From an uncultured Bacteroidota bacterium (GTDB taxonomy: Bacteria; Bacteroidota; Bacteroidia; AKYH767-A; JABDAW01): a DNA stretch of 64,000 nt. The notes below the pieces were generated by a model. That model did not search any database, was not told the DNA's origin, and saw only the letters and a program-made list of their open reading frames with translations. The translations under genes were made by a program, and so were the position numbers. The stretch lies in the NCBI GenBank assembly GCA_903844645.1, contig CAIMUP010000054.1, forward strand, positions 1 through 64,000, read 5' to 3'. This document shows, piece by piece, positions 1 to 64,000 of this stretch; the first letter of the stretch is position 1, and every line of letters starts with the position of its first letter.

Positions 1-326
1 AGGATTACTATTTATGCCTGTAGGATTACTTTTTATGCCTGTAGGATTACTATTTATGCCTGTAGGATTACTTTTTATGCCTGTAGGATTACTTTTTATG
101 CCTGTAGGATTACTTTTTATGCCTGTAGGATTACTTTTTATGCCTGCAGGATTACTTTTTATGCCTGTAGGATTACTTTTTATGCCTGCAGGATTACTTT
201 TTATGCCTGTAGGATTACTATTTATGCCTGTAGGATTACTTTTTATGCCTGTAGGATTACTATTTATGCCTGTAGGATTACTTTTTATGCCTCGAGGATT
301 ACTTTTTATGCCTCGAGGATTACTTT
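1..326. repeat. Tandem array, 21-bp unit, ~15.5 copies (cut by window start)
   Basis: The unit contains the core AGGATTACTTTTTATGCC and recurs every 21 bp without an indel. Variation is limited to single substitutions: CTGTAGG, CTGCAGG and, in the last two copies, CTCGAGG. The array begins before the window. Because 21 is a multiple of three, the stretch reads as an open frame of a seven-residue repeat, but there is no sign that it is a gene. It lies beyond the 3' end of the leftward gene that ends at 631. Confidence 0.95.
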
Positions 327-351
327 TACTATAGTAATGGAACCATTAGTC

Positions 352-524
352 ATGAGTTAAATCCTTTGTTTTGTTTTTTTAACCTTAGTATAAAACAATA
401 CCGAGTTGATTTAACCTTATTAGCCTATTATAAAAAATGAAATAAGGTAATAAGATGGTAGCGCCTAACCTGATTTTATTTATACTAAGGTTAAAAAACA
501 ATCTTATCAACGGATTTAATCTAT
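352..524. repeat. Imperfect inverted repeat, possible MITE-like element or long hairpin
   Basis: A 20-bp segment, TTTTTTAACCTTAGTATAAA at 375-394, returns as a perfect inverted copy at 479-498. The match extends outward imperfectly: GAGTTAAATCC near 354 faces GGATTTAATC near 511. Inside, CCTTATT near 415 faces AATAAGG near 441. The whole could fold into one long imperfect hairpin. No coding sequence is seen in it. It fills most of the gap between the first array and the T9SS gene; 525-630 shows nothing further. Whether it is mobile cannot be judged from one copy. Confidence 0.6.
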
Positions 525-630
525 GACCAAAAACATTTTATATAGGAAAGTGAAAAATCAGTTATGATTTTTCATTGGGGAGGTTATAATTCCTTGTATT
601 AATCATGCAAAGACTTGCGTGGAGGGATGT

Positions 631-3285
631 TTATCGAACGAGATGAACTACACCGTATTTGGTGTGTTTTATCAGCTCGAGATATTCATAAAGCTGGTAA
701 TCTACGCGGTATATATATGTGCCTTCGGGGGCATTTGCGCCGTTGTATGTACCATCCCATCCTGCTGCTATATCTTGCGTCTCGAAAATCAACTCTCCCC
801 AGCGATCGAAGACATAAAGATGAAAGCCGAGAACGCCTACCCCGTATGCCATAAACTTGTTATTGTTTCGATCGCCATTTGGAGAGAATGCGGAGGGAAT
901 ATAAAGATCATTGGGGCAGAATTCCCGAACCAATTTGCTGCTTATTCCGGTGCATCCGTGTGCATCTGTAACGATTACGGTGTATGTTCCGGGCTGTTCG
1001 ATTACTATAAAATGATTGTTGCCACCTGAACTCCAGGCGTAGGAGGTGAATACTTTTCCGGCATCTATTTGTATTTGAGTACCCGGGCATATAAAGGTGT
1101 CGGCACCAAGACTTACGAACACTTCGGGGTATATCTTTACCTCGACGGTATCTGTCCCGATGCAGCCATTATTATTCACCTTGACGATGTATTCTCCCGA
1201 AGCATTGACACGGATGAATTGGGCTGTGCTGCCTGTACTCCATGAATAAAGCATACCGAGATTGCTGACGGAGAGAGCTATATCCATGCCGGCACAAAGA
1301 TAAATGTCTGGACCTAAATTGATATTAGGAGCGGAGCCTATGATAACATTCGCGGTGTCGCTTCCTATACAAGTTCCGTTCATTACCTGAACCCAGTATT
1401 GCCCTGTATTCAACACGCTGATGGTTTGCGTGGTAGAACCATCAGACCATAAGTATGTGGCTCCTGCATTACCAGCATTAAGCAGGACTGATTGTCCGTT
1501 GCAGATAGATTGATCAGGACCGAGATTAACAATCGGTAAGGGGGTGAAGGTTACCTGGATAGTATCCGTTGCAATACAAGTACCGAAGGATGCAAGTACG
1601 ATGTAAGTTCCGTTTGTCGTAGGGTTAATGGTTCTTGTCGTTGCGCCATTAGACCATAGATAAGCGGCACCTGCATTACCTGCATCAATGGTAACAGGTA
1701 TCCCTGCGCAGACGGTAATATCCGCTCCTAAAGTTACTACCGGAGCGGCAACGAAGTTAACGGTAATAGTATCTATATCGCTGCATGTGCCGGCAGTAAC
1801 GGTTACCGAATAATTACTGGTGGTACTTACGGTAATGGTCTGTGTTGTCGCTCCATTAGACCATACGAAAGCAGCTCCTGCATTACCTGCATCAAGCGTG
1901 ATGGTTTGTCCTGTGCAGAGGGTGGTATCATTCCCTAAATTAACGGTTACTGCCGGAAGAATGGTTACAGTTACCGTATCATACTGGGTATTAGAACCAC
2001 AAGTGGTGAAGCCTGTAACGATGACAGAAAATATTCCCGTTGCGGCAACCGATATGGTCTGGGTGGTTTCTCCGGTGGACCATAGATAAGTCGTTGCTCC
2101 TGCTCCGGCATTCAAAGTTACAGGTCCTACGCAAACGGTGGTATCAGAGGGTAAGAAAGAAGTCGTGGTGGAGGCATTTATTGCATCAACAAAGTTCGGT
2201 AAGCCCCCAGCGCAAGTACCAGATATAGTTACGGCATTCGCGGTGTAGTTACATCCGACCCCTACTATATTGGGATTGTTGATTGCATCCAGAGCCGTAT
2301 TCCCATTCCGAGAAACATAGAGCTTACCATCCAAGCCAAGTTGTATTGCACTGAAAGGATAAGTCCCTGTTGCCAGTTGCAACTGCGATGCGATAATGGT
2401 GGCTTGATTGCCTGACGATAAATCGTACTGATAAAGCAATTGCGAAACCCAACATGCGACATATAGAACGTGCCCATTCGGAGAAAAAGAAACTCCATAA
2501 GGATCTCCGATGTTGGTATAATCAATCGTGATAGGGTTTGAAACAACTCCGGTAGAATTGCTAAAATCCAGGATATCTACCTTATCAATACTGTCCCAAA
2601 TTGCGGCAGCCAAACGCGTTCCATCGGGAGAGGCTTTCAAATATCCAATGGTTTCTTCGTAATAACCACTGTTGTTGGTGTATGTGGTCCCGACATGAGA
2701 TACAACAGGTGCGGCAACGCCTGTATTCGATACTAAGTAGGCATAATATATATTGTCGTCAAGCCCATGTGCAATCATCCAAACGTCTGTTCCATTGCAA
2801 TGGCGAACGCAAGTAACTTTCTCGGCAGTGAAGGCGAGGAGATTGAAATTCTTTATCGTAACATCGCCTAAACCTGCATTAAGAGTCATATCCACAATCG
2901 AATAACATAAGCCGAAAGTCCCGCCCATGGCATCGGAAGTGAAGATATAATAAATTGTGGTACTGCCGGGCTTTTGCAGGATTACGCCAGACTGCGTGGA
3001 GGACGAGTTGCCACCCAATCCAAACCCGTTCGACATCTGAATATTGTTGCGATTATAGACCGACATCCCGTCGGTATAGAATAACAGGTTGCCCGTAGCG
3101 TCCGAGATCGTGGCACAGCCCTCATTCGTACTCATGGCGCAGCCCGTAACCGAAACCGGAGAGCCGGAAGTGAAGGTAACGGCGGCATTATTCCCGAAAT
3201 ACCAGTTGTTAGTCTGGGGTTGAGCCTCTCCTATAGTATTCATAAAAAGGAGGGCAACGGCGAGGCAAAAAATTGTTCTGATCAT
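631..3285 (-). CDS. T9SS type B sorting domain (gliding-motility C-terminal) surface protein
   Basis: Large secreted protein of about 884 residues. I start it at the ATG at 3285 rather than the upstream ATG at 3396. The 3285 start gives a clean signal peptide (MIRTIFCLAVALLFMNTIGEA), and a promoter -7 box at 3318-3325 lies between the two starts. After the signal comes a domain of about 350 residues opening with WYFGNNAAVTF and containing GCATISD and LLFYTDG, a beta-propeller-like module common in Bacteroidota. About six Ig/PKD-like repeats of ~80 residues follow, each with a core like YLWSTGETTQTISV. The end is a CHU_C-type domain (IPSAFSPNGD, DRWGELIFET, GWDGTY), the signal for export by the type IX system. 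Ligand and role are unknown; adhesion or gliding is a guess. Confidence 0.9.
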   Translation of the reverse strand: MIRTIFCLAVALLFMNTIGEAQPQTNNWYFGNNAAVTFTSGSPVSVTGCAMSTNEGCATISDATGNLLFYTDGMSVYNRNNIQMSNGFGLGGNSSSTQSGVILQKPGSTTIYYIFTSDAMGGTFGLCYSIVDMTLNAGLGDVTIKNFNLLAFTAEKVTCVRHCNGTDVWMIAHGLDDNIYYAYLVSNTGVAAPVVSHVGTTYTNNSGYYEETIGYLKASPDGTRLAAAIWDSIDKVDILDFSNSTGVVSNPITIDYTNIGDPYGVSFSPNGHVLYVACWVSQLLYQYDLSSGNQATIIASQLQLATGTYPFSAIQLGLDGKLYVSRNGNTALDAINNPNIVGVGCNYTANAVTISGTCAGGLPNFVDAINASTTTSFLPSDTTVCVGPVTLNAGAGATTYLWSTGETTQTISVAATGIFSVIVTGFTTCGSNTQYDTVTVTILPAVTVNLGNDTTLCTGQTITLDAGNAGAAFVWSNGATTQTITVSTTSNYSVTVTAGTCSDIDTITVNFVAAPVVTLGADITVCAGIPVTIDAGNAGAAYLWSNGATTRTINPTTNGTYIVLASFGTCIATDTIQVTFTPLPIVNLGPDQSICNGQSVLLNAGNAGATYLWSDGSTTQTISVLNTGQYWVQVMNGTCIGSDTANVIIGSAPNINLGPDIYLCAGMDIALSVSNLGMLYSWSTGSTAQFIRVNASGEYIVKVNNNGCIGTDTVEVKIYPEVFVSLGADTFICPGTQIQIDAGKVFTSYAWSSGGNNHFIVIEQPGTYTVIVTDAHGCTGISSKLVREFCPNDLYIPSAFSPNGDRNNNKFMAYGVGVLGFHLYVFDRWGELIFETQDIAAGWDGTYNGANAPEGTYIYRVDYQLYEYLELIKHTKYGVVHLVR

Positions 3286-3317
3286 GGAATTTGGTATTTG
3301 ATTATTAAATATGACTG

Positions 3318-3325
3318 CAAAATTA
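3318..3325 (-). promoter_or_regulatory. Bacteroidota -7 box (TAATTTTG)
   Basis: Matches TAnnTTTG on the minus strand about 33 bp before the chosen ATG at 3285. No TTG at the ideal 19-bp spacing was found. It supports the shorter start of the T9SS gene. Confidence 0.5.
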
Positions 3326-3436
3326 ATAAAAAGATTTCTAATAACCAAATCCCCTTCCATAATTTTATTAACAAAGCCCCGCCCAACAAATCCCAAATGA
3401 GGATAAACGATGAATAAAATCCCACTATTTGAAGTT

Positions 3437-3826
3437 CATCTTATCCCAACCGAAGCCTCTACTCGGCAGATGCAAGCCTTTACTCGGGGGATATGACATT
3501 TTACTCGGCGGATATGACATTTTACTCGGCGGATATGACATTTTACTCGGGGGATATGACCTTTTACTGGGGGGATCTAAGACAAATCCGCGTGAATTTG
3601 TCTTACATCCCCCCAGTAAAATGTCATATCCCCCCAGTTTCGGCTTACATCCCGCCAGTAAAATGTTACATCCCGCCAGACCGAAGCCTGCACTCGCCAG
3701 ATGCAAGACTTTACTCGCCAGATCTAACACTATTTCACGCGAAATTGTCTTCGGTCTGGCGAGTAAAGTCTTACATCTGGCGAGTAAAATGTTCGGTCTG
3801 GCGAGTACAGGCTTCGGGTAGGATAA
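3437..3826. repeat. Tandem/inverted array of 21-bp units in alternating orientation
   Basis: Units carry TACTCGGCGGATATGACAT or its variants. Six direct units start at 3460, 3481, 3502, 3523, 3544 and 3565, each exactly 21 bp apart. Four inverted units follow (CCAGT at 3613, 3634, 3655, 3676), then two direct (ACTCG at 3692, 3713), then three inverted (CTGGCG at 3756, 3777, 3798). Two orientation switches have related palindromic centres, CCGCGTGAA near 3587 and TTCACGCGAA near 3734, which are inverse to each other. The outer ends also mirror (CTTATCCCAACCGAAGCCT against AGGCTTCGGGTAGGATAA). The array sits between the divergent promoters of the T9SS gene and atpD. Confidence 0.93.
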
Positions 3827-3951
3827 AAACCACCCTTTCCAAGAAAAAACGATGCCTCATTCCTCCTTTTTAAGAGTCCATTTGGGATGCGTGGAGCCAA
3901 TTGTTAATAAATAAATCTGAAGAACTATTCTTTTATTTCCATAAATTATAT

Positions 3952-5523
<1,572 letters not shown>

Positions 5524-5529
5524 CAAGCA

Positions 5530-5766
5530 ATGACTTTAGATATTATAACTCCTGACAAAAAGGTCTTCACTGGCGAGGTTACTTCCGTTACGGTGCCGGG
5601 AACTTCTGGTACTTTTCAGGTAAAGAACAACCATGCTCCTATTATTTCCGCGCTTACTAAAGGTACTGTGAAGTATAAAACTGGTGATGGCGAAAAAACC
5701 ATGCAAATTACCAGCGGAGTGATTGAGGTATTGAAGAATAAGATTATTCTATTACTGGAATCATAG
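5530..5766 (+). CDS. atpC: F0F1 ATP synthase subunit epsilon (short form)
   Basis: At 78 residues this is only the N-terminal beta-sandwich of epsilon (MTLDIITPDKKVFTGEV, VTVPGTSGTFQV, NNHAPIISAL). Epsilon of many other bacteria is about 130 residues and carries a C-terminal pair of helices that can inhibit ATP hydrolysis; here they are missing. Short epsilons are normal in Bacteroidota, so I read this as complete. It lies 6 bp after atpD and is presumably co-transcribed from the promoter near 3952. No clear terminator is visible after it. Confidence 0.95.
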   Translation: MTLDIITPDKKVFTGEVTSVTVPGTSGTFQVKNNHAPIISALTKGTVKYKTGDGEKTMQITSGVIEVLKNKIILLLES

Positions 5767-5850
5767 AAAAATCGCCACGTTGTTATTAGAAAAATTTAGT
5801 AGATTCGTACTCTTAAACATAAAAATTATAATCACCAAAATAGAAAAACA

Positions 5851-6588
5851 ATGAATACTAAAACTTTCTTCTTAATCCTGCTTCTTACCGCTGGTTTTAT
5901 CCAATTTACAGCCGCCCAAAACAAGGTTGCCTTCATTACCAAGGATACCTTGACGGTTACTGCCGATGAATATATTGTGGAAGACGCCACACGCTTCATC
6001 GTCCTATGCCACCAGGCAGGGTATAGCCGCGGTGAGTACATCGAAACCGCTAAACGATTCAATAAATTAGGCTTCAATTGCTTGGCTCTCGACCAACGGT
6101 CTGGTGGCGAGGCTAATGGTATCAAGAATGAAACTGCAATGGCTGCCGATGCCGCTAAAAAGAAGAATTCCTACCTCGATGCAGAGGCTGATATCAATGC
6201 TGCCATCGAATATGCCTTTGATAAATCCGGCAAAAACGTGATACTTCTCGGGAGTTCCTACTCGGCTTCGCTTGCTTTGAAAATAGGCAAGGAAAATGAT
6301 AAAATATCCGCTATTATCGCCTTTAGTCCGGGTGAATATTTTGATAAAAAATTGAATGTTACCAATGCTATTTACAATTTGTCAAAGCCTGTTTGGGTTA
6401 CTTCCACACAGAAGGAGAGTGCCGACGTTACGGCGATGATGAAAGGTGTAACATCGAAGAATAAAACACAGGTAACGCCTACTGGCGAGGGTGTTCACGG
6501 CTCGAAATGCTTGTGGAAAAACCAAAATGGCAATCAAGAAATGTGGCTCAAGCTGATTCCTTTTTTAGATTCCATCAGGAAGCTGTAA
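5851..6588 (+). CDS. Secreted alpha/beta-hydrolase (dienelactone hydrolase-like)
   Basis: A 245-residue protein with a signal peptide (MNTKTFFLILLLTAGFIQFTAA, cut near AQN). The alpha/beta-hydrolase fold is suggested by a nucleophile elbow ILLGSSYSAS near residue 130, a strand and loop FIVLCHQAGYSRGEY that would form the oxyanion side, and a likely catalytic His in GVHGSKCLW near residue 215. The elbow reads G-x-S-x-S instead of the usual G-x-S-x-G, a tolerated variant in some families. Substrate is unknown. It stands alone between atpC and a strong bidirectional terminator. Confidence 0.8.
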   Translation: MNTKTFFLILLLTAGFIQFTAAQNKVAFITKDTLTVTADEYIVEDATRFIVLCHQAGYSRGEYIETAKRFNKLGFNCLALDQRSGGEANGIKNETAMAADAAKKKNSYLDAEADINAAIEYAFDKSGKNVILLGSSYSASLALKIGKENDKISAIIAFSPGEYFDKKLNVTNAIYNLSKPVWVTSTQKESADVTAMMKGVTSKNKTQVTPTGEGVHGSKCLWKNQNGNQEMWLKLIPFLDSIRKL

Positions 6589-6606
6589 GGCTTCAATATT
6601 GGCATT

Positions 6607-6656
6607 AAAAAAGCCACTGATTTCGCGGAGAATTTCGAGAAATCAGTGGCTTTTTT
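6607..6656. terminator. Bidirectional rho-independent terminator
   Basis: A perfect 12-bp stem, GCCACTGATTTC at 6613-6624 and GAAATCAGTGGC at 6639-6650, is flanked by A6 on the left and T6 on the right. It therefore works for both the hydrolase gene (rightward) and the MazG-like gene (leftward), whose stop codon at 6656 is at its edge. Confidence 0.93.
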
Positions 6657-6985
6657 CATGAATCTAATTTCTCATTGCCGTGGTGGCGGTCGTGATCGCG
6701 AGAAGTTTTCTTCTGAATGTTCTTTTCCAGAGCATCATTGAGGTCAATTCCTGTTTGATTGGCGAGGCAAATGACGACAAAGAGAACATCGGCTAATTCA
6801 TCCGCGAGGTCGAGATTTTGATCTGAATCTTTGGACGATTGTTCGCCATATTTTCGGGAAATTACCCGTGCTACTTCGCCTACTTCTTCAGTGAGGATTG
6901 CGAGGTTGGTCAGTTCATTAAAATACCTTACGCCGTGTTGCTGAATCCAGCTATCTACGGCATCTTGAGCTTCATTTATAGTCAT
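6656..6985 (-). CDS. MazG-like nucleotide pyrophosphohydrolase
   Basis: A 109-residue all-alpha NTP pyrophosphohydrolase of the MazG/YpjD type, which hydrolyses NTPs or dNTPs to NMP and pyrophosphate and may clear abnormal nucleotides. The metal-binding pattern is present: LTEEVGEVARVI near residues 31-42 supplies the ExxE pair and LADELADVLFVVICLANQ near residues 60-77 supplies the ExxD-type pair. The length is normal for a single-domain enzyme. It shares a bidirectional terminator with the converging hydrolase gene. A -7 box lies at 7009-7016. Confidence 0.9.
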   Translation of the reverse strand: MTINEAQDAVDSWIQQHGVRYFNELTNLAILTEEVGEVARVISRKYGEQSSKDSDQNLDLADELADVLFVVICLANQTGIDLNDALEKNIQKKTSRDHDRHHGNEKLDS

Positions 6986-7008
6986 CTTTTTTGTATTTAA
7001 TTAAAGGG

Positions 7009-7016
7009 CAAAAGTA
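7009..7016 (-). promoter_or_regulatory. Bacteroidota -7 box (TACTTTTG)
   Basis: Matches TAnnTTTG on the minus strand 24 bp before the MazG-like start; no -33 TTG at 19 bp. It lies on the gene side of the repeat arrays. Confidence 0.5.
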
Positions 7017-7138
7017 TAAAATTATTAATGAAGATAATACCGAGATTAATGCCATTAATAATGCCTACATTATTCCCTAAAACGGGACTAAAAATCGTCC
7101 TATTTCCAACATTAATTTCCACATTTCCATTAAAACCT

Positions 7139-7288
7139 TCCATGCGAACGTCAAAATCTTCCATGCGAACGTCAAAAGTTTCCATGCGAATGTCAAAAGT
7201 TTCCATGCGAACATCAAAGATTTCCATGCGAACATCAAAGATTTCCATGCGAACACCAAGGATTTCCATGCGAGGGTCGAAAAATGCC
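7139..7288. repeat. Tandem array, 21-bp unit, 7 copies (TTTCCATGCGAAC family)
   Basis: GCGA occurs at 7144, 7165, 7186, 7207, 7228, 7249 and 7270, exactly 21 bp apart. Copies differ by a few substitutions (CGAACGTC, CGAATGTC, CGAACATC, CGAACACC, CGAGGGTC). A second, unrelated 21-bp array begins about 10 bp further on. Confidence 0.95.
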
Positions 7289-7298
7289 GCCAATCACT

Positions 7299-7445
7299 GA
7301 TAAAAATGTGGCTGGCATCGATAAAAATGTGGCTGGGATTGATAAAAACATGGCTGGGATTGATAAAAAGGTGGCTATCTTCGATAAAAAGGTGGCTGGG
7401 ATTGATAAAAAGGTGGCTGGGATTAATGGGAACGTGGCGATTATC
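7299..7445. repeat. Tandem array, 21-bp unit, 7 copies (GATAAAAATGTGGCTGG family)
   Basis: Units start at 7299, 7320, 7341, 7362, 7383, 7404 and, degenerate, 7425; the spacing is 21 bp throughout. The sequence is unrelated to the array just to the left. Both lie between the divergent promoters of the MazG-like gene and the first signal peptidase gene. The stretch 7446-7712 after it holds one -7 box and otherwise nothing I recognise. Confidence 0.95.
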
Positions 7446-7520
7446 AGTTGTAATACAGCGTATTTCGTGTTTTATAAAGGGAGCGGCGGGTTTTTCGCGG
7501 AATTTTAGCCTCCGAATAGT

Positions 7521-7528
7521 TAGTTTTG
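7521..7528 (+). promoter_or_regulatory. Possible -7 box (TAGTTTTG) upstream of lepB
   Basis: Matches TAnnTTTG and is followed by CGGCTC, like the atpD box. It is 185 bp before the start, so the leader would be long; a closer promoter may exist. Confidence 0.4.
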
Positions 7529-7712
7529 CGGCTCATTCATTAAAAGAGGCTTCAACAATTCTAAGAAAAACGATGGTAAGGGCGAGGAAATCGGGTTCGA
7601 TTTTGGTTAAAAAGAGTTATATTTTGAGGACTCTGAACGGGCTGTTTTTAGGGATGCAAAAGGGATATAATTTTTGACGATGGAAGTCGTTCATAGCACT
7701 TAATATTTTAAT

Positions 7713-9179
7713 ATGAAAAAAATTCTTGCGAGATTAAACGACCGGCAGCGGGCTTGGTTTTGGGCATTTACGGTAGGTAATGCTTTATTTTTGGGCTTCA
7801 TTTTGCTATTTGCCGGAGCCGATTTGGTGAATGCGGCATCGCTTTGGGTAATCACCCAATTCCTTGTCGTGGCGTACTATATGAGCATCCAGAATGACAA
7901 AAAACGTGGTGCCGCTCGCGAGTGGTTTGATGCCATTGTGTTCGCCGTTGTGGCAGCTACTATTATCCGTGCATTTTTTCTGGAAGCGTTCACGATTCCT
8001 ACGTCTTCGGAAGAGAAAACGCTGATGATTGGCGACTTTCTTTTCGTGAGTAAATCGAGCTATGGGGCGCGGCTTCCGATGACTCCCATTGCCTTTCCTT
8101 TTGCTCATCATACAATGCCTTTGGTTGGCGGAAAAGCGTATGTCGAATGGCCTCGGATTCCTTATTATCGCTTGCCTGGCTTTGGAAAAATTCAGAATTA
8201 CGATGCCGTTGTGTTTAACTATCCTGATGGTGATACGGTGGCTCTTAATGCGCAGGATCAGAGCTATTATCAGATGTGTCGGGACTATGGTCGTGAGACG
8301 GTTTATCGTGATGATCAGATGAATCCGCAGACAGGTGTGAGCTATTTTGGTAAAGTTGTGGCACGACCCGTTGATAAACGCGAAAACTATATTAAACGCT
8401 GCGTAGCGATTGCCGGCGATACGCTTTTTATCAATCATAAAGATGTATTTATTAATGGCAAACCCGCGCTGAATACAGGGACTATCCAATACAATTATCT
8501 TGTTCGCACGGACGGCAGCGGAATCAACCAAAATATCCATGAAAAGTTTGATATTACAGAGCCAGTGAGGCAAACCCAGAACGGAGATTACGAACTGTTT
8601 CTTCCGAATAACAAGGTGGATGAATTTAAGCAGCTAAGCATGGTAAAATCTATGAAGATTTTGGTTGAAGACAGCGGGATTTATTCTGCACGCATCTTTC
8701 CGCACAGTAAAAATTACGCATGGAATGTCGATAACTTCGGTCCGCTTGTAATCCCTAAAGAAGGCACGACTGTAAGCATTGATACGGCTACTATTGTTCT
8801 CTATGAACGTATCATCGGTGTGTATGAACACAATGATTTGAAGGTGCATGATGGCAAGGTTTTCATTAACGGTAAAGAAAGTCACGCCTATACTTTTAAG
8901 ATGAACTATTTCTGGATGATGGGTGATAATAGGCATAACTCGGCTGACTCTCGCTACTGGGGTTTTGTGCCGCAGGATCATATTGTTGGTAAGGCGGTTT
9001 TCGTATGGATGTCGTTGAAAGAAAATACTGATATAAGCCACAAGTTCCGTTGGAATCGTTTCTTTACATTTGTGCATCCTTATGGTTTATCCCGCTCTTA
9101 TCTGATTCCTTTTCTGATTATCATTGCATCCGTTTGGGTGGGGCTTTTTCTCTACGGCAGAAGAAAGAAGCATTCCTAA
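7713..9179 (+). CDS. lepB: Signal peptidase I, long form with Met-to-Glu change beside the catalytic Ser
   Basis: Inner-membrane serine protease (S26) that cleaves signal peptides of exported proteins; 488 residues. Two N-terminal membrane segments (about residues 17-55) and one near 74-90 precede the active site. The catalytic Ser is Ser99 in FTIPTSSEEKTLMIGDF and the general-base Lys is Lys228 in YIKRCVAIAGD. Box E, MMGDNRHNSADSRYWG, is intact, and a C-terminal membrane segment lies near residue 465. Family members almost always have Met after the catalytic Ser; here it is Glu. Compared with the tandem copy downstream there are about 40 extra residues before the Lys motif. It probably cleaves a distinct substrate set or is less active. 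Confidence 0.93.
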   Translation: MKKILARLNDRQRAWFWAFTVGNALFLGFILLFAGADLVNAASLWVITQFLVVAYYMSIQNDKKRGAAREWFDAIVFAVVAATIIRAFFLEAFTIPTSSEEKTLMIGDFLFVSKSSYGARLPMTPIAFPFAHHTMPLVGGKAYVEWPRIPYYRLPGFGKIQNYDAVVFNYPDGDTVALNAQDQSYYQMCRDYGRETVYRDDQMNPQTGVSYFGKVVARPVDKRENYIKRCVAIAGDTLFINHKDVFINGKPALNTGTIQYNYLVRTDGSGINQNIHEKFDITEPVRQTQNGDYELFLPNNKVDEFKQLSMVKSMKILVEDSGIYSARIFPHSKNYAWNVDNFGPLVIPKEGTTVSIDTATIVLYERIIGVYEHNDLKVHDGKVFINGKESHAYTFKMNYFWMMGDNRHNSADSRYWGFVPQDHIVGKAVFVWMSLKENTDISHKFRWNRFFTFVHPYGLSRSYLIPFLIIIASVWVGLFLYGRRKKHS

Positions 9180-9281
9180 GGTGTAATGGTTTATTGCGGG
9201 AAGGATTGCTATTTTCGCGGCTGTTAAATACTCTTATTTCTTTCGCCTAAACAAAATTTCACAGCTCCCCTACTCTATTCT

Positions 9282-10529
9282 ATGAACCATCGTTTTAAAA
9301 GATTAAACAGAAGACAGAAGCGACGTTTTATAATACTTACACTCCTCAATGTATCCTTCCTTTTCATCCTTTTATTCGGTGCCAAAGCCACAGTGATTAC
9401 CGGATTTACCATCATTCTTATCAACCAATTCTTTCTAACATTATATCATCTTACATTAAACCCAAATGGTGCCAAAACCATTATGGGAGAATGGTTTCAC
9501 GCTATACTCTTCGCCTTGTTGGCAGCTATTTTTCTCCGTTCATTCGTTGTCGAAGCCTTCACAATACCTTCCTCGTCTATGGAGAAAACATTACTCATCG
9601 GAGACTTCATCTTCGTCAGCAAAATCAACTACGGTCCTCGCATTCCGATGACTCCCCTTGCCCTCCCTTTCACACATCATTCCCTGCCATATAAAGGTTG
9701 GAAGGCTTACATAGAATGGCTTAAAATTCCTTACTATCGTTTGCCCGGGTTATGGCATATTCGCAACAACGATGTGGTCGTATTCAACTATCCGATGGAG
9801 GATTATCGCCCTGTAGATAAACGCGAACATTATATCAAGCGTTGTGTCGCTATTCCTGGTGATGAAATGATGATTATTCATGGTACAATTTCCATTAACA
9901 ACCGTCGCCTACCCCTGCCACATCACGCTTTACAGATGTATCATGCCAAGACAGATGATATAGCATTCTTCGATGATAGCATACGCCATGTAGAGGCGTA
10001 TGCACCACAATTAATCTCTAATCAGGGTGATTATCTCGTGCCGATTTCTATGGATGGATTAAAGCAGATTAATACTCTTAAAAACGTAACACATATCGAA
10101 CGACTAACCGATGAAGAAGTCAGCCATTATTATCAAACCTCCCTCTTTCCGTATGATAAGTTTCACAATTATCAGATAGATAATTTCGGTCCTATAAAGA
10201 TACCGCGACGAGGCGATACCGTTTATCTTAATCATAGTAATATCGCACTATACAAACGTATCATCGAGGTTTACGAGAACCATAAACTCGAAGAAAAAGA
10301 TGATAAAATCTATATAGACAATGTCGAAACTTCGCGGTATATCTTCGCGATGGACTACTACTTTATGATGGGCGACAATCGCTATAATTCCGAGGACTCG
10401 CGCTTCTGGGGTTTCGTTCCCGAAGACCATATTGTAGGCAAAGCAAGCATGATATGGATGTCGTGGGATAAAGAAGCCGCGGGGTTAGCCAAGATTCGCT
10501 GGCGACGACTATTTCGCTTCATTAATTAG
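9282..10529 (+). CDS. lepB: Signal peptidase I, second tandem copy
   Basis: A 415-residue S26 peptidase about 100 bp downstream of its paralogue, in the same direction. It has two N-terminal membrane segments, the canonical Ser99 in FTIPSSSMEKTLLIGDF, Lys186 in YIKRCVAIPGD, and MMGDNRYNSEDSRFWG. The C-terminus stops at the last catalytic strand, without the extra membrane segment of the first copy. With the usual Ser-Met pair kept, this is the more likely housekeeping enzyme. The intergenic 9180-9281 has a TATTTTCG sequence at 9210 that could be a weak -7 box. The organism exports many large T9SS proteins, which first need signal peptidase. Confidence 0.93.
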   Translation: MNHRFKRLNRRQKRRFIILTLLNVSFLFILLFGAKATVITGFTIILINQFFLTLYHLTLNPNGAKTIMGEWFHAILFALLAAIFLRSFVVEAFTIPSSSMEKTLLIGDFIFVSKINYGPRIPMTPLALPFTHHSLPYKGWKAYIEWLKIPYYRLPGLWHIRNNDVVVFNYPMEDYRPVDKREHYIKRCVAIPGDEMMIIHGTISINNRRLPLPHHALQMYHAKTDDIAFFDDSIRHVEAYAPQLISNQGDYLVPISMDGLKQINTLKNVTHIERLTDEEVSHYYQTSLFPYDKFHNYQIDNFGPIKIPRRGDTVYLNHSNIALYKRIIEVYENHKLEEKDDKIYIDNVETSRYIFAMDYYFMMGDNRYNSEDSRFWGFVPEDHIVGKASMIWMSWDKEAAGLAKIRWRRLFRFIN

Positions 10530-10607
10530 GACTCTAATTAAGTAATCAGACCCTTGATAGGGCTGACAGCATCATAAATTTCCGGAGGGGCAATCCGAAT
10601 TCATAAC

Positions 10608-12155
10608 TCATATCTTCACCACCTTCCTCACCACCTTCTCGTTATCCATAACCACCTCCAAGAAATAGATGCCTTGCAAGAGTGTGCTTACATCAATTCT
10701 CAACGCTCCATTCTCAACTCTCAATTCCCCCAGCATCTTTTCTCCCAGCATATCATAAAGATTAATGGTGCATGATTTTATGTTTTTATCGGGGAGGGAG
10801 ATGGTGAGGAGATTGGTGGCGGGGTTGGGGTAGATGGAAATGTCTTCAGTTGCTTTTATTTCATTAATACCAGTACTAAAGCATGAAGTTGTAACTATGC
10901 CTCCACTTCCAACTGTTTTTGATGGATTGCTAACCATACAACCTGAATGAATAATAGTTGAAGTGTTTGAAACTTGGAATGGAATAGAATAAAGATTAAT
11001 TGTGGGGTCTGTCTGCAAGCATCCGCTATTTCCATTTTCATCAGTCTTTATCAATAACATATTCCCTGCTGTTTCTCCAGCAATAATATAACCTCCATCA
11101 GTTGATTGCTGAACATAATAACCGATATTGTACCCTGGTGCTCCATCCAAATAATGTTTCGCCCATAAAGTTTCACCAATTGAATTTGTTTTAATCAACA
11201 AAGGTTCATAATAGGGATCAATAGGATTTACAGTAATACCTACCATAATATATCCACCATCTGAAGTCTGTTGTACAGAATAGGCATAATCAGTACCACT
11301 CCCATACTTGCCATAAGCCTTTGTCCATAATGTATCACCTATCGAATTTGTTTTGATTAAATAAATACGGTTACCAAAATTACTCATTCCTGTAATAATA
11401 TAGCCCCCATCTGAAGTTTGTTTAACTGAATATCCGTAATCATAATATATGCTACCATAAGTCTTTGTCCATAAGGTATCTCCTATTGAATCTGTTTTAA
11501 TTAAATAAACATCATCGCTTCCAGCACCGAAACTTTTGGTATAACCTGCAATAATATATCCGCCATCCGTAGTCAATTCAATTGATTTTGCCCCGTCATC
11601 ATTAATGCCACCATAAGTTTTTGTCCATAAAGTATCACCAATAGAATTTGTTTTAATTAAGAACACATCAACACCTCCTGCACCCAGACTATCTGTTGTC
11701 CCTGCAATTATAAATCCATTATCCATGGTTTGCCTGACAGAATATCCATAATCATTACCTGCACTCCCATAACTTTTTGTCCATAAAGTATCTCCATTAG
11801 AATTCGTTTTGATTAAGTAAATATGAACAGGAACAGAAGTAGAATTTTCTGTAATTCCTGCAATAACATACCCTCCATCATTTGTTTGTTGAACCGAATA
11901 TCCTTTATGATAGTCAACCGCATTACCATAAGTTCTTGTCCATAAAGTGTCTCCATTAGCATCAGTCTTTACTAAATAAATATAAGATTCAATATATCCA
12001 GTCATAATGTATCCTCCATCTGATGTTTGTTGCACTGCATAGGCTTCTCCATAACAAAAATTACAACTATTATAGGTTTTATGAAAGGTTATTTGTGCCT
12101 GCGTGCTCAAGGCAAGGATGGCGAACACGATTAAGATTAGTAAAGATTTTTTCAT
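10608..12155 (-). CDS. T9SS type A sorting domain protein with ~50-residue repeats
   Basis: Secreted protein of 515 residues. I prefer the ATG at 12155 (MKKSLLILIVFAILALSTQAQ) over one two codons upstream at 12161. The body consists of about seven repeats with the core LIKTNSIGDTLWTKTYG followed by GYSVQQTSDGGYIIAG, which looks like a beta-propeller-type fold of unknown ligand. The C-terminus is a type A T9SS signal (ISIYPNPATNLLTISL ... QGIYFLEVVMDNEKVVRKVVK). A close paralogue is encoded at 45474-46991 on the other strand. Just before the C-terminal strands this copy has LRVENGALRI, absent from the paralogue. -7 box at 12203-12210. Confidence 0.9.
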   Translation of the reverse strand: MKKSLLILIVFAILALSTQAQITFHKTYNSCNFCYGEAYAVQQTSDGGYIMTGYIESYIYLVKTDANGDTLWTRTYGNAVDYHKGYSVQQTNDGGYVIAGITENSTSVPVHIYLIKTNSNGDTLWTKSYGSAGNDYGYSVRQTMDNGFIIAGTTDSLGAGGVDVFLIKTNSIGDTLWTKTYGGINDDGAKSIELTTDGGYIIAGYTKSFGAGSDDVYLIKTDSIGDTLWTKTYGSIYYDYGYSVKQTSDGGYIITGMSNFGNRIYLIKTNSIGDTLWTKAYGKYGSGTDYAYSVQQTSDGGYIMVGITVNPIDPYYEPLLIKTNSIGETLWAKHYLDGAPGYNIGYYVQQSTDGGYIIAGETAGNMLLIKTDENGNSGCLQTDPTINLYSIPFQVSNTSTIIHSGCMVSNPSKTVGSGGIVTTSCFSTGINEIKATEDISIYPNPATNLLTISLPDKNIKSCTINLYDMLGEKMLGELRVENGALRIDVSTLLQGIYFLEVVMDNEKVVRKVVKI

Positions 12156-12202
12156 CCGCATTAAGTTTTAGTTTTTAATGATTCATCAAATATTTAGAGC
12201 AG

Positions 12203-12210
12203 CAAAAGTA
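12203..12210 (-). promoter_or_regulatory. Bacteroidota -7 box (TACTTTTG)
   Basis: Matches TAnnTTTG on the minus strand 48 bp before the T9SS protein start; it lies on the gene side of the adjoining array. Confidence 0.5.
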
Positions 12211-12243
12211 CAAAAAAATTTAATGAGAGGTTTAGCCCATTGT

Positions 12244-12432
12244 AAGCGACGATTGCAAAAAAGTATGCGAATATCGCAATCTGCAAGCGTGGAATGCAAA
12301 AAAGTATGCGGATATTCCAAAAATGTATGCGAGGATTGCAATTAAGTGAGCGACGAATGCAATTAGGTAAGCGACGAATGCAAATTGCAAGCGAGTATTG
12401 CAATTAGGTAAGCGACGAATGCAATTATGTAC
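12244..12432. repeat. Tandem array, 21-bp unit with two 20-bp members, 9 copies
   Basis: Units begin with GCG at 12246, 12267, 12287, 12308, 12329, 12350, 12371, 12391 and 12412. Spacings are 21, 20, 21, 21, 21, 21, 20, 21. The core is GCGACGAATGCAATTAGGTA with considerable divergence between copies. Both 20-bp units end in TGCAA where the others have one more base. It lies between the divergent T9SS and helicase genes. Confidence 0.9.
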
Positions 12433-12581
12433 TCTGCTTTTAGCGCGATAGATCGTTTTGGCACTTTAAGCCATTCCGATATAAAACGATGAGAAATGCT
12501 TTTAAGGGGCTTTTTAAGTGATTTAGGGCATTAAAACACCGTTTGCCGTAGCTTGCTATCCGACACCTACGAAAAATATTC

Positions 12582-12589
12582 TATTTTCG
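12582..12589 (+). promoter_or_regulatory. Possible -7 box (TATTTTCG) of the helicase gene
   Basis: One mismatch to TAnnTTTG, ten bases before the ATG at 12600, so the leader would be nearly absent. The same variant occurs at 9210 before the second signal peptidase gene. Confidence 0.3.
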
Positions 12590-12599
12590 CCCTCTTACT

Positions 12600-15500
12600 A
12601 TGCTGAATATCTACAAATCATCCGCCGGTTCCGGCAAAACATACACCCTCGTCAAGGAATACCTCAAAATAGTCCTTGCCCACCCCTCCGATTATAAAAA
12701 TATTCTCGCCATCACCTTCACCAACAAAGCTACGGTGGAGATGAAAACCAGAATCATAGATGCCCTCATCGCGTTGTCTGATGGCAATATGGAACACCTC
12801 TCCAACGATTTAATAACAGACGGATTGACCGTAAATATCCCCCTCAATGCAAAGCGCGTACTCGAAAATATCATGCACGATTACTCCGCCTTCGCCATCC
12901 AAACCATAGACGGGTTCTTCCAGAAGATAGTCCGAGCCTTAGCACACGAATTAAAGCTATCATTAAGGTTCGATATAGAATTAGATCAGCAAAAAGTGAT
13001 AGATATTATCTCCGACAACCTCCTCCTCGAGGTCGGCATGAATGAAAACATCACCGACTGGCTAAGCAAACTCCTGTTAATAAAAATTAATGACGACAAA
13101 GGCTGGAATATTGACCACGATATCCAAAAAATTGCCCACGAATTATTCAAAGAAGAGCTCAATGACCGCAACGACTTCGTGAATGACGAAGCCCTGAAGT
13201 CTCTCGCCACAGAATTAAAAGCCATCAAAGACCGATTCGAGAAAACCATGAAAGAAATCGCCACCCAAGCCTTCCAAATTATGGAATTTAATGGCTTAAC
13301 AGTTGCAGATTTTGCTTACGGCAAGTCCGGTGTCGCCAATTATTTTAATAAGATAACAGATAACTATACAGCCTTGAATTATATCCCCGGCAAACGCGTC
13401 ATGGAAGCCTTCCACGACACAGGAAAATGGTCTTCCAAGACTTCTGCTTTACGCAATAAAATCATTGAATGCGTAGAAGGCAGTGGCGGCAAGAAAGGCT
13501 TGCAAGAAATCCTCTTGGATAGCATAGATTATTACACCCTCCACTTCGAAGAATATGTCTCCGCCATCGAAACCCACAAGCTCATCTACATCTACGGTCT
13601 CCTCACCCATCTAAAAGAGAAGTTGAAGCAATATCGCGACGATAACGGCACCGTTTTTCTGTCAGATACCAACCGATTATTAAGCGTTATCAATGCAGAG
13701 AATGATACCCCGTTTGTTTATGAGAAAATCGGCAATCGTTTCAAGCATCTCTTGATAGATGAGTTCCAAGACACCTCCGATTTCCAATGGAACAACCTCC
13801 TCCCTTTGATAAATAATACCCTCGCCAATGGCAATACAGCCTTCGTTGTCGGTGATGCCAAACAATCCATCTACCGCTGGCGCGGAGGCAACATGAAGTT
13901 GCTGCTGAATGGCGTTGCTGATAGTTTAAAGCCTTTCAAAGAAGTCATCCATGAACATTCATTAAGCACTAATTATCGCAGTAAGGATAAAGTTGTTCAA
14001 TTCAACAATCAATTCTTCAAACTTGCATCAAAATTAATCGCCAATGAATTCAATTTAGATGCCGAAGATTGGTTTCATAAAGCCTACTCCATCGAAGACT
14101 TGCATCAACATACATCAGAGAAGAATTTGGAAGGAGGATATGTCTCCATTCAGTTCCTCGAAGACATAAAACAATCCGAAGAAACAGAAGCGGGAGAGAT
14201 TAAAAAGTGGAAAGATATTGCCTTGGAAAGAACTTTAGCAACCATCAAACAATGTGAACAAGACGGTTACTCCATGCGGGATATAGCCATCCTTGTTCGC
14301 CGCAATACCGAAGGGAATGTCATCGCTCGTTTCTTGTTTGATAATGGCTATACGCGAGTCATCAGTTCCGATTCGTTGTTGCTGTATAAAGCCCCGCAAG
14401 TTCAGTTCATCCTGAACATTTATCGCTACTTGAATGACCGCCAAGATAAGATTTCAGCTGCTGAAATCTTGTATTATTATACAAACATCATTAATACGAA
14501 TCTTAATCCTAAGCTTCATGAATTATTCTCTTCTTTTAATCTCAATAAACAACTTTTCCGAGATGAATTACCAAACAACTTCGGAAAGTATTTATCTTAT
14601 CTGAACACGCTTCCCCTGTATGAGATGACGGAACAAATCATCAACATCTTCGGTTTGAATGCCAAGCCCGATGCATACATCCAGCGGTTCCAAGATTTGA
14701 TTCTTGATTATTTAGACAAGGACAAAGGCGACTTGCAGAGCTTCCTTGATTGGTGGGAAGAGAATCAAGAGAGCGATAAATGTTCGTTGATAGTTCCTGA
14801 AAATGAAGATGCGATAACGATTATGACTATTCATAAATCGAAAGGACTTCAATTCCCCGTGGTGCTGATTCCTTTTGCAGAGTGGGATCTGAAGCCCAAA
14901 GCAAATTCTATTCTCTGGGTAAGCAGCGAGGCAGAACCCTTCAATCAATCACCTATTTTCCCAGTTAATTCCTCAAAGATATTAGATCATACTTACTTCA
15001 AGGACTTCTATTCGGAAGAACTAATCAAGAATAATATTGATAATCTAAACCTCCTTTATGTTGCCTTCACCCGTCCAGAAAACAGGCTGTATATCTATTG
15101 CAAACAGACGAAAGAATCGGATAAATTAGGCACAACAAGTCAGTTAGTTAATGCAATACTCAATGCCGATACTACCAATCAATGGAGCATTAACAAAGAA
15201 CTTAATCAATATGAAAATGGAACTCTTGTTAAGAAGAATATTGATGAATCCAAAACAAAGAAAGAGGATGAATTAGAACTTACTCGACTACTCTCTTACC
15301 CCTACTCTCGCTGGCAATCGAAGATTAGTATCAACCCAAAAGCAAAGTCTTTTTGGGAGTTGTTTGATAATGAAAAGACAAGGAAAATAAACTATGGTGT
15401 GCTGGTTCATCGGGTGCTTGCAGAGATTATTATTCCTGATGATATTGATACTTCGATAGCTCGCATTATACAACAAGGATTAGTTTCAATAGAGGAGAGC

Positions 15501-15806
15501 GAAATGCTGAAACAAACCATTAAGGACTTGCTTTCTATGAACGAAGTAGCCACATGGTTCACTACCGATTGGACAATAAAAACAGAGAGCGAACTCTTGC
15601 TTCCTGATGGTACTACCCTTCGTCCTGACAGAGTGTTGCTGCATGAACATAAAGCGATCATCATTGATTATAAAACAGGAAAAGAAGACCTGAAACACGC
15701 CGAGCAAGTGAATGGATATGCCACTATATTAAGGCAATTGGGATATACTGATGTCGCGAAGTATATCTTCTATATTAATGAAAAGAGAGTGCTTAACATT
15801 GCATAA
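12600..15806 (+). CDS. addA: AddA/RecB-type UvrD helicase with C-terminal PD-(D/E)XK nuclease
   Basis: A 1068-residue superfamily 1 helicase-nuclease for processing double-strand DNA ends before RecA-dependent repair. Motifs in order: Walker A SSAGSGKTYTLV (residues 7-18), AITFTNKA, LLIDEFQDTSDFQW (motif II), VGDAKQSIYRWRGG (motif III), STNYRSKDKVV (motif IV), ITIMTIHKSKGLQFPVVLIPF (motif V), NLLYVAFTRPENRLYIY (motif VI). The C-terminal nuclease is marked by LRPDRVLL and IIIDYKTGKED with HAEQVNGYATIL, the pattern of a PD-(D/E)XK site. The partner AddB-like nuclease, often adjacent in Bacteroidota, is not here. The next gene starts 18 bp later. Confidence 0.9.
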   Translation: MLNIYKSSAGSGKTYTLVKEYLKIVLAHPSDYKNILAITFTNKATVEMKTRIIDALIALSDGNMEHLSNDLITDGLTVNIPLNAKRVLENIMHDYSAFAIQTIDGFFQKIVRALAHELKLSLRFDIELDQQKVIDIISDNLLLEVGMNENITDWLSKLLLIKINDDKGWNIDHDIQKIAHELFKEELNDRNDFVNDEALKSLATELKAIKDRFEKTMKEIATQAFQIMEFNGLTVADFAYGKSGVANYFNKITDNYTALNYIPGKRVMEAFHDTGKWSSKTSALRNKIIECVEGSGGKKGLQEILLDSIDYYTLHFEEYVSAIETHKLIYIYGLLTHLKEKLKQYRDDNGTVFLSDTNRLLSVINAENDTPFVYEKIGNRFKHLLIDEFQDTSDFQWNNLLPLINNTLANGNTAFVVGDAKQSIYRWRGGNMKLLLNGVADSLKPFKEVIHEHSLSTNYRSKDKVVQFNNQFFKLASKLIANEFNLDAEDWFHKAYSIEDLHQHTSEKNLEGGYVSIQFLEDIKQSEETEAGEIKKWKDIALERTLATIKQCEQDGYSMRDIAILVRRNTEGNVIARFLFDNGYTRVISSDSLLLYKAPQVQFILNIYRYLNDRQDKISAAEILYYYTNIINTNLNPKLHELFSSFNLNKQLFRDELPNNFGKYLSYLNTLPLYEMTEQIINIFGLNAKPDAYIQRFQDLILDYLDKDKGDLQSFLDWWEENQESDKCSLIVPENEDAITIMTIHKSKGLQFPVVLIPFAEWDLKPKANSILWVSSEAEPFNQSPIFPVNSSKILDHTYFKDFYSEELIKNNIDNLNLLYVAFTRPENRLYIYCKQTKESDKLGTTSQLVNAILNADTTNQWSINKELNQYENGTLVKKNIDESKTKKEDELELTRLLSYPYSRWQSKISINPKAKSFWELFDNEKTRKINYGVLVHRVLAEIIIPDDIDTSIARIIQQGLVSIEESEMLKQTIKDLLSMNEVATWFTTDWTIKTESELLLPDGTTLRPDRVLLHEHKAIIIDYKTGKEDLKHAEQVNGYATILRQLGYTDVAKYIFYINEKRVLNIA

Positions 15807-15824
15807 TACCATCTTATAAAAAAC

Positions 15825-17393
15825 ATGAATAACAAACTCCCAAAGATACTCGAATACTTGCTCCCGATTAGTGTCTGTTTCATTGGGTTGCACTTCACTA
15901 TTCTTGGTATCTGTCATTACGATTTATCAAGGATTCCTGGCGATTTAGGCGACGCTCGTTTCAACATGTATTTGTTAGAGCACGGGTATCAATACATCAC
16001 TCATCAGGTTCATTATTTCTGGGGTGCTCCCTTCTTTTATCCCTTTTCTCCGGCTATTGCTTTCTCTGATAATCTGCTCGGAAGCATGCCTGTCTATGCA
16101 ATCTTTCGTTTGCTTGCTTGTGATAGAGAGACTTCTTTTCAGTTGTGGTTTATAGTAGTTTGCATTCTTAATTTCTTCTCGGCATTTTATGTTTTAAGGA
16201 GGCTTACGAACCATGCTGTGCTTGCCTGCATAGGTGCTTATATCTTTGCGTTTTCTATCTTTATTTTATGCCAGTTTCATCATGCGCAAACCTTTCCTCG
16301 ATTCATTACGCCGATGGTTATTTATTGGATGATTCGATACTTCGATAACTTTAAATTGAAGTTCTTTTGGTTGATGATTATCGGCATTGCGTTTCAATTT
16401 TATTGTGGTATGTATCTTGGTATTTACCTTGCGATGGTTTGCTTCGTTTTATTCCTCGTTTTGTTAGTCGTCAATTATCGTGATGCCCTGACCAATAGAT
16501 TCTTTAGTGGTGCCAATTTATACAAACTCGCCTTGCCGATTACGGTTTTTGTGTTACTTTTATTCCCGATTACTATTCACTATTGGAATGTTTATTCGGG
16601 TGCCGAGATCAGGACTTTTAAGGATACTTTTCTTACGCTGCCTACCATTCAATCTTTTTTCTTTTCCAACAAGGCTTCCATCGTGTGGCGCATGTTATCT
16701 ACACTCTGTATTCGCCCTGATTTTGCTTGGTACGATCAGCAGTTATTCGTGGGCATCATCCCGTGGTTAGGGCTTGTTGCTGCTATTAGTTATTTCTTTA
16801 AAAAGGATTTTATTCAGAATAACCGAGCCTTGTTTTCTATTATCTGTACCCTGATATTCTGCATCTTTCTTACTATTCGTATTGGCGATTTCTCTATCTT
16901 CAAATGGCTGTATAAGCTTCCGGGATTCTCGGCGATGGGTACTGTTCCGCGCATCATGAATATGTTTCTTTTATTCTTCGCGATGATACCTTGTTTGTTC
17001 TTAAATTCTATTATTAAACAACGGCGGACATTATGGTTTTCCATCTTATTAATTGCTGTTATTGCCGAGAATAGTACAGACACTTCTTATACTAATCCAT
17101 TCAATAAAAAGGATGCGCAAGCAAGGGTTACGCCCATTGTTGAGCAACTCAAAACAGTGAATTGGGAGGGTAAAAAAGCCTTTGCATACATGCCGAAAAC
17201 AGGTAACGATTTCGAGGTTCAATTAGATGGTATGTTAGCCAGCCAGATCATTCACAAGCCTTGTGTGAATGGCTATTCGGCGACTTCTCCTTATTTATTT
17301 GATGGCTTTTGGAGGATGTTTAACGAAGAGGCTTTGAATGCTTGGTTAGATTATAATCATATTGACCACGGAACGATTGTGCAGATTCACTAA
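15825..17393 (+). CDS. Polytopic inner-membrane protein, possibly glycosyltransferase-like
   Basis: A 522-residue protein with about ten to twelve hydrophobic segments, for example LLPISVCFIGLHFTILGI near the N-terminus and LALPITVFVLLLFPITIHY mid-protein. Between the first two segments there is DLSRIPGDLGDARFNMYLLEH, with acidic residues placed as in the first periplasmic loop of GT-C type lipid-linked sugar transferases. That resemblance is the only basis for the suggested function, and I do not recognise the family with confidence. It follows the helicase gene by 18 bp, probably by read-through, and ends at a convergent gap. Confidence 0.7.
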   Translation: MNNKLPKILEYLLPISVCFIGLHFTILGICHYDLSRIPGDLGDARFNMYLLEHGYQYITHQVHYFWGAPFFYPFSPAIAFSDNLLGSMPVYAIFRLLACDRETSFQLWFIVVCILNFFSAFYVLRRLTNHAVLACIGAYIFAFSIFILCQFHHAQTFPRFITPMVIYWMIRYFDNFKLKFFWLMIIGIAFQFYCGMYLGIYLAMVCFVLFLVLLVVNYRDALTNRFFSGANLYKLALPITVFVLLLFPITIHYWNVYSGAEIRTFKDTFLTLPTIQSFFFSNKASIVWRMLSTLCIRPDFAWYDQQLFVGIIPWLGLVAAISYFFKKDFIQNNRALFSIICTLIFCIFLTIRIGDFSIFKWLYKLPGFSAMGTVPRIMNMFLLFFAMIPCLFLNSIIKQRRTLWFSILLIAVIAENSTDTSYTNPFNKKDAQARVTPIVEQLKTVNWEGKKAFAYMPKTGNDFEVQLDGMLASQIIHKPCVNGYSATSPYLFDGFWRMFNEEALNAWLDYNHIDHGTIVQIH

Positions 17394-17575
17394 TTATTCA
17401 AGACCTTTTTTCATCCCAAGCACCCTAATCGCACCTCCCGAAACCTCATTCCGTCGGGCTGCCGTTTTACTTTCTTTTACTTTACTCATGTTATTATGTA
17501 TTAAAAATTCTTATAATTTCATCGTTATCGGATACCATTTGAATGGAATAATGCTCTGCTATTACTCGAAAATGT

Positions 17576-17856
17576 GATAAAGTGATGTTGTAATAGTTCC
17601 GTGTGATGTTGTAATAGTTCCGTGTGATGTTGTAATAGTTCCGTGTGATGTTGTAATAGTTCCGTGTAATGTTGTAATAGTTCTGTGTGATGTTGTAATA
17701 GTTCCGTGTAATGTTGTAATAGTTCTGTGTGATGTTGTAATAGTTCTGTGTGATGTTGTAATAGTACTGTGTGATGTTGTAATAGTACTGTGTGATGTTG
17801 TAATAGTACTGTGTGATGTTGTAATAGTTCCGTGTGATGTTGTAATAGTTCCCCAT
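17576..17856. repeat. Tandem array, 21-bp unit, 13 copies (GATGTTGTAATAGTTCCG family)
   Basis: Thirteen units start every 21 bp from 17582. Variation is almost confined to two sites: GATG/AATG and TTCCG/TTCTG/TACTG. Three consecutive TACTG units suggest recent local duplication. It lies in a convergent gap, together with an IS982 element and a second short array. Confidence 0.96.
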
Positions 17857-17896
17857 CACTTTAGTAGTTTTCTCTGTTTTTAAACCCTCTTTTACG

Positions 17897-17902
17897 TTAT
17901 AA
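17897..17902. repeat. Target-site duplication, left copy (TTATAA)
   Basis: TTATAA directly precedes the left end ACCTGAGTTCGGG of the insertion sequence and recurs at 18948-18953 after the right end. Because TTATAA is its own reverse complement, it could instead be the outermost part of the inverted repeats; a 6-bp duplication is within the range known for IS982. Confidence 0.65.
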
Positions 17903-18947
17903 ACCTGAGTTCGGGTTAAGCTACTAATGCTAATTGTTGCTTGTCAGATGCAATAATTTTAGGATTGGTTTCCTCAATATCCTTTTTGATAGAAGGTTTT
18001 TTTGGGAAGAAGGAATAAGCTGCTATAGCTCCCATAATATTTAATAAAAATCCGCTAATAGAGCGATGTCTGGTGTGTTCTAACTGACAAATGTTCTTCA
18101 GTTCATCATTCACTGTTTCTATCACAGAACGCTTACGTAGCAACAACTTTTCTTCGTTACTTAAGGCTTTTGATTTCATGTTTTTTCTCACATTAGTAAT
18201 AAGTTGAATGCCGTCACCAAACAATAAATCACTCAATGCTTTGGAGATATATCCCTTGTCACCAAATAACTTCCCAAAGATTTCTTTGGTCATATTTGTA
18301 ATCGCTTTTATATCCCTATCATCAACATTTCCTTTGGATAAATAGAACGACAATATTTCGCCCTTATCGTTAATGATGAGATGTAATTTAAAGCCAAAGA
18401 ACCAGCCCATAGTGGACTTACCAACTTCAGCTACGCCCTTAAATGTTTTATTCCTTTTAATTCGTTTGTTATGACAAACACGCATTATCGTCGAATCAAT
18501 GAAACTGATACCTGTGCATTCACCACGACAGCAATAATGGAGAAAAAACATGAAGGCAAGAGCATGGCGATGGCTCAATTCAATAAAGCGATTATAGGAC
18601 ACCGCACCTGGAAAATCATCCAGCAAATGAACTGATACATAGTTCAAATAAAAATGTTTGAAGTTCCTGAACTACCCACTATGGAAGGCAATCATGATGC
18701 AAATGATTTCAGAATCACAAAGCCCCGTTTTTCTATTTCGGGTCTTAGCATCAGATTCAATTAATAATTGATCTTTAGCATATTCATTTTTAAACTCATT
18801 GCAAAAGTCATCTACTTTTACGAATATTTCTATAATTTTGTCGCGGAGAGATGGAGCATTCATATTTGTTATATTGTGTTGTTAATCAAACATTTACACA
18901 GCAATTATCATTCCATCTTTCTTCCTTTTCTTATCCCGAACTCAGGT
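17903..18947 (-). mobile_element. IS982-family insertion sequence, 1045 bp
   Basis: Ends are perfect inverted repeats of 13 bp, ACCTGAGTTCGGG at 17903-17915 and CCCGAACTCAGGT at 18935-18947, flanked by TTATAA on both sides. The length and a single DDE transposase on the minus strand fit IS982. The transposase carries an in-frame stop, so this copy is probably not autonomous. It is inserted in the convergent gap between the membrane protein gene and the leftward T9SS gene, between two 21-bp repeat arrays. Confidence 0.9.
17916..18863 (-). pseudogene. IS982-family transposase interrupted by an amber codon
   Basis: The reading frame starts at ATG 18863 (MNAPSLRDKIIEIF) and would give about 315 residues, but codon 64 is TAG at 18672-18674. 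The sequence reads ...AFHSG-stop-FRNFKHFY... with no frameshift. IS982 transposases commonly have Gln there, so CAG to TAG is the likely change. The DDE triad is otherwise present: D in FIDSTIMRVC, D in FGDKGYIS, and E in KRSVIETVNDELK. The downstream part is open from ATG 18647 for 243 residues but lacks the N-terminal helices. Confidence 0.9.
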
Positions 18948-18953
18948 TTATAA
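18948..18953. repeat. Target-site duplication, right copy (TTATAA)
   Basis: Right-hand partner of 17897-17902, immediately after CTCAGGT at the end of the insertion sequence. Confidence 0.65.
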
Positions 18954-18969
18954 ACACCATTATATAAGG

Positions 18970-19040
18970 AGTAGAAAACAGAATTCAGAGGGGAGAAAAC
19001 AGAGTTTTCGGGGGAGGAATCGGGAGTTTTTAGGGAATAT
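18970..19040. repeat. Short degenerate 21-bp array, 3 units
   Basis: AGAAAACAGA at 18973 recurs at 18994, and a diverged form, AGGAATCGGGAG, at 19015; each step is exactly 21 bp. Units end in G-rich runs. The rest of the gap up to 19212 shows no recognisable feature. It lies on the other side of the IS982 element from the 17.6-kb array and is unrelated to it in sequence. Confidence 0.6.
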
Positions 19041-19212
19041 GGAGGTAAACTCATCAAGCTACAAGGTTCTTGTCGGGTTGTATTCTTTTATAATTAATCA
19101 AGAATAAAATCTTTCAGGAGTTTCGCATAGATCAGGATTTATTCAACTGGAATCCTTAGCCTCCATCTATTACCATCAGTCAAATGAAAAATAAAATAGG
19201 AGAAAAACCTTT

Positions 19213-21288
19213 TTATTTCAAGACCGTTATCGAGCCGAGCTTTTGATATTGCGTATCGTTTTGCCCGGTAATAATAATGGTATAAATATAAACTCCCATC
19301 GGCACAATGCTGCCCTCATAAGTACCATCCCAGCCTTTGAAAGGATCGGTGCTTTCAAAGATTAATTGCCCAAGGCGATTGTAAATATTAAGGTCGTACA
19401 GATGGACATTCGTGAAATTATTGATAGGGATAAAAATAGGATTCCTGCCATTCGGAGTAAAGGCATTGGGGATATAAAATGCCGGACTTTGCTCTGCACA
19501 ACCGCTGTTGGAACGGGTGCTATCTTTAAATCCGAATTGGTCTAACACCGCCTCCGACTGCACAATGGTATAACAAAACTCGCCTTGCGAATTGGCGTAT
19601 TGCGAGATGGAATCTACGAAGGTATTGACACCAAAAGGCAAGATAGCAATGGGTTTGGGATTCATGATACCATCAATGCTGCGGTATAAATAATAGCCGC
19701 CATCGCCACCATCAAAACCCGAGTATGCTGTCCACGAAACAGTATTGCTCATATCAATATTCGGCGTGGCATGAACCTGAATAGGATGGGCAACATTGGA
19801 AGTATAAACAACGATTTGACAAGAGTCAATGACCTGAAACCGGTAGTAATAAAGATTCACCGAAGCATTCACAAAACTATCAATATAGGAGAACTGCGAA
19901 TTGCTGTACTTGCCCGTCCAGCCTATCGTTGTGTAGCCCAAGAGGGTATCTGTACTACGTTGAATATTGTAGCGATAAACGGCTGCCGAAATATCGGTGT
20001 AGAGGTCTAATCTGATTTTGGTATTCGATAAAACAGTTGCGGTCTTGATGTATTCAAAGTGAGGAAAATGATGATTCACAACATTCACCGTTACGACGTT
20101 CGAGGAGGAAGTGAAATGCCCCACACTATCCAAAGCACGGATGCGAAAGCTGAACGTATCGAATTGGGTAAGGCTTGTATAGTTGTAGGAATAAATATTC
20201 GGCGCAACGCTGTCAGCAATCGTCCAAGGTCCGCTACCAATCTTCTGAAGGATGTAATATTTCTTCACGCCTCCCTTCCACCCCACGTACGGATTCCAGG
20301 TAAGCATCGCAGAAAGAGCGCAGGTATCTACCGTTCTCTTCACATGAATGGTGCTTTGGATAGTCCCTTGCGAGCTTTGATTATTACAAGAGTCGTATGC
20401 CAAAACATAAAACGAATCTACCGCACTCGAGCTAAAGGAACTAATAAACGACGTGCTGTCTATCCCTGGATTATAACCTGCTTGCGACCAGAAGTGTCCA
20501 TTAATTCGTTGCACAATCGTGTAACTCTTGGTATCTAAGGAGTCATCGCGTTTCCAGCCGACAATGATGCTGCCAGTTATGGGATCAATGCTGACACTGT
20601 CTATCACTACGATGGCAGGGGGCGATACATCCATAAATATCGCTACCCCTATAGAAGATACGGAGGTGCATTTGCAAACAGTATCGGATATTTCGATGCG
20701 ATAAGCAATGTTCTTATTACAAAAGGTGGCGGGTTGTTTGTAAAATAAGTTCTGTGTAGAATCCACCCAAACCCATGCTCCAAAAGGATAGCCTACTTGC
20801 CTGTAAATCTGATACCATGTAGAGGACGAGGGCAACAACGGCGTATGAATGGCATTCCATGTAACACTCGCTTCGCCGATGCCGCCAGTACCGATGTCGG
20901 ACACATGAACGATGATCGGATGCACGGTATCTGATGGTATCGAATAGAAGGTATCCACCCCGATGATCCAACGTACCTTAATAAAATAGGAGTACGAATT
21001 ATTGACATTATAAGGATTCGCGAGGGGGTCGTAATAAGTTATCGTATTATAATTAAAGATGCTGTCGTGCAGCCCGAAATTACCGTTGGTGGTGGTTTTC
21101 CAATAGATCATATAGGCATTAAACCCTGCCGTAGCAAGGGGCAAGGTCCAGGTGAGCGTTACCGAATCGTTCGTCCCGACCGAAATGCATCGAATAATAA
21201 CGGTGCTGTCGGCGGGCGTTCCGGCATTACTTTTATTGAATATTAAAAGGGCGAAAAGTGAAAGAACCAGCAGGCATTTTCTATTCAT
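19213..21288 (-). CDS. T9SS type B sorting domain protein with fibronectin III-like repeats
   Basis: Secreted protein of about 691 residues. I start it at ATG 21288 (MNRKCLLVLSLFALLIFNKSNA, a signal peptide); the ATG at 21327 falls inside a -7 box at 21325-21332. The body has about six modules of ~95 residues with cores such as SVTLTWTLPLATAGFNAYMI and TVSWTAYSGFDGG, typical of fibronectin type III folds. Cysteines recur (IIRCISVG, DTVCKCTSV, DTCALSA). The C-terminus is CHU_C-like: YIPNAFTPNGRNPIF, NIYNRLGQLIFEST, GWDGTYEGSIVPMGVYIY. It is exported by T9SS and attached to or released at the surface; function unknown. Confidence 0.9.
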   Translation of the reverse strand: MNRKCLLVLSLFALLIFNKSNAGTPADSTVIIRCISVGTNDSVTLTWTLPLATAGFNAYMIYWKTTTNGNFGLHDSIFNYNTITYYDPLANPYNVNNSYSYFIKVRWIIGVDTFYSIPSDTVHPIIVHVSDIGTGGIGEASVTWNAIHTPLLPSSSTWYQIYRQVGYPFGAWVWVDSTQNLFYKQPATFCNKNIAYRIEISDTVCKCTSVSSIGVAIFMDVSPPAIVVIDSVSIDPITGSIIVGWKRDDSLDTKSYTIVQRINGHFWSQAGYNPGIDSTSFISSFSSSAVDSFYVLAYDSCNNQSSQGTIQSTIHVKRTVDTCALSAMLTWNPYVGWKGGVKKYYILQKIGSGPWTIADSVAPNIYSYNYTSLTQFDTFSFRIRALDSVGHFTSSSNVVTVNVVNHHFPHFEYIKTATVLSNTKIRLDLYTDISAAVYRYNIQRSTDTLLGYTTIGWTGKYSNSQFSYIDSFVNASVNLYYYRFQVIDSCQIVVYTSNVAHPIQVHATPNIDMSNTVSWTAYSGFDGGDGGYYLYRSIDGIMNPKPIAILPFGVNTFVDSISQYANSQGEFCYTIVQSEAVLDQFGFKDSTRSNSGCAEQSPAFYIPNAFTPNGRNPIFIPINNFTNVHLYDLNIYNRLGQLIFESTDPFKGWDGTYEGSIVPMGVYIYTIIITGQNDTQYQKLGSITVLK

Positions 21289-21324
21289 CAGCGGCATTAT
21301 GTAATTAGAATCGTTCATGGAATA

Positions 21325-21332
21325 CAAAATTA
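21325..21332 (-). promoter_or_regulatory. Bacteroidota -7 box (TAATTTTG)
   Basis: Matches TAnnTTTG on the minus strand 37 bp before ATG 21288 and lies between that gene and the array at 21.45 kb. Confidence 0.5.
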
Positions 21333-21451
21333 CAAAATAAATTGGAAAGATACAGCATTTTCTCTAAACTTAAATGCCATGAAATTATTGTTTAATGCCT
21401 CCGTCATCAGGAATCTCAACCATAATTCCCCAAATTTTTGCGGAATTCCTC

Positions 21452-21640
21452 GGGAGCCTGGCTCATGCTCCCATATACTCTGGTGATGCTCCCGGGAGCC
21501 TGGCTCATGCTCCCATATACTTTGGCGATGCTCCCGGGAGCCTGGCTCATGCTCCCGTATATTTTGGCGAAATTCCCGGGAGCCTGGCTCATGCTCCCGT
21601 ATATTTTGGCGATGCTCCCGGGAGCATGGGTTGTGCTCCC
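21452..21640. repeat. Tandem array, 42-bp unit (2 x 21), 4.5 copies, hairpin-forming
   Basis: GGGAGC starts at 21452, 21494, 21536, 21578 and 21620, exactly 42 bp apart. In each unit the first 21 bp are bounded by GGGAGC and GCTCCC and contain the dyad GAGCCTGGCTC, so each can fold. The second 21 bp (ATATACTTTGGCGATGCTCCC-type) end in another GCTCCC, and adjoining units meet at CCCGGG. The unit thus looks like a dimer of two 21-bp halves. It lies between the 3' end of lon and the promoter of the next gene. Confidence 0.95.
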
Positions 21641-21691
21641 GACCATTTTCGGTATATTTTAAGGCTTTTATCAGCGAATGAAAGGAATCGC

Positions 21692-24193
21692 TTACTCTGT
21701 TTCGACCGCTTCCTTCGATTTTTTGGGGATGGTGAAATCAACGGGGTTCATAACTTTCTCATCCATCAAAGCATAATCCACCACCTCCATCATCGTCTTC
21801 ACATAGTGGAATGTCATGTCGGCAATGTAATCGGCTTTGATTTCATCAATATCTTTCCTGTTCTCCTCGCATAAGATTATTTCCTTAATACCGGCACGTT
21901 TTGCAGCCAATATCTTCTCCTTAATTCCACCCACAGGAAGAACCTTTCCACGCAAGGTAATCTCACCCGTCATAGCCAAACTATTCTTGACTTTCCTTTG
22001 AGTAAATAAAGATGTCAATGAAGTCAGCATCGTAATACCCGCAGAAGGTCCGTCCTTCGGTGTAGCACCTTCCGGCACATGGATGTGGATGTCCCATAAA
22101 TCAAATACCCTCGGATCAATGTTTAATTCTTTGCAATGTGCTTTAAGAAACGCTAATGCTATGATTGCAGATTCCTTCATCACATCACCAAGATTACCAG
22201 TGAGAGTCAGCTTTCCCTTGCCTGCACTCAAAATAGATTCGATAAATAGAATATCGCCACCCACCGATGTCCATGCTAATCCTGTAACCACTCCGGCAAC
22301 ATCATTTCCTTGATATCTATCCTTCAAGAAACGAGGCGCACCAAGGATTCTAATGATCTCTTCCTTGGTAATAATGGGTTCATATTTCTCATTGAAAGCA
22401 ACAAACTTTGCGATACCACGAATCAAATTAGCCAGCTTCTTTTCCAAAGCCCGAACACCCGATTCCATCGTATAACTCTCAATCACATACTCAATCAATT
22501 CAGAAGTAATAGAAAAGTTCTTTTTCTTCAAACCATGCTCCTCCAACTGCTTTGGAATCAAGTGACGAATAGCAATCTGAATCTTCTCTTCAACAGTGTA
22601 TCCATTGATCTCAATGATCTCCATCCTATCGCGCAAAGCCGATTGAACAGTGCTCAATGAATTAGCAGTAGCAATAAAAAGCACCTTCGATAAATCATAA
22701 TCCAACTCCAGATAATTATCATAGAAAGTATTGTTCTGTTCGGGATCAAGAACCTCTAACAACGCGGAAGATGGATCACCGTGGTAATCATTTCCGAGCT
22801 TATCAATCTCATCCAAAACAAAGACTGGGTTGGATGACTTAGCCTTCTTAATGGATTGAATAACCCGCCCTGGCATAGCACCGATATAAGTCTTTCGATG
22901 CCCGCGAATTTCAGCCTCATCGCGCAATCCGCCAAGCGACATCCGTACATATTTCCTCCCCAAAGCCTTCGCAATAGACTTCCCCAAAGAAGTCTTCCCA
23001 ACCCCTGGAGGTCCATACAAACAAAGTATCGGAGCTTTCATATCCTTCTTCAATTTCAGCACCGCAAGATGCTCTAAAATACGAGTCTTCACCTTCTCCA
23101 AACCGAAGTGATCCTTATCCAAAATATCCTGCGCTTTCTTTAAATCAAACTTGTCGGTCGTATATTCATTCCAAGGCAAATCAAGCAAGACATCGAGATA
23201 AGAAACATAAACAGAATACTCCGAAGCCATCGGATTCATGCGACTCAATCGCGTCAATTCTTTCTCAAAAACATCCGCAACTTCCTTCGACCATTTCATC
23301 TTTGCACCTCGTTCGCGAAGGTCCTCAATTTCCTTGTCAGATGTATTTCCACCCAGCTCTTCCTGAATCGTTTTCAACTGCTGATTCAAGAAATAATCAC
23401 GTTGTTGTTTATCCAAATCCGTCTTTACTTTCGATTGAATCTGATTCTTTAAATCCAGCATTTGCAGCTCCTTTGTCAAGTGCTCCAATACCATTGTCGC
23501 CCGTTCTTTAATCCCCGGAATCTCCAGCAACTGCTGCTTCTTCTCGACATCGGCATTCATGTTGGAAGAGATAAAATTAATCAGAAAAGAAGGACTCGTA
23601 AGATTCCGAATCGCAATCCCAGCCTCCGAAGGAATGTTCGGCGATTGCTGAATAATATTCAAAGAAAGATCTTTAATAGAACTCACCAAAGCAGCAAATT
23701 CCTTATCCTTCGGCAACGGATTCTCATCACCAAAAGCACCCACTTTCGCCTTAATAAAAGGCTCCGTTTGCACAAACTCCTGCAACTCAAAACGACGCTT
23801 CCCCTGAATCACCACAGTAGTGTTTCCATCCGGCAACCGCAACATCTTGATGATCAAAGCAACCGTCCCGATCTTATTCAAATCATTAAAACCAGGGTCC
23901 TCAACCGTAGTATCTTTTTGCGAAACCACACCGATAATTTTATCACCCTTATAAACCTCCTTAATCAAGGCAATAGACTTATCCCGCCCCACCGTAATCG
24001 GAATCACAACGCCCGGATAAAGCACCGTATTTTTCAGCGGCAGAATCGAGAGAATTTCAGGCAGCTTTTCGGCATTCATTTTCTCCTCATCCTCCGTCGT
24101 CATCAACGGAATTACATCCTGATCGTTATCCTCGGGCACCTCTGTGAAATCGTAATTTACCTTCGTTCCGCCGTACTTATCTTCGTTGCTCAT
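21692..24193 (-). CDS. lon: ATP-dependent Lon protease
   Basis: Cytoplasmic AAA+ serine protease of 833 residues that degrades misfolded and regulatory proteins. Domains: N-terminal substrate-binding LON domain (about residues 40-240, LPLKNTVLYPGVVIPITVGR), coiled-coil linker, AAA+ module with Walker A GPPGVGKTSLGKS and sensor sequences (FVLDEIDKLGNDYHGDPSSALLEVLDPEQN split over Walker B), and the protease domain with Ser717 in PKDGPSAGITML and Lys in GGIKEKILAAKRAG. The length is normal for Bacteroidota Lon. It stands alone on the minus strand, flanked by the 42-bp array at its 3' side. A candidate -7 box is at 24295-24302. Confidence 0.98.
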   Translation of the reverse strand: MSNEDKYGGTKVNYDFTEVPEDNDQDVIPLMTTEDEEKMNAEKLPEILSILPLKNTVLYPGVVIPITVGRDKSIALIKEVYKGDKIIGVVSQKDTTVEDPGFNDLNKIGTVALIIKMLRLPDGNTTVVIQGKRRFELQEFVQTEPFIKAKVGAFGDENPLPKDKEFAALVSSIKDLSLNIIQQSPNIPSEAGIAIRNLTSPSFLINFISSNMNADVEKKQQLLEIPGIKERATMVLEHLTKELQMLDLKNQIQSKVKTDLDKQQRDYFLNQQLKTIQEELGGNTSDKEIEDLRERGAKMKWSKEVADVFEKELTRLSRMNPMASEYSVYVSYLDVLLDLPWNEYTTDKFDLKKAQDILDKDHFGLEKVKTRILEHLAVLKLKKDMKAPILCLYGPPGVGKTSLGKSIAKALGRKYVRMSLGGLRDEAEIRGHRKTYIGAMPGRVIQSIKKAKSSNPVFVLDEIDKLGNDYHGDPSSALLEVLDPEQNNTFYDNYLELDYDLSKVLFIATANSLSTVQSALRDRMEIIEINGYTVEEKIQIAIRHLIPKQLEEHGLKKKNFSITSELIEYVIESYTMESGVRALEKKLANLIRGIAKFVAFNEKYEPIITKEEIIRILGAPRFLKDRYQGNDVAGVVTGLAWTSVGGDILFIESILSAGKGKLTLTGNLGDVMKESAIIALAFLKAHCKELNIDPRVFDLWDIHIHVPEGATPKDGPSAGITMLTSLTSLFTQRKVKNSLAMTGEITLRGKVLPVGGIKEKILAAKRAGIKEIILCEENRKDIDEIKADYIADMTFHYVKTMMEVVDYALMDEKVMNPVDFTIPKKSKEAVETE

Positions 24194-24294
24194 ACTATTA
24201 TTATTAATGTAAAAATTGTCAGTTAAATGTTGTCTATTCCTGTTTTTATAAGGAAATTCGTCTTAGGCAATAGCTGTGCCAATTGCAATATTGT

Positions 24295-24302
24295 CAAAAT
24301 TA
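24295..24302 (-). promoter_or_regulatory. Possible -7 box (TAATTTTG) of lon
   Basis: Matches TAnnTTTG on the minus strand about 100 bp before the lon start. No TTG at 19 bp upstream. It is the only match in this short gap. No heat-shock operator was recognised. Confidence 0.4.
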
Positions 24303-24322
24303 CCAACCCTGTTAGCAGCCCT

Positions 24323-24946
24323 TTACTCCGATGTGAGTTGCTTGGCAGAGATAAAGAAATGAACATTCAATGCCGTAGCTACTGCCGCCGATGCGAATTT
24401 GTATTTCTTGCCATTCGTAAATCCTCCCAAAGTAGCTTTATGACTTGAAGTCCAGCGAAGCGTCCAATTATAAGGATTCGCTTCAGGATTCTCAACCCCC
24501 GTATAAGCAATCAGGTATCCCTTCGCATGTTCCACCACATCAATATCGAATGTAAATTCATTCAACCCTCCATGCCCTATTTTCATGCCATCGGGAGGAG
24601 GCAATTCGCCCACCGGAGTCGGTTCTTTGGCACGTGGATAGCCGCTACGAGCGAGGATCGTGGCGTTACCATCCGCCAGTTCATTAATATACACTCCGTT
24701 TTTGTGGAAAGTAGTATCCACGATGAGCCTCTCGGCGGCAAGGTCTTCGGTTTTGCCTACGTATTCCGCCAAGCCATTAATGCGGTCGTATTCCCCAATT
24801 TGGCTCAAGACCACGCCAGGAGCGACGGGCAGAGCCGGAAACGAGCCGATGTTTGTTGCCAATGAATTTTTAATTTCGTGGACCAAGGTGCTTATTTCAT
24901 CCTGCCCAAATTCTGTACTATTGGTTAAAATTTTTGCTTTGTGCAT
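24323..24946 (-). CDS. Hypothetical protein, C-terminal fibronectin III-like region
   Basis: A 207-residue protein without signal peptide or membrane segment. I do not recognise the family. The first ~70 residues look helical (ISTLVHEIKNSLATNIGSF). Residues ~115-205 have strand patterns with FDIDVVEHAKGYLIAYTG, YNWTLRWTSSHKATLGGFTNGKKYKFASAAVAT, which resembles a fibronectin III domain with the usual 'G-L-xx-G-xx-Y-x-F' turn. Two other unrecognised proteins of similar size in the window (44173-44844 and 54383-55192) have comparable surroundings, being alone with an array upstream. The array at 24991 lies between this start and a possible promoter at 25320. Confidence 0.7.
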   Translation of the reverse strand: MHKAKILTNSTEFGQDEISTLVHEIKNSLATNIGSFPALPVAPGVVLSQIGEYDRINGLAEYVGKTEDLAAERLIVDTTFHKNGVYINELADGNATILARSGYPRAKEPTPVGELPPPDGMKIGHGGLNEFTFDIDVVEHAKGYLIAYTGVENPEANPYNWTLRWTSSHKATLGGFTNGKKYKFASAAVATALNVHFFISAKQLTSE

Positions 24947-24990
24947 AGTATTTTTTCTTTATAACGATTATTAATTAATTGCAGGACTTA

Positions 24991-25268
24991 GAGCCAAACG
25001 TATTCAAGTTTAAGCCAAACGTATTCAAGTTTGAGCCAAACGTATTCAAGTTTGAGCCAAACGTATTCAAGTTTGCGCCAAACGTATTCAAGTTTAAGCC
25101 AAACGTATTCAAGTTTGAGCCAAACGTATTCAAGTTTAAGCCAAACGTATTCAAGTTTGAGCCAAACGTATTCAAGTTTAAGCCAAACGTGTTCAAGTTT
25201 GAGCCAAACGTATTCAAGTTTGAGCCAAACGTATTCAAGTTTGAGCCAAACGTATTCAAGTTTACGCC
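24991..25268. repeat. Tandem array, 21-bp unit, 13 copies (GAGCCAAACGTATTCAAG family)
   Basis: Thirteen units start every 21 bp from 24991, without indels. The only common variation is GAGCC, AAGCC or GCGCC, with one GTGTTC for GTATTC. The unit contains the inverted pair GTTTG/CAAAC around a 3-bp centre when read across unit borders. Unlike most arrays here, it lies between a gene start (24946) and the nearest candidate promoter (25320), so it may be in a leader. Confidence 0.96.
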
Positions 25269-25319
25269 TATCCCTATTTCCGATTTCATCATTCGTTTCA
25301 TCATCCTTTTCTAAGGACG

Positions 25320-25327
25320 CAAAGATA
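25320..25327 (-). promoter_or_regulatory. Possible -7 box (TATCTTTG) upstream of the array
   Basis: Matches TAnnTTTG on the minus strand and is followed by GCGTCC. If used for the gene starting at 24946 it would give a leader of ~370 nt containing the whole 13-copy array. A closer promoter was not recognised. Confidence 0.35.
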
Positions 25328-25441
25328 GGTATTTAATAATTGATAAAATCTGTCATCTATTTATTTGCCCCGAGACAGGGATTTTTTATTGGTACTTTGC
25401 TTTAGATTATTTTGGAGAGGGGGTTTGGTGGTGGAGAGGGA

Positions 25442-25861
25442 TTAATTTAATTCTTCAGGTTTATATTCAAAAAATTCGCTCGTTTCAGAATCCTTCGATT
25501 TATGACAATTAAAATAAATTGTCAATTCTCGGTAGTCATATTTAAAAGTAGAACCCAATATTTCCTTATGTAACTTTTTTGATATAATATCGCTGACACC
25601 TTTTAAGCTATCCTTTTTGGATAATATAATATTACATGGAATACTATCAAGTATTAATATGTACCAGCCATTTCCTAATGTCTTTGGATGTAGATTTGGT
25701 TTTATGGCTTTGGGATTTACTTCTCGACTTACTATGCATTTACAATCTTGTTCCAACTCTTTGAAATAAATTTCTTCTCTCAAAGTCAATGGAGGTTGTT
25801 TAGGTTTAGCGCATCCTATTAAAAGAAGGAACAAAATTAATATGGCTAATGACGAACGCAA
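25442..25861 (-). CDS. Small predicted lipoprotein
   Basis: A 139-residue protein with a lipoprotein signal: MRSSLAILILFLLLIGC puts Cys17 behind the lipobox LLIGC, so it is probably lipid-anchored after cleavage by signal peptidase II. Two further cysteines (CKC near residue 41) and one at NCHKSK near the end remain. I do not recognise the family. The mature part mixes strands with a basic stretch. It starts 18 bp after a 29-codon reading frame and may be the last gene of the GlmU-like transcription unit. Confidence 0.7.
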   Translation of the reverse strand: MRSSLAILILFLLLIGCAKPKQPPLTLREEIYFKELEQDCKCIVSREVNPKAIKPNLHPKTLGNGWYILILDSIPCNIILSKKDSLKGVSDIISKKLHKEILGSTFKYDYRELTIYFNCHKSKDSETSEFFEYKPEELN

Positions 25862-25878
25862 TGAGGTTCTTTAAAAGT

Positions 25879-25968
25879 TTAATAACTCAAGTTCGGTCCC
25901 AGCCATTTCTCAATGGTTTCGATGCTCATGCCTTTGCGCTTGGCATAGTCTTCGGCTTGCTTATCCAT
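25879..25968 (-). CDS. 29-residue peptide resembling the C-terminus of methionine synthase MetH
   Basis: The ATG at 25966-25968 directly follows the TAG of the GlmU-like gene, giving MDKQAEDYAKRKGMSIETIE followed by KWLGPNLSY and a TAA. From memory, the end of cobalamin-dependent MetH has this pattern (YA-RKGMS-EE-EKWL-PNL-Y). It is either a gene remnant or a small gene that keeps only the terminal segment of the MetH activation domain. Translational coupling to the upstream gene looks possible because the stop and start abut. Confidence 0.55.
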   Translation of the reverse strand: MDKQAEDYAKRKGMSIETIEKWLGPNLSY

Positions 25969-27171
25969 CTAATCCTGCTTCAAATCAATCCGCGATTTCG
26001 TAATCATTTCAAAGATATGAGTCAGTATATCTTCCTCCATTTTATCGAAAACTTTACCGCGTCTTTCAAAAACCCTTTTCGCTACTTCGATAGCTGTTTC
26101 AAGTCGGTATGTTGTGAATCCACGAGAGCCGCCCCATGCAAATGAAGGGATGAATTTAATCGGAAATCCGGCATCAAATATATTGGAATTAACGCCGACG
26201 ATAGTACCGGTATTGAACATGGTATTGATGCCGCATTTGGAATGATCGCCCATCATCAATCCACAAAAGATGGAGCCGGTATCTATCATCGTATAACTCT
26301 GAAAATCGAGCACTTCGACATTGGCATAATTGTTTTTAAGGTTGGAAGTATTGGTGGCAGCACCAAGATTACACCATTCACCAATGACAGAATTCCCAAT
26401 GAATCCATCGTGGGCTTTATTGGAATTCGCAAACATCACCGAGTTGCTAATCTCCCCGCCTGCCTTGCAATGCGGACCGATAGTAGTATCCCCATAAATC
26501 TTAGCTCCCATCTTAATCACAGCACCCTCACACAAAGCAAACGGACCACGAATCATAGAGCCTTCCATCACCTCGGCATTCTTGCCAATGTATATCGGAC
26601 CGTTAGTAGCATTCAACACAGAACATTCAACTTTAGCACCTTCTTCAATAAAAATATCGGTGCCTAATACTTGATTCGTTTTACTAATCTTCTGCGACTT
26701 CCTACCTTTGGTTAATAAAGCATAGTCGTTCCTGATTTCCTCGCCATTCATCTTGAAAATATCCCAACTCTGACGGACTTTCGTGAAAGGGAAATCATAA
26801 TTAACAGGCTTCAGTTTCAATAAGCCATCATAATCTTTCAAAGCATTCAATTGCTTGCCATTGATGCGAGCTGCGAGCTTCACAGGATTAGAGAATAATA
26901 CCTCACCAGGCTGCAAGGAATGTATTGCTTTCAAGAGTTTCTTATCGGGAATGATAGCTCCATTAATGATGATATTATCATCCCCCTTAATCAACGGGAA
27001 CTTCTTCTGCAAATACTTTTCTGCGAAGTAGGAAACAGGTTTCTTCAATGCCAATTCCCATTTCTCGCTGATGGTGAGGATGCCCACTCTGATTTCAGAA
27101 ACAGGGCGGGTAAGCGTAAATGGCTGGAGGCTTTTGCCGGAGGCTTTACTACCGATTAAAATATAGTTCAT
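25969..27171 (-). CDS. GlmU-like sugar-phosphate nucleotidyltransferase/acetyltransferase (alternative Bacteroidota type)
   Basis: A 400-residue two-domain protein. The N-terminal part (MNYILIGSKASGKSLQPFTLTRP, then PVSEIRVGILTISEKWE) is a divergent nucleotidyltransferase-like domain. From about residue 180 onward hexapeptide patterns (IYIGKNAEVMEGSMIRGPFALCEGAVIKMGAKIYG in sections, GNSVIGEWCNLGAATNTSN) form a left-handed beta-helix as in acyltransferases. This arrangement matches the alternative GlmU proposed to make UDP-GlcNAc in Bacteroidota. It is the first gene of a leftward unit with the MetH-like peptide and the lipoprotein. A terminator of the preceding gene lies at 27202-27238. Confidence 0.85.
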   Translation of the reverse strand: MNYILIGSKASGKSLQPFTLTRPVSEIRVGILTISEKWELALKKPVSYFAEKYLQKKFPLIKGDDNIIINGAIIPDKKLLKAIHSLQPGEVLFSNPVKLAARINGKQLNALKDYDGLLKLKPVNYDFPFTKVRQSWDIFKMNGEEIRNDYALLTKGRKSQKISKTNQVLGTDIFIEEGAKVECSVLNATNGPIYIGKNAEVMEGSMIRGPFALCEGAVIKMGAKIYGDTTIGPHCKAGGEISNSVMFANSNKAHDGFIGNSVIGEWCNLGAATNTSNLKNNYANVEVLDFQSYTMIDTGSIFCGLMMGDHSKCGINTMFNTGTIVGVNSNIFDAGFPIKFIPSFAWGGSRGFTTYRLETAIEVAKRVFERRGKVFDKMEEDILTHIFEMITKSRIDLKQD

Positions 27172-27201
27172 GATTATTTATTTGGTATAAGTGTATAAAA
27201 G

Positions 27202-27238
27202 AATAGGGGTATAAAGTTTCAACCTTTATACCCCTATT
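27202..27238 (-). terminator. Rho-independent terminator after rpmE2
   Basis: A perfect 15-bp stem, AATAGGGGTATAAAG at 27202-27216 and CTTTATACCCCTATT at 27224-27238 with a 7-nt loop, stands between rpmE2 and the next leftward gene. Read on the minus strand it is followed by CTTTTATAC. Confidence 0.85.
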
Positions 27239-27256
27239 TCCATAAACCGTATGCCT

Positions 27257-27520
27257 TTACTTCTTAACTTCGGCTTTCTTCGCCAAACGGGTTTTGAACT
27301 TGTCAACACGACCTGCGGTGTCAATCAACTTCATCTTCCCGGTGTAGAAAGGATGCGACTCGTTCGAGATTTCCAATTTAATTAATGGATACTCTTTGCC
27401 ATCTTCCCAAACGATGGTATCTTTGGTTTGAATTGTTGATTTGGTCATAAATGCGTAGTCGCAACTGATGTCCTTGAACACCACCAACCTGTAAGTTTCT
27501 GCGTGAATACCTTCTTTCAT
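27257..27520 (-). CDS. rpmE2: 50S ribosomal protein L31 type B
   Basis: An 87-residue ribosomal protein of the bL31B kind ([46 protein letters not shown]). The CxxC zinc site of type A L31 is absent, so it can replace the zinc-bearing form when zinc is scarce, or it is the only L31, as in many Bacteroidota. It is a single gene with its own terminator and a -7 box at 27547-27554. Confidence 0.97.
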
Positions 27521-27546
27521 TGTCTTATTTTTAAATTATTGAGCGG

Positions 27547-27554
27547 CAAAATTA
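27547..27554 (-). promoter_or_regulatory. Bacteroidota -7 box (TAATTTTG) of rpmE2
   Basis: Matches TAnnTTTG on the minus strand 27 bp before the start, followed by CCGC; a TTG lies 21 bp upstream instead of 19. Confidence 0.5.
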
Positions 27555-27769
27555 GCAAAATTTTTATTAATCTACCAAATCCAACAAAAGTTTGTTCTTT
27601 CATCACCCTAAATTCCCTCCCAATTTTATCTGTAAAAGCCTCTTTTCAGAATATTCTCCCTCGGTTCGATGGACCAAAAATCTGTCCTGCCTCTGGGATA
27701 GCTCCAGAAAACCCCATTCTCAACGGGAAAAAAATCGGTCGGAGACATGTTGGTTCCAACCTCTCGAGG

Positions 27770-27904
27770 TTGGAATCCGACTTCGATAAGTTGGATTCGG
27801 ACTTCGATAAGATGGATTCCGACTTCGATAAGATGGGTTCCGACTTCGATATGATGGAATCGGACTTCGATAAGATGGATTCCGACTTCGATAAATTGAG
27901 ACTA
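27770..27904. repeat. Tandem array, 21-bp unit, 6 copies (GACTTCGATAAGATGGAT family)
   Basis: GACTTCG occurs at 27779, 27800, 27821, 27842, 27863 and 27884, exactly 21 bp apart. Units differ at TTCC/TTCG and TTGG/ATGG. A weaker seventh copy (GACTAAACTTCG) follows. It lies between the rpmE2 promoter and the 3' end of the WecA-like gene. Confidence 0.94.
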
Positions 27905-27969
27905 AACTTCGTGGGTGAATGATATGACAGGCATCTTTAAAGTTTAAGGTCGGAGTCTATGCCTCAACT

Positions 27970-29058
27970 TTATACCTTAAAATCCTCTGGTCTGTTTATT
28001 CGGGTAATAATAAATAAAATCAACAGGCAAACGAACATGTATCCCCCAAAAATACAGGTATGTACCCAGGTGAAGGCATCAATATATTTTATAATAACAT
28101 ACAAAAGCAGGATATTGAACGCGCTGATGGTAAGGAATAAAACTGCTACCATTCGTTCTGAAAGCCCCATCATTGCCAAGGCGTGGGTAGTATGATCTTT
28201 GCCACCAATAAAGGGCGATGTGCCTTTCGAAATGCGATTAATAAATACGATGGTCGTATCAATGATGGAGAGCATGAAGGCGAGTAAGGGGATGATGAAC
28301 TTTTCGGCAGTAGACACCACTTGGGTAGTGCTCGTAAAATTCCACAGCCATATAATTCCGATGGTAGCCAGGAATATTCCGAGGAATTGGCTGCCGGTAT
28401 CGCCCATATATATTTTTGATGGATGCCAATTGAGGAATAAAAAGCCAATCAAGGCGGCAAGTACCCCCGTTAATGCAATAAAATAGATGTTTGAAAATTC
28501 GTTATGGCTATATATTATCAGCATGGAGGCGAGGATAATCATGATGCTCATAATGGCTGCAATGGCATCCATATTATCGAGCATATTTATGGAATTCATA
28601 ATACCTACAATCCAAAAAATAGTGATGGTATAATTCAAATATTCTTCGTCGAAAACATGGATGTAGATGCCTGAAACTATCAAACAAATGGAGCATAATA
28701 TCTGCACGAATAATTTCAGAAATGGGCGTGTATTGAATGCGTCATCGGCAAGCCCCATCAGGAATCCGAAGTTGATAGCGAGTAAAAATCCGATGAATGG
28801 TTTGTTCTTAAAAATGAATTCGGTTGGGAAGAAAACGGAAAATACGGCTAACGAAAGCAGGAATAAAATATAGAATGAAATACCGCCTACTGCAGGCTTT
28901 AATTGCGACCCCCATCGAATGATGATTTCTTCTGTATTATTTCTGATTCCTAAAGTCTTGGAGAACTTCAGGAAAAGGCTGTTGATAAGGAATGAAAAAA
29001 GGACAGCACATCCAAAAAAAAGGGCGTAAATAATAAAAGGGTAGGAGTCTGAAGTCAT
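27970..29058 (-). CDS. MraY/WecA-family undecaprenyl-phosphate sugar-1-phosphate transferase
   Basis: Inner-membrane enzyme that joins a sugar-1-phosphate from a UDP-sugar to undecaprenyl phosphate, starting a surface glycan. About 362 residues from ATG 29058 (MTSDSYPFIIYALFFGC); an ATG at 29079 is also possible. There are about ten membrane segments. Signature loops are present: LMGLADDAFNTRPFLKL near residue 105 (the Asp pair), NSINMLDNMDAIAA near 160, and NWHPSKIYMGDTGSQFLG near 210. The last basic loop, GGKDHTTHALAMMG, resembles the HxxH-like motif of the WecA/TagO branch. It follows rfbC by 20-40 bp, so both belong to a glycan operon. Confidence 0.9.
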   Translation of the reverse strand: MTSDSYPFIIYALFFGCAVLFSFLINSLFLKFSKTLGIRNNTEEIIIRWGSQLKPAVGGISFYILFLLSLAVFSVFFPTEFIFKNKPFIGFLLAINFGFLMGLADDAFNTRPFLKLFVQILCSICLIVSGIYIHVFDEEYLNYTITIFWIVGIMNSINMLDNMDAIAAIMSIMIILASMLIIYSHNEFSNIYFIALTGVLAALIGFLFLNWHPSKIYMGDTGSQFLGIFLATIGIIWLWNFTSTTQVVSTAEKFIIPLLAFMLSIIDTTIVFINRISKGTSPFIGGKDHTTHALAMMGLSERMVAVLFLTISAFNILLLYVIIKYIDAFTWVHTCIFGGYMFVCLLILFIITRINRPEDFKV

Positions 29059-29098
29059 ACTAAAAATCGCATTTTGCAAAAGTAGAGAAAAAAAACTA

Positions 29099-29641
29099 TT
29101 AAAACAAAGTAATTAAGTCAGAAAATGATGGCAAGACCATATCTTTATCCGAAACCAAAGGCTCTTTAATACCCCATTCTATGCCCAATGCAGAATCATT
29201 CCAAATGATGCCACCTTCTGACGCTTTGTTATAATTCTTGGTGCATTTATACATAAACCTGGTATTGTCTTCCAAGGTGATGAACCCGTGTGCGAAACCA
29301 GGAGGAATCCAAAAGAGGGTATTATTTTCTTCGGATAAAAGTATGGAATAATGTTTTCCGAAGGTGTTTGAATTTCTCCTGATATCAACCACTACATCCA
29401 AGGCAGCACCTGCCACTACGGATACTAACTTACCTTGTTCGTAAGGAGGATTTTGAAAATGCAAACCCCGCAATACATTCTTTATTGAACAAGATTGATT
29501 GTCTTGTGCAAAGGTAGTTATTAAGCCTAACATATGGAATTCAACCTGATTGAAGGATTCAAAAAAGTAGCCTCTTTCGTCTTTAAATATCCGTGGATGA
29601 AGGATTAATAAGCCTTCAAACTCTGTCTTCTCTATCTCCAT
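29099..29641 (-). CDS. rfbC: dTDP-4-dehydrorhamnose 3,5-epimerase
   Basis: A 180-residue cupin-fold epimerase converting dTDP-4-keto-6-deoxyglucose to the L-rhamno form in dTDP-L-rhamnose synthesis. Motifs: EGLLILHPRIFKDERGYFFES, FAQDNQSCSIKNVLRGLHFQ (sections holding the catalytic His), PPYEQGKLV, and WIPPGFAHGF. The length matches the family. rfbB, which makes its substrate, is 12 kb away at 41.9 kb; rfbA and rfbD are not in the window. It is transcribed leftward just ahead of the WecA-like transferase. Confidence 0.95.
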   Translation of the reverse strand: MEIEKTEFEGLLILHPRIFKDERGYFFESFNQVEFHMLGLITTFAQDNQSCSIKNVLRGLHFQNPPYEQGKLVSVVAGAALDVVVDIRRNSNTFGKHYSILLSEENNTLFWIPPGFAHGFITLEDNTRFMYKCTKNYNKASEGGIIWNDSALGIEWGIKEPLVSDKDMVLPSFSDLITLF

Positions 29642-29690
29642 AAACTATTATTGATTTAAGTCTGCAAATTAATAAAAAAAATGGTTGGGA

Positions 29691-30806
29691 TTATCGGTCT
29701 ATATCCGGAATTACCAAATCAAGCAATGCCATGTTGGTTACTAAGTCGGCTATTTTACCGCCTACGCATAGGTGCTTCAGGGCAGAAAGATTCGAGAAGC
29801 CTGGAGAACGAAACTTAATACGATAAGGGGTCGTGCCGCCTTCGCTGACGATAAAAATACCCAACTCTCCTCTTGCTGTTTCCACTCGTTGATAGAACTC
29901 GCCTTTGGGCAATTTCAGTACTGCTTTGGTCTTGGTTAAGACCTCGCCTTCGGGGATATTATCTATCAATTGTTCGATAATATTTAAGGACTGTTGCATT
30001 TCATCCATGCGAACCATGTATCGGGCATAACAATCGCCTTCGGTGCGAAGAATTTCGTCGAATTGTACGTTCTCATAGCCTTCATAGGGATACCATTTCC
30101 GCACATCGCAACTCAAGCCGGAGGCACGGGCTACAGGTCCTGAACATCCATAAGAAAGTGCGTCTTCTTTAGATAATATTCCTACGCCTTTGGTGCGTTC
30201 TTCAAAGATAATATTCCCTGTTAATAACTGATAATATTCGGGGAGTTTCTTTTTGAATTCCACGATAAAAGCCTTGACATCTTTCTGGAAATCGGGATGA
30301 ATATCTACCATCACTCCGCCAGGAACCATATAATTCATCGTGAGCCTTGCGCCGCATGTTTTCTCCATGATGTCATTAATCATTTCGCGTTCGCGGAAGG
30401 CATGAAAAAAGGGAGTTATGGCTCCTAAATCAAGACCGGTACATCCCCACCAAAGCTGGTGCGAGGCAAGCCGGGTCAACTCTGCCATCAAGATACGAAT
30501 TATTTTGGCGCGGGCAGGAATTTCTACTTGCAACCCTTTCTCGACAATCAATGCGCAACACTCGTTGTTGATGTGGGCGGAGAGGTAATCCATACGGCTG
30601 GTAACATATATAAACTGGCGATAGGTATGGGCTTCGCACATTTTTTCGATGGAGCGGTGAATGTATCCCAAATGTGGTTCGACATCGAGGATTGTTTCTC
30701 CGTTTATCTTTAATTTGATATGCAGAACACCATGTGTGGACGGGTGTTGTGGTCCGACATTGATGATGAAATCTTCATTCTGTTCTACTTCTGTTTCGAG
30801 TTCCAT
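29691..30806 (-). CDS. nuoD: NADH-quinone oxidoreductase subunit D
   Basis: The 49-kDa subunit of respiratory complex I, peripheral arm near the quinone site; 371 residues. Conserved stretches: NVGPQHPSTHGVLH near the N-terminus, PHLGYIHRSIEKMCE, RMDYLSAHINNE, and the closing LVIPDIDR. The length is complete. Other nuo genes, normally in one operon, are absent: the upstream neighbour is an unrelated hypothetical and the downstream one is rfbC, so nuoD is isolated here. A -7 box lies at 30836-30843. Confidence 0.95.
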   Translation of the reverse strand: MELETEVEQNEDFIINVGPQHPSTHGVLHIKLKINGETILDVEPHLGYIHRSIEKMCEAHTYRQFIYVTSRMDYLSAHINNECCALIVEKGLQVEIPARAKIIRILMAELTRLASHQLWWGCTGLDLGAITPFFHAFREREMINDIMEKTCGARLTMNYMVPGGVMVDIHPDFQKDVKAFIVEFKKKLPEYYQLLTGNIIFEERTKGVGILSKEDALSYGCSGPVARASGLSCDVRKWYPYEGYENVQFDEILRTEGDCYARYMVRMDEMQQSLNIIEQLIDNIPEGEVLTKTKAVLKLPKGEFYQRVETARGELGIFIVSEGGTTPYRIKFRSPGFSNLSALKHLCVGGKIADLVTNMALLDLVIPDIDR

Positions 30807-30835
30807 GTGGCTTATATTTTTTATTAATCAGAGGG

Positions 30836-30843
30836 CAAAATTA
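30836..30843 (-). promoter_or_regulatory. Bacteroidota -7 box (TAATTTTG) of nuoD
   Basis: Matches TAnnTTTG on the minus strand 30 bp before the nuoD start; it lies just beyond the 3' end of the preceding gene, supporting separate transcription. Confidence 0.5.
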
Positions 30844-30864
30844 CAAAAAATTCTGCATCCTTTT

Positions 30865-31338
30865 TCATAGGCATATCATCACGAGTTTGTTCCGTTCGCC
30901 TATCTCGTAAGTCCGGGAATTAAATGGTAACATAACCAAGCCGAGTATGATGGCTGATGTACTCATGATTAACGGTCCGTTGGACAATGGATTTTTTCCT
31001 TTGCTTCCCACATAATTTATCCCATAAACAGCATCCAAAAACAAGCCTCCTGTTATTAAAGCACTCCCTGTGGCAAGATAATTAAAGGTCTTTCGATATA
31101 CTTTTACGGCTTGTATTTGGCGGGTCGGGATGGGCACTTCGCCGAGGAAGAAATTATCTTGATTTAGGGAATCTATCGTGCCATGATACCATACATTTGC
31201 CAGTTTGAACTCAATTTCTGACCCTGGATAAAAGTTCCGTTTCCCGATTTCATTATGCTTTAAAACCAGGAAACAGGTGCCTTGGGCGAAGCCTATTAAA
31301 TGGCATAAAACGAAAAACAGAAGCAACCGAAGGCGCAT
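30865..31338 (-). CDS. Hypothetical membrane-associated protein
   Basis: About 157 residues from ATG 31338 (MRLRLLLFFVLCHLIGFAQG, a signal peptide); upstream ATGs at 31341 and 31371 are less likely. A segment WYHGTIDSLNQDNFFLG near residue 45 is followed by a likely membrane helix YLATGSALITGGLFLDAVYG and a second one LIMSTSAIILGLVMLPF. The start of the mature part (GSEIEFKLANVWYHGTI) is like small Bacteroidota envelope proteins whose function is unknown. No operon partner is evident. Confidence 0.65.
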   Translation of the reverse strand: MRLRLLLFFVLCHLIGFAQGTCFLVLKHNEIGKRNFYPGSEIEFKLANVWYHGTIDSLNQDNFFLGEVPIPTRQIQAVKVYRKTFNYLATGSALITGGLFLDAVYGINYVGSKGKNPLSNGPLIMSTSAIILGLVMLPFNSRTYEIGERNKLVMICL

Positions 31339-31394
31339 CATTTTATAGAATTGGAAGGTCGTATTAACCATAATCGTTACTTTTTATTGGATGG

Positions 31395-31402
31395 CAAAAG
31401 TA
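31395..31402 (-). promoter_or_regulatory. Bacteroidota -7 box (TACTTTTG)
   Basis: Matches TAnnTTTG on the minus strand 57 bp before ATG 31338, on the gene side of the array. Confidence 0.5.
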
Positions 31403-31520
31403 GCATTTCCAATTTTTATCAAAAATTCATGGCTGTTTTTATTCCCTGTAAGAGTAAATTACAACGTGAAAACAGGAAGAAATCTTTGGTACGTACAATA
31501 AAAAGCTATCTGAAGCGAAA

Positions 31521-31770
31521 GATAACTTCCTTAAGCTTCCGCGAGCCCTCGCCGAACCATAAGGAAGTTTCCTTACGCATCCGCGAGCGTTCGCCGAACC
31601 ATCAGGAAGTTTCCTTACGCACCTGCGAACCCTCGCCGAACCATCAGGAAGTTTCCTTACGCACCTGCGAACCCTCGCCGAAGCTTAAGGAAGTTTCCTT
31701 ACGCATCTGCGAGGGTTCGCGGAGGCATAAGGAAGTTATCTTTGGCATCCGCGAACATTTTTGAATCAAA
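31521..31770. repeat. Tandem array, 42-bp unit (2 x 21), 6 copies
   Basis: GGAAGTTTCC or a variant starts at 31521 (degenerate), 31563, 31605, 31647, 31689 and 31731, each 42 bp apart. The core has the dyad AAGGAAGTTTCCTT and a CGAACC-CTCGCC stretch. The last two copies are the most diverged. It lies between the divergent promoters of the hypothetical gene and the malic enzyme gene. Confidence 0.94.
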
Positions 31771-31841
31771 AAACACATTTACTTTAAAACACTTCGATAC
31801 TAATAATGATAAAGGGAAATCCCTAAAACCGATAATTTTTA

Positions 31842-31849
31842 TAAATTTG
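31842..31849 (+). promoter_or_regulatory. Bacteroidota -7 box (TAAATTTG) of maeB
   Basis: Matches TAnnTTTG, followed by CCGCTC, 24 bp before the GTG start of the malic enzyme. Confidence 0.55.
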
Positions 31850-31872
31850 CCGCTCTTTAAAAAATATAACAA

Positions 31873-34137
31873 GTGAAAACGACTAAAAAACAGGATGCCC
31901 TCGACTACCATTCGCATGGACGACCAGGGAAAATAGAAGTGATACCCACCAAGCCTTACAATTCGCAACGCGACTTATCTTTGGCATATTCGCCAGGCGT
32001 TGCCGAGCCATGTTTGGAGATTGCCAAAAACGTAGATGATGTCTATAAATATACCGCCAAAGGCAACCTGGTAGCGGTAATATCGAACGGGACGGCAGTC
32101 CTCGGATTAGGAAATATCGGTCCCGAAGCCTCGAAACCTGTCATGGAAGGTAAGGGATTGTTGTTTAAGATTTTTGCTGATATCGATGTGTTTGATATTG
32201 AAATTGACCTCACCGATATTGACGACTTCGTGAAGACCGTAAAAGCTATTTCCCCCACCTTCGGAGGCATTAATTTGGAAGATATCAAGGCTCCCGAATG
32301 CTTCGAAATCGAACGACGACTGAAAGAAGAATTGCAGATACCGGTCATGCACGATGATCAGCACGGCACCGCCATTATCTCTGCCGCCGCCCTGATTAAT
32401 GCCTGCGAAATAGCCAAGAAAGATATTTCAAAAGTACGGATTGTAGTCAGCGGAGCAGGAGCATCAGCAGTATCCTGTACCACGCTGTATTTGAAGTTAG
32501 GGGCTAAGATTGAAAATATTGTAATGCTCGATAGCGCAGGCGTCATCACGAAGAAAAGAACCAAGCTGGACGTATCTAAAAAGATGTTCGCCACCGATCG
32601 GAATATCAGTACCCTTGAGGAAGCCATGGTAGATGCCGATGTATTTATCGGGCTGTCAAAAGGGAATATCGTAAGTAAAGAAATGGTGAAAAGTATGGCT
32701 AAGAATCCAATCATATTCGCCCTCGCCAACCCCGATCCCGAAATTACTTATGACGATGCTAAGACTGCTCGCGAAGATGCCATTATTGCCACCGGTCGCA
32801 GCGATTATCCGAACCAGGTGAACAATGTTTTGGGCTTTCCTTTTATCTTCCGCGGAGCCTTGGATGTCCGAGCCAAAGGGATAAATGAGGAGATGAAACT
32901 CGCTGCCGTATATGCCATCGCGAGCCTCGCCAAAGAACCCGTTCCAGACATGGTCAACCTCGCCTATAATAAGAAGAATATGTGCTTCGGTATGGATTAT
33001 ATTATTCCGAAACCCCTTGATCCCCGTTTAATAACAACCGTCTCCCCAGCCGTTGCCAAAGCAGCGATGGATTCCGGAATTGCCAGAGAAAAAATTACCG
33101 ATTGGGAAGGATATAAAGACAATTTGCGGAAGCGTTTGGGGCATGATGATAAATTAATAAGAGCCATCACCAGCAAAGCGAAACAGAATCCTCAACGTAT
33201 TGTCTTTGCAGAAGCCGATAATTATAAAATCCTGAAAGCAGCACAGGTAGTGAAGGATGAAGGCATTGCCAAACCCATTCTATTAGGGAATATCGCAAAG
33301 ATAAAACAGTTGATTAAGGAGAATAATCTGGACTTAGGCAACACCCCGATTATAGATCCAAGAGAAGAGATGGAAAAACGCAAACATTTTGGGGAACTTT
33401 TCTTTGAAAAGCGTAAACGCAAAGGCTATAATCTATATGAAGCCACCAAAGCAATGACCGAGCGGAATCATTACGGATGCATGATGGTCGAAACAGGAGA
33501 AGCCGATGCAATGATCAGTGGATTGACAAGGAAATATACGGATGTTATTCGCCCAGCTTTGAGGATAATAGGCGTTCAGGATGAAGTGCGTAAGGTTGCC
33601 GGAATGTATATTATGATTACCAAGAAAGGACCATTCTTCTTTGCGGATACTACTATCAATGTCAATCCTACGGCAGAAGATTTGGTAGATATTACAGTGC
33701 TTACAGCCAAGGCGGTTCAGCAATTCAATATCAAACCACGGATAGCCATGTTGTCCTTTTCTAATTTTGGATCTTCGGACGATGCACATGCCAAGAAGAT
33801 TAGTGAAGCCGTTAATCTTCTCCAAAGTCGTTACCCGGGAATGGTGGTGGATGGAGAGATGCAGGCTAATTTTGCATTGAATCCACAGAAACTGAAAGAT
33901 AATTTTCCTTTCAGTGAATTAGCGCAAGAAGGAGCTAATACCTTGATATTCCCGAATCTCGATTCAGGAAATATTGCTTATAAATTATTGCAAGAAATGG
34001 GAACCGCGGAAGCCATAGGCCCTGTTTTATTAGGGATGAAGAAGCCAGTGCATATCCTGCAACTGGGAAGTTCTGTTAGAGAGATTGTGAACATGATAAC
34101 CATCGCTGTGGTGGATGCACAATCCAGAAAGAAGTAA
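31873..34137 (+). CDS. maeB: NADP-dependent malic enzyme with phosphotransacetylase-like domain
   Basis: A 754-residue multimodular malic enzyme that decarboxylates malate to pyruvate with NADP. The start is GTG at 31873. Domains: malic enzyme N-terminal ([28 protein letters not shown]), NAD(P)-binding from about residue 165 ([32 protein letters not shown]), and from about residue 430 a phosphate acetyl/butyryltransferase-like domain ([37 protein letters not shown]). The PTA-like domain in such enzymes is thought to be regulatory, binding acetyl-CoA. ruvA starts directly at its stop codon. Confidence 0.95.
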
Positions 34138-34725
34138 ATGATTCACCATCTCGACGGAAAATTAATCAGTAAGAATCCTACACATATCATTGTTGAATGT
34201 GGCGGCGTTGGGTACATTGTGCACATATCTTTATACACCTATTCCAAAATTACTAATACCGAACGATGCAGGGTTTATACACATCTTTCCATCAAGGAAG
34301 ATGCGCATACTTTGTATGGCTTCTTTGATGAAGAAGAAAGGCAATTGTTTCGGCATTTAATCTCTGTTTCAGGTATTGGAGCGAACACTGCACGAATGAT
34401 GCTATCCTCTCTTTCTCCTAATGAAATTCAAGTGGCAATTATCAATGGCAACGCTTCTGTTTTACAGAATATCAAAGGCATCGGGGCTAAGACGGCTTTG
34501 CGCACCATCATTGAGTTGAAAGATAAGTTGGGCAAGGCTACCGGAATGATTACCGGCACTACCAATCTCTCCTTCAATAAAACAAAAGAGGAAGCTCTCG
34601 GTGCATTGACAACACTTGGTTTCATGAAGAATAATGCAGAGAAAGCCTTGGATAAAATCATTCAAAAAAACGGAGATACCATCTCCATCGAAGAACTAAT
34701 TAAAGAGGCTTTAAAGAGCCTTTAG
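34138..34725 (+). CDS. ruvA: Holliday junction branch migration protein RuvA
   Basis: A 195-residue junction-binding subunit that, with the RuvB motor, moves Holliday junctions in recombination repair. The N-terminal OB fold reads MIHHLDGKLISKNPTHIIVE and YVGYIVH-like strands. Helix-hairpin-helix pairs follow (ISVSGIGANTARMML near residue 75 and LQNIKGIGAKTALRTIIELKD near 110). The C-terminal three-helix domain that contacts RuvB starts near residue 145. Its ATG follows the malic enzyme stop without a gap, so the two are co-transcribed and probably coupled. ruvB is not here. Confidence 0.95.
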   Translation: MIHHLDGKLISKNPTHIIVECGGVGYIVHISLYTYSKITNTERCRVYTHLSIKEDAHTLYGFFDEEERQLFRHLISVSGIGANTARMMLSSLSPNEIQVAIINGNASVLQNIKGIGAKTALRTIIELKDKLGKATGMITGTTNLSFNKTKEEALGALTTLGFMKNNAEKALDKIIQKNGDTISIEELIKEALKSL

Positions 34726-34731
34726 ATTTTA

Positions 34732-35604
34732 GTGGTGAAGTCGTTTTTTTATTCCTTAATTATCATTTCGGTTTTCGTTTTCCTTGGTTGTAATCAAGGC
34801 GAGAATTCCAATAAATCTATTCCCAATACAAAGAATCATGAGGAAGAAACCGTTACTTATTCTCTTTTAGAAATTGGTCAGCAAACCATCAAGGTCAATG
34901 AAATTCCTGTTGATATTATCGTTCCAGATGGAGAGGCAAAAGGCGATTTAATGATCCTACCCGGATGGAATCTTACTCCCGACCAATGGTGTAAGAATTC
35001 TGATTTATGCACCAAAGCATTAGCCAAGGGATACCGCCTGATTCTCCCTGAAATGGGCTTGAGCGTGTATGCCTCAAACTATTTCCCACAGACCCGAATG
35101 GATTGGATCAATGCCCCCACCGGCACTTGGTTGACAGATACTTTAATCAAACATTTACAAAATAAATATGGTATCTTATTACCAACTAAAAAAAACTTTA
35201 TCATCGGGCTTTCTACCGGAGGCAGAGGCGTGGTGATGACTGCTTTGAAGACCGCCAAACTCTTCAAAGCTGGAGCATCTTTATCCGGAGATTTCGACCA
35301 AGCGCTTACGCCTTATGATAATATTATGGCAGGCTTTTATGGCGACTACGAAACTCATAAAGACTTATGGGCAACGGTGGATAATCCCGCTCACGATGCT
35401 GCTTCTCTGCAAGTGCCGATGTATCTTGGGCATGGCTTAAACGATGCCGTTGTTCCATCCAATCAAACAAAAATATTTTATGAAACTTTAAAAAAAACGA
35501 ACCCAAAATTAAAAGTCATTTTACATATCTCGGAGACGGGATTGCACGATTTTAAATACTGGAATTCGGAGGTAGATGCCGCCTTGAACTTCTTTGAGCA
35601 ATGA
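34732..35604 (+). CDS. Lipoprotein alpha/beta-hydrolase
   Basis: A 290-residue predicted lipoprotein: GTG start, then KSFFYSLIIISVFVFLGC, with Cys20 in the lipobox FLGC. A second GTG one codon later is equally possible. The nucleophile elbow IIGLSTGGRG near residue 164 has the standard G-x-S-x-G, and a likely catalytic His is in GLHDFKYWNSEVD near the end, with an Asp candidate in HGLNDAVVPS. This looks like an esterase or peptidase-like hydrolase of the S9/DLH kind, anchored in the envelope. It follows ruvA by 6 bp. Confidence 0.85.
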   Translation: MVKSFFYSLIIISVFVFLGCNQGENSNKSIPNTKNHEEETVTYSLLEIGQQTIKVNEIPVDIIVPDGEAKGDLMILPGWNLTPDQWCKNSDLCTKALAKGYRLILPEMGLSVYASNYFPQTRMDWINAPTGTWLTDTLIKHLQNKYGILLPTKKNFIIGLSTGGRGVVMTALKTAKLFKAGASLSGDFDQALTPYDNIMAGFYGDYETHKDLWATVDNPAHDAASLQVPMYLGHGLNDAVVPSNQTKIFYETLKKTNPKLKVILHISETGLHDFKYWNSEVDAALNFFEQ

Positions 35605-35720
35605 TTTAAGGTTTCAATTCCTCAAAATAACATTTGTTTAAAATCCTAAGGGATGAACTTCACCATAGCTTTTCAACTTTTATAAAGTTAAGAGAAGATA
35701 TGGTTTGCATGATTAGAGTT

Positions 35721-35831
35721 CTTCGGAAAATAGGACATGGATAAAAACTGAAAGGACAGATTAAAACAGATTCAACAGAAATCTGTCTTAATCTGTCCTT
35801 TCTGTTTTTATCCATGTCCTATTTATCGAAG
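35721..35831. repeat. Long near-perfect hairpin, 52-bp arms, 7-nt loop
   Basis: Left arm 35721-35772 pairs with right arm 35780-35831 around the loop CAACAGA. Long perfect blocks include AATAGGACATGGATAAAAAC opposite its complement and GAAAGGACAGATTAA opposite TTAATCTGTCCTTTC; there are only a few mismatches. It is far longer than a rho-independent terminator. It follows the hydrolase gene by ~115 bp and precedes dnaA by ~700 bp. Repeats of this 'GGACAGATTAA' kind may be dispersed MITE-like palindromes, but only one copy is visible here. Confidence 0.9.
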
Positions 35832-36231
35832 AGGTCAATTAGAAAAACTCATTGAACACCAAATTTTCGCTAATTTCAATTTCTAATTATGAAAGTAGCC
35901 AAAACAGTTGTTCGAGGTATTTTGCGAATTAGGAAAGCAGTGAAAACCAAAAAACGGGACTTTCTGCAACATTTGTTCGGATTAAACAGAGCCTTTAATG
36001 AGAAAAAGAAGATTTAAAGACGGTCAAAAAAATAATTTTAAGAATTTCGAAGTATCTAAGACATCATTGTCGTTCTTTTTCCTGTCATTTTTTCGATTCT
36101 AATTTCTGAAATATACAAGGTATTGTCAAATTTTTAACGATAATAGTAAACAGGTTAAGTATAATAATGAAGTCATCCAAATTTTTGAAACAGCCAATAT
36201 ATTTACCTAATAATTTCCTAATATTGTAGCC
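35832..36231. other. AT-rich gap upstream of dnaA, nothing recognised
   Basis: Very AT-rich sequence with no convincing gene, 21-bp array or terminator. I looked for TTATCCACA-type DnaA boxes and found none here, in 36463-36546, or after dnaA. TAATATTG at 36216 could be a weak -7 box for the small reading frame that follows. Confidence 0.5.
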
Positions 36232-36462
36232 ATGAAAAAAACAAAAAATGCAAGTGAAATAGTTGCACTGATAAGTTCACAAAATCGGCATACCAACAAT
36301 TCAGTTTTAGGCTTCAAAAAAAATCTCGATTACTCTCGATTATTTTCAAATTTTATAATTAAGATTTATGGTATTAATAAAAACGAAAGATCTGAAACCT
36401 TAGTGCGACAATGGTTTCGAGAAAATCAATATTCCAAAATATTTTTTTATTTTTTTTCTTAA
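36232..36462 (+). CDS. Small hypothetical protein upstream of dnaA
   Basis: A 76-residue reading frame (MKKTKNASEIVALISSQNRH ...) rich in Lys, Asn, Phe and Ser. No family is recognised. The central part (NNSVLGFKKNLDYSRLFSNF, then IKIYGINKNERSETLVRQWF) looks like a folded helical sequence, but the end KIFFYFFS is encoded by a T-rich run and reads like chance. It could be a real small gene or an accidental frame in AT-rich DNA. Confidence 0.3.
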   Translation: MKKTKNASEIVALISSQNRHTNNSVLGFKKNLDYSRLFSNFIIKIYGINKNERSETLVRQWFRENQYSKIFFYFFS

Positions 36463-36546
36463 TTGAATCTTTGCAGTCTTAAGTCATGAGAGAATATCAT
36501 CAAAAATTTATACAAAAAAAATAACCGCGACATAACAAGTTTATAT

Positions 36547-37986
36547 ATGCAAAAAACGGCTGAATCAGTTTGGAAAAATTGTCTTAAAATAATCAAAGAT
36601 AATGTAAGTGCTCAAAGTTTCAAAACTTGGTTTGTTCCTATCAAACCAATTAAATTGGAAAGCAATATTTTAACCATTGAAGTACCCAGCGAATTCTTTT
36701 ATGAATTTATCGAACAAAACTATATTACTTTATTGAAGAAAACCCTTCGTCATGAACTTGGACCGGGTAGTAAATTAGAGTATAGTATTGTTATGGAACA
36801 ATCCGTTAATAATACTAAACCCCATGCTGTGAAAGTGCCAAGTAAAAGTAAAGGGAATCTCGGAAACCCTTCTGTTGCTTTACCGATGGATGTTAAAGGT
36901 TCAGGTATTAAGAATCCATTTATCATTCCTGGTTTGCAAAAAGTCAATATCGAATCTCAATTGAATCCTGCTTATTCTTTTGATAACTTTATTGAGGGTG
37001 ATTGTAACCGACTTGCCCGTTCTGCGGGTTATGCCGTTGCGAATCGTCCTGGAGGAACCTCCTTTAATCCTTTGCTTATTTACAGCCCAACAGGTTTAGG
37101 GAAAACACATTTGGTTCATGCAATAGGAATTGACATTAAAAATCGTTTTCCAAATAAAATGGTGTTATATGTAACCTCCGAAAAGTTCACCCAACAATTT
37201 GTGGATTCTGTAAGAAATAATTCTCAAAATGATTTTGTAAACTTCTATCAAATCATTGATGTACTTATTATTGACGACATTCATTTTTTTACTGGGAAAG
37301 AGAAAACGCAGGATGTATTTTTCCATATCTTTAATCATCTTCATCAAACTAATAAGCAACTAATCCTTACATCCGACAAGCCTCCTATTGATTTGCAAGG
37401 CATGGAACAAAGGCTTCTTTCCCGCTTCAAATGGGGGCTTTCTGCTGACCTCGGCGTTCCTGATTTGGAGACAAGGATTGCAATTCTTAAAAAGAAAATT
37501 TATGCTGATGGCATTGAACTTGCTGATGATATTGTTGAATATATTGCATACAGTATCACCACTAATATTCGAGAGATGGAAGGTGTTTTGGTTTCTATTC
37601 TTGCACAGGCTACTATGAATAAAAAATCTATCACCTTAGATTTGGCGAAACAAATGATTCATAAGTTTGTGAAGAGTATAGATTATGAAGTTACTGTTGA
37701 TTATATCCAAAAGGTAGTGTGTGATTTCTTTCACTTGCCTATTGAAGTTATTAAATCAAGTAGCCGCAAGAGAGAGGTGGTGCAAGCCCGTCAAATCACG
37801 ATGTATTTTGCTAAGAACCTCACTAAATATTCTCTTCAGGCAATTGGTAAACAGTGCGGAGGCAAAGATCATGCAACAGTTTTACATTCTTGCAAGACGG
37901 TGAATAACCTAATGGATTCTGACAAGCGATTCCGTGCAAATGTTTATGAATTGGAGCGTATGATTACCTTCTTCGAGACGAAGTAA
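36547..37986 (+). CDS. dnaA: Chromosomal replication initiator protein DnaA
   Basis: A 479-residue AAA+ initiator that binds DnaA boxes and opens the origin. Domain I is at the N-terminus (SVWKNCLKIIKDNVSAQSFKTW), followed by a linker to about residue 125. The AAA+ domain has a Walker A of YSPTGLGKTH near residues 179-188; most DnaA proteins have Y-G-G-V-G-L-G-K-T-H there, so SPT for GGV is unusual. Walker B is VLIIDDIHFF. The C-terminal DNA-binding signature GGKDHATVLHSCKTV is intact near residue 438. No clear DnaA-box cluster is nearby, so the origin is probably elsewhere or atypical. Confidence 0.96.
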   Translation: MQKTAESVWKNCLKIIKDNVSAQSFKTWFVPIKPIKLESNILTIEVPSEFFYEFIEQNYITLLKKTLRHELGPGSKLEYSIVMEQSVNNTKPHAVKVPSKSKGNLGNPSVALPMDVKGSGIKNPFIIPGLQKVNIESQLNPAYSFDNFIEGDCNRLARSAGYAVANRPGGTSFNPLLIYSPTGLGKTHLVHAIGIDIKNRFPNKMVLYVTSEKFTQQFVDSVRNNSQNDFVNFYQIIDVLIIDDIHFFTGKEKTQDVFFHIFNHLHQTNKQLILTSDKPPIDLQGMEQRLLSRFKWGLSADLGVPDLETRIAILKKKIYADGIELADDIVEYIAYSITTNIREMEGVLVSILAQATMNKKSITLDLAKQMIHKFVKSIDYEVTVDYIQKVVCDFFHLPIEVIKSSSRKREVVQARQITMYFAKNLTKYSLQAIGKQCGGKDHATVLHSCKTVNNLMDSDKRFRANVYELERMITFFETK

Positions 37987-38038
37987 TTCTCTAAGAATTC
38001 TTTCTTTCAATGTACTTCTCTTTATCCTTTTTCTTCCA

Positions 38039-38518
38039 ATGAAAATATTGATGGTTTGTTTAGGCAACATCTGTCGGTCGCCAATGGCTGAAGGGGTTTT
38101 GAAAATGAAAGTGGAACTTGCAAATATGAATCATGCGGTGGAAGTAGATTCTGCGGGTACTATTTCCATGCATCAGGGCGAGCATCCTGATAGCAGAGCA
38201 ATTTCTACGGCTAAGAAGCACGGTGTTGATATCAGCAAATTGGTTGCGAGACAATTCACTGTGAATGATTTCGATAGATTCGATAAAATTATCGTGATGG
38301 ATGCTTCCAATTATACTGATGTGATTAAAACTGCTCGGAATAGTGATGATATTAAGAAGGTCAAGATGCTATTAAATTATAGTAATCCCGATTCCAATAA
38401 CCCCTTGCCCGACCCTTACTTTGGCGGGATAGAAGGCTTTGAGAGGGTATATCAAATGATTGATAAGGCTTGCGATGCACTTATTATATCCTTAGAAAAA
38501 GAAATTCTTCAATCATAA
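38039..38518 (+). CDS. Low-molecular-weight protein-tyrosine phosphatase
   Basis: A 159-residue cytoplasmic phosphatase. The active loop is at the start: MVCLGNICRSPMAEGVL with nucleophile Cys7 and Arg13 (C-x5-R), and the general acid Asp is in LPDPYFGGIEGF near residue 121. Such enzymes often dephosphorylate tyrosine kinases controlling capsule or exopolysaccharide export; no kinase gene is in the window, although a PHP-type phosphatase is at 40.2 kb. It follows dnaA by 52 bp and is followed 8 bp later by the methyltransferase gene. Confidence 0.93.
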   Translation: MKILMVCLGNICRSPMAEGVLKMKVELANMNHAVEVDSAGTISMHQGEHPDSRAISTAKKHGVDISKLVARQFTVNDFDRFDKIIVMDASNYTDVIKTARNSDDIKKVKMLLNYSNPDSNNPLPDPYFGGIEGFERVYQMIDKACDALIISLEKEILQS

Positions 38519-38526
38519 ATTCGACG

Positions 38527-39252
38527 ATGGGACAAGGAATTTTATACCTCCTGCCTTCCGATTTTGGTGAGGAATCTTTGATTTTATTGCCCGCTTATGC
38601 CATCGATATTATCCATTCGCTTGATGTTTTTATTGTCGAGGATGAAAAATCGGCGAGGCACTTCTTGAAACGTATCGGATACAAAAAATCATTGAACGAC
38701 CTCACTTTGTTTTTGCTGAATGAGCACACCTCGTCTTCGGATATCACGAATTATTTAGAGCCATTAAAGCGAGGGATGAATGTGGGTGTTCTTTCTGATG
38801 CCGGATGCCCGGGAGTGGCTGACCCGGGGGCGGAGATCGTTCGGTTGGCGCATCAACATTCTATACAGGTAAAGCCGCTCGTCGGGGCTTCATCCATTTT
38901 GCTTGCGTTGATGGCTTCCGGATTCAATGGGCAGCATTTTGTTTTCCATGGGTACTTGCCGAAAGAAAGGACAGCTCGCATCAAGGCTATTCAGCGGATG
39001 GAAAGCGATGCAGGAATTAAAAACCAGACCCAGATATTCATTGAAACGCCGTATCGGAATACCAATTTGTTCAAGGAGATAATAGAAATTTGCGGCAAGA
39101 ATACGATGTTATGTGTGGCATGCGATATCACATTACCAAACGAATTCATCCAGACCAAACCTATAGAAGAATGGGTTCGGGATGCCAAATCCAAATCTGG
39201 GCAAGTGCCTGATTTGCATAAGCGACCTGCCGTATTTCTTATATACAGATAA
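38527..39252 (+). CDS. RsmI-like SAM-dependent methyltransferase (tetrapyrrole methylase fold)
   Basis: A 241-residue protein from ATG 38527 (MGQGILYLLPSDFGEES); the frame is open from 38470, but that start overlaps the phosphatase gene. The fold is that of RsmI, which methylates the 2'-OH of C1402 of 16S rRNA. Supporting motifs are GVLSDAGCPGVADPGAEIVRLAH near residue 97, VKPLVGASSILLALMASGF near 120, and FIETPYRNTNLF near 175. A separate short family of RsmI-like proteins exists in Bacteroidota beside true RsmI, so the rRNA target is not certain. Confidence 0.88.
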   Translation: MGQGILYLLPSDFGEESLILLPAYAIDIIHSLDVFIVEDEKSARHFLKRIGYKKSLNDLTLFLLNEHTSSSDITNYLEPLKRGMNVGVLSDAGCPGVADPGAEIVRLAHQHSIQVKPLVGASSILLALMASGFNGQHFVFHGYLPKERTARIKAIQRMESDAGIKNQTQIFIETPYRNTNLFKEIIEICGKNTMLCVACDITLPNEFIQTKPIEEWVRDAKSKSGQVPDLHKRPAVFLIYR

Positions 39253-39489
39253 TTTTTAAACATCGTTCAGCTTCTTAAAGTAAGGGGCTGGTTTGGAGTT
39301 TTATAAAATTCCTTAATTCGACATGGGAACGTGTCAAAAGCAATTCATGGAACGCAGCGAGCAATTCAGGCATTGTGTTATGAATTAATGAAAAACATGG
39401 TCTTATATGAGCTATGAATCATTCAATTTGCATAAACCACAAGCTTGTTCCACCATCGCTAAAATGAATTAAAAAATGACGGTTACAAG

Positions 39490-39728
39490 TTGTAATATAG
39501 GTATAATTTTTTTCGCTGATACCCATGTACGAAGTTGCAATGCTATAAATTTTTCCGCGAATACCTCTGCAACACCTTGCAACTATATAATTTTTTTCGC
39601 GGAGACCTCTGCAACACCTTGCAACGGTGTAAATTTTTTCTCGGATACCCCTGCAACACCTTGCAACAGTGTAAATTTTTTCGCTGATACCATTGTAGAA
39701 CCTTGCAGGGGTGTAATTTTTTTGGTTT
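39490..39728. repeat. Tandem array, 42-bp unit (2 x 21), 5 copies
   Basis: TTGCAA marks units at 39535, 39577, 39619, 39661 and 39703, exactly 42 bp apart. The unit contains the dyad TGCAACACCTTGCA and a T-rich run followed by CGCGGATACC-type sequence. A sixth, shifted partial copy may precede 39530. It shares a convergent gap with another unrelated 42-bp array. In 39253-39489 I see a possible very degenerate repeat (CATGGGAAC / CATGGAACG) but nothing firm. Confidence 0.94.
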
Positions 39729-39832
39729 ATGGGGCTATTTAAGGAATCATAGCCTTGATTTTTTATCAAATAATGGATGCAAAAAGAACTCCTACTACTA
39801 TTATTTAATGCAAAATATGATCTCGACTAAGC

Positions 39833-40092
39833 TTATCTTTTATGGAATTCCAAAGAATATTGGGTGGAACAAGACCTTCTTTTATGGAATTCCAATTCAT
39901 GCTGAATCGAACAAGCTTGTGCTTTATAGACTCTCAAATAATGCTCGATGGAATAAGATCATGCCTGATGGAATCTCAAATAATGCTCGGTGGAACAAGA
40001 TGATGTCTTATGGAAATCCAAAAAATGTTCGGTGGAACAAGATCATGTCTTATGCCATCAAAAAAAATAGTTGGTTGGAAAAGATCGTCTCT
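39833..40092. repeat. Tandem array, 42-bp unit (2 x 21), 6 copies
   Basis: The T of ATGG-like cores lies at 39843, 39885, 39927, 39969, 40011 and 40053, exactly 42 bp apart. Units carry TATGGAATTCCAAA-type and GGTGGAACAAGATCATG-type halves; the first has the palindrome TGGAATTCCA. Copies differ by 10-30%. It lies about 100 bp from the other 42-bp array and shares no sequence with it. Confidence 0.93.
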
Positions 40093-40167
40093 TTTTAATT
40101 TTATAAGAGAGTTATTGCACCCTTTTTTTGGGGATAAATTTAATAAAAAGATACTCCCCGATTTCTT

Positions 40168-40917
40168 CTATAATGTTCTATTAAGAAGCGAGTCGGAGGT
40201 AATAATTTTCTTCAAATATTTATCATTCTGCACCCTGAACAACGAGTCGAGATGCTTTGTATGATGACAATCGGTGCCTATAAAATCTATGAGATTTGCA
40301 TCTATTAATTTCATCGCAATCATCCTCGCTGCGGGGGAATAATATCCGGTAAGCGAGTTGGTATTGAGCTGGAGGAGCACGCCCCGATCGTGTAATCTTT
40401 TGTACTCGTCAAAGTCTTCATAGAAGAATGGGTAACGCTCTGGGTGCGCCATCACAGCCTTCAACCCCTGCGCCTGAATCGCAAAAATACAGGCGTAAAG
40501 ATTATCAGGTCTGTTGATATAAGAAGTCTCGAACAACAGGTATTTGTCGCGGAATGTCAAAACATTTGGGGCTTTCAATTTGTCGAGAAATTGTTCATCG
40601 AGATAATATTCGGCAGCGGCATCTATCTGCATTTCTATGCCTTCTTTCGCGATGGCTTCGCGCACTTTATCCAGCCCTGCATTGATATTTTCGGGGGTGT
40701 TTTTGTAGTAATCACTCATGATGTGCGGAGTCGTGATGAGCTTGCGAAAGCCAAGCTTATACAAACCCTTAATCAAGATGATAGAGTCCTCAATCGTCTG
40801 TGCACCGTCATCAATTCCGGGGATCAGATGAGAGTGCATATCTGTTATCACAGAAGAAAAATCTACGGGAGGCGCAGGCGGCTCGGATTTGCCAAAAATG
40901 TTGGAGAAGATGCCCAT
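40168..40917 (-). CDS. PHP-domain tyrosine phosphatase (CpsB/YwqE type)
   Basis: A 249-residue metal-dependent phosphatase of the PHP fold, which in Gram-positive capsule loci dephosphorylates the export kinase. Metal ligands are visible: DMHSHLIPGIDDGAQ near residue 26, TTPHIMSDYY near 60, KAVMAHPERYPFF near 153, and FIGTDCHHTKH near 213. The length fits the family. It is the last gene of a leftward block with three sugar epimerase/dehydratase genes, which points to surface polysaccharide control. Confidence 0.92.
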   Translation of the reverse strand: MGIFSNIFGKSEPPAPPVDFSSVITDMHSHLIPGIDDGAQTIEDSIILIKGLYKLGFRKLITTPHIMSDYYKNTPENINAGLDKVREAIAKEGIEMQIDAAAEYYLDEQFLDKLKAPNVLTFRDKYLLFETSYINRPDNLYACIFAIQAQGLKAVMAHPERYPFFYEDFDEYKRLHDRGVLLQLNTNSLTGYYSPAARMIAMKLIDANLIDFIGTDCHHTKHLDSLFRVQNDKYLKKIITSDSLLNRTL

Positions 40918-40923
40918 AATTTG

Positions 40924-41916
40924 TTATGATTTATTATTTTTCTTGAACCATTCGAGGGTCGTTTTCAGCCCTTGCTTAATTTTAATTTGAGGGTCGTATC
41001 CAAGAAGATCTTTTGCCATCGAAATATCTGCCAATGAATCGCGTATGTCGCCCTGTCTTTCCTCTCTGTAGAAGGGTTTGGCATCACTCTTGGTCAATCT
41101 TTTTAATTCAAAAAAGACATCGTTAATAGAAGTCGTCTCGCCTACCGCAACATTATACACCTTGCCCAATGCTTCGGGATTTTCTGCAAAAATTGCTTTG
41201 ATATTTGCCTGGACAGCATTCTCTACAAAAGTAAAGTCGCGGGTCTGGGTTCCATCGCCATTAATGTATCCCGATTTATCATGTAATAACGCATCCATAA
41301 ACAGCGGGATGACGGCAGCGTAAGCCCCCTCAGGGCTTTGATTCGGACCGAAGACATTAAAGTATCGAAGCCCTATAATCTGCATATTATAATTCATGGA
41401 AAAGACCTTGGCATAGAGTTCATTGGTAAACTTTGAAACGGCATACGGCGACAAGGGATTACCTATTTTATTCTCTACTTTCGGCATATTAATATCATCC
41501 CCATAGACAGACGAAGAGCTGGCATAAACAATTCTTTTGATGCCTGAAAGCCTTGCAGCATCAAGGATATTAAGGAAGCCGGTCGCATTGGCTTCATGAG
41601 TTTTGAGAGGAGTTTTAAGAGAACGCGGAACAGAACCCAAGGCAGCTTCATGAAAGATAAAATCCATTCCCTTACATGCCTCTAGGCAAGCATTAGGATC
41701 AACAATAGTATCCTTAATGAATTCAAAGGAGAGGTTGTTTTTGAAAGGCATCAAGTTCTTGTAATGACCATTGGATAAATCATCAAGGACACGTACTTTC
41801 TTTGCCTTGTACTTCAGTAAATATTCCACAAGATTAGAGCCGATAAACCCCGATCCACCTGTTATCAGGAAGGAATAATCACTTAAATCTTTAGCGTGGA
41901 AGGGAGTATCGTACAT
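40924..41916 (-). CDS. NAD-dependent epimerase, WbpP/TviC-like (UDP-GlcNAc C4-epimerase)
   Basis: A 330-residue extended short-chain dehydrogenase. Rossmann motif ITGGSGFIGSNLVEYLL starts near residue 16; the catalytic Ser-Tyr-Lys set is SSSVYGDD and SPYAVSKFTNE near residues 135-165. GLRYFNVFGPNQSPEGAYAAVIP is the pattern of the WbpP/TviC epimerases that act on UDP-GlcNAc or UDP-GlcNAcA, but UDP-glucuronate or related substrates cannot be excluded. It overlaps no neighbour: 6 bp separate it from each adjacent gene, showing one operon. Confidence 0.88.
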   Translation of the reverse strand: MYDTPFHAKDLSDYSFLITGGSGFIGSNLVEYLLKYKAKKVRVLDDLSNGHYKNLMPFKNNLSFEFIKDTIVDPNACLEACKGMDFIFHEAALGSVPRSLKTPLKTHEANATGFLNILDAARLSGIKRIVYASSSSVYGDDINMPKVENKIGNPLSPYAVSKFTNELYAKVFSMNYNMQIIGLRYFNVFGPNQSPEGAYAAVIPLFMDALLHDKSGYINGDGTQTRDFTFVENAVQANIKAIFAENPEALGKVYNVAVGETTSINDVFFELKRLTKSDAKPFYREERQGDIRDSLADISMAKDLLGYDPQIKIKQGLKTTLEWFKKNNKS

Positions 41917-41922
41917 GGTTGC

Positions 41923-42984
41923 TTATCTTTTATGATATTGCGTATCGTAATAGTTTTGGTATGCACCAGAGGTAACATGGGTGAGCCATTCTTCATTGGC
42001 AAGATACCAATCCACCGTCCTTTCTAAGCCTTCTTCAAATTGCAGTGAAGGACTCCAACCTAATTCATTTTGAAGTTTGGAGGAATCAATGGCATAACGC
42101 AAATCGTGTCCTGCCCTATCCTTCACGAAGGTGATAAGTTTCGCAGATGTACCCGGCTCTCTGTTTAATTTAGTGTCCATAACCTTGCAAAGCAGGTTGA
42201 CAAGATCAATGTTAGTCCACTCGTTGTTGCCACCTATGTTATAAGTCTCCCCTACCCTGCCCTTATGGAATATTATATCAATAGCTCGTGCATGATCCTC
42301 CACAAATAACCAATCGCGAACATTCTCTCCTTTTCCATACACAGGAATCGGCTTATTATTCTTGATGTTATTAATGGTCAATGGAATCAACTTCTCGGGG
42401 AAGTGATAAGAACCGTAGTTGTTTGAACAATTAGAGATTACAACAGGTAATTTATAAGTATGATAGTACGCTCTCACCAAATGATCAGAACTCGCTTTCG
42501 ATGCTGAATATGGGCTTCTTGGATCATACGCAGTCTCTTCGGTGAAGAAGCCTTCCTTACCTAAAGAGCCATAGACTTCATCGGTTGAGATATGATAAAA
42601 CAACTTGCCTTCTTGATTATCTTTCCAGGCGTTCTTGGCAGCATTCAGAAGGGTAGTGGTGCCAACGATATTGGTAATAATAAATTCCAAAGGGTTCGTG
42701 ATGGAACGATCTACATGCGACTCGGCAGCAAGATGTATCACGCCATCAAACTGATGTTCTGCAAAGATTTTATTGATGAATTCTACATCAACAATGTCGC
42801 CTTTGATAAATTCATAATTGGCTTCATTCTCTATCTCACGAAGATTCTCCAAATTGCCGGCGTAGGTGAGCTTGTCGAGATTAAAGATCTTATAATCGGG
42901 ATAGTTCTTCACCATCCGCTTCACGACATGCGAGCCAATGAATCCGGCTCCTCCGGTAATTAATATTTTCCTTTTATAATTCAT
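41923..42984 (-). CDS. rfbB: dTDP-glucose 4,6-dehydratase
   Basis: A 353-residue extended short-chain dehydrogenase converting dTDP-glucose to dTDP-4-keto-6-deoxyglucose. Features are ILITGGAGFIGSHVVKRMV (NAD-binding), FDGVIHLAAESHVDRSI near residue 83, ISTDEVYGSLG with the catalytic Asp-Glu pair near residue 135, and SPYSASKASSDHLVRAY. NCSNNYGSYHFPEKLIPL follows. It supplies the substrate of RfbC encoded at 29.1 kb. Adjacent galE starts 3 bp away, so all are co-transcribed leftward. Confidence 0.96.
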   Translation of the reverse strand: MNYKRKILITGGAGFIGSHVVKRMVKNYPDYKIFNLDKLTYAGNLENLREIENEANYEFIKGDIVDVEFINKIFAEHQFDGVIHLAAESHVDRSITNPLEFIITNIVGTTTLLNAAKNAWKDNQEGKLFYHISTDEVYGSLGKEGFFTEETAYDPRSPYSASKASSDHLVRAYYHTYKLPVVISNCSNNYGSYHFPEKLIPLTINNIKNNKPIPVYGKGENVRDWLFVEDHARAIDIIFHKGRVGETYNIGGNNEWTNIDLVNLLCKVMDTKLNREPGTSAKLITFVKDRAGHDLRYAIDSSKLQNELGWSPSLQFEEGLERTVDWYLANEEWLTHVTSGAYQNYYDTQYHKR

Positions 42985-42987
42985 AAT

Positions 42988-44064
42988 TTATAATTCAACA
43001 TTCATAACTCCTTTCTTCTTTTCCCATTCCCAAGCCGAAAGTATCGCTTCATCGAAACTTTTCTCCGCCTTCCAGCCCAGTTCTTTATTCGCCAAAGTGG
43101 TATCGGCATACACCTTTTCTACATCTCCTGCACGACGTGGAACGATTTTATAGGGGCATTTAGTACCTGTTACTTTCTCAAAAGCATTTATTGCATCCAT
43201 AACCGACTGTCCCTTGCCGGTGCCGATATTATACACTTCGTAAGGACTTTTATTCTTCTTATCCAACAATCTTTCCATAGCCTTTACATGCGCTTTGGCG
43301 ACATCTGTGACATGAATATAATCGCGAATGCAAGTTCCATCGGGTGTGTTATAATCATTGCCATAAACATTCAATTCCCCTTGTCCTTCGGCAGTAATCT
43401 TCGTGATGACAGAGATCAAATGACTCGGTTTGCCATGCGGCTCCTCACCTATCAAGGCAGAATCATGGGCACCTATCGGATTAAAATACCGCAACGAAAC
43501 GGCATTCAATTGTTTCTTCAATTCCTTTCCTTCAACAGGCTTCTGATGCGGGAATGAATTCACAGTATCCCGAATGATTTCCTCCCCAATGCGCTTCGTA
43601 TTGGCATAAGGACTTTCGGCATTCTTGATGGGTGAACTTTCGGTTACAGGCAAAGAATCTGGTTCGCCATAAACGGAACAGGAGGAGGAAAAAACAAACT
43701 TATCTATCCCTAAATTCCGTGAAATCTGCAAAACATTTATCAGCGTAGTAAGGTTATTATTATAATATGCCAAAGGCTTCTCCACCGATTCATCCACCAG
43801 GATAGAGGCGGCAAAATGAATGATGGCATCAACCTTGCTCCTTTCAATAAAATCGAATAATTTATTTTGATTCCGCATATTCACCCTGCTGAAGGTAATT
43901 CGTTTGCCGGTAATCTTTTCGATCGCATCCACCACTTCCCCCTTTGAATTAGACAAATCATCAATAATCGAAACATTGTACCCTGCATTCAGCAGTTCGA
44001 CGACGGTATGGGAGCCGATGTATCCCGTTCCGCCGGTTACTAAAATATGTTTTGGGGTATTCAT
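42988..44064 (-). CDS. galE: UDP-glucose 4-epimerase
   Basis: A 358-residue epimerase interconverting UDP-glucose and UDP-galactose (possibly the N-acetyl forms). ILVTGGTGYIGSHTVVELLNAGY opens the Rossmann fold. FSSSCSVYGEPDSLPVTE and SPYANTKRIGEEI hold the catalytic Ser and Tyr-x3-Lys, and GTCIRDYIHVTDVAKAH is typical of GalE. It is the first gene of the leftward polysaccharide unit. The terminator of the preceding gene lies at 44116-44146. Confidence 0.95.
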   Translation of the reverse strand: MNTPKHILVTGGTGYIGSHTVVELLNAGYNVSIIDDLSNSKGEVVDAIEKITGKRITFSRVNMRNQNKLFDFIERSKVDAIIHFAASILVDESVEKPLAYYNNNLTTLINVLQISRNLGIDKFVFSSSCSVYGEPDSLPVTESSPIKNAESPYANTKRIGEEIIRDTVNSFPHQKPVEGKELKKQLNAVSLRYFNPIGAHDSALIGEEPHGKPSHLISVITKITAEGQGELNVYGNDYNTPDGTCIRDYIHVTDVAKAHVKAMERLLDKKNKSPYEVYNIGTGKGQSVMDAINAFEKVTGTKCPYKIVPRRAGDVEKVYADTTLANKELGWKAEKSFDEAILSAWEWEKKKGVMNVEL

Positions 44065-44111
44065 GGTTTTATTGGCGGCAAAAATAGAAAAATTATTGGT
44101 AGAAGATTAAA

Positions 44112-44150
44112 TAAGAAAGCCCTTCGATGCAGCATCGAAGGGCTTTGTGT
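44112..44150 (-). terminator. Rho-independent terminator
   Basis: AAAGCCCTTCGATGC at 44116-44130 and GCATCGAAGGGCTTT at 44132-44146 are perfect complements, with an A-rich left flank that reads as a T-rich tail on the minus strand. It ends the leftward gene 44173-44844. Confidence 0.88.
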
Positions 44151-44172
44151 TCAAGACTTACTACTTAATACC

Positions 44173-44844
44173 TTACACAGTATCAAAAGGTTCTGGATCG
44201 CTTTCCGGTCCTTTGTCGCCACGATTGTTGATATACCAGGTAATGATATATCCTACTTTATGACGGTTTTCGGGAGCAACTAAAATATCAAAAGTGGTGC
44301 TTCCTACAGAAGAAATTTCTGTGAAAGTATTCCTGGCTGTGATTGGTAAATAATGATTAATGTAAACAATCGCTCTACCTATTTTCACTACATCATCCGG
44401 CAAATGGCGGTCATTGGTATGCCCTTCGGTAGGGTTGCCGACATAAATTTTATTATCACCCACAGCATATTTTATGCAAGAATTTACAGGAGCAATATTC
44501 GGCACTTCTACATAATGACGACGCTCTGCATCAACATGGATGAACAACCTCAAAATATCAGTGCCAGTCAATGTTATATCAGAATTCGCTTTTAATTGTT
44601 CTTTCAACGCTTCAATTTCCTTATTGAAAAGAGCAAATAAATCCTCCAAATCCTTTTGCGATTCGGCTTTCGTCAAGGGGTCTTTATACTTTAAATACAA
44701 AGGATCCCAAAGTAGCTTTTTGTTATTCAGCGAGAGCACTTTTGCAGGCGATACTTGCAGCCTGGTAGCATTGCCGGCAGCATTTATATGCCCTACGAAG
44801 ACGGTCATCTCTGCATCGAAGTTTGAAAATAATTGTGAAGCCAT
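44173..44844 (-). CDS. Hypothetical protein
   Basis: A 223-residue protein without signal peptide (MASQLFSNFDAEMTVFVGHI). I do not recognise it. A central helical, charged region (QKDLEDLFALFNKEIEALKE) is followed by strand-rich sequence (DAERRHYVEVPNIAPVNSC, GYIITWYINNRGDKGPES). It has its own terminator and a promoter with TTG 18 bp from TAGATTTG. In size, isolation and position next to an array it resembles the unrecognised genes at 24.3 and 54.4 kb; sequence similarity between the three is too weak to claim. Confidence 0.7.
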   Translation of the reverse strand: MASQLFSNFDAEMTVFVGHINAAGNATRLQVSPAKVLSLNNKKLLWDPLYLKYKDPLTKAESQKDLEDLFALFNKEIEALKEQLKANSDITLTGTDILRLFIHVDAERRHYVEVPNIAPVNSCIKYAVGDNKIYVGNPTEGHTNDRHLPDDVVKIGRAIVYINHYLPITARNTFTEISSVGSTTFDILVAPENRHKVGYIITWYINNRGDKGPESDPEPFDTV

Positions 44845-44893
44845 GATTTGATAAATTTTATTGTTTTGAAAAGTCCATATTTTATTGGAGCGG

Positions 44894-44922
44894 CAAATCT
44901 ATACAAAGTTTTGGAATATCAA
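44894..44922 (-). promoter_or_regulatory. Promoter, TTG-N18-TAGATTTG
   Basis: -7 box at 44894-44901 (minus strand) and TTG at 44920-44922, with a spacing of 18 bp, 50 bp before the start at 44844. It fits the Bacteroidota housekeeping promoter. Confidence 0.6.
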
Positions 44923-45086
44923 TACCTATTCTAAAATATTTTTGCATAAATCATGAATGAAATCCATGAATTATTTTTTATTTTCTATCTATTAAAATTA
45001 CAATATGCTGTATTACAATACGATACAAGGCGAATAATGCCTCATTCCGAACCCACAATATTCGGTTTTGTTGTCTTGAAGTGAAA

Positions 45087-45380
45087 ATGTAACACGACAC
45101 AGTTGGAATGTAACGCGTTACATTTTGAATCCGTTGCCACAGACTGTGGTTTCGTTCGAACGAAACCCCAGTATGATGCCATCGGTTTGAACATCCAGAC
45201 GAAGATCTTGAGTTTCGTTCGTCTGAAACCAAAAACCGTTCGAACGAAACCCGGCTTCGTTCGAACGAAACCAAAATGTAACACGACACACTTGGAATGT
45301 AGCACGTGTTTTTTCGAATCCGTTCCAACGAAAACCATTTTCATTCGAACAGAAACCATTTCCGTTCGAACAGAATCGGT
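45087..45380. repeat. Heterogeneous array of 14 units in strict 21-bp register
   Basis: Fourteen consecutive 21-bp blocks can be laid out from 45087 with no indel. Three kinds of unit alternate: ATGTAACACGACAC-type (units 1, 2, 10, 11), ATCCGTTGCC-type (3, 12), and TTCGTTCGAACGAAACC-type (4, 7, 8, 9, 13, 14), plus two unlike ones (5, 6). Units 1-4 recur as 10-13, a higher-order step of 189 bp (9 x 21). Perfect palindromes include ATGTAACGCGTTACAT at 45108-45123 and GGTTTCGTTCGAACGAAACC at 45148-45167. It lies between two divergent promoters. Confidence 0.93.
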
Positions 45381-45421
45381 TGTATGGTGAGCACTTTTTT
45401 TGGGATTGATGGAATTATCCA

Positions 45422-45429
45422 TACTTTTG
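45422..45429 (+). promoter_or_regulatory. Bacteroidota -7 box (TACTTTTG)
   Basis: Matches TAnnTTTG, followed by CTGCTTG, 45 bp before the T9SS protein start at 45474 and on the gene side of the array. Confidence 0.5.
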
Positions 45430-45473
45430 CTGCTTGAATAATTTAATGAATCCTTAATAAAAATTTTAATCTC

Positions 45474-46991
45474 ATGAAAAAAATTACAATAGTGTTAATA
45501 GTGTTCGCCTTGATTGGTTCGAAAACTCAGGCACAAATCACCTTTGTGAAATTCTATAGTAATGCAAACGGCTATTCGGTTCAACAAACATCAGATGGAG
45601 GATACATTATGACAGGATCTAATTATTATAATTATACTCATATTAATTTAATAAAGACTAATGCTAATGGAGATACTTTATGGACAAGAACTTATGGTCA
45701 TGATCTTGGAGATTATGACATAGGATATTCGGTTCAACAAACTAATGATGGTGGATATATTATTGTAGCTACTATTGCTAGTTCCAATACCAGTCCAATT
45801 CATCTTTACTTAATCAAAACGAATTCCACTGGAGATACTTTATGGACAAAAACTTATGGAAGTACTGGTAACGACTACGGATATTCTGTCAAGCAAACCC
45901 TTGATAGTGGATTTATAATTGCAGGGGCAACAGATAGTCTTGGTGCAGGAGGTTATGATGCGTTTTTAATTAAAACAAATTCTATTGGAGATACTTTATG
46001 GACAAAAACTTATGGAGGCATTAATGATGATGAGGCAAAATCAGTTGAATTGACCACAGATGGCGGATATATTATTACGGGTTATACCAATAGTTTCGGT
46101 GCTGGTGACAATGATGTTTATTTAATTAAAACAGATTCAATTGGAGATACATTGTGGACAAAGACTTTTGGTAGTGTAAATTATGATATAGGATATTCAG
46201 TTAGGCAAACTTCTGATGGCGGTTTTATCCTTGTTGGTACTTATAATCTTGTATATTTTTGTCTAATTAAAACAAATTCAATAGGTGATACTTTATGGAC
46301 AAAGAATTATTATGCTAATGTCACTAACAATAATGCACAGGCCTATTCTGTTCAGCAGACTATAGATGGAGGATACATTTTTGCAGGAACTGCTGGAAAT
46401 TGGGTTGATGGTACATCGCAAAGTATGTTAATCAAAACAAATTCAATGGGTGATACTTTATGGACGAAATATTATAGTGATGGAATTAATTTCGTTCAAC
46501 AATCAACAGATGGAGGTTATATTGTTACAGGAGAATCGTCATTAATAAAGACTGATTCTACGGGGAATAGTGGTTGTAGGTGGTCCAACTCTTCGATTTC
46601 CCTTTATTCTTTTCCAACCCTAATTTCAAACACTTCAACTATTATTAAATCAGGTTGTATGGTTAGTAGTCCATCAGAACCAGTTGGAAGCGGAGGCACC
46701 TTTGTTATTACTAGATGCTTTAGTGCTGGTATCAATGAAATAAAAACTATTGAAGATATTTCCATCTTTCCTAATCCCGCCTCCAATCTCATCACCATCT
46801 CCCTCCCCGCTACTAACATAAAATCATGCAGCATTAATCTTTATGATATGTTGGGAGAAAAGATGCTGCCCTCCTACTCTACTTATTCCACCCAAACCAC
46901 CATTGACCTATCTTCCATTCCGCAAGGAATCTACTTCCTCGAAGTGATGATGGATAACGAGAAGGTGGTGAGGAAGGTGGTGAAGATGTAG
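45474..46991 (+). CDS. T9SS type A sorting domain protein, paralogue of the 10.6-kb gene
   Basis: A 505-residue secreted protein (signal MKKITIVLIVFALIGSKTQAQ). It has about seven repeats of ~55 residues with LIKTNSIGDTLWTKTYG and GYSVQQTSDGGYI cores, nearly identical in places to the protein encoded at 10608-12155. The C-terminus is a T9SS type A signal (ISIFPNPASNLITISL ... GIYFLEVMMDNEKVVRKVVK). The two genes are 33 kb apart in opposite orientation, so they arose by dispersed duplication. The stop is 7 bp from the converging barrel-protein gene and no terminator hairpin separates them. Confidence 0.92.
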   Translation: MKKITIVLIVFALIGSKTQAQITFVKFYSNANGYSVQQTSDGGYIMTGSNYYNYTHINLIKTNANGDTLWTRTYGHDLGDYDIGYSVQQTNDGGYIIVATIASSNTSPIHLYLIKTNSTGDTLWTKTYGSTGNDYGYSVKQTLDSGFIIAGATDSLGAGGYDAFLIKTNSIGDTLWTKTYGGINDDEAKSVELTTDGGYIITGYTNSFGAGDNDVYLIKTDSIGDTLWTKTFGSVNYDIGYSVRQTSDGGFILVGTYNLVYFCLIKTNSIGDTLWTKNYYANVTNNNAQAYSVQQTIDGGYIFAGTAGNWVDGTSQSMLIKTNSMGDTLWTKYYSDGINFVQQSTDGGYIVTGESSLIKTDSTGNSGCRWSNSSISLYSFPTLISNTSTIIKSGCMVSSPSEPVGSGGTFVITRCFSAGINEIKTIEDISIFPNPASNLITISLPATNIKSCSINLYDMLGEKMLPSYSTYSTQTTIDLSSIPQGIYFLEVMMDNEKVVRKVVKM

Positions 46992-46997
46992 GGGGAA

Positions 46998-47666
46998 TTA
47001 GAAAGTATAACTCAAAGTATAGGTAAAAACCATGTTTACCTCGCCTGAATTATAATAATATGTGTTGGGATTAATACCCGTCGTGCCCCCCGGATGAGGG
47101 CGAATGGGGAGGATGGAATTTTCGTAGCGGAAATGAAACTTAAAACCCTCGGCAATAAGATAAGAGAAGCCGAGAGCGGCACTGATGTCGTACTTCTTGA
47201 ATTGAGTTCCATAGACCGGATTAGGTCCGTTTTGATTGTAATCCTCATCGGAATAAACCAAAAAACCGAATGACGGACCGATCTCCATACAGAAGCGGTC
47301 TATCGTTTTTCCGGCAACGGTAAACGGGAGTTTGTGGGAATAAATAATAGGGAATTCCACATAATTCAGCCGAAGCCGATAGGAGCTAAAGATACCATTG
47401 GCGATGCTCACCGAATCGGTCGGAGGCGGGATATAACTTCCCTTCTGGATGAAATACATTTCGAACCGGAGATCAGATTTTTCGGAGATCGGCAACTCCG
47501 TGAAAAGCCCTATGTTGAAGCCTATCTTGTTATAATCCACATCCTCCGGGTCGGTACCATACACATCGGTATTGGCGAAGCCGAGGATTAAGCCGCCCTT
47601 GAATTTTTGCGCAAAACTAAGGCTGAAGGAGAGGGCAAAAAGGGTAATCAGAAGTATCTTTTTCAT
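46998..47666 (-). CDS. Outer-membrane beta-barrel protein (PorT-like family)
   Basis: A 222-residue protein with signal peptide MKKILLITLFALSFSLSFAQ. Alternating hydrophobic strands (FKGGLILGFANTDVYG, IGFNIGLFTELPISEKSDLRFEMYFI in parts, YDISAALGFSYLIAEGFKFHFRYEN) and the final aromatic strand MVFTYTLSYTF are typical of small outer-membrane barrels such as the outer-membrane beta-barrel/PorT domain family. Function is unknown. It converges on the T9SS gene with 6 bp between stops. A candidate -7 box is at 47684-47691. Confidence 0.88.
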   Translation of the reverse strand: MKKILLITLFALSFSLSFAQKFKGGLILGFANTDVYGTDPEDVDYNKIGFNIGLFTELPISEKSDLRFEMYFIQKGSYIPPPTDSVSIANGIFSSYRLRLNYVEFPIIYSHKLPFTVAGKTIDRFCMEIGPSFGFLVYSDEDYNQNGPNPVYGTQFKKYDISAALGFSYLIAEGFKFHFRYENSILPIRPHPGGTTGINPNTYYYNSGEVNMVFTYTLSYTF

Positions 47667-47683
47667 TGTAATAATTATGGGTG

Positions 47684-47691
47684 CAAAGATA
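47684..47691 (-). promoter_or_regulatory. Bacteroidota -7 box (TATCTTTG)
   Basis: Matches TAnnTTTG on the minus strand 18 bp before the barrel-protein start; it overlaps the tail region of the preceding acetyltransferase gene. Confidence 0.45.
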
Positions 47692-47696
47692 ACTGT

Positions 47697-48260
47697 TTAT
47701 CGGGAATCGTTCGGGTTAATCAAACAAAAAATTACCGAATCGAGGAAGATTCCATTGTAATAATAATTCTCTTTGAAGTGGGCAGATTTGACAAAACCAT
47801 TATGGATAAGAACCTTGTGGGTAGCATGATGATCCTTGTCCGTGTTCGCCTCAATAGAATGGAGGTTCATGGTCTTGAAACCGAACTCGATAACCATTTT
47901 CATCGCCTCCGTCATAATGCCTTGGTTCCAATAATCAGGATGCAGGTCGTACCCTATTTCGGCACGGAACCTATCCTTCATTAATTTCCAGAAACCAATA
48001 CTTCCGATGATTTTATTAGAAGGTTTTAAGGTAATCCCCCATCTGATGCCTGTTTCATTAGTAAGCAATTCATCCAACAGATTGATGTTCGCAATAGCCT
48101 CATTAATATCCGGGCTACGGTCTTTGCCAAGGTATTTCACCACCTTAATATCCGATCGGATAGCGAAGATTTCGTTCGTATCGTCGAGAGTAACTTTCCG
48201 TAATCTCAAACGATTGCTTTCGAGGGTCGGGAAAGGTTTGAATACGGAGGTATCAATCAT
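47697..48260 (-). CDS. GNAT-family N-acetyltransferase (RimJ/RimL type)
   Basis: A 187-residue acetyl-CoA-dependent transferase. It opens with FPTLESNRLRLRKVTLDDTNEIFAIRSD, the usual start of the RimJ/RimL group. The acetyl-CoA loop region is RAEIGYDLHPDYWNQGIMTEAMKMVIEFGF near residues 90-120 (read in two parts), and the C-terminal HKVLIHNGFVKSAHFKENYYYNG is typical. The substrate may be a protein N-terminus or a small amine. It is transcribed leftward, 30 bp ahead of the barrel-protein gene. Confidence 0.92.
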   Translation of the reverse strand: MIDTSVFKPFPTLESNRLRLRKVTLDDTNEIFAIRSDIKVVKYLGKDRSPDINEAIANINLLDELLTNETGIRWGITLKPSNKIIGSIGFWKLMKDRFRAEIGYDLHPDYWNQGIMTEAMKMVIEFGFKTMNLHSIEANTDKDHHATHKVLIHNGFVKSAHFKENYYYNGIFLDSVIFCLINPNDSR

Positions 48261-48313
48261 CTTCAGTAGGATAAATGGATCTTAAAACCTAACCATTCAG
48301 AGGTTCAGGGAAA

Positions 48314-48814
48314 CTAAGATTTCGTTTGAGCAAGTTCTCGCTTCAATGCCACCATCGCAATAGCAGTGAGGGCAGCTTCTTCGCCTTTATTCCCCATAAT
48401 TCCGCCAGCCCTATCCATTGCTTGCTGGTTGTTATTGCAGGTAAGCACCGCGAAGACAAAGGGTTTGGTGTACTTGAGGTTCAATTGCATGATACCATCT
48501 GCAACTGAAGCGCAAATGTAATCGTAATGTGTAGTCTCGCCCTTAATAACACATCCTAAGCAGATCACAGCATCGGGATGAAACTTTTCTTCTATCATCT
48601 GCGCTCCTAAAGGTAATTCAAAGCTGCCGGGAACAGTTTTTACCATAATATTTTTTTCAGGAACGCCATTCTTCTTGAGGGTATTCAAAGCCCCTTTCAG
48701 CAATGCTTTAGTAATTGTTTCGTTCCATTCAGAAACTACGATACCGATGTGCATATCTTTACCTGAAAGCGTATTCTTTCTGCGGGCTGTTGCAGAGGAT
48801 TTAAAGTTTGTCAC
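48314..48814 (-). CDS. ribH: 6,7-dimethyl-8-ribityllumazine synthase
   Basis: A 166-residue subunit of the icosahedral or pentameric enzyme that makes the last riboflavin precursor from the ribityl-aminouracil and a four-carbon phosphate. Conserved parts: IGIVVSEWNETITKALLKGA near residue 24, VKTVPGSFELPLGAQ near 60, CLGCVIKGETTHYDYIC with the catalytic His near 90, and FAVLTCNNNQQAMDRAGG near 122. The length is normal. No other rib gene or FMN riboswitch was recognised nearby. Confidence 0.97.
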   Translation of the reverse strand: MTNFKSSATARRKNTLSGKDMHIGIVVSEWNETITKALLKGALNTLKKNGVPEKNIMVKTVPGSFELPLGAQMIEEKFHPDAVICLGCVIKGETTHYDYICASVADGIMQLNLKYTKPFVFAVLTCNNNQQAMDRAGGIMGNKGEEAALTAIAMVALKRELAQTKS

Positions 48815-48848
48815 GAAAAATAATATTAGGAATAGGGAATAGAAGAAC

Positions 48849-49523
48849 CTATTTCTTCATGCCTTCTGCCCGTGCAATGTATTTATCTACTTCTCTGCCC
48901 TCTTGGGTTTCAAAATATTCCTTACGGATTTGTTGATAAATCTTAATTGCATCCTCGTATTTGCCGCCGTCTTCATAAGCCCCTGCGACTTTCATCAGGT
49001 AAAGAGGAGTGGTCAATTTATTCTTCTTTTTATTTGCTGCCTTGAGGTAATATTTAATGGCATCATCAGCCTTTCCAAGCTCCATGTAAGCATCGCCAAT
49101 ATCTCCTGTGGCTATTTGAGAAATCACTTCATCGCTGCCATCAAAAGCATTCAAGGCATCTATGGCTTCCTGATACATCCCCTTCCTTAAATAGCACACT
49201 CCGAGATAGTAATGTGCCAGATTGCCCGACTTGGTGCCGCTATATTTCGTAGATAATTCCTTAAACCCAGGTGCTAAATCTCTACCGTTGATGGCAAGGT
49301 CTATAGAATCCCTTTCAAAGTTCTGTTCTGCCATGAACATACTTTTTTCTGCCTGTAATTCGTTCGGGGCTACGATGAATTTTTGATACCCGACATACCC
49401 GAAGATTGTTACCACGAATACCGCCAAAATGATGGAAAGGCTCTTCTTGTTATCAAGGATGTACTGCTCCGCCTTGCTGAAGGTTTCGCCCATGTTTGAA
49501 TCGTTTGTTGTTTCTTTTGCCAT
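48849..49523 (-). CDS. Membrane-anchored tetratricopeptide repeat protein
   Basis: A 224-residue protein with one membrane helix (LSIILAVFVVTIFGYVGYQKF, residues ~34-54) and a periplasmic TPR region. Repeats are seen as NLAHYYLGVCYLRKGMYQEAIDALN, DIGDAYMELGKADDAIKYYLKA and KVAGAYEDGGKYEDAIKIYQQI (each read in part). The arrangement resembles YfgM-like anchored TPR proteins that act as envelope chaperone partners, but the role here is not known. It precedes ribH by 35 bp in the same direction. The promoter is at 49546-49574. Confidence 0.88.
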   Translation of the reverse strand: MAKETTNDSNMGETFSKAEQYILDNKKSLSIILAVFVVTIFGYVGYQKFIVAPNELQAEKSMFMAEQNFERDSIDLAINGRDLAPGFKELSTKYSGTKSGNLAHYYLGVCYLRKGMYQEAIDALNAFDGSDEVISQIATGDIGDAYMELGKADDAIKYYLKAANKKKNKLTTPLYLMKVAGAYEDGGKYEDAIKIYQQIRKEYFETQEGREVDKYIARAEGMKK

Positions 49524-49545
49524 TAGCTATTATTATTAGAGGGCG

Positions 49546-49574
49546 CAAAACTACAATAATTTTGTTAATAGCAA
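49546..49574 (-). promoter_or_regulatory. Promoter, TTG-N18-TAGTTTTG
   Basis: -7 box at 49546-49553 and TTG at 49572-49574 on the minus strand, spacing 18 bp, 23 bp before the TPR protein start. Confidence 0.6.
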
Positions 49575-49601
49575 CACATCGGGCTAATTTTCTCCAATTT
49601 A

Positions 49602-49686
49602 AGGTATGTCATCTGTAAAAAAACAGATGCCTCCCAGAAGTTCAGGTATGCCATCTGTAAAAAAAAGATGCCATTCCTCATAAAAA
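49602..49686. repeat. Two-copy repeat, 42-bp unit, with internal dyad
   Basis: AGGTATGTCATCTGTAAAAA at 49602 recurs as AGGTATGCCATCTGTAAAAA at 49644, exactly 42 bp later. Each copy has CATCTGT-A7-ACAGATG-like complementarity, so each could fold. It lies between the promoter of the TPR gene and the terminator of the large T9SS gene. Copy number is low, so on its own it would be unremarkable; the 42-bp step links it to the other arrays. Confidence 0.7.
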
Positions 49687-49725
49687 GGAAATGCCCCACG
49701 AAGATTCCTCGCGGGGCATTTATTT
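49685..49725 (-). terminator. Rho-independent terminator of the large T9SS gene
   Basis: AAATGCCCCACG at 49689-49700 and CGCGGGGCATTT at 49710-49721 form a 12-bp stem with one mismatch. The A-rich left flank becomes a U-rich tail on the minus strand. Confidence 0.85.
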
Positions 49726-49741
49726 AGGGAATCGGATTCCT

Positions 49742-52723
49742 TTAATTCACCATTATTTTCTTTTGGATAATGCTGTTATTATTCTTTAATACCACGAAAT
49801 AAACACCATTGGAAACATTGGCGAGATTCATTTGATATTGATTCTCGCCGATAACGGTACTCCCATTAATATGGCTGATTACGCGACCTGTAACATCTAT
49901 CAATTGAATGTTATATCCTTCCTCTTTTTCGGTATTGAATGCGATATTCAGGAAGTCTTTGGCAGGGTTCGGATAGGCATCGAAGGTGGTCGCGAATTCC
50001 TCGGTTTCTCCCTCCTCGAGCCTCGCGGCGGTAGTGAATGTCTGCACCGTAGTCCATGCCGAAACATTGGTCAAGGCTGAATTGCAATTGGTGCGTACCT
50101 GCCAATCGTAAGACGTGTTATGAGTGAGGGCAGAGAACGTATAATGGGTATTCGGAGTAACGGTATAGGTAGTCCAGGTATTCAGATTATGCTTGCTGAT
50201 GCGGATGCTGTTGCTGTAATAACAAGTCGGCAATATCCAATTAGCCATTGCCGTAGTAGCCGCAATATTGGTTGTCGGAGCGGCAGGGAATGTCGGTACA
50301 TTACACGCCAAACTAACGACGGATGAGGCACTGCCAGTACATCCATTAGAACCTGAAACGGTAACGCTGTAAGTCCCGGGATTACTCTGCGTAACGGTGA
50401 TGGATTGCACTGAGGCATTGGTATTCCAATGATACGAAGAATAAGGACTTCCGGCATTCAGGGTTACGTTCCCAGTACCAGTGCAGTAGGTCGCAATGCC
50501 CGTAGCAGTAATGCTCGGAACAGGACTTGCATTGAAGTTAATAGTGGTACTGGTCGAACTGCTGCATGTTCCATTCACTACTATTACCGAATACGTTCCC
50601 GATGTGGTTACGCCTATTGTAGATGTGGTTGCACCGTTGCTCCAAGTATAAAAAGGATAAGCAGATGTAGTTCCTAACGTAATCGTAGTTCCGCTGCAAG
50701 CTGTGGTAGCACCGGTAATCACAGGATTCGGGAAGGCAACGGTGGTAACATTTACAGAAGCCGTTCCGGTACATCCATTGCTACTGGTAGCAGTTACGGA
50801 ATAGGTTCCGGCAGTGGCAGTAGTGATGTATTCAGTAGTGGCACTCGTATTCCAAATATAAGAAGGATAGGTGCCGGCATCCAATGATACATTGAATCCA
50901 GGGCATAAGGTAGTGGTACCATTTGGAGTGATCCTCACGCTTGGCGAGGTATTCACGGTAACAGTTCTGGAGGCAGTACCCGTGCATCCGTTTCCATCGG
51001 TAACGGTAACAAGATAATTGCGGGAGGTCGTGGCAGCAATGGCTTCGGAAGTAGCATTCGTATTCCAATGATAGGAGGCATAGGAACCAGCATCCAACGT
51101 AACCGAACCACCGGAACAGAAGGTGGTAGCTCCACTCGCGGTAATGCTTGGAGAAGGTGAGGTATGCACTATAAATTCAATAAGATTAGAAGCAGAACAA
51201 CCTGTTGTGAGATTGGTAACATATACGATATAATTCCCTGTCATATCGGCATTATAGGTGGAGGTATTTGCAGAATAATTATCGGGAGTAACCCAAGAAT
51301 AGGAATAATTCGTTCCTGTTGGCGTAGCCTGAAGGACAATATGCCCCTGACGACTACACATCAAAGTAGAACCATTTGGAGTAATTTGAGCATCAGGTCC
51401 GGCTAAGATGGTGTAGGAGCCATTCATCAGATTACCACAATACACACTCTTCATGGTATAAGTTCCCGGATCTAAAAAGAAGTTGCCGAAATTCACAGCA
51501 CCGCCATTTGCATCTCCTGGATATGTACCGCCATAAGGGTTTCCATTCATTAATAATTGATACCAATCATCAGGATTACTCGCTGCCAATGATAAATTAA
51601 TACTGCTGCTGTAGCAAAATGATGTGCCGCTGGCAATGAAGTTGTAAGTACCCCCTTCGGCAGTAATATAGGTGGAAGCATATCCATAACATCCATTCAA
51701 ATCAACGGTAAGATAATAGGTATCGCTACCACCAATTACTTGGGATTGATTAGTTCCATAACCGCCTGCAAAATTCTGACTTCCGTACCATTCCCAATAA
51801 TAATTATCATACCCTGCTCCGGCATCTATGGTGCTTCCAGCACACAGTATATTATCAGTAATTACAGGATAAGGGTCTTGTGTTACGGTAAAAGAACCAT
51901 TCATTAAATTATTACAAAAATAACTGCTGACGGTATATGTTCCGGCATCTAAAAAGTAGTTTCCAAAATCTACAAAGCCTCCGTAGGCATCGCCCTGATA
52001 GGTGCTTCCATAGGGGTTTCCATTCCATAAAAGTTGATACCAATCATCGGGATTGGATGCCGATAATGACAAATCTATTATGCTGCTTGTGCAGAGAGAA
52101 GAAGCACTTGCCGAGAAATCGTAAGTACCCCCTTCGGCAGTAATATAAGTAGAGGCATAGCCCGAACATCCGTTCAAATCTACCGTAAGGTAATAGGTAT
52201 CGCTACCGCCAATTACTTGTGTTTCGTTAGTTCCGTAGCCACCAGCAAAGTTCTGGTTGCCGAACCATTCCCAATAATAATTATCGTACCCTGTGCCTGC
52301 ATCTACGGTGCTCCCTACACAGAGGAGATTGCTCCCTGTAATAATAGGAGCGGGATTTGAGGCGATGGTTAAGGTCATGACATCGGTGGAAGTTCCTTCA
52401 TCGCAGGTTACTGTTAAAGTAATCTGAACTGATTGATTGGCGATGTCATTCGCACCAGGCGAATAGACCGTTGTTGGAGTTGATGGATCATCAAAAAATC
52501 CATCTCCGTTCGTGCTCCAACTGAAAATGGGATTCGAGGAAGTCGAAGTTCCATAAATAGGAATCGGGGCATCGTTCGCGCACATTCTTTGGTTTCCGCC
52601 AGCGGAAACGTAACAGGATTGTGCAAAGGTTTTCGTTGTTATCCCTAAGAGGATACTTACTGCGAGGAAACAAAGTCCTGCAATGATTCGTGCCGAATTC
52701 GTGGCTGTGTGTTTTTTACTCAT
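49742..52723 (-). CDS. Large T9SS type A sorting domain protein with Ig/PKD-like repeats
   Basis: Secreted surface protein of 993 residues, signal peptide ending near TKTFAQSC. It starts with a PKD-like segment (CYVSAGGNQRMCANDAPIPI). Two nearly identical ~145-residue blocks follow (each with AGTGYDNYYWEWFGNQNFAGGYG-like and NPDDWYQLLWNGNPYG-like stretches). Then there are about six SprB-like modules with CSGGSVTLDAGSYASYHWNT cores, and a fibronectin III-like domain near residues 815-900. The C-terminus is type A (FDAYPNPAKDFLNIAF ... GVYFVVLKNNNSIIQKKIMV). Repeats rich in Thr, Ser and Gly suggest an adhesin-like filament; this is an inference. Confidence 0.92.
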   Translation of the reverse strand: MSKKHTATNSARIIAGLCFLAVSILLGITTKTFAQSCYVSAGGNQRMCANDAPIPIYGTSTSSNPIFSWSTNGDGFFDDPSTPTTVYSPGANDIANQSVQITLTVTCDEGTSTDVMTLTIASNPAPIITGSNLLCVGSTVDAGTGYDNYYWEWFGNQNFAGGYGTNETQVIGGSDTYYLTVDLNGCSGYASTYITAEGGTYDFSASASSLCTSSIIDLSLSASNPDDWYQLLWNGNPYGSTYQGDAYGGFVDFGNYFLDAGTYTVSSYFCNNLMNGSFTVTQDPYPVITDNILCAGSTIDAGAGYDNYYWEWYGSQNFAGGYGTNQSQVIGGSDTYYLTVDLNGCYGYASTYITAEGGTYNFIASGTSFCYSSSINLSLAASNPDDWYQLLMNGNPYGGTYPGDANGGAVNFGNFFLDPGTYTMKSVYCGNLMNGSYTILAGPDAQITPNGSTLMCSRQGHIVLQATPTGTNYSYSWVTPDNYSANTSTYNADMTGNYIVYVTNLTTGCSASNLIEFIVHTSPSPSITASGATTFCSGGSVTLDAGSYASYHWNTNATSEAIAATTSRNYLVTVTDGNGCTGTASRTVTVNTSPSVRITPNGTTTLCPGFNVSLDAGTYPSYIWNTSATTEYITTATAGTYSVTATSSNGCTGTASVNVTTVAFPNPVITGATTACSGTTITLGTTSAYPFYTWSNGATTSTIGVTTSGTYSVIVVNGTCSSSTSTTINFNASPVPSITATGIATYCTGTGNVTLNAGSPYSSYHWNTNASVQSITVTQSNPGTYSVTVSGSNGCTGSASSVVSLACNVPTFPAAPTTNIAATTAMANWILPTCYYSNSIRISKHNLNTWTTYTVTPNTHYTFSALTHNTSYDWQVRTNCNSALTNVSAWTTVQTFTTAARLEEGETEEFATTFDAYPNPAKDFLNIAFNTEKEEGYNIQLIDVTGRVISHINGSTVIGENQYQMNLANVSNGVYFVVLKNNNSIIQKKIMVN

Positions 52724-52900
52724 AGATTGATGTATTAAATTAATAAAATTAGTTGATGTAGGAACTTTTACGACGGCAAATTTTTAAAGTTGCAAAGTTT
52801 TGAAGTTTTATTTTTGCAACCCGAAGGAGAAATTTTTTTAGTAGATAGAATATAATATGCCTAACAATGGTAATGCCTGGGGGTGAATAAAGTAACAGGA

Positions 52901-53893
52901 TTACGCATCATTATCTTTTTTCGATTTTTTCTTCTTATAATATTTGCCTAAGTTTTTAATGCAAACTTTATTGTTGCATTCCCGGCACCAAGTTCCGTTG
53001 TGATAAACATTGGTTGGTGATGCCATCCATTGGTGTCCTTCGGCGCATTCCCATTGGAGTTTGGAATAAATGTTTTCATATTTTTTTGATAAACATTTGC
53101 CTCCTTTTGTTTTTGCAAAGGCTCGCATTTCAACGATGGTATGCTTTGCTTTTCCAGAACAATAGGGGCACCAATGTCCTGTACCAACGGTGTTTGCTGA
53201 AGTCGTCCAGATATGACCTTTGGCACATTCCCATACCATGGGTGCGCTGCATTTTACATATACTTCTGTTAATAATTTGCCTCCATTTTTAATAGCAATA
53301 TCTTGATATACCATAATGTCGTTTTTCTGGTTTTCCCCTTTATGTTTGAATGCACATTTGGGGCACCATCTTCTATTTATGATTGATGCAGGTATTGCCT
53401 TCCAGATATGTCCTTCTGAACATTGCCAAAGCAACTTGGTGGTGCTGTTTGTATATTTTTCTGATAAGCATTTTCCTTGACGTTTTTCTGCGATGGCTTT
53501 CATATCCTCAATGGTATAAATTCTTCCTGCACAAGTAGGACACCAGTTCCCTTTCTTTATTAATCTTGGTGCTGCTGTCCATTGATGTCCCTGATCGCAT
53601 TCAAATAAAAGATGCGTATGATTATTTTTATATTCTGTAGCAAGGCATTTACCACCCTGTCCAATAGCAATGGTTTTAATCACCTCTAACTGTTCAGAGT
53701 TTATCTCATACTTATTACATTGAGCACACCATGCTCCGCGTCTGATAACCTGAAACTCCATATCCCAGGTATGTCCCCGTTCGCATCTCCAAGCCATGCG
53801 AGTAGCATCATTAATATATTCCGTACTCAAACACTTGCCTCCTTTATTAGCGGCATATTCCTGTGCATCATCAAGCGTTAAACGTTTCCCCAT
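52901..53893 (-). CDS. Protein of five tandem treble-clef/zinc-ribbon modules
   Basis: A 330-residue protein made almost wholly of five ~60-residue modules. Each has a GGKCLS-x-x-Y-x-N opening, a WxC-xx-GHxW core and a final W-C-xx-C. Cores are RCERGHTW/WCAQC, ECDQGHQW/WCPTC, QCSEGHIW/WCPKC, ECAKGHIW/WCPYC and ECAEGHQW/WCREC; all five keep the Cys-His-Cys-Cys set, so five zinc ions could bind. The modules resemble the 'probable zinc-ribbon' repeats (DUF4379-like) found in phage, giant virus and scattered bacterial proteins, some linked to endonucleases. No nuclease domain is present here. The C-terminus is basic (KKKKSKK), suggesting nucleic acid binding. Confidence 0.85.
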   Translation of the reverse strand: MGKRLTLDDAQEYAANKGGKCLSTEYINDATRMAWRCERGHTWDMEFQVIRRGAWCAQCNKYEINSEQLEVIKTIAIGQGGKCLATEYKNNHTHLLFECDQGHQWTAAPRLIKKGNWCPTCAGRIYTIEDMKAIAEKRQGKCLSEKYTNSTTKLLWQCSEGHIWKAIPASIINRRWCPKCAFKHKGENQKNDIMVYQDIAIKNGGKLLTEVYVKCSAPMVWECAKGHIWTTSANTVGTGHWCPYCSGKAKHTIVEMRAFAKTKGGKCLSKKYENIYSKLQWECAEGHQWMASPTNVYHNGTWCRECNNKVCIKNLGKYYKKKKSKKDNDA

Positions 53894-53989
53894 CCCCTAC
53901 ACCATCTCAATCTTCCCATTCACCTTCAACCCAAGCATCACAATTAATAGTATCCGTGTTTTCATCTTCATTAATTTTTTTGTGAATGG

Positions 53990-53997
53990 CAAAAGTA
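53990..53997 (-). promoter_or_regulatory. Bacteroidota -7 box (TACTTTTG)
   Basis: Matches TAnnTTTG on the minus strand ~97 bp before the zinc-ribbon protein start and on the gene side of the neighbouring array. Confidence 0.45.
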
Positions 53998-54107
53998 GGA
54001 AAAAGGAAATGATTTCCGCAAGTGTCATTTTGAGAAAAGTTCCTTTTTATACTTGAAAATCGGGTTTTATAACGGGAAAAAGAGACAACACAGCACTTGG
54101 CAACCCG

Positions 54108-54290
54108 CTAACACGTGTGGGGGTGTTGGCAACACGTGTGGGGGTGTTGCTCACATGTGTGAGGGTGTTGCTCACACGTGTGGGGGTGTTGCTCACACGT
54201 GTGGGGGTGTTGCTCACACGTGTGGGGGTGTTGCTCACACGTGTGAGGGTGTTGCTAACACGTGTGAGGGTGTTGCTAACATTAGTGAGC
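54108..54290. repeat. Tandem array, 21-bp unit, 8 copies (ACACGTGTGGGGGTGTTGCT family)
   Basis: ACACGTGT, a perfect 8-bp palindrome, or the variant ACATGTGT recurs from 54111 every 21 bp, followed by GGGGGTGTTG or GAGGGTGTTG. The strongly G-rich strand is the plus strand. A decayed ninth unit (ACATTAGTGAG) ends the array. It lies between the zinc-ribbon gene's promoter and the terminator of the next leftward gene. Confidence 0.95.
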
Positions 54291-54324
54291 TACAAATTTG
54301 TGTTGAATGAAGGGTACGGATATA

Positions 54325-54365
54325 AAAAAGCAGCCCTCCGATTGGGTATCAGAGGGCTGCTTTGG
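54325..54365 (-). terminator. Rho-independent terminator
   Basis: AAAGCAGCCCTC at 54327-54338 pairs with GAGGGCTGCTTT at 54352-54363. The A6 run on the left reads as U6 after the stem on the minus strand, ending the gene 54383-55192. Confidence 0.9.
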
Positions 54366-54382
54366 TTTAAAATAAGAGGGTG

Positions 54383-55192
54383 TTATTTTGCTCTTACTGC
54401 AATAATCTGACTTTCTCTTACGAACACACCATGAGCGACTTCGACGACAGAAACATTCTGCATTTCTCCGGAAACCAAACCGTCAAAATGACCATGTCCA
54501 ATGTCGGTCCCTAGTGCATATGAGAAGGAGGTTCTTGCGGCATTCCAAAATTTTACACTATAGCAACATCCTCGTGGTCCTATAGGAAAATGTAAATCTA
54601 TTGAACCGACAATTGCACCTGTTTCTCCTCCAAATATTTGGGCACTTTTTCCGCCCCTGCCCTGCGCATGATAGCCATAATGGACACAAATTATTAAACT
54701 TTGTGGCTTATTGGCGTCCATTGCGTCCTGTATAATCCGCATCAAAAGCTTCAGCTTTGTATTCAACTGATCCCAGGCATAATCAACTTGAGCTTCGCCT
54801 ACAGCAGCGCGAAGGTTGGCTATAAGAGGAGTAAGGGCAAGGAGTTGTCCGGGAGGTATTGTGACGTAAGTCGTAGATGCTCCTTTATCACGAATACTCT
54901 CTGCTAATTTTGCCTTGCCTTCGACAGCATCAGGAGCACTGATAGTGGCGGTAATGACGGGGTTTGGATTCGGTACCGACATCAAAACAATGGGTATTCC
55001 TTTCTCTAATTTCAGTCCCGTTCCGTGGTCATTGGTCAGGATAATAATGCAATTCTCGAAGCCCTTTCGTTGCCTCAATTTTTTGGCAAAAGTTCTGCCG
55101 ATGTTGGTGTTCGGGAAGGAAAATTTCAGACCTTCCCCCGTAGGATTTACTTCCGATGCCACTACCTTTTTCCACTCCAGGATGTAGGACAT
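54383..55192 (-). CDS. Hypothetical protein
   Basis: About 269 residues from ATG 55192 (MSYILEWKKVVASEVNPTGE); an ATG at 55228 would add a hydrophobic stretch IVTFVIVIM that could be a weak signal anchor. I do not recognise the family. A segment RKGFENCIIILTNDHGTGLK near residue 43 is followed by KTKLAESIRDKG-like helices, a helical pair in the middle (VDYAWDQLNTKLKLLMRIIQ), and strand-rich C-terminal sequence (SVVEVAHGVFVRESQIIAVRAK). It has a strong terminator and no operon partner. Confidence 0.7.
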   Translation of the reverse strand: MSYILEWKKVVASEVNPTGEGLKFSFPNTNIGRTFAKKLRQRKGFENCIIILTNDHGTGLKLEKGIPIVLMSVPNPNPVITATISAPDAVEGKAKLAESIRDKGASTTYVTIPPGQLLALTPLIANLRAAVGEAQVDYAWDQLNTKLKLLMRIIQDAMDANKPQSLIICVHYGYHAQGRGGKSAQIFGGETGAIVGSIDLHFPIGPRGCCYSVKFWNAARTSFSYALGTDIGHGHFDGLVSGEMQNVSVVEVAHGVFVRESQIIAVRAK

Positions 55193-55484
55193 GATTACAA
55201 TTACAAATGTTACGATTTTGTTGTTCATTTTTTTTTTAATTTTTAAATTATTATTATTTTTAGGATTTGTTTAGACTCGTTTGCATTCAGTGGGATTCCC
55301 ATTCGCGCTTACCAGTTTACCAAACCGCAGGAGGAAGTCGAAGAATTCGATGGGACAAATTTAGAAAACTAAATGGAAAAAAGAATCGAAAGATTTTTCA
55401 ATCCCTTTTATGGAATCCTTTTCTCTTTTGCATCTTATCCTCAAAAGATAAATATTCCAAACAATAATTTAATAAATTAAGACA

Positions 55485-58400
55485 ATGAAAAAGAAAAATG
55501 TAATCCGTAAAATTGTGAGCCTTGCCTTTGTGATGGCAATCGTATTTGGGGCAATGAGCCTTATTAAAGCAAGTGGTTATTTCCAACAGGAAGTAGAGAA
55601 TGACTTCATCAAGAAAGCGAAAAACAAGTTTGTTGCTGCGAATGACAAACTACCTGAAGACCGCGTGTACATGCAGTTTGACAAACCATTCTACAAACCT
55701 GGTGAGACTATTTGGTTTGCTGCTTATCTGCGCAATGGCAAGGACTTTACTCCTTCCGAAAAGAGTGATATTCTTCATGTCCAATTGATTGGTCCGAAGG
55801 GAAATGTGGAGAAAGAAATCAAAGTAATCGGGAAGAATGGAAAAACTGTTGGCGATTTCACATTAGGTGCTGAATCTCCTGGTGGTTTATACAAAGTAAA
55901 GGCATTTACCAACTGGCAAAAGAATGAAACGGACACTGTTTTCTTTGAAAAAGAATTGACTGTGCAGGATGTTGTTTTGCCTAATCTTAAAATGAAATTG
56001 GACTTTGAACGTAAAGCCTTTGGTCCCGGTGATGAAGTGATTGCTAAGTTGGAATTAAATACCAATGAGAACCAACCTTTGGCGAATTATAATTTTAAAT
56101 ATATCGCTAATCTTGAAGGGAAAAAATTATTGGAAAGTACTGCTGTTACAGGAAATGATGGAGTGATGTACATTCGGTTTAAACTGCCTGAAACATTGAA
56201 AACTAATGATGGCTTGGTGAATGTTCTGATAGATTATCAAGGACAAACGGAATCTGTTTCTCGTTCAATTCCGATTGTATTAAACAACATCAATTTTGCC
56301 ATGTATCCAGAGGGTGGTGATTTGGTTAATGGCTTGGAAAGTCGCGTTGCATTTAAGGCTTTGAATGAGTTTGGGAAGCCCGCAGATGTTGAAGGAGATG
56401 TCTTTGATTCTAATAATAAATTAATGAGTCATTTCGCGAGTTATCATCAAGGTATGGGAGCATTTAATATCAAGCCAGATGGTGGAAAGAAGTATTATGT
56501 AAAGATAGACAAGCCTGAAAATATCAATACCAAATATGATCTCCCAGAGCCGATGCCAAGAGGGTATGTTATCAGTACTGATAATGTTAATCCCAATGAA
56601 TTAGTATTGAATGTAAAGTCAACAGAGACCGAAGAGTTGAACATTATTGCACAAACAAGAGGAAAGATTTGTTATGCAACTTCCTTTGCCGCAAATGCAG
56701 GGAATAATAAACTAATTTTACCAACAAATCAGTTCCCGATTGGTGTTTCTCAAATAACTTTATTCGATTCTAAAGGTGTGGAAAGAGCAGAACGTTTGGT
56801 CTTCTTAAATAAGAACAAACAATTGTCCATAGCAATAGAAACTGATAAGGAAAAATATCTGCCAAGAGAGAAAGTAAAGATGACTGTTACCATAAGAGAT
56901 GATCGCGGAATGCCAATGCCGGCAAGTGTTTCCATGTCTGTGGTTAATGATCAATTGCTTTCATTTGCTGATGATAAGTCAGGGAATATTTTATCAAAAT
57001 TGCTTTTAGAAAATGATATAAAAGAAAAAGTCGAAGAGCCTGCTTTCTACTTTAATACCAAAGAACCAAAAGCCGATGTAGCATTAGATTACTTAATGAT
57101 GACAGCGGGTTGGAGAAGATTCACCTGGAAGAAAATTCTTGATAACGACTTGCCTAATGTAGCCTTCCAAGGCGAGAAAGCAGTACTGTCAGGAACTATT
57201 ATTGATCAAAATAATGCCAAGCCAATATCAAAAGCAACTATTAAGATAAATGGTAAGGATCAAACAATAGCTGTTAATGAAAAAGGAAAGTTTTCAATAG
57301 ATAAAATAGATCTTACATCACCAGTTAATTTAGCAATAACTGCCGAAGGTTATACACCTCAAACCATTGCTGTATATGATTACAAGCCCGATGCCAAATA
57401 TTATCTCAATGATGTGAACAGAGTTGTTTATACACGTGCGGAAGGAATGGTTCAACAGGACTTTCAGGCACAACCAAATATGGCAGCACCTGCTCCAGCA
57501 ATGGGAGCAATGCAATGGAAGGCACAAGATCAGGTTGTGAATGTTCCTCGTAAAGCAATGGCTAATAAAAGCGCTGTTCCCATGGCTAAACCAAGTCCTG
57601 ATAAGAAGAAAGATAACGGTATTGATCATCAAAAACCTCAAGAAGAACACCTTGCGAAGAATGCAGTTGTTAATGCTAAAGCAGGCAAGAAAATGATGCT
57701 TGCAGAAAAGGATGAAGCGCGTGCTTTCAGAGGAAATGGCTTTGCAAGATTGAATGCAAAAGATAATGCTGAATTTGTTAATGATGAAATGCTTGAACAA
57801 CCCAATCAACAGGTTAAGCCCGTCATCGGATATTATCGTGCTAAAGAATTTCCTAATACTGTCTATACTACTTCCAATGAAAATGTTGTTCGTAATGACT
57901 TTCGTTCTACAATTTATTGGAATGGGAACATTGAAATTGATAGGACTGGCAAGGGTTCTGTGGAGTTTTATAATTCTGATGATATAAGTTCGTTCCGTAC
58001 CACTGTCGAAGGTATTTCTTCTGACGGAATGATCGGTAGAACCGAGAAAACTTACTTCACTCAATTGCCTTTTGCCATGACTGTCAAGGCTCCTAATGAA
58101 GTTGCTACGGAAGATAAAGTTTTTATTCCTCTTACTTTAAAGAATAACACTACTAATAACATCACTGGCAGCCTTACAATCAAGGCTCCGCAAGGGTTTA
58201 AAGAGCTTACTCCTATTGCAACTTCTCAAACATTAGCTGCGGGACAAGTAAAGGTTATTTATTTAGATTATCAAGTCCTTAATACCACTGGAGATGGTGA
58301 TCTTGACATCGCTTTCAATAGTTCGGGATTGAATGATGAATTCACTTCCAAGATAAAGATTGTTGCTAAAGGATTTCCTGTTACTCTTTCCTTCTCCGGC

Positions 58401-59957
58401 AAGGAAATGAGCAAGGAATACAACATAGATATTCAGAATATGGTGAATGGTTCGCTCACTGCCCAACTCACCGCATTCCCTTCTGTGGTAAGCGATTTGA
58501 CAAAGGGTGTTGAAGGTATTCTTCGTGAACCTGGTGGTTGTTTCGAGCAGACTTCTATGAGTTCTTATCCTAATGTTATGGTCTTGAATTACCTTAAAGA
58601 AACCGATACCAAAGATGAAAAATTATTAGCCAGTGCAAGTGGCTTCGTTGACAGAGGTTATAAGAAATTAACTACATTTGAAACTAAAGAAAAGGGATAT
58701 GAATGGTTCGGTGGTGCCCCTGCTCACGAGGCTTTGACTGCTTATGGTCTCATGCAATTCAATGATATGAAAGGAGTTGAAAAGAATGTGGATCAAAAGA
58801 TGATTGATCGCACTGCAGATTGGTTAATGAGTCGCAGGGATGGTAATGGAAGCTTCAAGCGCAATCCAAGGGCTTTAGATAACTTTGGTGGAGCTTCTGA
58901 AGACATTACTAATGCCTACATTATTTATGCTCTTACCGATGCCGGTTATACTGATTTAGATAAAGAAATCACTCAAGCCAACAAGAAGGCATTAGGTAGC
59001 AAAGACCCCTACCAGCTTGCTCTTCTCGCCAATACTCTTTTCAAAAAGAAGGATAATACAAGGGCTGAAAAGGTGCTTACAGACCTTCTTTCCAAGCAAC
59101 AAAAAGATGGTAGCTGGACTGGTACATCGTCTTCCATTACCCGATCTGGCGGGCAAAGCCTTACTATCGAAACTACTTCCCTTGCAATCCTTGCTATCAT
59201 TAAAAGTTCTGGAAATAACAATGAATCATTGAATAAAGCCATTCAATATTTAGTCGGTGCGCGCAGTGGTTACGGGGCTTTCGGCTCTACTCAAGGAACT
59301 ATTCTTGCTCTTAAAGCCTTAACCGAGTATGCTAAATTCTCTAAGCATACTAATGAAGATGGAACCATTGAATTTTATGTTGATGGCAAGAAAGTTTCTG
59401 AAAAATCGTATAAAGCGGGAGACAAAAACGCTATTGTTTTAGACAGTTTGAACAGATATATCAAACCTGGCAAACACGATTTGAAAGTGAAGTATGTTGG
59501 ATGCAAGAACCCTCTCCCCTACTCTATCGCGGTCACATACAATACTTCGCTTCCCAACTCTTCAAAGGATTGCAAGGTGGCTATTGAAACAAAATTATTT
59601 ACTAATTCGATCAAAGCCGGAGAGACGGTTCGCCTCGCCACAACCCTTACCAATACTACGAAAGATGGACTTCCCTCTACGATGGCTGTGATAGGAATTC
59701 CCGCAGGACTTTCGCCACAACCCTGGCAGTTAAAGGAGATGCAAGAGAAACATATCTTCGATTATTATGAAATTAAGGGCAATACCGTCATCTGTTATTA
59801 CCGCCAGATGGCACCTTCCGAAGTTAAGAATATCAACTTCGATTTAAAGGCTGATATTCCCGGAACCTTTGATTCACCGGCTTCTTCGGCTTACCTTTAT
59901 TATACCAACGAGTTCAAATGTTGGACATCCACGGGCAAAGTAACCGTGAGAAATTAA
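55485..59957 (+). CDS. Alpha-2-macroglobulin family protein with thioester motif
   Basis: A 1490-residue envelope protein, anchored or exported by an N-terminal hydrophobic segment (VSLAFVMAIVFGAMSLI). Macroglobulin-like MG domains begin at DRVYMQFDKPFYKPGETIWFAA (near residue 58). A carboxypeptidase-regulatory-like fold (LSGTIIDQNNAKPISKATI) is inserted near residue 570, followed by an Ala/Met/Lys-rich linker near 660-760. The A2M core and thioester GGCFEQ with Cys1019 follow, then the alpha-helical thioester domain and receptor-like C-terminus. Bacterial relatives trap attacking proteases covalently. The usual partner penicillin-binding protein 1C gene is not adjacent. Confidence 0.93.
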   Translation: MKKKNVIRKIVSLAFVMAIVFGAMSLIKASGYFQQEVENDFIKKAKNKFVAANDKLPEDRVYMQFDKPFYKPGETIWFAAYLRNGKDFTPSEKSDILHVQLIGPKGNVEKEIKVIGKNGKTVGDFTLGAESPGGLYKVKAFTNWQKNETDTVFFEKELTVQDVVLPNLKMKLDFERKAFGPGDEVIAKLELNTNENQPLANYNFKYIANLEGKKLLESTAVTGNDGVMYIRFKLPETLKTNDGLVNVLIDYQGQTESVSRSIPIVLNNINFAMYPEGGDLVNGLESRVAFKALNEFGKPADVEGDVFDSNNKLMSHFASYHQGMGAFNIKPDGGKKYYVKIDKPENINTKYDLPEPMPRGYVISTDNVNPNELVLNVKSTETEELNIIAQTRGKICYATSFAANAGNNKLILPTNQFPIGVSQITLFDSKGVERAERLVFLNKNKQLSIAIETDKEKYLPREKVKMTVTIRDDRGMPMPASVSMSVVNDQLLSFADDKSGNILSKLLLENDIKEKVEEPAFYFNTKEPKADVALDYLMMTAGWRRFTWKKILDNDLPNVAFQGEKAVLSGTIIDQNNAKPISKATIKINGKDQTIAVNEKGKFSIDKIDLTSPVNLAITAEGYTPQTIAVYDYKPDAKYYLNDVNRVVYTRAEGMVQQDFQAQPNMAAPAPAMGAMQWKAQDQVVNVPRKAMANKSAVPMAKPSPDKKKDNGIDHQKPQEEHLAKNAVVNAKAGKKMMLAEKDEARAFRGNGFARLNAKDNAEFVNDEMLEQPNQQVKPVIGYYRAKEFPNTVYTTSNENVVRNDFRSTIYWNGNIEIDRTGKGSVEFYNSDDISSFRTTVEGISSDGMIGRTEKTYFTQLPFAMTVKAPNEVATEDKVFIPLTLKNNTTNNITGSLTIKAPQGFKELTPIATSQTLAAGQVKVIYLDYQVLNTTGDGDLDIAFNSSGLNDEFTSKIKIVAKGFPVTLSFSGKEMSKEYNIDIQNMVNGSLTAQLTAFPSVVSDLTKGVEGILREPGGCFEQTSMSSYPNVMVLNYLKETDTKDEKLLASASGFVDRGYKKLTTFETKEKGYEWFGGAPAHEALTAYGLMQFNDMKGVEKNVDQKMIDRTADWLMSRRDGNGSFKRNPRALDNFGGASEDITNAYIIYALTDAGYTDLDKEITQANKKALGSKDPYQLALLANTLFKKKDNTRAEKVLTDLLSKQQKDGSWTGTSSSITRSGGQSLTIETTSLAILAIIKSSGNNNESLNKAIQYLVGARSGYGAFGSTQGTILALKALTEYAKFSKHTNEDGTIEFYVDGKKVSEKSYKAGDKNAIVLDSLNRYIKPGKHDLKVKYVGCKNPLPYSIAVTYNTSLPNSSKDCKVAIETKLFTNSIKAGETVRLATTLTNTTKDGLPSTMAVIGIPAGLSPQPWQLKEMQEKHIFDYYEIKGNTVICYYRQMAPSEVKNINFDLKADIPGTFDSPASSAYLYYTNEFKCWTSTGKVTVRN

Positions 59958-59977
59958 AGAATATTCTTAAAAAATTC

Positions 59978-60016
59978 GGGAGGGCGGATAGGATTAATTT
60001 CTATCTGCCCTTTTGA
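59978..60016 (+). terminator. Rho-independent terminator of the macroglobulin gene
   Basis: GGGCGGATAG at 59982-59991 pairs with CTATCTGCCC at 60001-60010 (one G-U pair), followed by TTTTG. Confidence 0.8.
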
Positions 60017-60019
60017 ATT

Positions 60020-60382
60020 TTAGGGCTTGTTCTTTTTACTTTTTAGATCGGTAATAAATTTTTCTACTTGCTCCAATTCATCAATTTTCAGAGTGCTTAT
60101 TCCCTTTGAAACATTCGCCATGACCTCCTTTTTTTTCAAAGAAAAGAGAGGATGGTTCTCAATATTTTTTACTGCTGCATCGGGATACCATTCGAGCAAT
60201 TCATTGGGGGTGCAATGAAATAATTCACAAATTTTTTCGACATCTTTTAATCTTAAAACGGACATATCTCCCCTGCAATATTTCGTGGCGGAGCTTTGCG
60301 AAAAGCCGTTTATTTTGAGATGGGTAAATCCATTTTTGATGCCCTTTGACCTTAACAGGAATTCTAGATTAAATCTTAACAT
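60020..60382 (-). CDS. XRE-family helix-turn-helix regulator
   Basis: A 120-residue protein with a Cro/CI-type DNA-binding domain in the first ~70 residues: LEFLLRSKGIKNGFTHLKIN, GFSQSSATKYCRGDMSVLRL as the recognition region, and DVEKICELFHCTPNELLEW. The second half is a charged helical tail (MANVSKGISTLKIDELEQVE) that may dimerise. The domain layout is that of small regulators in Bacteroidota; the target is unknown. It stands alone, its stop close to the macroglobulin terminator, with a -7 box at 60432. Confidence 0.88.
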   Translation of the reverse strand: MLRFNLEFLLRSKGIKNGFTHLKINGFSQSSATKYCRGDMSVLRLKDVEKICELFHCTPNELLEWYPDAAVKNIENHPLFSLKKKEVMANVSKGISTLKIDELEQVEKFITDLKSKKNKP

Positions 60383-60431
60383 TTGAGTTTTTATTACTTT
60401 ATTTATGGATAATTAATTACTTATAACATTG

Positions 60432-60439
60432 CAAAGATA
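60432..60439 (-). promoter_or_regulatory. Bacteroidota -7 box (TATCTTTG)
   Basis: Matches TAnnTTTG on the minus strand, 50 bp before the XRE regulator start, and is on the gene side of the adjoining array. Confidence 0.5.
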
Positions 60440-60477
60440 TTAAATGGAGGCGAAAGGGATCAATTATTTTGATTCGC

Positions 60478-60628
60478 GCAACTGTAATATTGACTAATTA
60501 CACTAAAATACTGACTAAATACACTATAATACTGATTATTTACACTGTAATATTGACTAAAGACACTGTAATAATGAATAGCGCAACTGTAATAGAGAAT
60601 AACTACACTTTAATAGTGATTACAAAAA
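60478..60628. repeat. Tandem array, 21-bp unit, 7 copies (ACTGTAATATTGACTAA family)
   Basis: ACT marks units at 60481, 60502, 60523, 60544, 60565, 60586 and 60607, exactly 21 bp apart. Sequence identity between copies falls to about two thirds, yet there is no indel. The centre of several copies is TAATATT, a dyad. It lies between the XRE gene promoter and the 3' end of the MFS gene. Confidence 0.93.
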
Positions 60629-60674
60629 CTCTGTTTTAGCTTATCGCAATTGCATAATAAAATAGGATAAGAGC

Positions 60675-62093
60675 CTATTTTCCCACTTCTCCCCTCAATA
60701 CTTTTCGTTGAATCGGAATACGCATAAGCATGATCAATCCGATGACAAAAAAGAGGAGTAAAACGATAATGGAATTGCGCATATTTCCGGTTAATTGATT
60801 GATTAAACCGAAGGCGAAAGTGCCTATGACGGTTCCTGTTTTATCACAGACATCGAAGAAGGAAAAGTACGAAGCGTGGTCGGTTGTTTCGGGTAATAAT
60901 TTAGAATATGTGGAGCGCGAAAGCGATTGGATACCACCCATCACCAAGCCCACCAGTACTGCAATCATGATGAATACTGTTTGCTCATTTACGCCGAATC
61001 TTTTGTCATCGAAATAGGCAGCAATAGCAACTATCATCCATACAAAAATTGCTATTGCCAATGCACGGATGTTGCCGAATTTTTTGGATAAGAATGAAAA
61101 CAAAAACGCTCCGCCAATGGCGACAAATTGGATGATAAGAATGATGGCGATCAGGACGGATGTGTTCAAATGAAGCTCGCTGTTTCCGAAGAGTGTCGCC
61201 ACATACATCACAGTTTGGCAGCCCATGTTATAAAAGAAAAACGAGATGAGAAATCGTTTCAATCTCGTGGTATGTTGTAGCTCTGCCCACACTTTTTTTA
61301 ATTCAGCATAGCCGTGAAATAAATAATTACCGGCAGGGCGGGTTATCTTGTAAATGTTATGCGGTAAATAAGTGAAGGTATATTGCGCAAAAGCGAACCA
61401 CCAGATGCCCACCGTGAGGAACGAGATGCGGGATGCCGGACCGGAATAGAAGTCTTTGGCGAGCTGCATGGCATCATCGGTTTTCAGGGCTGGATTGGCG
61501 GTAATTAAGGCGTTCATCTTGCCGGAAACATCGAAGAAATATTGCGGAAACTGAATCATGAATAAATTAAAGATTAGCAAAATAGAACTGCCGATATATC
61601 CCATGGCAAAGCCACGGGCACTCACTTTATCCTGGTCTTCCGGCTTCGCAATTTCAGGTAAAAAGGCATTATAAAAAACGATACTTCCGGCATATCCAAT
61701 GGCAGCGAACATAGCCCCTAGCACCCCAATAGCAATGGTTTCGGGTCCTTTGAAAAAATAAAGCATTGCACAAGATATCGCTCCAAGAGTGCTAAAGAAA
61801 TACATGAATCGTTTCTTGTTTCCGCTATAATCGGCGATGGAAGAAAGCAGAGGATTGATGGCGGCAATGACTAAGAAGGCGATAGAGATGGTATAAGTTT
61901 GCAACGAATCGGCATTGAATGAAAAGCCGAGGAAGTCCACATTTTTTGAACCTTTGGTGGTAGCTACTGCAGTGAAATAAATCGGAAAAATAGCCGAAGC
62001 GATTGTCAAGGAATAGGCAGAATTTGCCCAATCGTAAAACGTCCATGCGGTAACGATTTTTTTATTCCCTGTGATGCCTTTTATTTTATTCAT
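60675..62093 (-). CDS. MFS transporter, UMF1 (Atg22-like) family
   Basis: A 472-residue inner-membrane protein with about twelve membrane helices. The opening TAWTFYDWANSAYSLTIASAIFP is the hallmark of the UMF1/Atg22-like branch of the major facilitator superfamily. A loop NAFLPEIAKPEDQDKVSARGFAMGYIGS between helices 4 and 5 (read in parts) and GGIQSLSRSTYSKLLPE in the second half are conserved in the family. The substrate is unknown; eukaryotic Atg22 exports amino acids from vacuoles. It is monocistronic; no promoter of the standard form was recognised. Confidence 0.93.
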   Translation of the reverse strand: MNKIKGITGNKKIVTAWTFYDWANSAYSLTIASAIFPIYFTAVATTKGSKNVDFLGFSFNADSLQTYTISIAFLVIAAINPLLSSIADYSGNKKRFMYFFSTLGAISCAMLYFFKGPETIAIGVLGAMFAAIGYAGSIVFYNAFLPEIAKPEDQDKVSARGFAMGYIGSSILLIFNLFMIQFPQYFFDVSGKMNALITANPALKTDDAMQLAKDFYSGPASRISFLTVGIWWFAFAQYTFTYLPHNIYKITRPAGNYLFHGYAELKKVWAELQHTTRLKRFLISFFFYNMGCQTVMYVATLFGNSELHLNTSVLIAIILIIQFVAIGGAFLFSFLSKKFGNIRALAIAIFVWMIVAIAAYFDDKRFGVNEQTVFIMIAVLVGLVMGGIQSLSRSTYSKLLPETTDHASYFSFFDVCDKTGTVIGTFAFGLINQLTGNMRNSIIVLLLFFVIGLIMLMRIPIQRKVLRGEVGK

Positions 62094-62227
62094 ACGGGGG
62101 TAAAACTAAAAATCTTTTGTGGAATCAGGAAATAGTAATCGGTCATTTTTCTTTTTCCTAATGAATCATTCCTCGAAAAGGGAAGATTAGATGGGTCATA
62201 TTTTTAAAGAAATATTCGTCGAGAATT

Positions 62228-62257
62228 TTGTCAATTCAAAAATTCTCCGTAACTTTG
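62228..62257 (+). promoter_or_regulatory. Full-consensus promoter TTG-N19-TAACTTTG
   Basis: TTG at 62228-62230, exactly 19 bp, then TAACTTTG at 62250-62257. This is the complete Bacteroidota housekeeping (sigma-ABfr) promoter pattern. The start of the small protein is 64 bp downstream, giving a leader of about 55 nt. Confidence 0.75.
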
Positions 62258-62320
62258 CATTATAATTCGATTTTACCTCTTTGTTACAAGTTCATTTTTT
62301 AAGATAAATACAAACAAAAT

Positions 62321-62620
62321 ATGAGACATCCTGACTGTTACTTTCACGAATTTCACCGCCCCGGAACCAAAGTTGAATTGTATTTGGAAGAAAGCCGCGA
62401 GCCCATGATTGGCGTTATTGTGCGGTTAATTCCGAATATTGCGAAGGTAATTAATGGAAAAACGCACTCTATTAGTATTGTTATTTTTGTGAAGGAGGAG
62501 GATTATTTTGATTATTCTCAAACCGAGCAAACTCGTGCTGATAAGGATAAATTTGGCATGAAAATACCTGCTGATACCATCGAAAAGGTGGAATTTCAGA
62601 TTAGTAAAATCGTATTCTAA
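62321..62620 (+). CDS. Small conserved-looking hypothetical protein
   Basis: A 99-residue protein without signal peptide (MRHPDCYFHEFHRPGTKVEL). Strand-rich: VELYLEESREPMIGVIVRLI, then SISIVIFVKEEDYFDYSQTE and a closing VEFQISKIVF. I do not recognise the family. The excellent promoter 64 bp upstream and its regular codon use make it a real gene. It is followed by a 21-bp array and then the next gene's promoter. Confidence 0.75.
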   Translation: MRHPDCYFHEFHRPGTKVELYLEESREPMIGVIVRLIPNIAKVINGKTHSISIVIFVKEEDYFDYSQTEQTRADKDKFGMKIPADTIEKVEFQISKIVF

Positions 62621-62697
62621 TTCCTTAAAACTCCCGTTATTAACCTCAAATTCCAATAATACTTCAGGAATTACAGTAAATGGGCGTCGTTTTTTAT

Positions 62698-62850
62698 TCT
62701 AACAAGTTTTCAGACGTCTCTGGAAAGTTTTCAGACGCCTCTGAAAAGTTTTCAGACGCCTCTGGAAAGTTTTCAGACACCTCTGGAAAGTTTTCAGACA
62801 CCTCTGGAAAGTTTTTAGACACCTCTGGAAAGTCGTTAGAATGCTCTAAA
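62698..62850. repeat. Tandem array, 21-bp unit, 7 copies (TTTTCAGACGCCTCTGGAAA family)
   Basis: CAGAC marks units at 62711, 62732, 62753, 62774 and 62795, with decayed TAGAC at 62816 and TAGAA at 62837; all steps are 21 bp. Each unit holds a dyad, TTTCAGA-CGCC-TCTGGAAA, covering most of it. It lies upstream of the promoter at 63012. Confidence 0.95.
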
Positions 62851-63011
62851 AAGAGAAAAATCAGGATTAATTTATCCATTAAAAGGTTACAAAACCTTTT
62901 CTCCGATCTTTCTTTATTAATAAGTCAATATCGGGATTATGGATACTGGACTTTTAAAAATTGGGGCTGGTATTTTATGCCTGAACGGGTAAGAATATTT
63001 TTATTTCCGTT

Positions 63012-63041
63012 TTGCCAGGGGAAATTTCTGATGTAATTTTG
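63012..63041 (+). promoter_or_regulatory. Full-consensus promoter TTG-N19-TAATTTTG
   Basis: TTG at 63012-63014, 19 bp, then TAATTTTG at 63034-63041 followed by CGCC. The secreted protein start is 33 bp downstream. Confidence 0.75.
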
Positions 63042-63073
63042 CGCCATTAATAACAAATAAAATTTATAAAATT

Positions 63074-64000
63074 ATGAAAAGTAAAATCTTACAAATCGTT
63101 CTCGTCGGCATCTTCATGCTGGCACTCACTTGCTTTAAGAGCAATGCTGTAACCGTCGTACACATTACTGGTGCAGCTGATTCCACATTTACTTATTGTC
63201 CATTGCCGGTCGGAGATGACCTGTTCGTTTATGGACAAGCTACCGGCTACCCTGCCGGCGATTCCGTTCATGTTCACATTTATTTTGGTGATGGAACGGA
63301 TACTATTTTCTATTCCGGCATTTACAATTCCAATTCCTTCTTTGCCGGAGCGTATCACACCTACACTACTGCCGGTTATTTTACCGCGAAGTATGTAGTT
63401 ACCGGTTCCGATGGCGTTGCTGATTCCGTCGTTAATCAAAACCAAATGGCTTTTGGCGACACCTGCGGAAACATCAGCGGGATGTTGTATTTAGACATGA
63501 ATGCAAACTGCGTTTACAATGCAGGCACCGATTCCATTTTGCGGTATTTCCCAGTTGCCTTGTACAATGGAGCTAACCTGATTGATTGGGCTTACACCGA
63601 TTCATTGGGCTATTATTATTTTAATCCTCCGATTGGCTTTACTTATACGGTTACTCCGTATGTGACTAATTGGGGTTTCTCTGTTACCTGCCCTACTTAT
63701 GGGAATTATGTAATTAATCTTACCTCCACTTCTTCAGGAAACGATTTCGGTTTGACTTGTTTAAATGGATTCGACATGACAGGAGAAGTTTGGGGATGGC
63801 GTTTCCGTCCTGGCTACGATGGCTGGATAGATGTTGGAGCTTGGAATCTTCGTTGCCAATCAACCAGCGGAACCGTGAAATTAATCCTCGATCCATTGGT
63901 TACCTATACATCAACCTACTGGGGTCCTACTCCTACCGTGAGTGGCAATGGTGATACTCTGACCTGGAATTATGCAAATTTCTCCAACAATTATTTCTAC
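63074..64000 (+). CDS. Secreted PKD-domain protein, C-terminus outside window
   Basis: Open from ATG 63074 to the window edge (309 codons, no stop). A signal peptide (MKSKILQIVLVGIFMLALTC) is followed near residue 30 by a PKD-like domain with DSVHVHIYFGDGTDTIFY and GAYHTYTTAGYFTAKYVV. Next comes an SdrD-B-like segment (NISGMLYLDMNANCVYNAGT), then SGNDFGLTCLNGFDMTG near residue 230. This arrangement is usual for T9SS cargo of Bacteroidota, but the sorting domain would lie beyond the window. The Cys at position 20 might also suggest a lipobox (LALTC). Confidence 0.85.
   Translation, partial: MKSKILQIVLVGIFMLALTCFKSNAVTVVHITGAADSTFTYCPLPVGDDLFVYGQATGYPAGDSVHVHIYFGDGTDTIFYSGIYNSNSFFAGAYHTYTTAGYFTAKYVVTGSDGVADSVVNQNQMAFGDTCGNISGMLYLDMNANCVYNAGTDSILRYFPVALYNGANLIDWAYTDSLGYYYFNPPIGFTYTVTPYVTNWGFSVTCPTYGNYVINLTSTSSGNDFGLTCLNGFDMTGEVWGWRFRPGYDGWIDVGAWNLRCQSTSGTVKLILDPLVTYTSTYWGPTPTVSGNGDTLTWNYANFSNNYFY

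Follow-up and report, generated by a model that had tools for sequence, protein, structure and literature searches.

In plasmid iterons and partition-site arrays, direct repeats with a unit of roughly two turns of DNA bring the binding sites onto the same helical face, and in integron attC sites the sequence varies while the folded or dyad structure is kept. Direct repeats of the heptamer TAACTGA, constant in sequence and in most sets located just upstream of start codons, have been described in Beggiatoaceae, Cyanobacteria and some Bacteroidetes (PMC4679880). Our literature searches, which covered subscription papers thinly, found no described family of the kind reported below. Whereas intergenic elements are usually identified through a conserved sequence, in the present case it is pitch and symmetry that appear to be conserved, and such a class would therefore be missed by sequence-based searches for repeats or motifs.

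The window, i.e. the whole stretch of 64,000 nucleotides analysed here, belongs to a genome of 3.84 Mb (G000), of which 0.996 Mb was sampled for arrays; two other members of the genus (G001 and G002, one genome per species), a family mate (G003) and 80 order-level loci were also included. An earlier note had listed 18 intergenic arrays in the window, with constant unit length and a different sequence at every locus, and 16 of them were borne out by Tandem Repeats Finder (TRF) and by an independent autocorrelation scan. The array placed at 18970 was not recovered, since 18970-19180 lacks a 21-bp signal and its lag-21 identity (0.32) is that of background. At 49602 the 42-bp copies do exist, but there are only two of them, with a lag-42 identity of 0.44 over 49602-49740. 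The array at 45087 repeats only weakly in sequence, with a lag-21 identity of 0.46, yet it contains unlike palindromes in exact 21-bp register, their centres within 45087-45400 being at 45115.5, 45157.5 and 45262.5. The only lags below 100 with at least 70% identity over 63 bp in the window were 21, 42, 63 and 84, plus 15 positions at lag 62 that are due to a one-base slip in the 12.2-kb array. The arrays, none of which is assigned a strand, are as follows.

1-327: 21-bp array AGGATTACTTTTTATGCCTGT, truncated where the window begins; 95% matches in TRF; related array in L212
3460-3817: 21-bp array with core 3460-3576 TACTCGGCGGATATGACATTT, the units decayed to about 3817
7107-7288: 21-bp array TTCCATGCGAACGTCAAAAAT
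7294-7438: 21/42/63-bp array TGATAAAAAGGTGGCTGGGAT, adjoining the array at 7107-7288
12244-12431: 21-bp array with one-base slips GCGAGGAATGCAAATAAGTAT
17582-17852: 21-bp array GTGATGTTGTAATAGTTCCGT
21436-21649: 42-bp array CGGGAGCCTGGCTCATGCTCCCGTATATTTTGGCGATGCTCC, stem CGGGAGC/GCTCCCG; in G001 (L288) an unrelated 21-bp array lies beside the end of the orthologous gene
24988-25268: 21-bp array TTTGAGCCAAACGTATTCAAG, 72-96% identical to at least five further arrays in the genome
27754-27894: 21-bp array TGGATTCCGACTTCGATAAGA; the orthologous gene in G001 (L292) adjoins an unrelated array
31512-31754: 42-bp array with palindromes AAGGAAGTTTCCTT and GCGAGCCCTCGC 21.0 bp apart; L194 and G002 L270 contain homologous 42-mers
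39500-39723: 42-bp array GGTATAATTTTTTTCGCGGATACCCCTGCAACACCTTGCAAC; relative at C69:20190
39829-40093: 42-bp array AAGATCATGTCTTATGGAATTCCAAATAATGCTCGGTGGAAC
45087-45400: mosaic array of unlike palindromes TGTAACGCGTTACA and GGTTTCGTTCGAACGAAACC, centres in 21-bp register
49602-49685: weak two-copy 42-bp remnant
54107-54281: 21-bp array GCTCACACGTGTGGGGGTGTT with palindrome CACACGTGTG, beyond the terminator of gene 54383-55228 (minus strand); a 90% identical array lies in G001 C197, and the orthologous gene in G002 (L252) adjoins a different 21-bp array
60481-60622: 21-bp array ACTGTAATATTGACTAATTAC; the orthologous gene in G001 (L220) adjoins an unrelated 42-bp array
62704-62853: 21-bp array AAGTTTTCAGACGCCTCTGGA, which G001 lacks at the orthologous site; relatives at C119:33497 and C52:3194

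The sharp peak at 21 and 42 bp in non-coding DNA that had been named beforehand as support was observed in G000, where the sample contained 168 period-21 and 41 period-42 arrays (209 together) and about six non-coding arrays of other periods (two of period 20 and single ones of periods 43, 73, 83 and 104). The non-coding autocorrelation z values at 21 and 42 were 21.6 and 21.2 in G000, 12.0 and 17.1 in G001, and 12.0 and 10.5 in G002; there was no such peak in G003 (2.3 and 0.7) or in the 80 order-level loci (1.9 and 0.7). Among the sampled genomes the peak is restricted to the genus, whose members are uncultured bacteria of the order Flavobacteriales. In it a short array occupies the majority of the longer intergenic gaps, always with a pitch of 21 or 42 bp, with letters that differ by locus and with a tendency to one palindrome per 21 bp, and constant length with free sequence extends from the window to a class found in G000, G001 and G002. 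That three separately assembled genomes share the peak, and that the arrays lie inside contigs with unlike flanks, argues against an assembly artefact. True 7-bp arrays are also present in G002.

The arrays are located between transcription units and upstream of promoters. They occupy 145 of 619 gaps, nearly always one per gap, and are present in 63 of the 71 convergent or divergent gaps of 400-3000 bp. In 86 of 159 cases the promoter box TAnnTTTGC separates the array from the gene, and in 9 it lies beyond the array, a count that overturned a first impression, gained from L194 and L268, that the array lies in the 5' untranslated region. The GC content was 42.5% in arrays versus 35.0% in other intergenic DNA.

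Palindromes in the array units had been missed by the earlier note; the palindromic units, their compensatory pairing and a second dyad 21.0 bp away in 42-bp units with unlike halves are new in this analysis. Stems of at least 6 bp were present in 21% of the units in G000, 16% in G001 and 11% in G002, against 1-4% in units shuffled by mono- or dinucleotide (2-3% beside the 21% of G000). Compensatory changes maintain the pairing: variation within arrays was lower at paired positions (0.076 versus 0.135), and double changes at these positions numbered 25, against 11 under independence, 18 of the 25 restoring the pair. Similar 42-bp units showed 27 double changes versus 12.7 expected (20 compensatory), and at one orthologous place ATTCCAGAATTCTGGAAT stands opposite ATCCTGAAACTTCAGGAT, with four compensated pairs. 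The central base pairs of the dyads are relaxed, which fits both hairpins and dimer sites, and no base consensus, not even a weak common one, was found at the dyads.

When the two halves of a 42-bp unit are unrelated, a second dyad occurs at exactly +21.0 bp (z 6.6, and 4.8-5.9 with one unit per family), the array-free intergenic control being flat, and this gives independent support to the previous suggestion that 21 bp matters as two helical turns. The symmetric point at +10.5 bp showed no enrichment in 21-bp units, and therefore the pitch of the axes is 21 in both unit classes. Global reverse-palindromicity was rejected as the source of the +21 dyad, because pairing was at baseline by k=13 and the +10.5 point was unenriched in 21-mers. 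Curved DNA or A-tract phasing was likewise rejected, as 21-mers lack self-similarity at shift 10, and so was a heptamer origin, as they lack it at shift 7 (0.228).

The best explanation, to which we give a probability of about 0.4, is that the arrays are boundary DNA in which one two-fold axis for every two turns of the helix is conserved and to which a putative symmetric architectural protein binds. The property under conservation would be geometry and not sequence, namely a palindromic axis every ~21 bp (two turns of B-DNA) tiled over about 4-13 units. We infer that such a DNA-binding protein, a putative dimer, sits on one axis after the next on the same side of the helix, and that the docked protein may form a short patch marking or insulating the boundary of a transcription unit. 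New arrays would be generated through tandem amplification on the spot or copied from existing ones, their units being homogenised in mid-array and decaying at the edges, and changes that keep pitch and dyad would be tolerated, so that the sequence is rewritten while the geometry is retained. An even chance is given to the broader statement that the genus possesses an intergenic class with geometric heritable information, i.e. a two-fold axis per two turns with the sequence essentially free; either a symmetric architectural protein would read this information, or it would be imposed by an amplification enzyme dedicated to the task and measuring 21 bp.

Several observations count against the boundary model. 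The distance from array to promoter shows no phasing, more than half of the 21-bp units lack a dyad of at least 5 bp, and the model does not explain how one symmetric protein would accept so many half-site sequences. Comparison of orthologous gene sides revealed 11 arrays in common and 17 that differ between G000 and G001, and 7 in common and 25 that differ between G000 and G002; this low conservation of occupancy fits poorly with a strong need at each locus. A search for binding proteins or enzymes of the arrays yielded none, and HU and LytTR showed no expansion that would provide a candidate.

The main rival, tentative but substantial, dispenses with function: some replication or recombination activity that depends on structure and is confined to the genus would repeatedly duplicate or copy ~21-nt hairpin-forming segments, and the arrays would accumulate where they are harmless, between transcription units and outside promoters and genes, and then decay. 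In agreement with it, units 95-96% identical occur at unrelated loci with the homology stopping at the array edge, array edges are decayed, array-free gaps keep a weak 21-bp echo, and presence versus absence between congeners coincides with long versus very short gaps. Array sequence at orthologous places is mostly unrelated, which also favours this rival. Arrays are gained, lost and rewritten between species. For at least a third of them, relatives exist at other places in the genome, frequently lacking common flanks; the claim of a different sequence at every locus is thus true within the window but not fully so genome-wide, a recognisable relative elsewhere in the sample being seen for 79 of 213 arrays, a count that includes some contig ends that may belong to one and the same physical array. 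A mobile element with fixed ends was rejected, the cleanest related pairs having no common flanks. Amplification alone accounts neither for the exact 21.0-bp spacing of unrelated palindromes nor for the reduced variation of paired positions and their compensatory changes, unless both are imposed by the activity. Nor did the RAYT or reverse transcriptase proposed earlier find a counterpart in an expansion of such genes, as G000 contains one short Y1-transposase match (Y1_Tnp, 80 residues within a 113-aa frame) and zero RVT_1 matches.

Descent as ordinary minisatellites, with a 21-bp unit inherited from one ancestral array and diverging afterwards in sequence, is unlikely. The homogenised middles and the families of related arrays at 72-96% identity speak for it, but most units resemble one another no more than shuffled units do, and divergence to randomness without drift of the period (three 20- or 43-bp arrays in the 1-Mb sample) requires a constraint on length beyond plain descent. 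It also leaves the dyads and their spacing unexplained, and is already weakened by the period counts, the unit similarity and the dyad spacing.

Less probable still are transcribed hairpin arrays acting at the RNA level, as bidirectional terminators or in 3'-end protection. The location between transcription units would suit them, as would an RNA folding energy below that of column-shuffled arrays in 75% of cases, but this energy is equal in sense and antisense, without strand preference, and about half of the divergent gaps hold an array, which there lies upstream of both genes. Stems followed by a T-run, as in intrinsic terminators, are rare inside arrays (4 of 131 gene ends), there is no Rfam match within the window, and RNA has no need of an exact dyad pitch. 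Translation into seven-residue repeats, suggested by 21 being seven codons and by open frames slightly commoner than in column-shuffled arrays (2.92 versus 2.36 of six), has hardly any likelihood and is already refuted for the bulk of the arrays, the coding test proposed earlier having come out in the note's favour, as the best open frame shows no synonymous excess (0.321 versus a null of 0.352) and open frames are equal on both strands (1.51 of three sense, 1.43 antisense), although single cases could still be translated.

The arrays make it possible to test in nature whether selection on DNA can act on helical phasing and dyads by themselves, as well as to study the birth, spread and death of satellite-like arrays in a bacterium, and the orthologous places already show their rewriting between species. 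Like REP/BIME elements with RAYT (Y1) transposases, they are dispersed intergenic palindromes, many per genome, but REPs have one common palindromic sequence, which was not seen here, half of the 21-bp units being singletons and most unit pairs having shuffled similarity, and a linked transposase, on which side G000 has the one short Y1_Tnp match. Unlike integron attC sites, they are tandem at a 21-bp pitch, with no common core sites seen and no cassettes. With the TAACTGA repeats (PMC4679880) they share abundance as intergenic direct repeats at many loci per genome, and 21 is three heptamers, but they are free in sequence, lack a 7-bp substructure and lie upstream of promoters. Whereas plasmid iterons and partition arrays occupy one or few loci, next to a rep or par gene and with one sequence per protein, the present arrays occupy hundreds of loci with different sequences. 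Finally, they resemble bacterial VNTRs and minisatellites in their head-to-tail units, which abut without unique spacers of the CRISPR kind, in their homogenised middles and decayed edges, and in their gain and loss; unlike VNTRs, whose periods vary, they keep one pitch over hundreds of loci with unrelated units and form a genus-wide class with dyads in 21-bp register.

Over 0.996 Mb of the window's own genome (3.84 Mb in 143 contigs, 98.7% complete), arrays with a 21-bp period number 168 and those with a 42-bp period 41, as against about six non-coding arrays with any other period. Extrapolation gives ~800 of the 21- and 42-bp arrays in the whole genome, usually of 4-13 units each. The sharp 21/42-bp peak predicted in the earlier note was observed by autocorrelation of non-coding DNA in this genome and in two others of the genus (G001 and G002, the latter 58% complete), and it was absent from the non-coding DNA of the family mate G003 and of 80 order-level loci. 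Sixteen of the 18 arrays that the note lists for the window were recovered by TRF and an autocorrelation scan, but 18970 is not an array and 49602 is a two-copy remnant; the supposed mixture of unit types at 45087 is indeed a mosaic. Many contigs of the window's genome start or stop within arrays (the sampled loci L119:1, L127:1, L201:1 and L213:1, among others), indicating that arrays fragment the assembly and that their real number may be higher. True 7-bp arrays (CTATTCA/CTGTTCA) accompany the 21-bp arrays at five G002 loci (L159, L161, L252, L253 and L261), and 7-bp signals are present in G003 too.

The arrays were found not to be coding, no RNA strand bias was seen, and their surroundings in the window are ordinary chromosomal genes; the relatives of DnaA at 64-72% identity belong mainly to Flavobacteriales and other Bacteroidetes genomes. 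Other features of the window are as follows.
7713-10529: pair of adjacent signal peptidase S26 genes
10612-12210 and 45422-46988: 76% identical, each encoding a protein that carries a C-terminal type IX secretion signal
25880-25961: 82 bp, identical in G001 (C117:8235-8316) whereas interspecies coding DNA is ~70% identical, and 99% identical on another contig of the same genome (C63:9521); read on the minus strand, it resembles a short C-terminal protein segment (...KRKGMSIETIEKWLGPNLSY); Rfam gave no match above threshold
35720-35832: intergenic, array-free, near-perfect inverted repeat with arms of ~50 bp (TAGGACATGGATAAAAA..TTTTTATCCATGTCCTA); similar sequence in G002 (C17, C8)
53934-54022: ~90 bp spanning the promoter box and initial codons at the start of a DUF4379-domain gene, with ~20 occurrences in the genome, which suggests a gene family sharing leaders
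55485-59957: bacterial alpha-2-macroglobulin-like gene, 1490 aa

Palindromic dyads within the units far exceed shuffled controls in all three genomes of the genus. Pairing is enriched up to ~7 positions away from the centre in both directions, the central pair itself being relaxed, and no base consensus was found at the dyads. Paired positions are less variable, and double changes tend to re-establish pairing both within arrays and between similar ones, although between arrays of 21-bp units the effect is weaker (119 double changes versus 87.5 expected, from non-independent pairs that include chance look-alikes). The two halves of a 42-bp unit average only 39% identity (25% in shuffled units), and where the halves are unrelated a second dyad lies at +21.0 bp. 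A self-reverse-complementary 42-bp periodicity would place a dyad there by symmetry alone, but pairing is at baseline by k=13 and the equivalent +10.5 point is unenriched in 21-bp units. The same spacing behaviour is seen in a single place in the 45087 mosaic, where TGTAACGCGTTACA (centre 45115.5) and GGTTTCGTTCGAACGAAACC (centre 45157.5) lie 42.0 bp apart.

The claim that different arrays share no sequence held for 130 of 255 21-bp units, for which no relative passed the threshold, and the majority of unit pairs resemble each other only as much as shuffled units do, but the remaining units form small families. Array 24988 has at least five relatives in the genome (72-96% identity). Homology stops at the array edge in the cleanest pairs (L179:11157/L202:5759 and window 24988/L138:5268) and continues into the flanks in other pairs. 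For array 54107, G001 has a counterpart at 90% identity; conservation there includes ~25 bp of flanking DNA, but the neighbouring gene is apparently a different one. Of the orthologous gene sides with an array, 18 have one in both species and 42 in one species only, presence and absence matching long versus very short gaps. Unit sequences were unrelated in 15-16 of the 18 shared cases (e.g. window 21436 versus the G001 locus L288) and clearly related in two, one of them with four compensated pairs. Array edges are decayed, and a weak 21-bp echo persists in array-free gaps. Taken together, these differences in occupancy, unrelated shared units and traces of decay indicate that 21-bp arrays fill, rewrite and erode gaps within the genus.

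Arrays occupy 29 of the 89 gaps between convergent genes, 43 of the 85 between divergent genes and 73 of the 445 between co-directional genes; these counts are approximate because genes were our own hexamer-scored ORFs. An occupied gap nearly always holds one array, very few convergent or divergent gaps of at least 400 bp lack one, and arrays lie upstream of the promoter box at variable distance. We consider the array class and its geometric regularities established. On our reading, unit length and symmetry are under constraint, and sequence is free. A function-free, structure-dependent amplification process is a serious contender for their origin, close behind a protein-based explanation because array occupancy is poorly conserved and neither a protein nor an enzyme was found. 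We tentatively favour (probability about 0.4) a symmetric protein acting on arrays at transcription-unit boundaries, where it would dock once every two helical turns.

What the first reader, a model, noticed from the sequence alone, without database searches (positions are those of the whole stretch)
45087..45380. Fourteen unlike units held in perfect 21-bp register, with a 189-bp higher-order repeat
Adjacent units belong to three unrelated sequence types plus two orphans, yet there is no indel across 294 bp. Units 1-4 reappear in order as units 10-13. Slippage between identical copies cannot explain register between unlike units; selection on spacing can. Two units carry perfect palindromes of 16 and 20 bp.
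Basis: seen in the sequence. Interest (0 to 1): 0.85.

Follow-up and report, generated by a model that had tools for sequence, protein, structure and literature searches.

The report
Intergenic DNA arrays with 21-bp step
This stretch is one of roughly a thousand gap-filling DNA arrays in a Bacteroidota genus that all repeat with exactly 21 letters (two turns of the helix) although their sequences are unrelated, and it is the one array family found here whose sequence and spacing were preserved between species, which suggests that something in these cells reads or builds DNA in 21-letter steps.

Summary
The register is real: 45066-45380 is 15 contiguous 21-bp units, and the 189-bp repeat and the 16- and 20-bp palindromes are confirmed. 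The interpretation needs correcting. The units are not unrelated: a unit model built only from copies at other loci scores 14 of 15 of them above the 95% null, sharing a dyad core (GTTCGAAC, GTCGCGAC, AACGCGTT). The array belongs to a dispersed family (10 copies in 3 species of one genus, mostly 60-76% identical, same unit order), usually lying between promoters, with 61-103 substitutions and no indels in several pairs.

The larger finding is outside the coordinates. In this genus 140 of 156 tandem arrays have a period that is a multiple of 21, nearly each with its own sequence. They occupy 52 of 63 gaps over 350 bp, and orthologous gaps carry 21-bp arrays of unrelated sequence. Outside the genus such arrays are almost absent. 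Period is conserved and sequence is not.

Best reading: arrays grow in 21-bp steps and are kept in register, probably as same-face sites for a dimeric DNA-binding protein. The rival is a purely mutational 21-bp ratchet. Curvature, coding, CRISPR, RAYT and reverse-transcriptase explanations were tested and not supported; RNA, MITE and phage or plasmid explanations found little support.

The parts
45066..45380 (.). Focal array: 15 contiguous 21-bp units of one dyad-symmetric unit family (consensus about TTTCGTTCGAACGAAACCCAA), no indel
45087..45170 (.).
45276..45359 (.). Units 10-13, second copy of the 189-bp higher-order repeat
45108..45123 (.). Perfect 16-bp palindrome ATGTAACGCGTTACAT
45148..45167 (.). 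Perfect 20-bp palindrome GGTTTCGTTCGAACGAAACC
45171..45212 (.). The two 'orphan' units, conserved in place and order in copies in G001 and G002
45400..45429 (+). Bacteroidetes-type promoter TTG-N19-TACTTTTG, 44 nt before the start of ORF 45474, outside the array
44894..44922 (-). Promoter TTG-N18-TAGATTTG for the leftward gene, 49 nt before its start
44173..44844 (-). 223-aa protein, no Pfam match; left neighbour; its orthologue in G002 also borders a copy of this array (L062)
45474..46991 (+). 505-aa secreted protein with type IX sorting domain (PF18962); right neighbour
3437..3835 (.). Another 21-bp array of the class: forward and inverted blocks in one 21-bp register
1..327 (.). 21-bp array AGGATTACTTTTTATGCCTGT
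7138..7438 (.). Two adjacent 21-bp arrays of different sequence
12252..12431 (.). 21-bp array; the orthologous gaps in G001 and G002 hold 21-bp arrays of unrelated sequence
17582..17852 (.). 21-bp array GTGATGTTGTAATAGTTCCGT
21451..21641 (.). 21/42-bp array; the orthologous gap in G001 holds an unrelated 21/42-bp array
24991..25263 (.). 21-bp array GAGCCAAACGTATTCAAGTTT
27771..27911 (.). 21-bp array; the orthologous gap in G001 holds an unrelated 21-bp array
31527..31756 (.). 42-bp array whose unit is a 21-mer plus its near reverse complement; the orthologous gaps in G001 and G002 hold unrelated 21-bp arrays
39500..40093 (.). Two 42-bp-period arrays
54107..54281 (.). 21-bp array GCTCACACGTGTGGGGGTGTT
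60480..60630 (.). 21-bp array, AT-rich
62704..62833 (.). 21-bp array AAGTTTTCAGACACCTCTGGA

Best explanation
The region is an old, diverged tandem array of one 21-bp dyad-symmetric unit. It is a member of a small dispersed family, which in turn belongs to a genus-wide class of roughly a thousand intergenic arrays whose period is fixed at 21 bp while the sequence is free. Shown: one unit family, fixed register, dyad symmetry, position outside the predicted transcribed parts and between promoters, few indels, genus restriction, and unrelated sequence at the same period in orthologous gaps. Inferred: arrays arise and change length by recombination or copying in steps of 21 bp, so register is inherited. 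Indels that break the register are removed because each unit is a site for a dimer of a DNA-binding protein (nucleoid-type or regulatory) and 21 bp, two helical turns, puts all dimers on one face so that they bind cooperatively between promoters. Most arrays turn over quickly. The focal family was kept, and its conserved unit order suggests positions with different roles.
For: A unit model from other loci fits 14 of 15 units, in one phase only. Ten copies in three species hold 12-19 units in order, with spacings of 21 except for single 20s in five copies, and with 61-103 substitutions but no indels in four well-separated pairs. Dyad pairs are kept with different bases across units, e.g. GTTCGAAC, GTCGCGAC, AACGCGTT; 1 of 2000 permutations reached the observed dyad pairing. 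Genome-wide, conserved columns of 27 of 79 arrays form a dyad (about 2.4 expected) and stems of 6 or more bp occur in 12 of 67 units against 1.8 in dinucleotide shuffles. -7 motifs are 3-fold denser between array and start codon than in or beyond arrays; full promoters or -7 motifs flank most focal copies, many of them 43-51 nt from starts. The period is a multiple of 21 in 91/96, 33/35 and 16/25 arrays of the three genomes, against 1/25 in the sister genus. Repeated 11-mers with unlike DNA between them are a multiple of 21 apart in 28-29% of pairs in G000 and G001, 12% in G002 and 5% elsewhere in the order.
Against: No binding protein was identified. Neighbouring genes of the ten copies share no function, and the distance from array to promoter varies, unlike a classical activator site. 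About two thirds of arrays show no clear dyad. In G001 the gap beside a homologue of the 223-aa gene holds a different 21-bp array, so the focal sequence is not needed there. Arrays are drawn from draft assemblies.
Confidence: 0.42

Rival explanations
1. Purely mutational ratchet: a genus-specific replication, repair or recombination process duplicates intergenic DNA in 21-bp steps (perhaps seeded by small hairpins). Register between diverged units is only inherited, and the arrays do nothing.
For: Period fixed but sequences unrelated, also in orthologous gaps; only 21, 42 and 63, no 31/32 or 52/53, which helical-phase selection alone would allow; arrays present in convergent as well as divergent gaps; hairpin excess in units; higher-order repeats and inverted blocks typical of recombination.
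Against: The focal family is conserved across species with 61-103 substitutions and no indels in several pairs; arrays avoid genes and promoter motifs lie between arrays and starts. No driver found: no reverse transcriptase in G000 and only weak or broken Y1 transposase matches in the genus.
Confidence: 0.36
2. The focal element is a structured RNA gene or leader; palindromic units form stems.
For: Both strands fold better than dinucleotide shuffles; consensus folds on both strands have pairs changed on both sides.
Against: No consistent strand bias, as expected of DNA palindromes; promoters point away from the array and lie outside it in most copies; no Rfam match at gathering score, weak matches far below cut-off.
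Confidence: 0.08
3. The focal element is a non-autonomous mobile element (MITE-like minisatellite, as BrickBuilt of Porphyromonas gingivalis) that spread array cassettes.
For: Ten dispersed copies with unrelated flanks; one recent 556-bp duplication at 94% identity (G001 C194/C9); some other units also recur at several loci (65 unique of 73).
Against: Similarity ends at the array edges with no terminal inverted repeats seen; only 2-4 copies per genome, all old except one pair; not found in plasmids or in the viral set.
Confidence: 0.1

Closest known systems
Tandem repeats of Borg elements (PMC9879509)
   Same: Many scattered arrays with units unique to each locus, fast turnover, often ending contigs
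   Different: Borg units vary in length, are perfect copies, A-rich and often in ORFs; here length is fixed at 21 bp, units are diverged, A = 28% and T = 28%, almost only intergenic, dyad-rich, in a bacterial chromosome
Heptamer repeats: TAACTGA arrays (PMC4679880) and cyanobacterial STRR repeats (the latter from memory)
   Same: Intergenic short-period direct repeats of uneven phylogenetic spread; 21 = 3 x 7, and the sister genus G003 has 7-bp arrays
   Different: There one sequence recurs at many loci; here the sequence differs at nearly every locus and only the period is shared. Units show no sequence identity at lag 7
BrickBuilt minisatellite-MITEs of Porphyromonas gingivalis (PMC4596501)
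   Same: Dispersed intergenic tandem arrays in Bacteroidota with 23-bp units and variable unit number, some near genes for type IX-secreted proteins
   Different: BrickBuilt has terminal inverted repeats and one conserved unit sequence; the focal family has no such ends and an ordered set of diverged units
Phased operator arrays bound by dimeric repressors or nucleoid proteins (general knowledge)
   Same: Dyad sites spaced by whole helical turns between promoters
   Different: No protein known here; units unusually degenerate; about a thousand loci with different sequences
REP/BIME elements with RAYT transposases (general knowledge)
   Same: Short palindromic intergenic units, alternating orientation
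   Different: No shared sequence and no intact RAYT gene found in G000

Membership tests
CRISPR array | Identical repeats separated by unique spacers of similar length | tested here: not met
   Contiguous 21-bp units without spacers
MITE / BrickBuilt-type element | Terminal inverted repeats at constant ends | tested here: not met
   Similarity between copies ends at array edges at varying places; no shared end sequence seen
MITE / BrickBuilt-type element | Target-site duplication / empty site | not tested
   No empty orthologous site compared
Borg-type tandem repeats | Perfect copies, A-rich units, variable unit length | tested here: not met
   Mismatch about 15%, A 0.277 / T 0.281, period fixed at 21
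Heptamer (STRR / TAACTGA) repeats | One heptamer sequence repeated at many loci | tested here: not met
   65 unique units among 73
REP/BIME with RAYT | Intact Y1 (RAYT) transposase in the genome | tested here: not met
   G000: one partial weak match; G001 and G002 weak or interrupted matches
Structured RNA (Rfam) | Match to a known family at gathering score | tested here: not met
Intrinsically curved (phased-bend) DNA | 10.5-bp phasing of bends within units | tested here: not met
   Predicted bend z = -0.48, AT-dinucleotide phasing z = 0.27 (wedge parameters entered from memory)
Coding heptad repeats (21 bp = 7 codons) | One reading frame open in all copies | tested here: not met
   Stops in every frame summed over ten copies (30, 12, 36, 17, 11, 30); -1 steps in five copies
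Phased operator array for a dimeric protein | Dyad-symmetric units at whole helical turns | tested here: met
Phased operator array for a dimeric protein | A protein that binds the units | not testable with these tools
   Needs binding experiments

The most novel reading that the evidence does not exclude
This bacterial genus has a chromosome-wide, sequence-independent system that builds or maintains intergenic DNA in steps of exactly 21 bp (two helical turns), a kind of bacterial intergenic chromatin or a length-measuring duplication machine, and the focal family is its one sequence-conserved branch.
Probability: 0.4. Interest if true: 0.92.

Novelty: new variant of a known kind. Interest (0 to 1): 0.78.

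Why it matters
Tandem repeats normally differ in unit length from locus to locus and share sequence if they share origin. Here it is the reverse: about a thousand loci (extrapolated) share only the length, and orthologous gaps rebuild it with other sequences. Either a mutational machine measures two helical turns, or selection on helical register acts on most long intergenic regions of a chromosome. Both can be tested directly, and either would bear on how bacterial intergenic DNA is organised. I found no published description in the papers searched, though that library is partial.

Tried and rejected
Curved DNA: no 10.5-bp phasing in units. Coding heptads: stops in all frames; the open-frame excess in units mostly vanishes with dinucleotide shuffles (4.52 vs 4.36, sd 0.09). 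Strand-specific RNA: no strand bias. Reverse transcriptase or RAYT driver: absent or degraded in G000. The same unit family in the sister genus G003: pattern hits exist but the 16 loci examined are not clustered or periodic. Phage or plasmid carriage: one chance site inside a phage gene, no plasmid match. AA/TT 7-bp periodicity within units: a signal (z 3.7) but no sequence identity at lag 7; left unexplained. A lenient-gap tandem-repeat census mixes in chance hits and was replaced by a stricter one.

Full report
OBSERVATION. The 14 units at 45087-45380 are in exact 21-bp register, and a further unit lies at 45066. Lag identities of 0.476 (21), 0.492 (105) and 0.638 (189) stand against 0.25 in dinucleotide shuffles. 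Units 1-4 recur as units 10-13 (60/84). The palindromes of 16 and 20 bp are perfect. This is far beyond chance.

ARE THE UNITS UNRELATED? No. The array has relatives elsewhere: in the same genome at contig 35, four places in G001 and four in G002 (same genus), and none in the sister genus or in 38 other genomes of the order. A 21-bp unit model from other loci alone scores 14 of the 15 window units above the 95th percentile of the null, and only in one phase. Units share a dyad around GTTCGAAC / GTCGCGAC / AACGCGTT. The two 'orphans' are in the same place in the copies elsewhere. So the array is a set of diverged relatives of one unit, and register could simply be inherited.

IS SPACING CONSTRAINED? 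Probably. Ten copies have spacing 21 throughout except one 20-bp step in each of five copies. Clean pairs differ by 61-103 substitutions and no indels; from general knowledge of bacterial mutation, roughly one indel per ten substitutions would be expected without constraint. Pairs with C142 and C88 align less cleanly, and the indel counts there are alignment-dependent. Similarity between copies stops at or near the array edges, except for one recent 556-bp duplication. The site itself is partly conserved: in G002 the orthologue of the left gene also borders a copy (L062), while in G001 a homologue of that gene (55% identical protein) borders a different 21/42-bp array.

SURROUNDINGS. The array lies between two divergent promoters of the Bacteroidetes type (TTG-N17-23-TAnnTTTG; motif from general knowledge), at 44894-44922 on the minus strand and 45400-45429 on the plus strand, 49 and 44 nt from the starts. 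Most other focal copies are placed likewise, with -7 motifs often 43-51 nt from starts; no such motif was found in the gaps of G001C166 and G002C88. Neighbours have no common function, and distances to promoters vary.

THE CLASS. The window holds more than a dozen other intergenic arrays of period 21, 42 or 63, with different units. In a 358-kb sample of the genome, 91 of 96 arrays have a period that is a multiple of 21, about 27 arrays per 100 kb, so of the order of a thousand in 3.8 Mb (extrapolation); 65 of 73 period-21 units are unique. They fill 52 of 63 gaps longer than 350 bp and none shorter than 250 bp. The same holds in G001 (33/35) and G002 (16/25), but not in the sister genus (1/25; 9 of 25 there are 7-bp arrays) or the rest of the order. 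Orthologous gaps hold 21-bp arrays whose units are no more alike than shuffled ones. Register extends across unlike DNA: exact 11-mer pairs separated by DNA without 21-bp identity are a multiple of 21 apart in 28-29% of cases in G000 and G001, 12% in G002 and 5% in other genera. Arrays are rich in inverted pairs (self reverse-complement score median 29, mirror control 16.5, non-array 12), and conserved columns form a dyad in 27 of 79 arrays (about 2.4 expected). Some arrays combine a constant palindrome with variable DNA, e.g. TGTG(A/T)CACA in L016. Promoter motifs lie between arrays and starts.

MECHANISM. Shown: fixed length, free sequence, genus restriction, dyads, position outside the predicted transcribed parts, indel scarcity in the focal family. 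Inferred: growth in 21-bp steps, purging of out-of-phase indels, and binding of a dimeric protein on one helical face. A purely mutational ratchet is nearly as likely for the class as a whole; the focal family is the part for which constraint is best supported. The bend prediction does not favour curvature. No reverse transcriptase or intact RAYT that could drive the process was found in G000.

COMPARISON. Nearest published: Borg tandem repeats (PMC9879509), TAACTGA heptamer arrays (PMC4679880), BrickBuilt minisatellite-MITEs of P. gingivalis (PMC4596501). None has a fixed length with free sequence. A term search of a partial library found no report of this.

CAVEATS. The gene calls used are simple ORF calls. 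Counts of pairs and units are not independent of shared descent.

Noticed in passing
L016:12770-12979 (G000 contig 30): 21-bp array with a constant palindrome TGTG(A/T)CACA every 21 bp and variable 12-bp stretches between, like a miniature repeat-spacer array.
   Followed up: partly
window 3437-3835 and 31521-31751: Arrays made of forward and inverted blocks (or a 42-bp unit of a 21-mer plus its near reverse complement) all in one 21-bp grid.
   Followed up: partly
G003 loci (L238-L257) and G002 loci: The sister genus has 7-bp arrays (9 of 25 arrays); 7 is a third of 21. G002 also has two 7-bp arrays.
   Followed up: no
starts or ends of L009, L011, L014, L015, L016, L018, L024: Many contigs begin or end inside a 21-bp array, so assembly breaks there and long arrays are under-represented.
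   Followed up: no
window 25880-25961: 82 bp identical (100%) to G001:C117:8235-8316 although most orthologous DNA is about 70-77% identical; looks like the end of a coding gene; no Rfam match.
   Followed up: partly
window 7713-9179 and 9282-10529: The two neighbouring ORFs share stretches of 70-80% DNA identity with each other's orthologues, which suggests a local gene duplication.
   Followed up: no
L058 and L051 (G001 contigs 194 and 9): Two focal-family copies 94% identical over 556 bp, including about 280 bp of flank: a recent segmental duplication.
   Followed up: partly
G000 period-21 units, e.g. in L009-L028: AA/TT steps inside 21-bp units show a 7-bp periodicity (z 3.7) without sequence identity at lag 7; unexplained.
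   Followed up: partly
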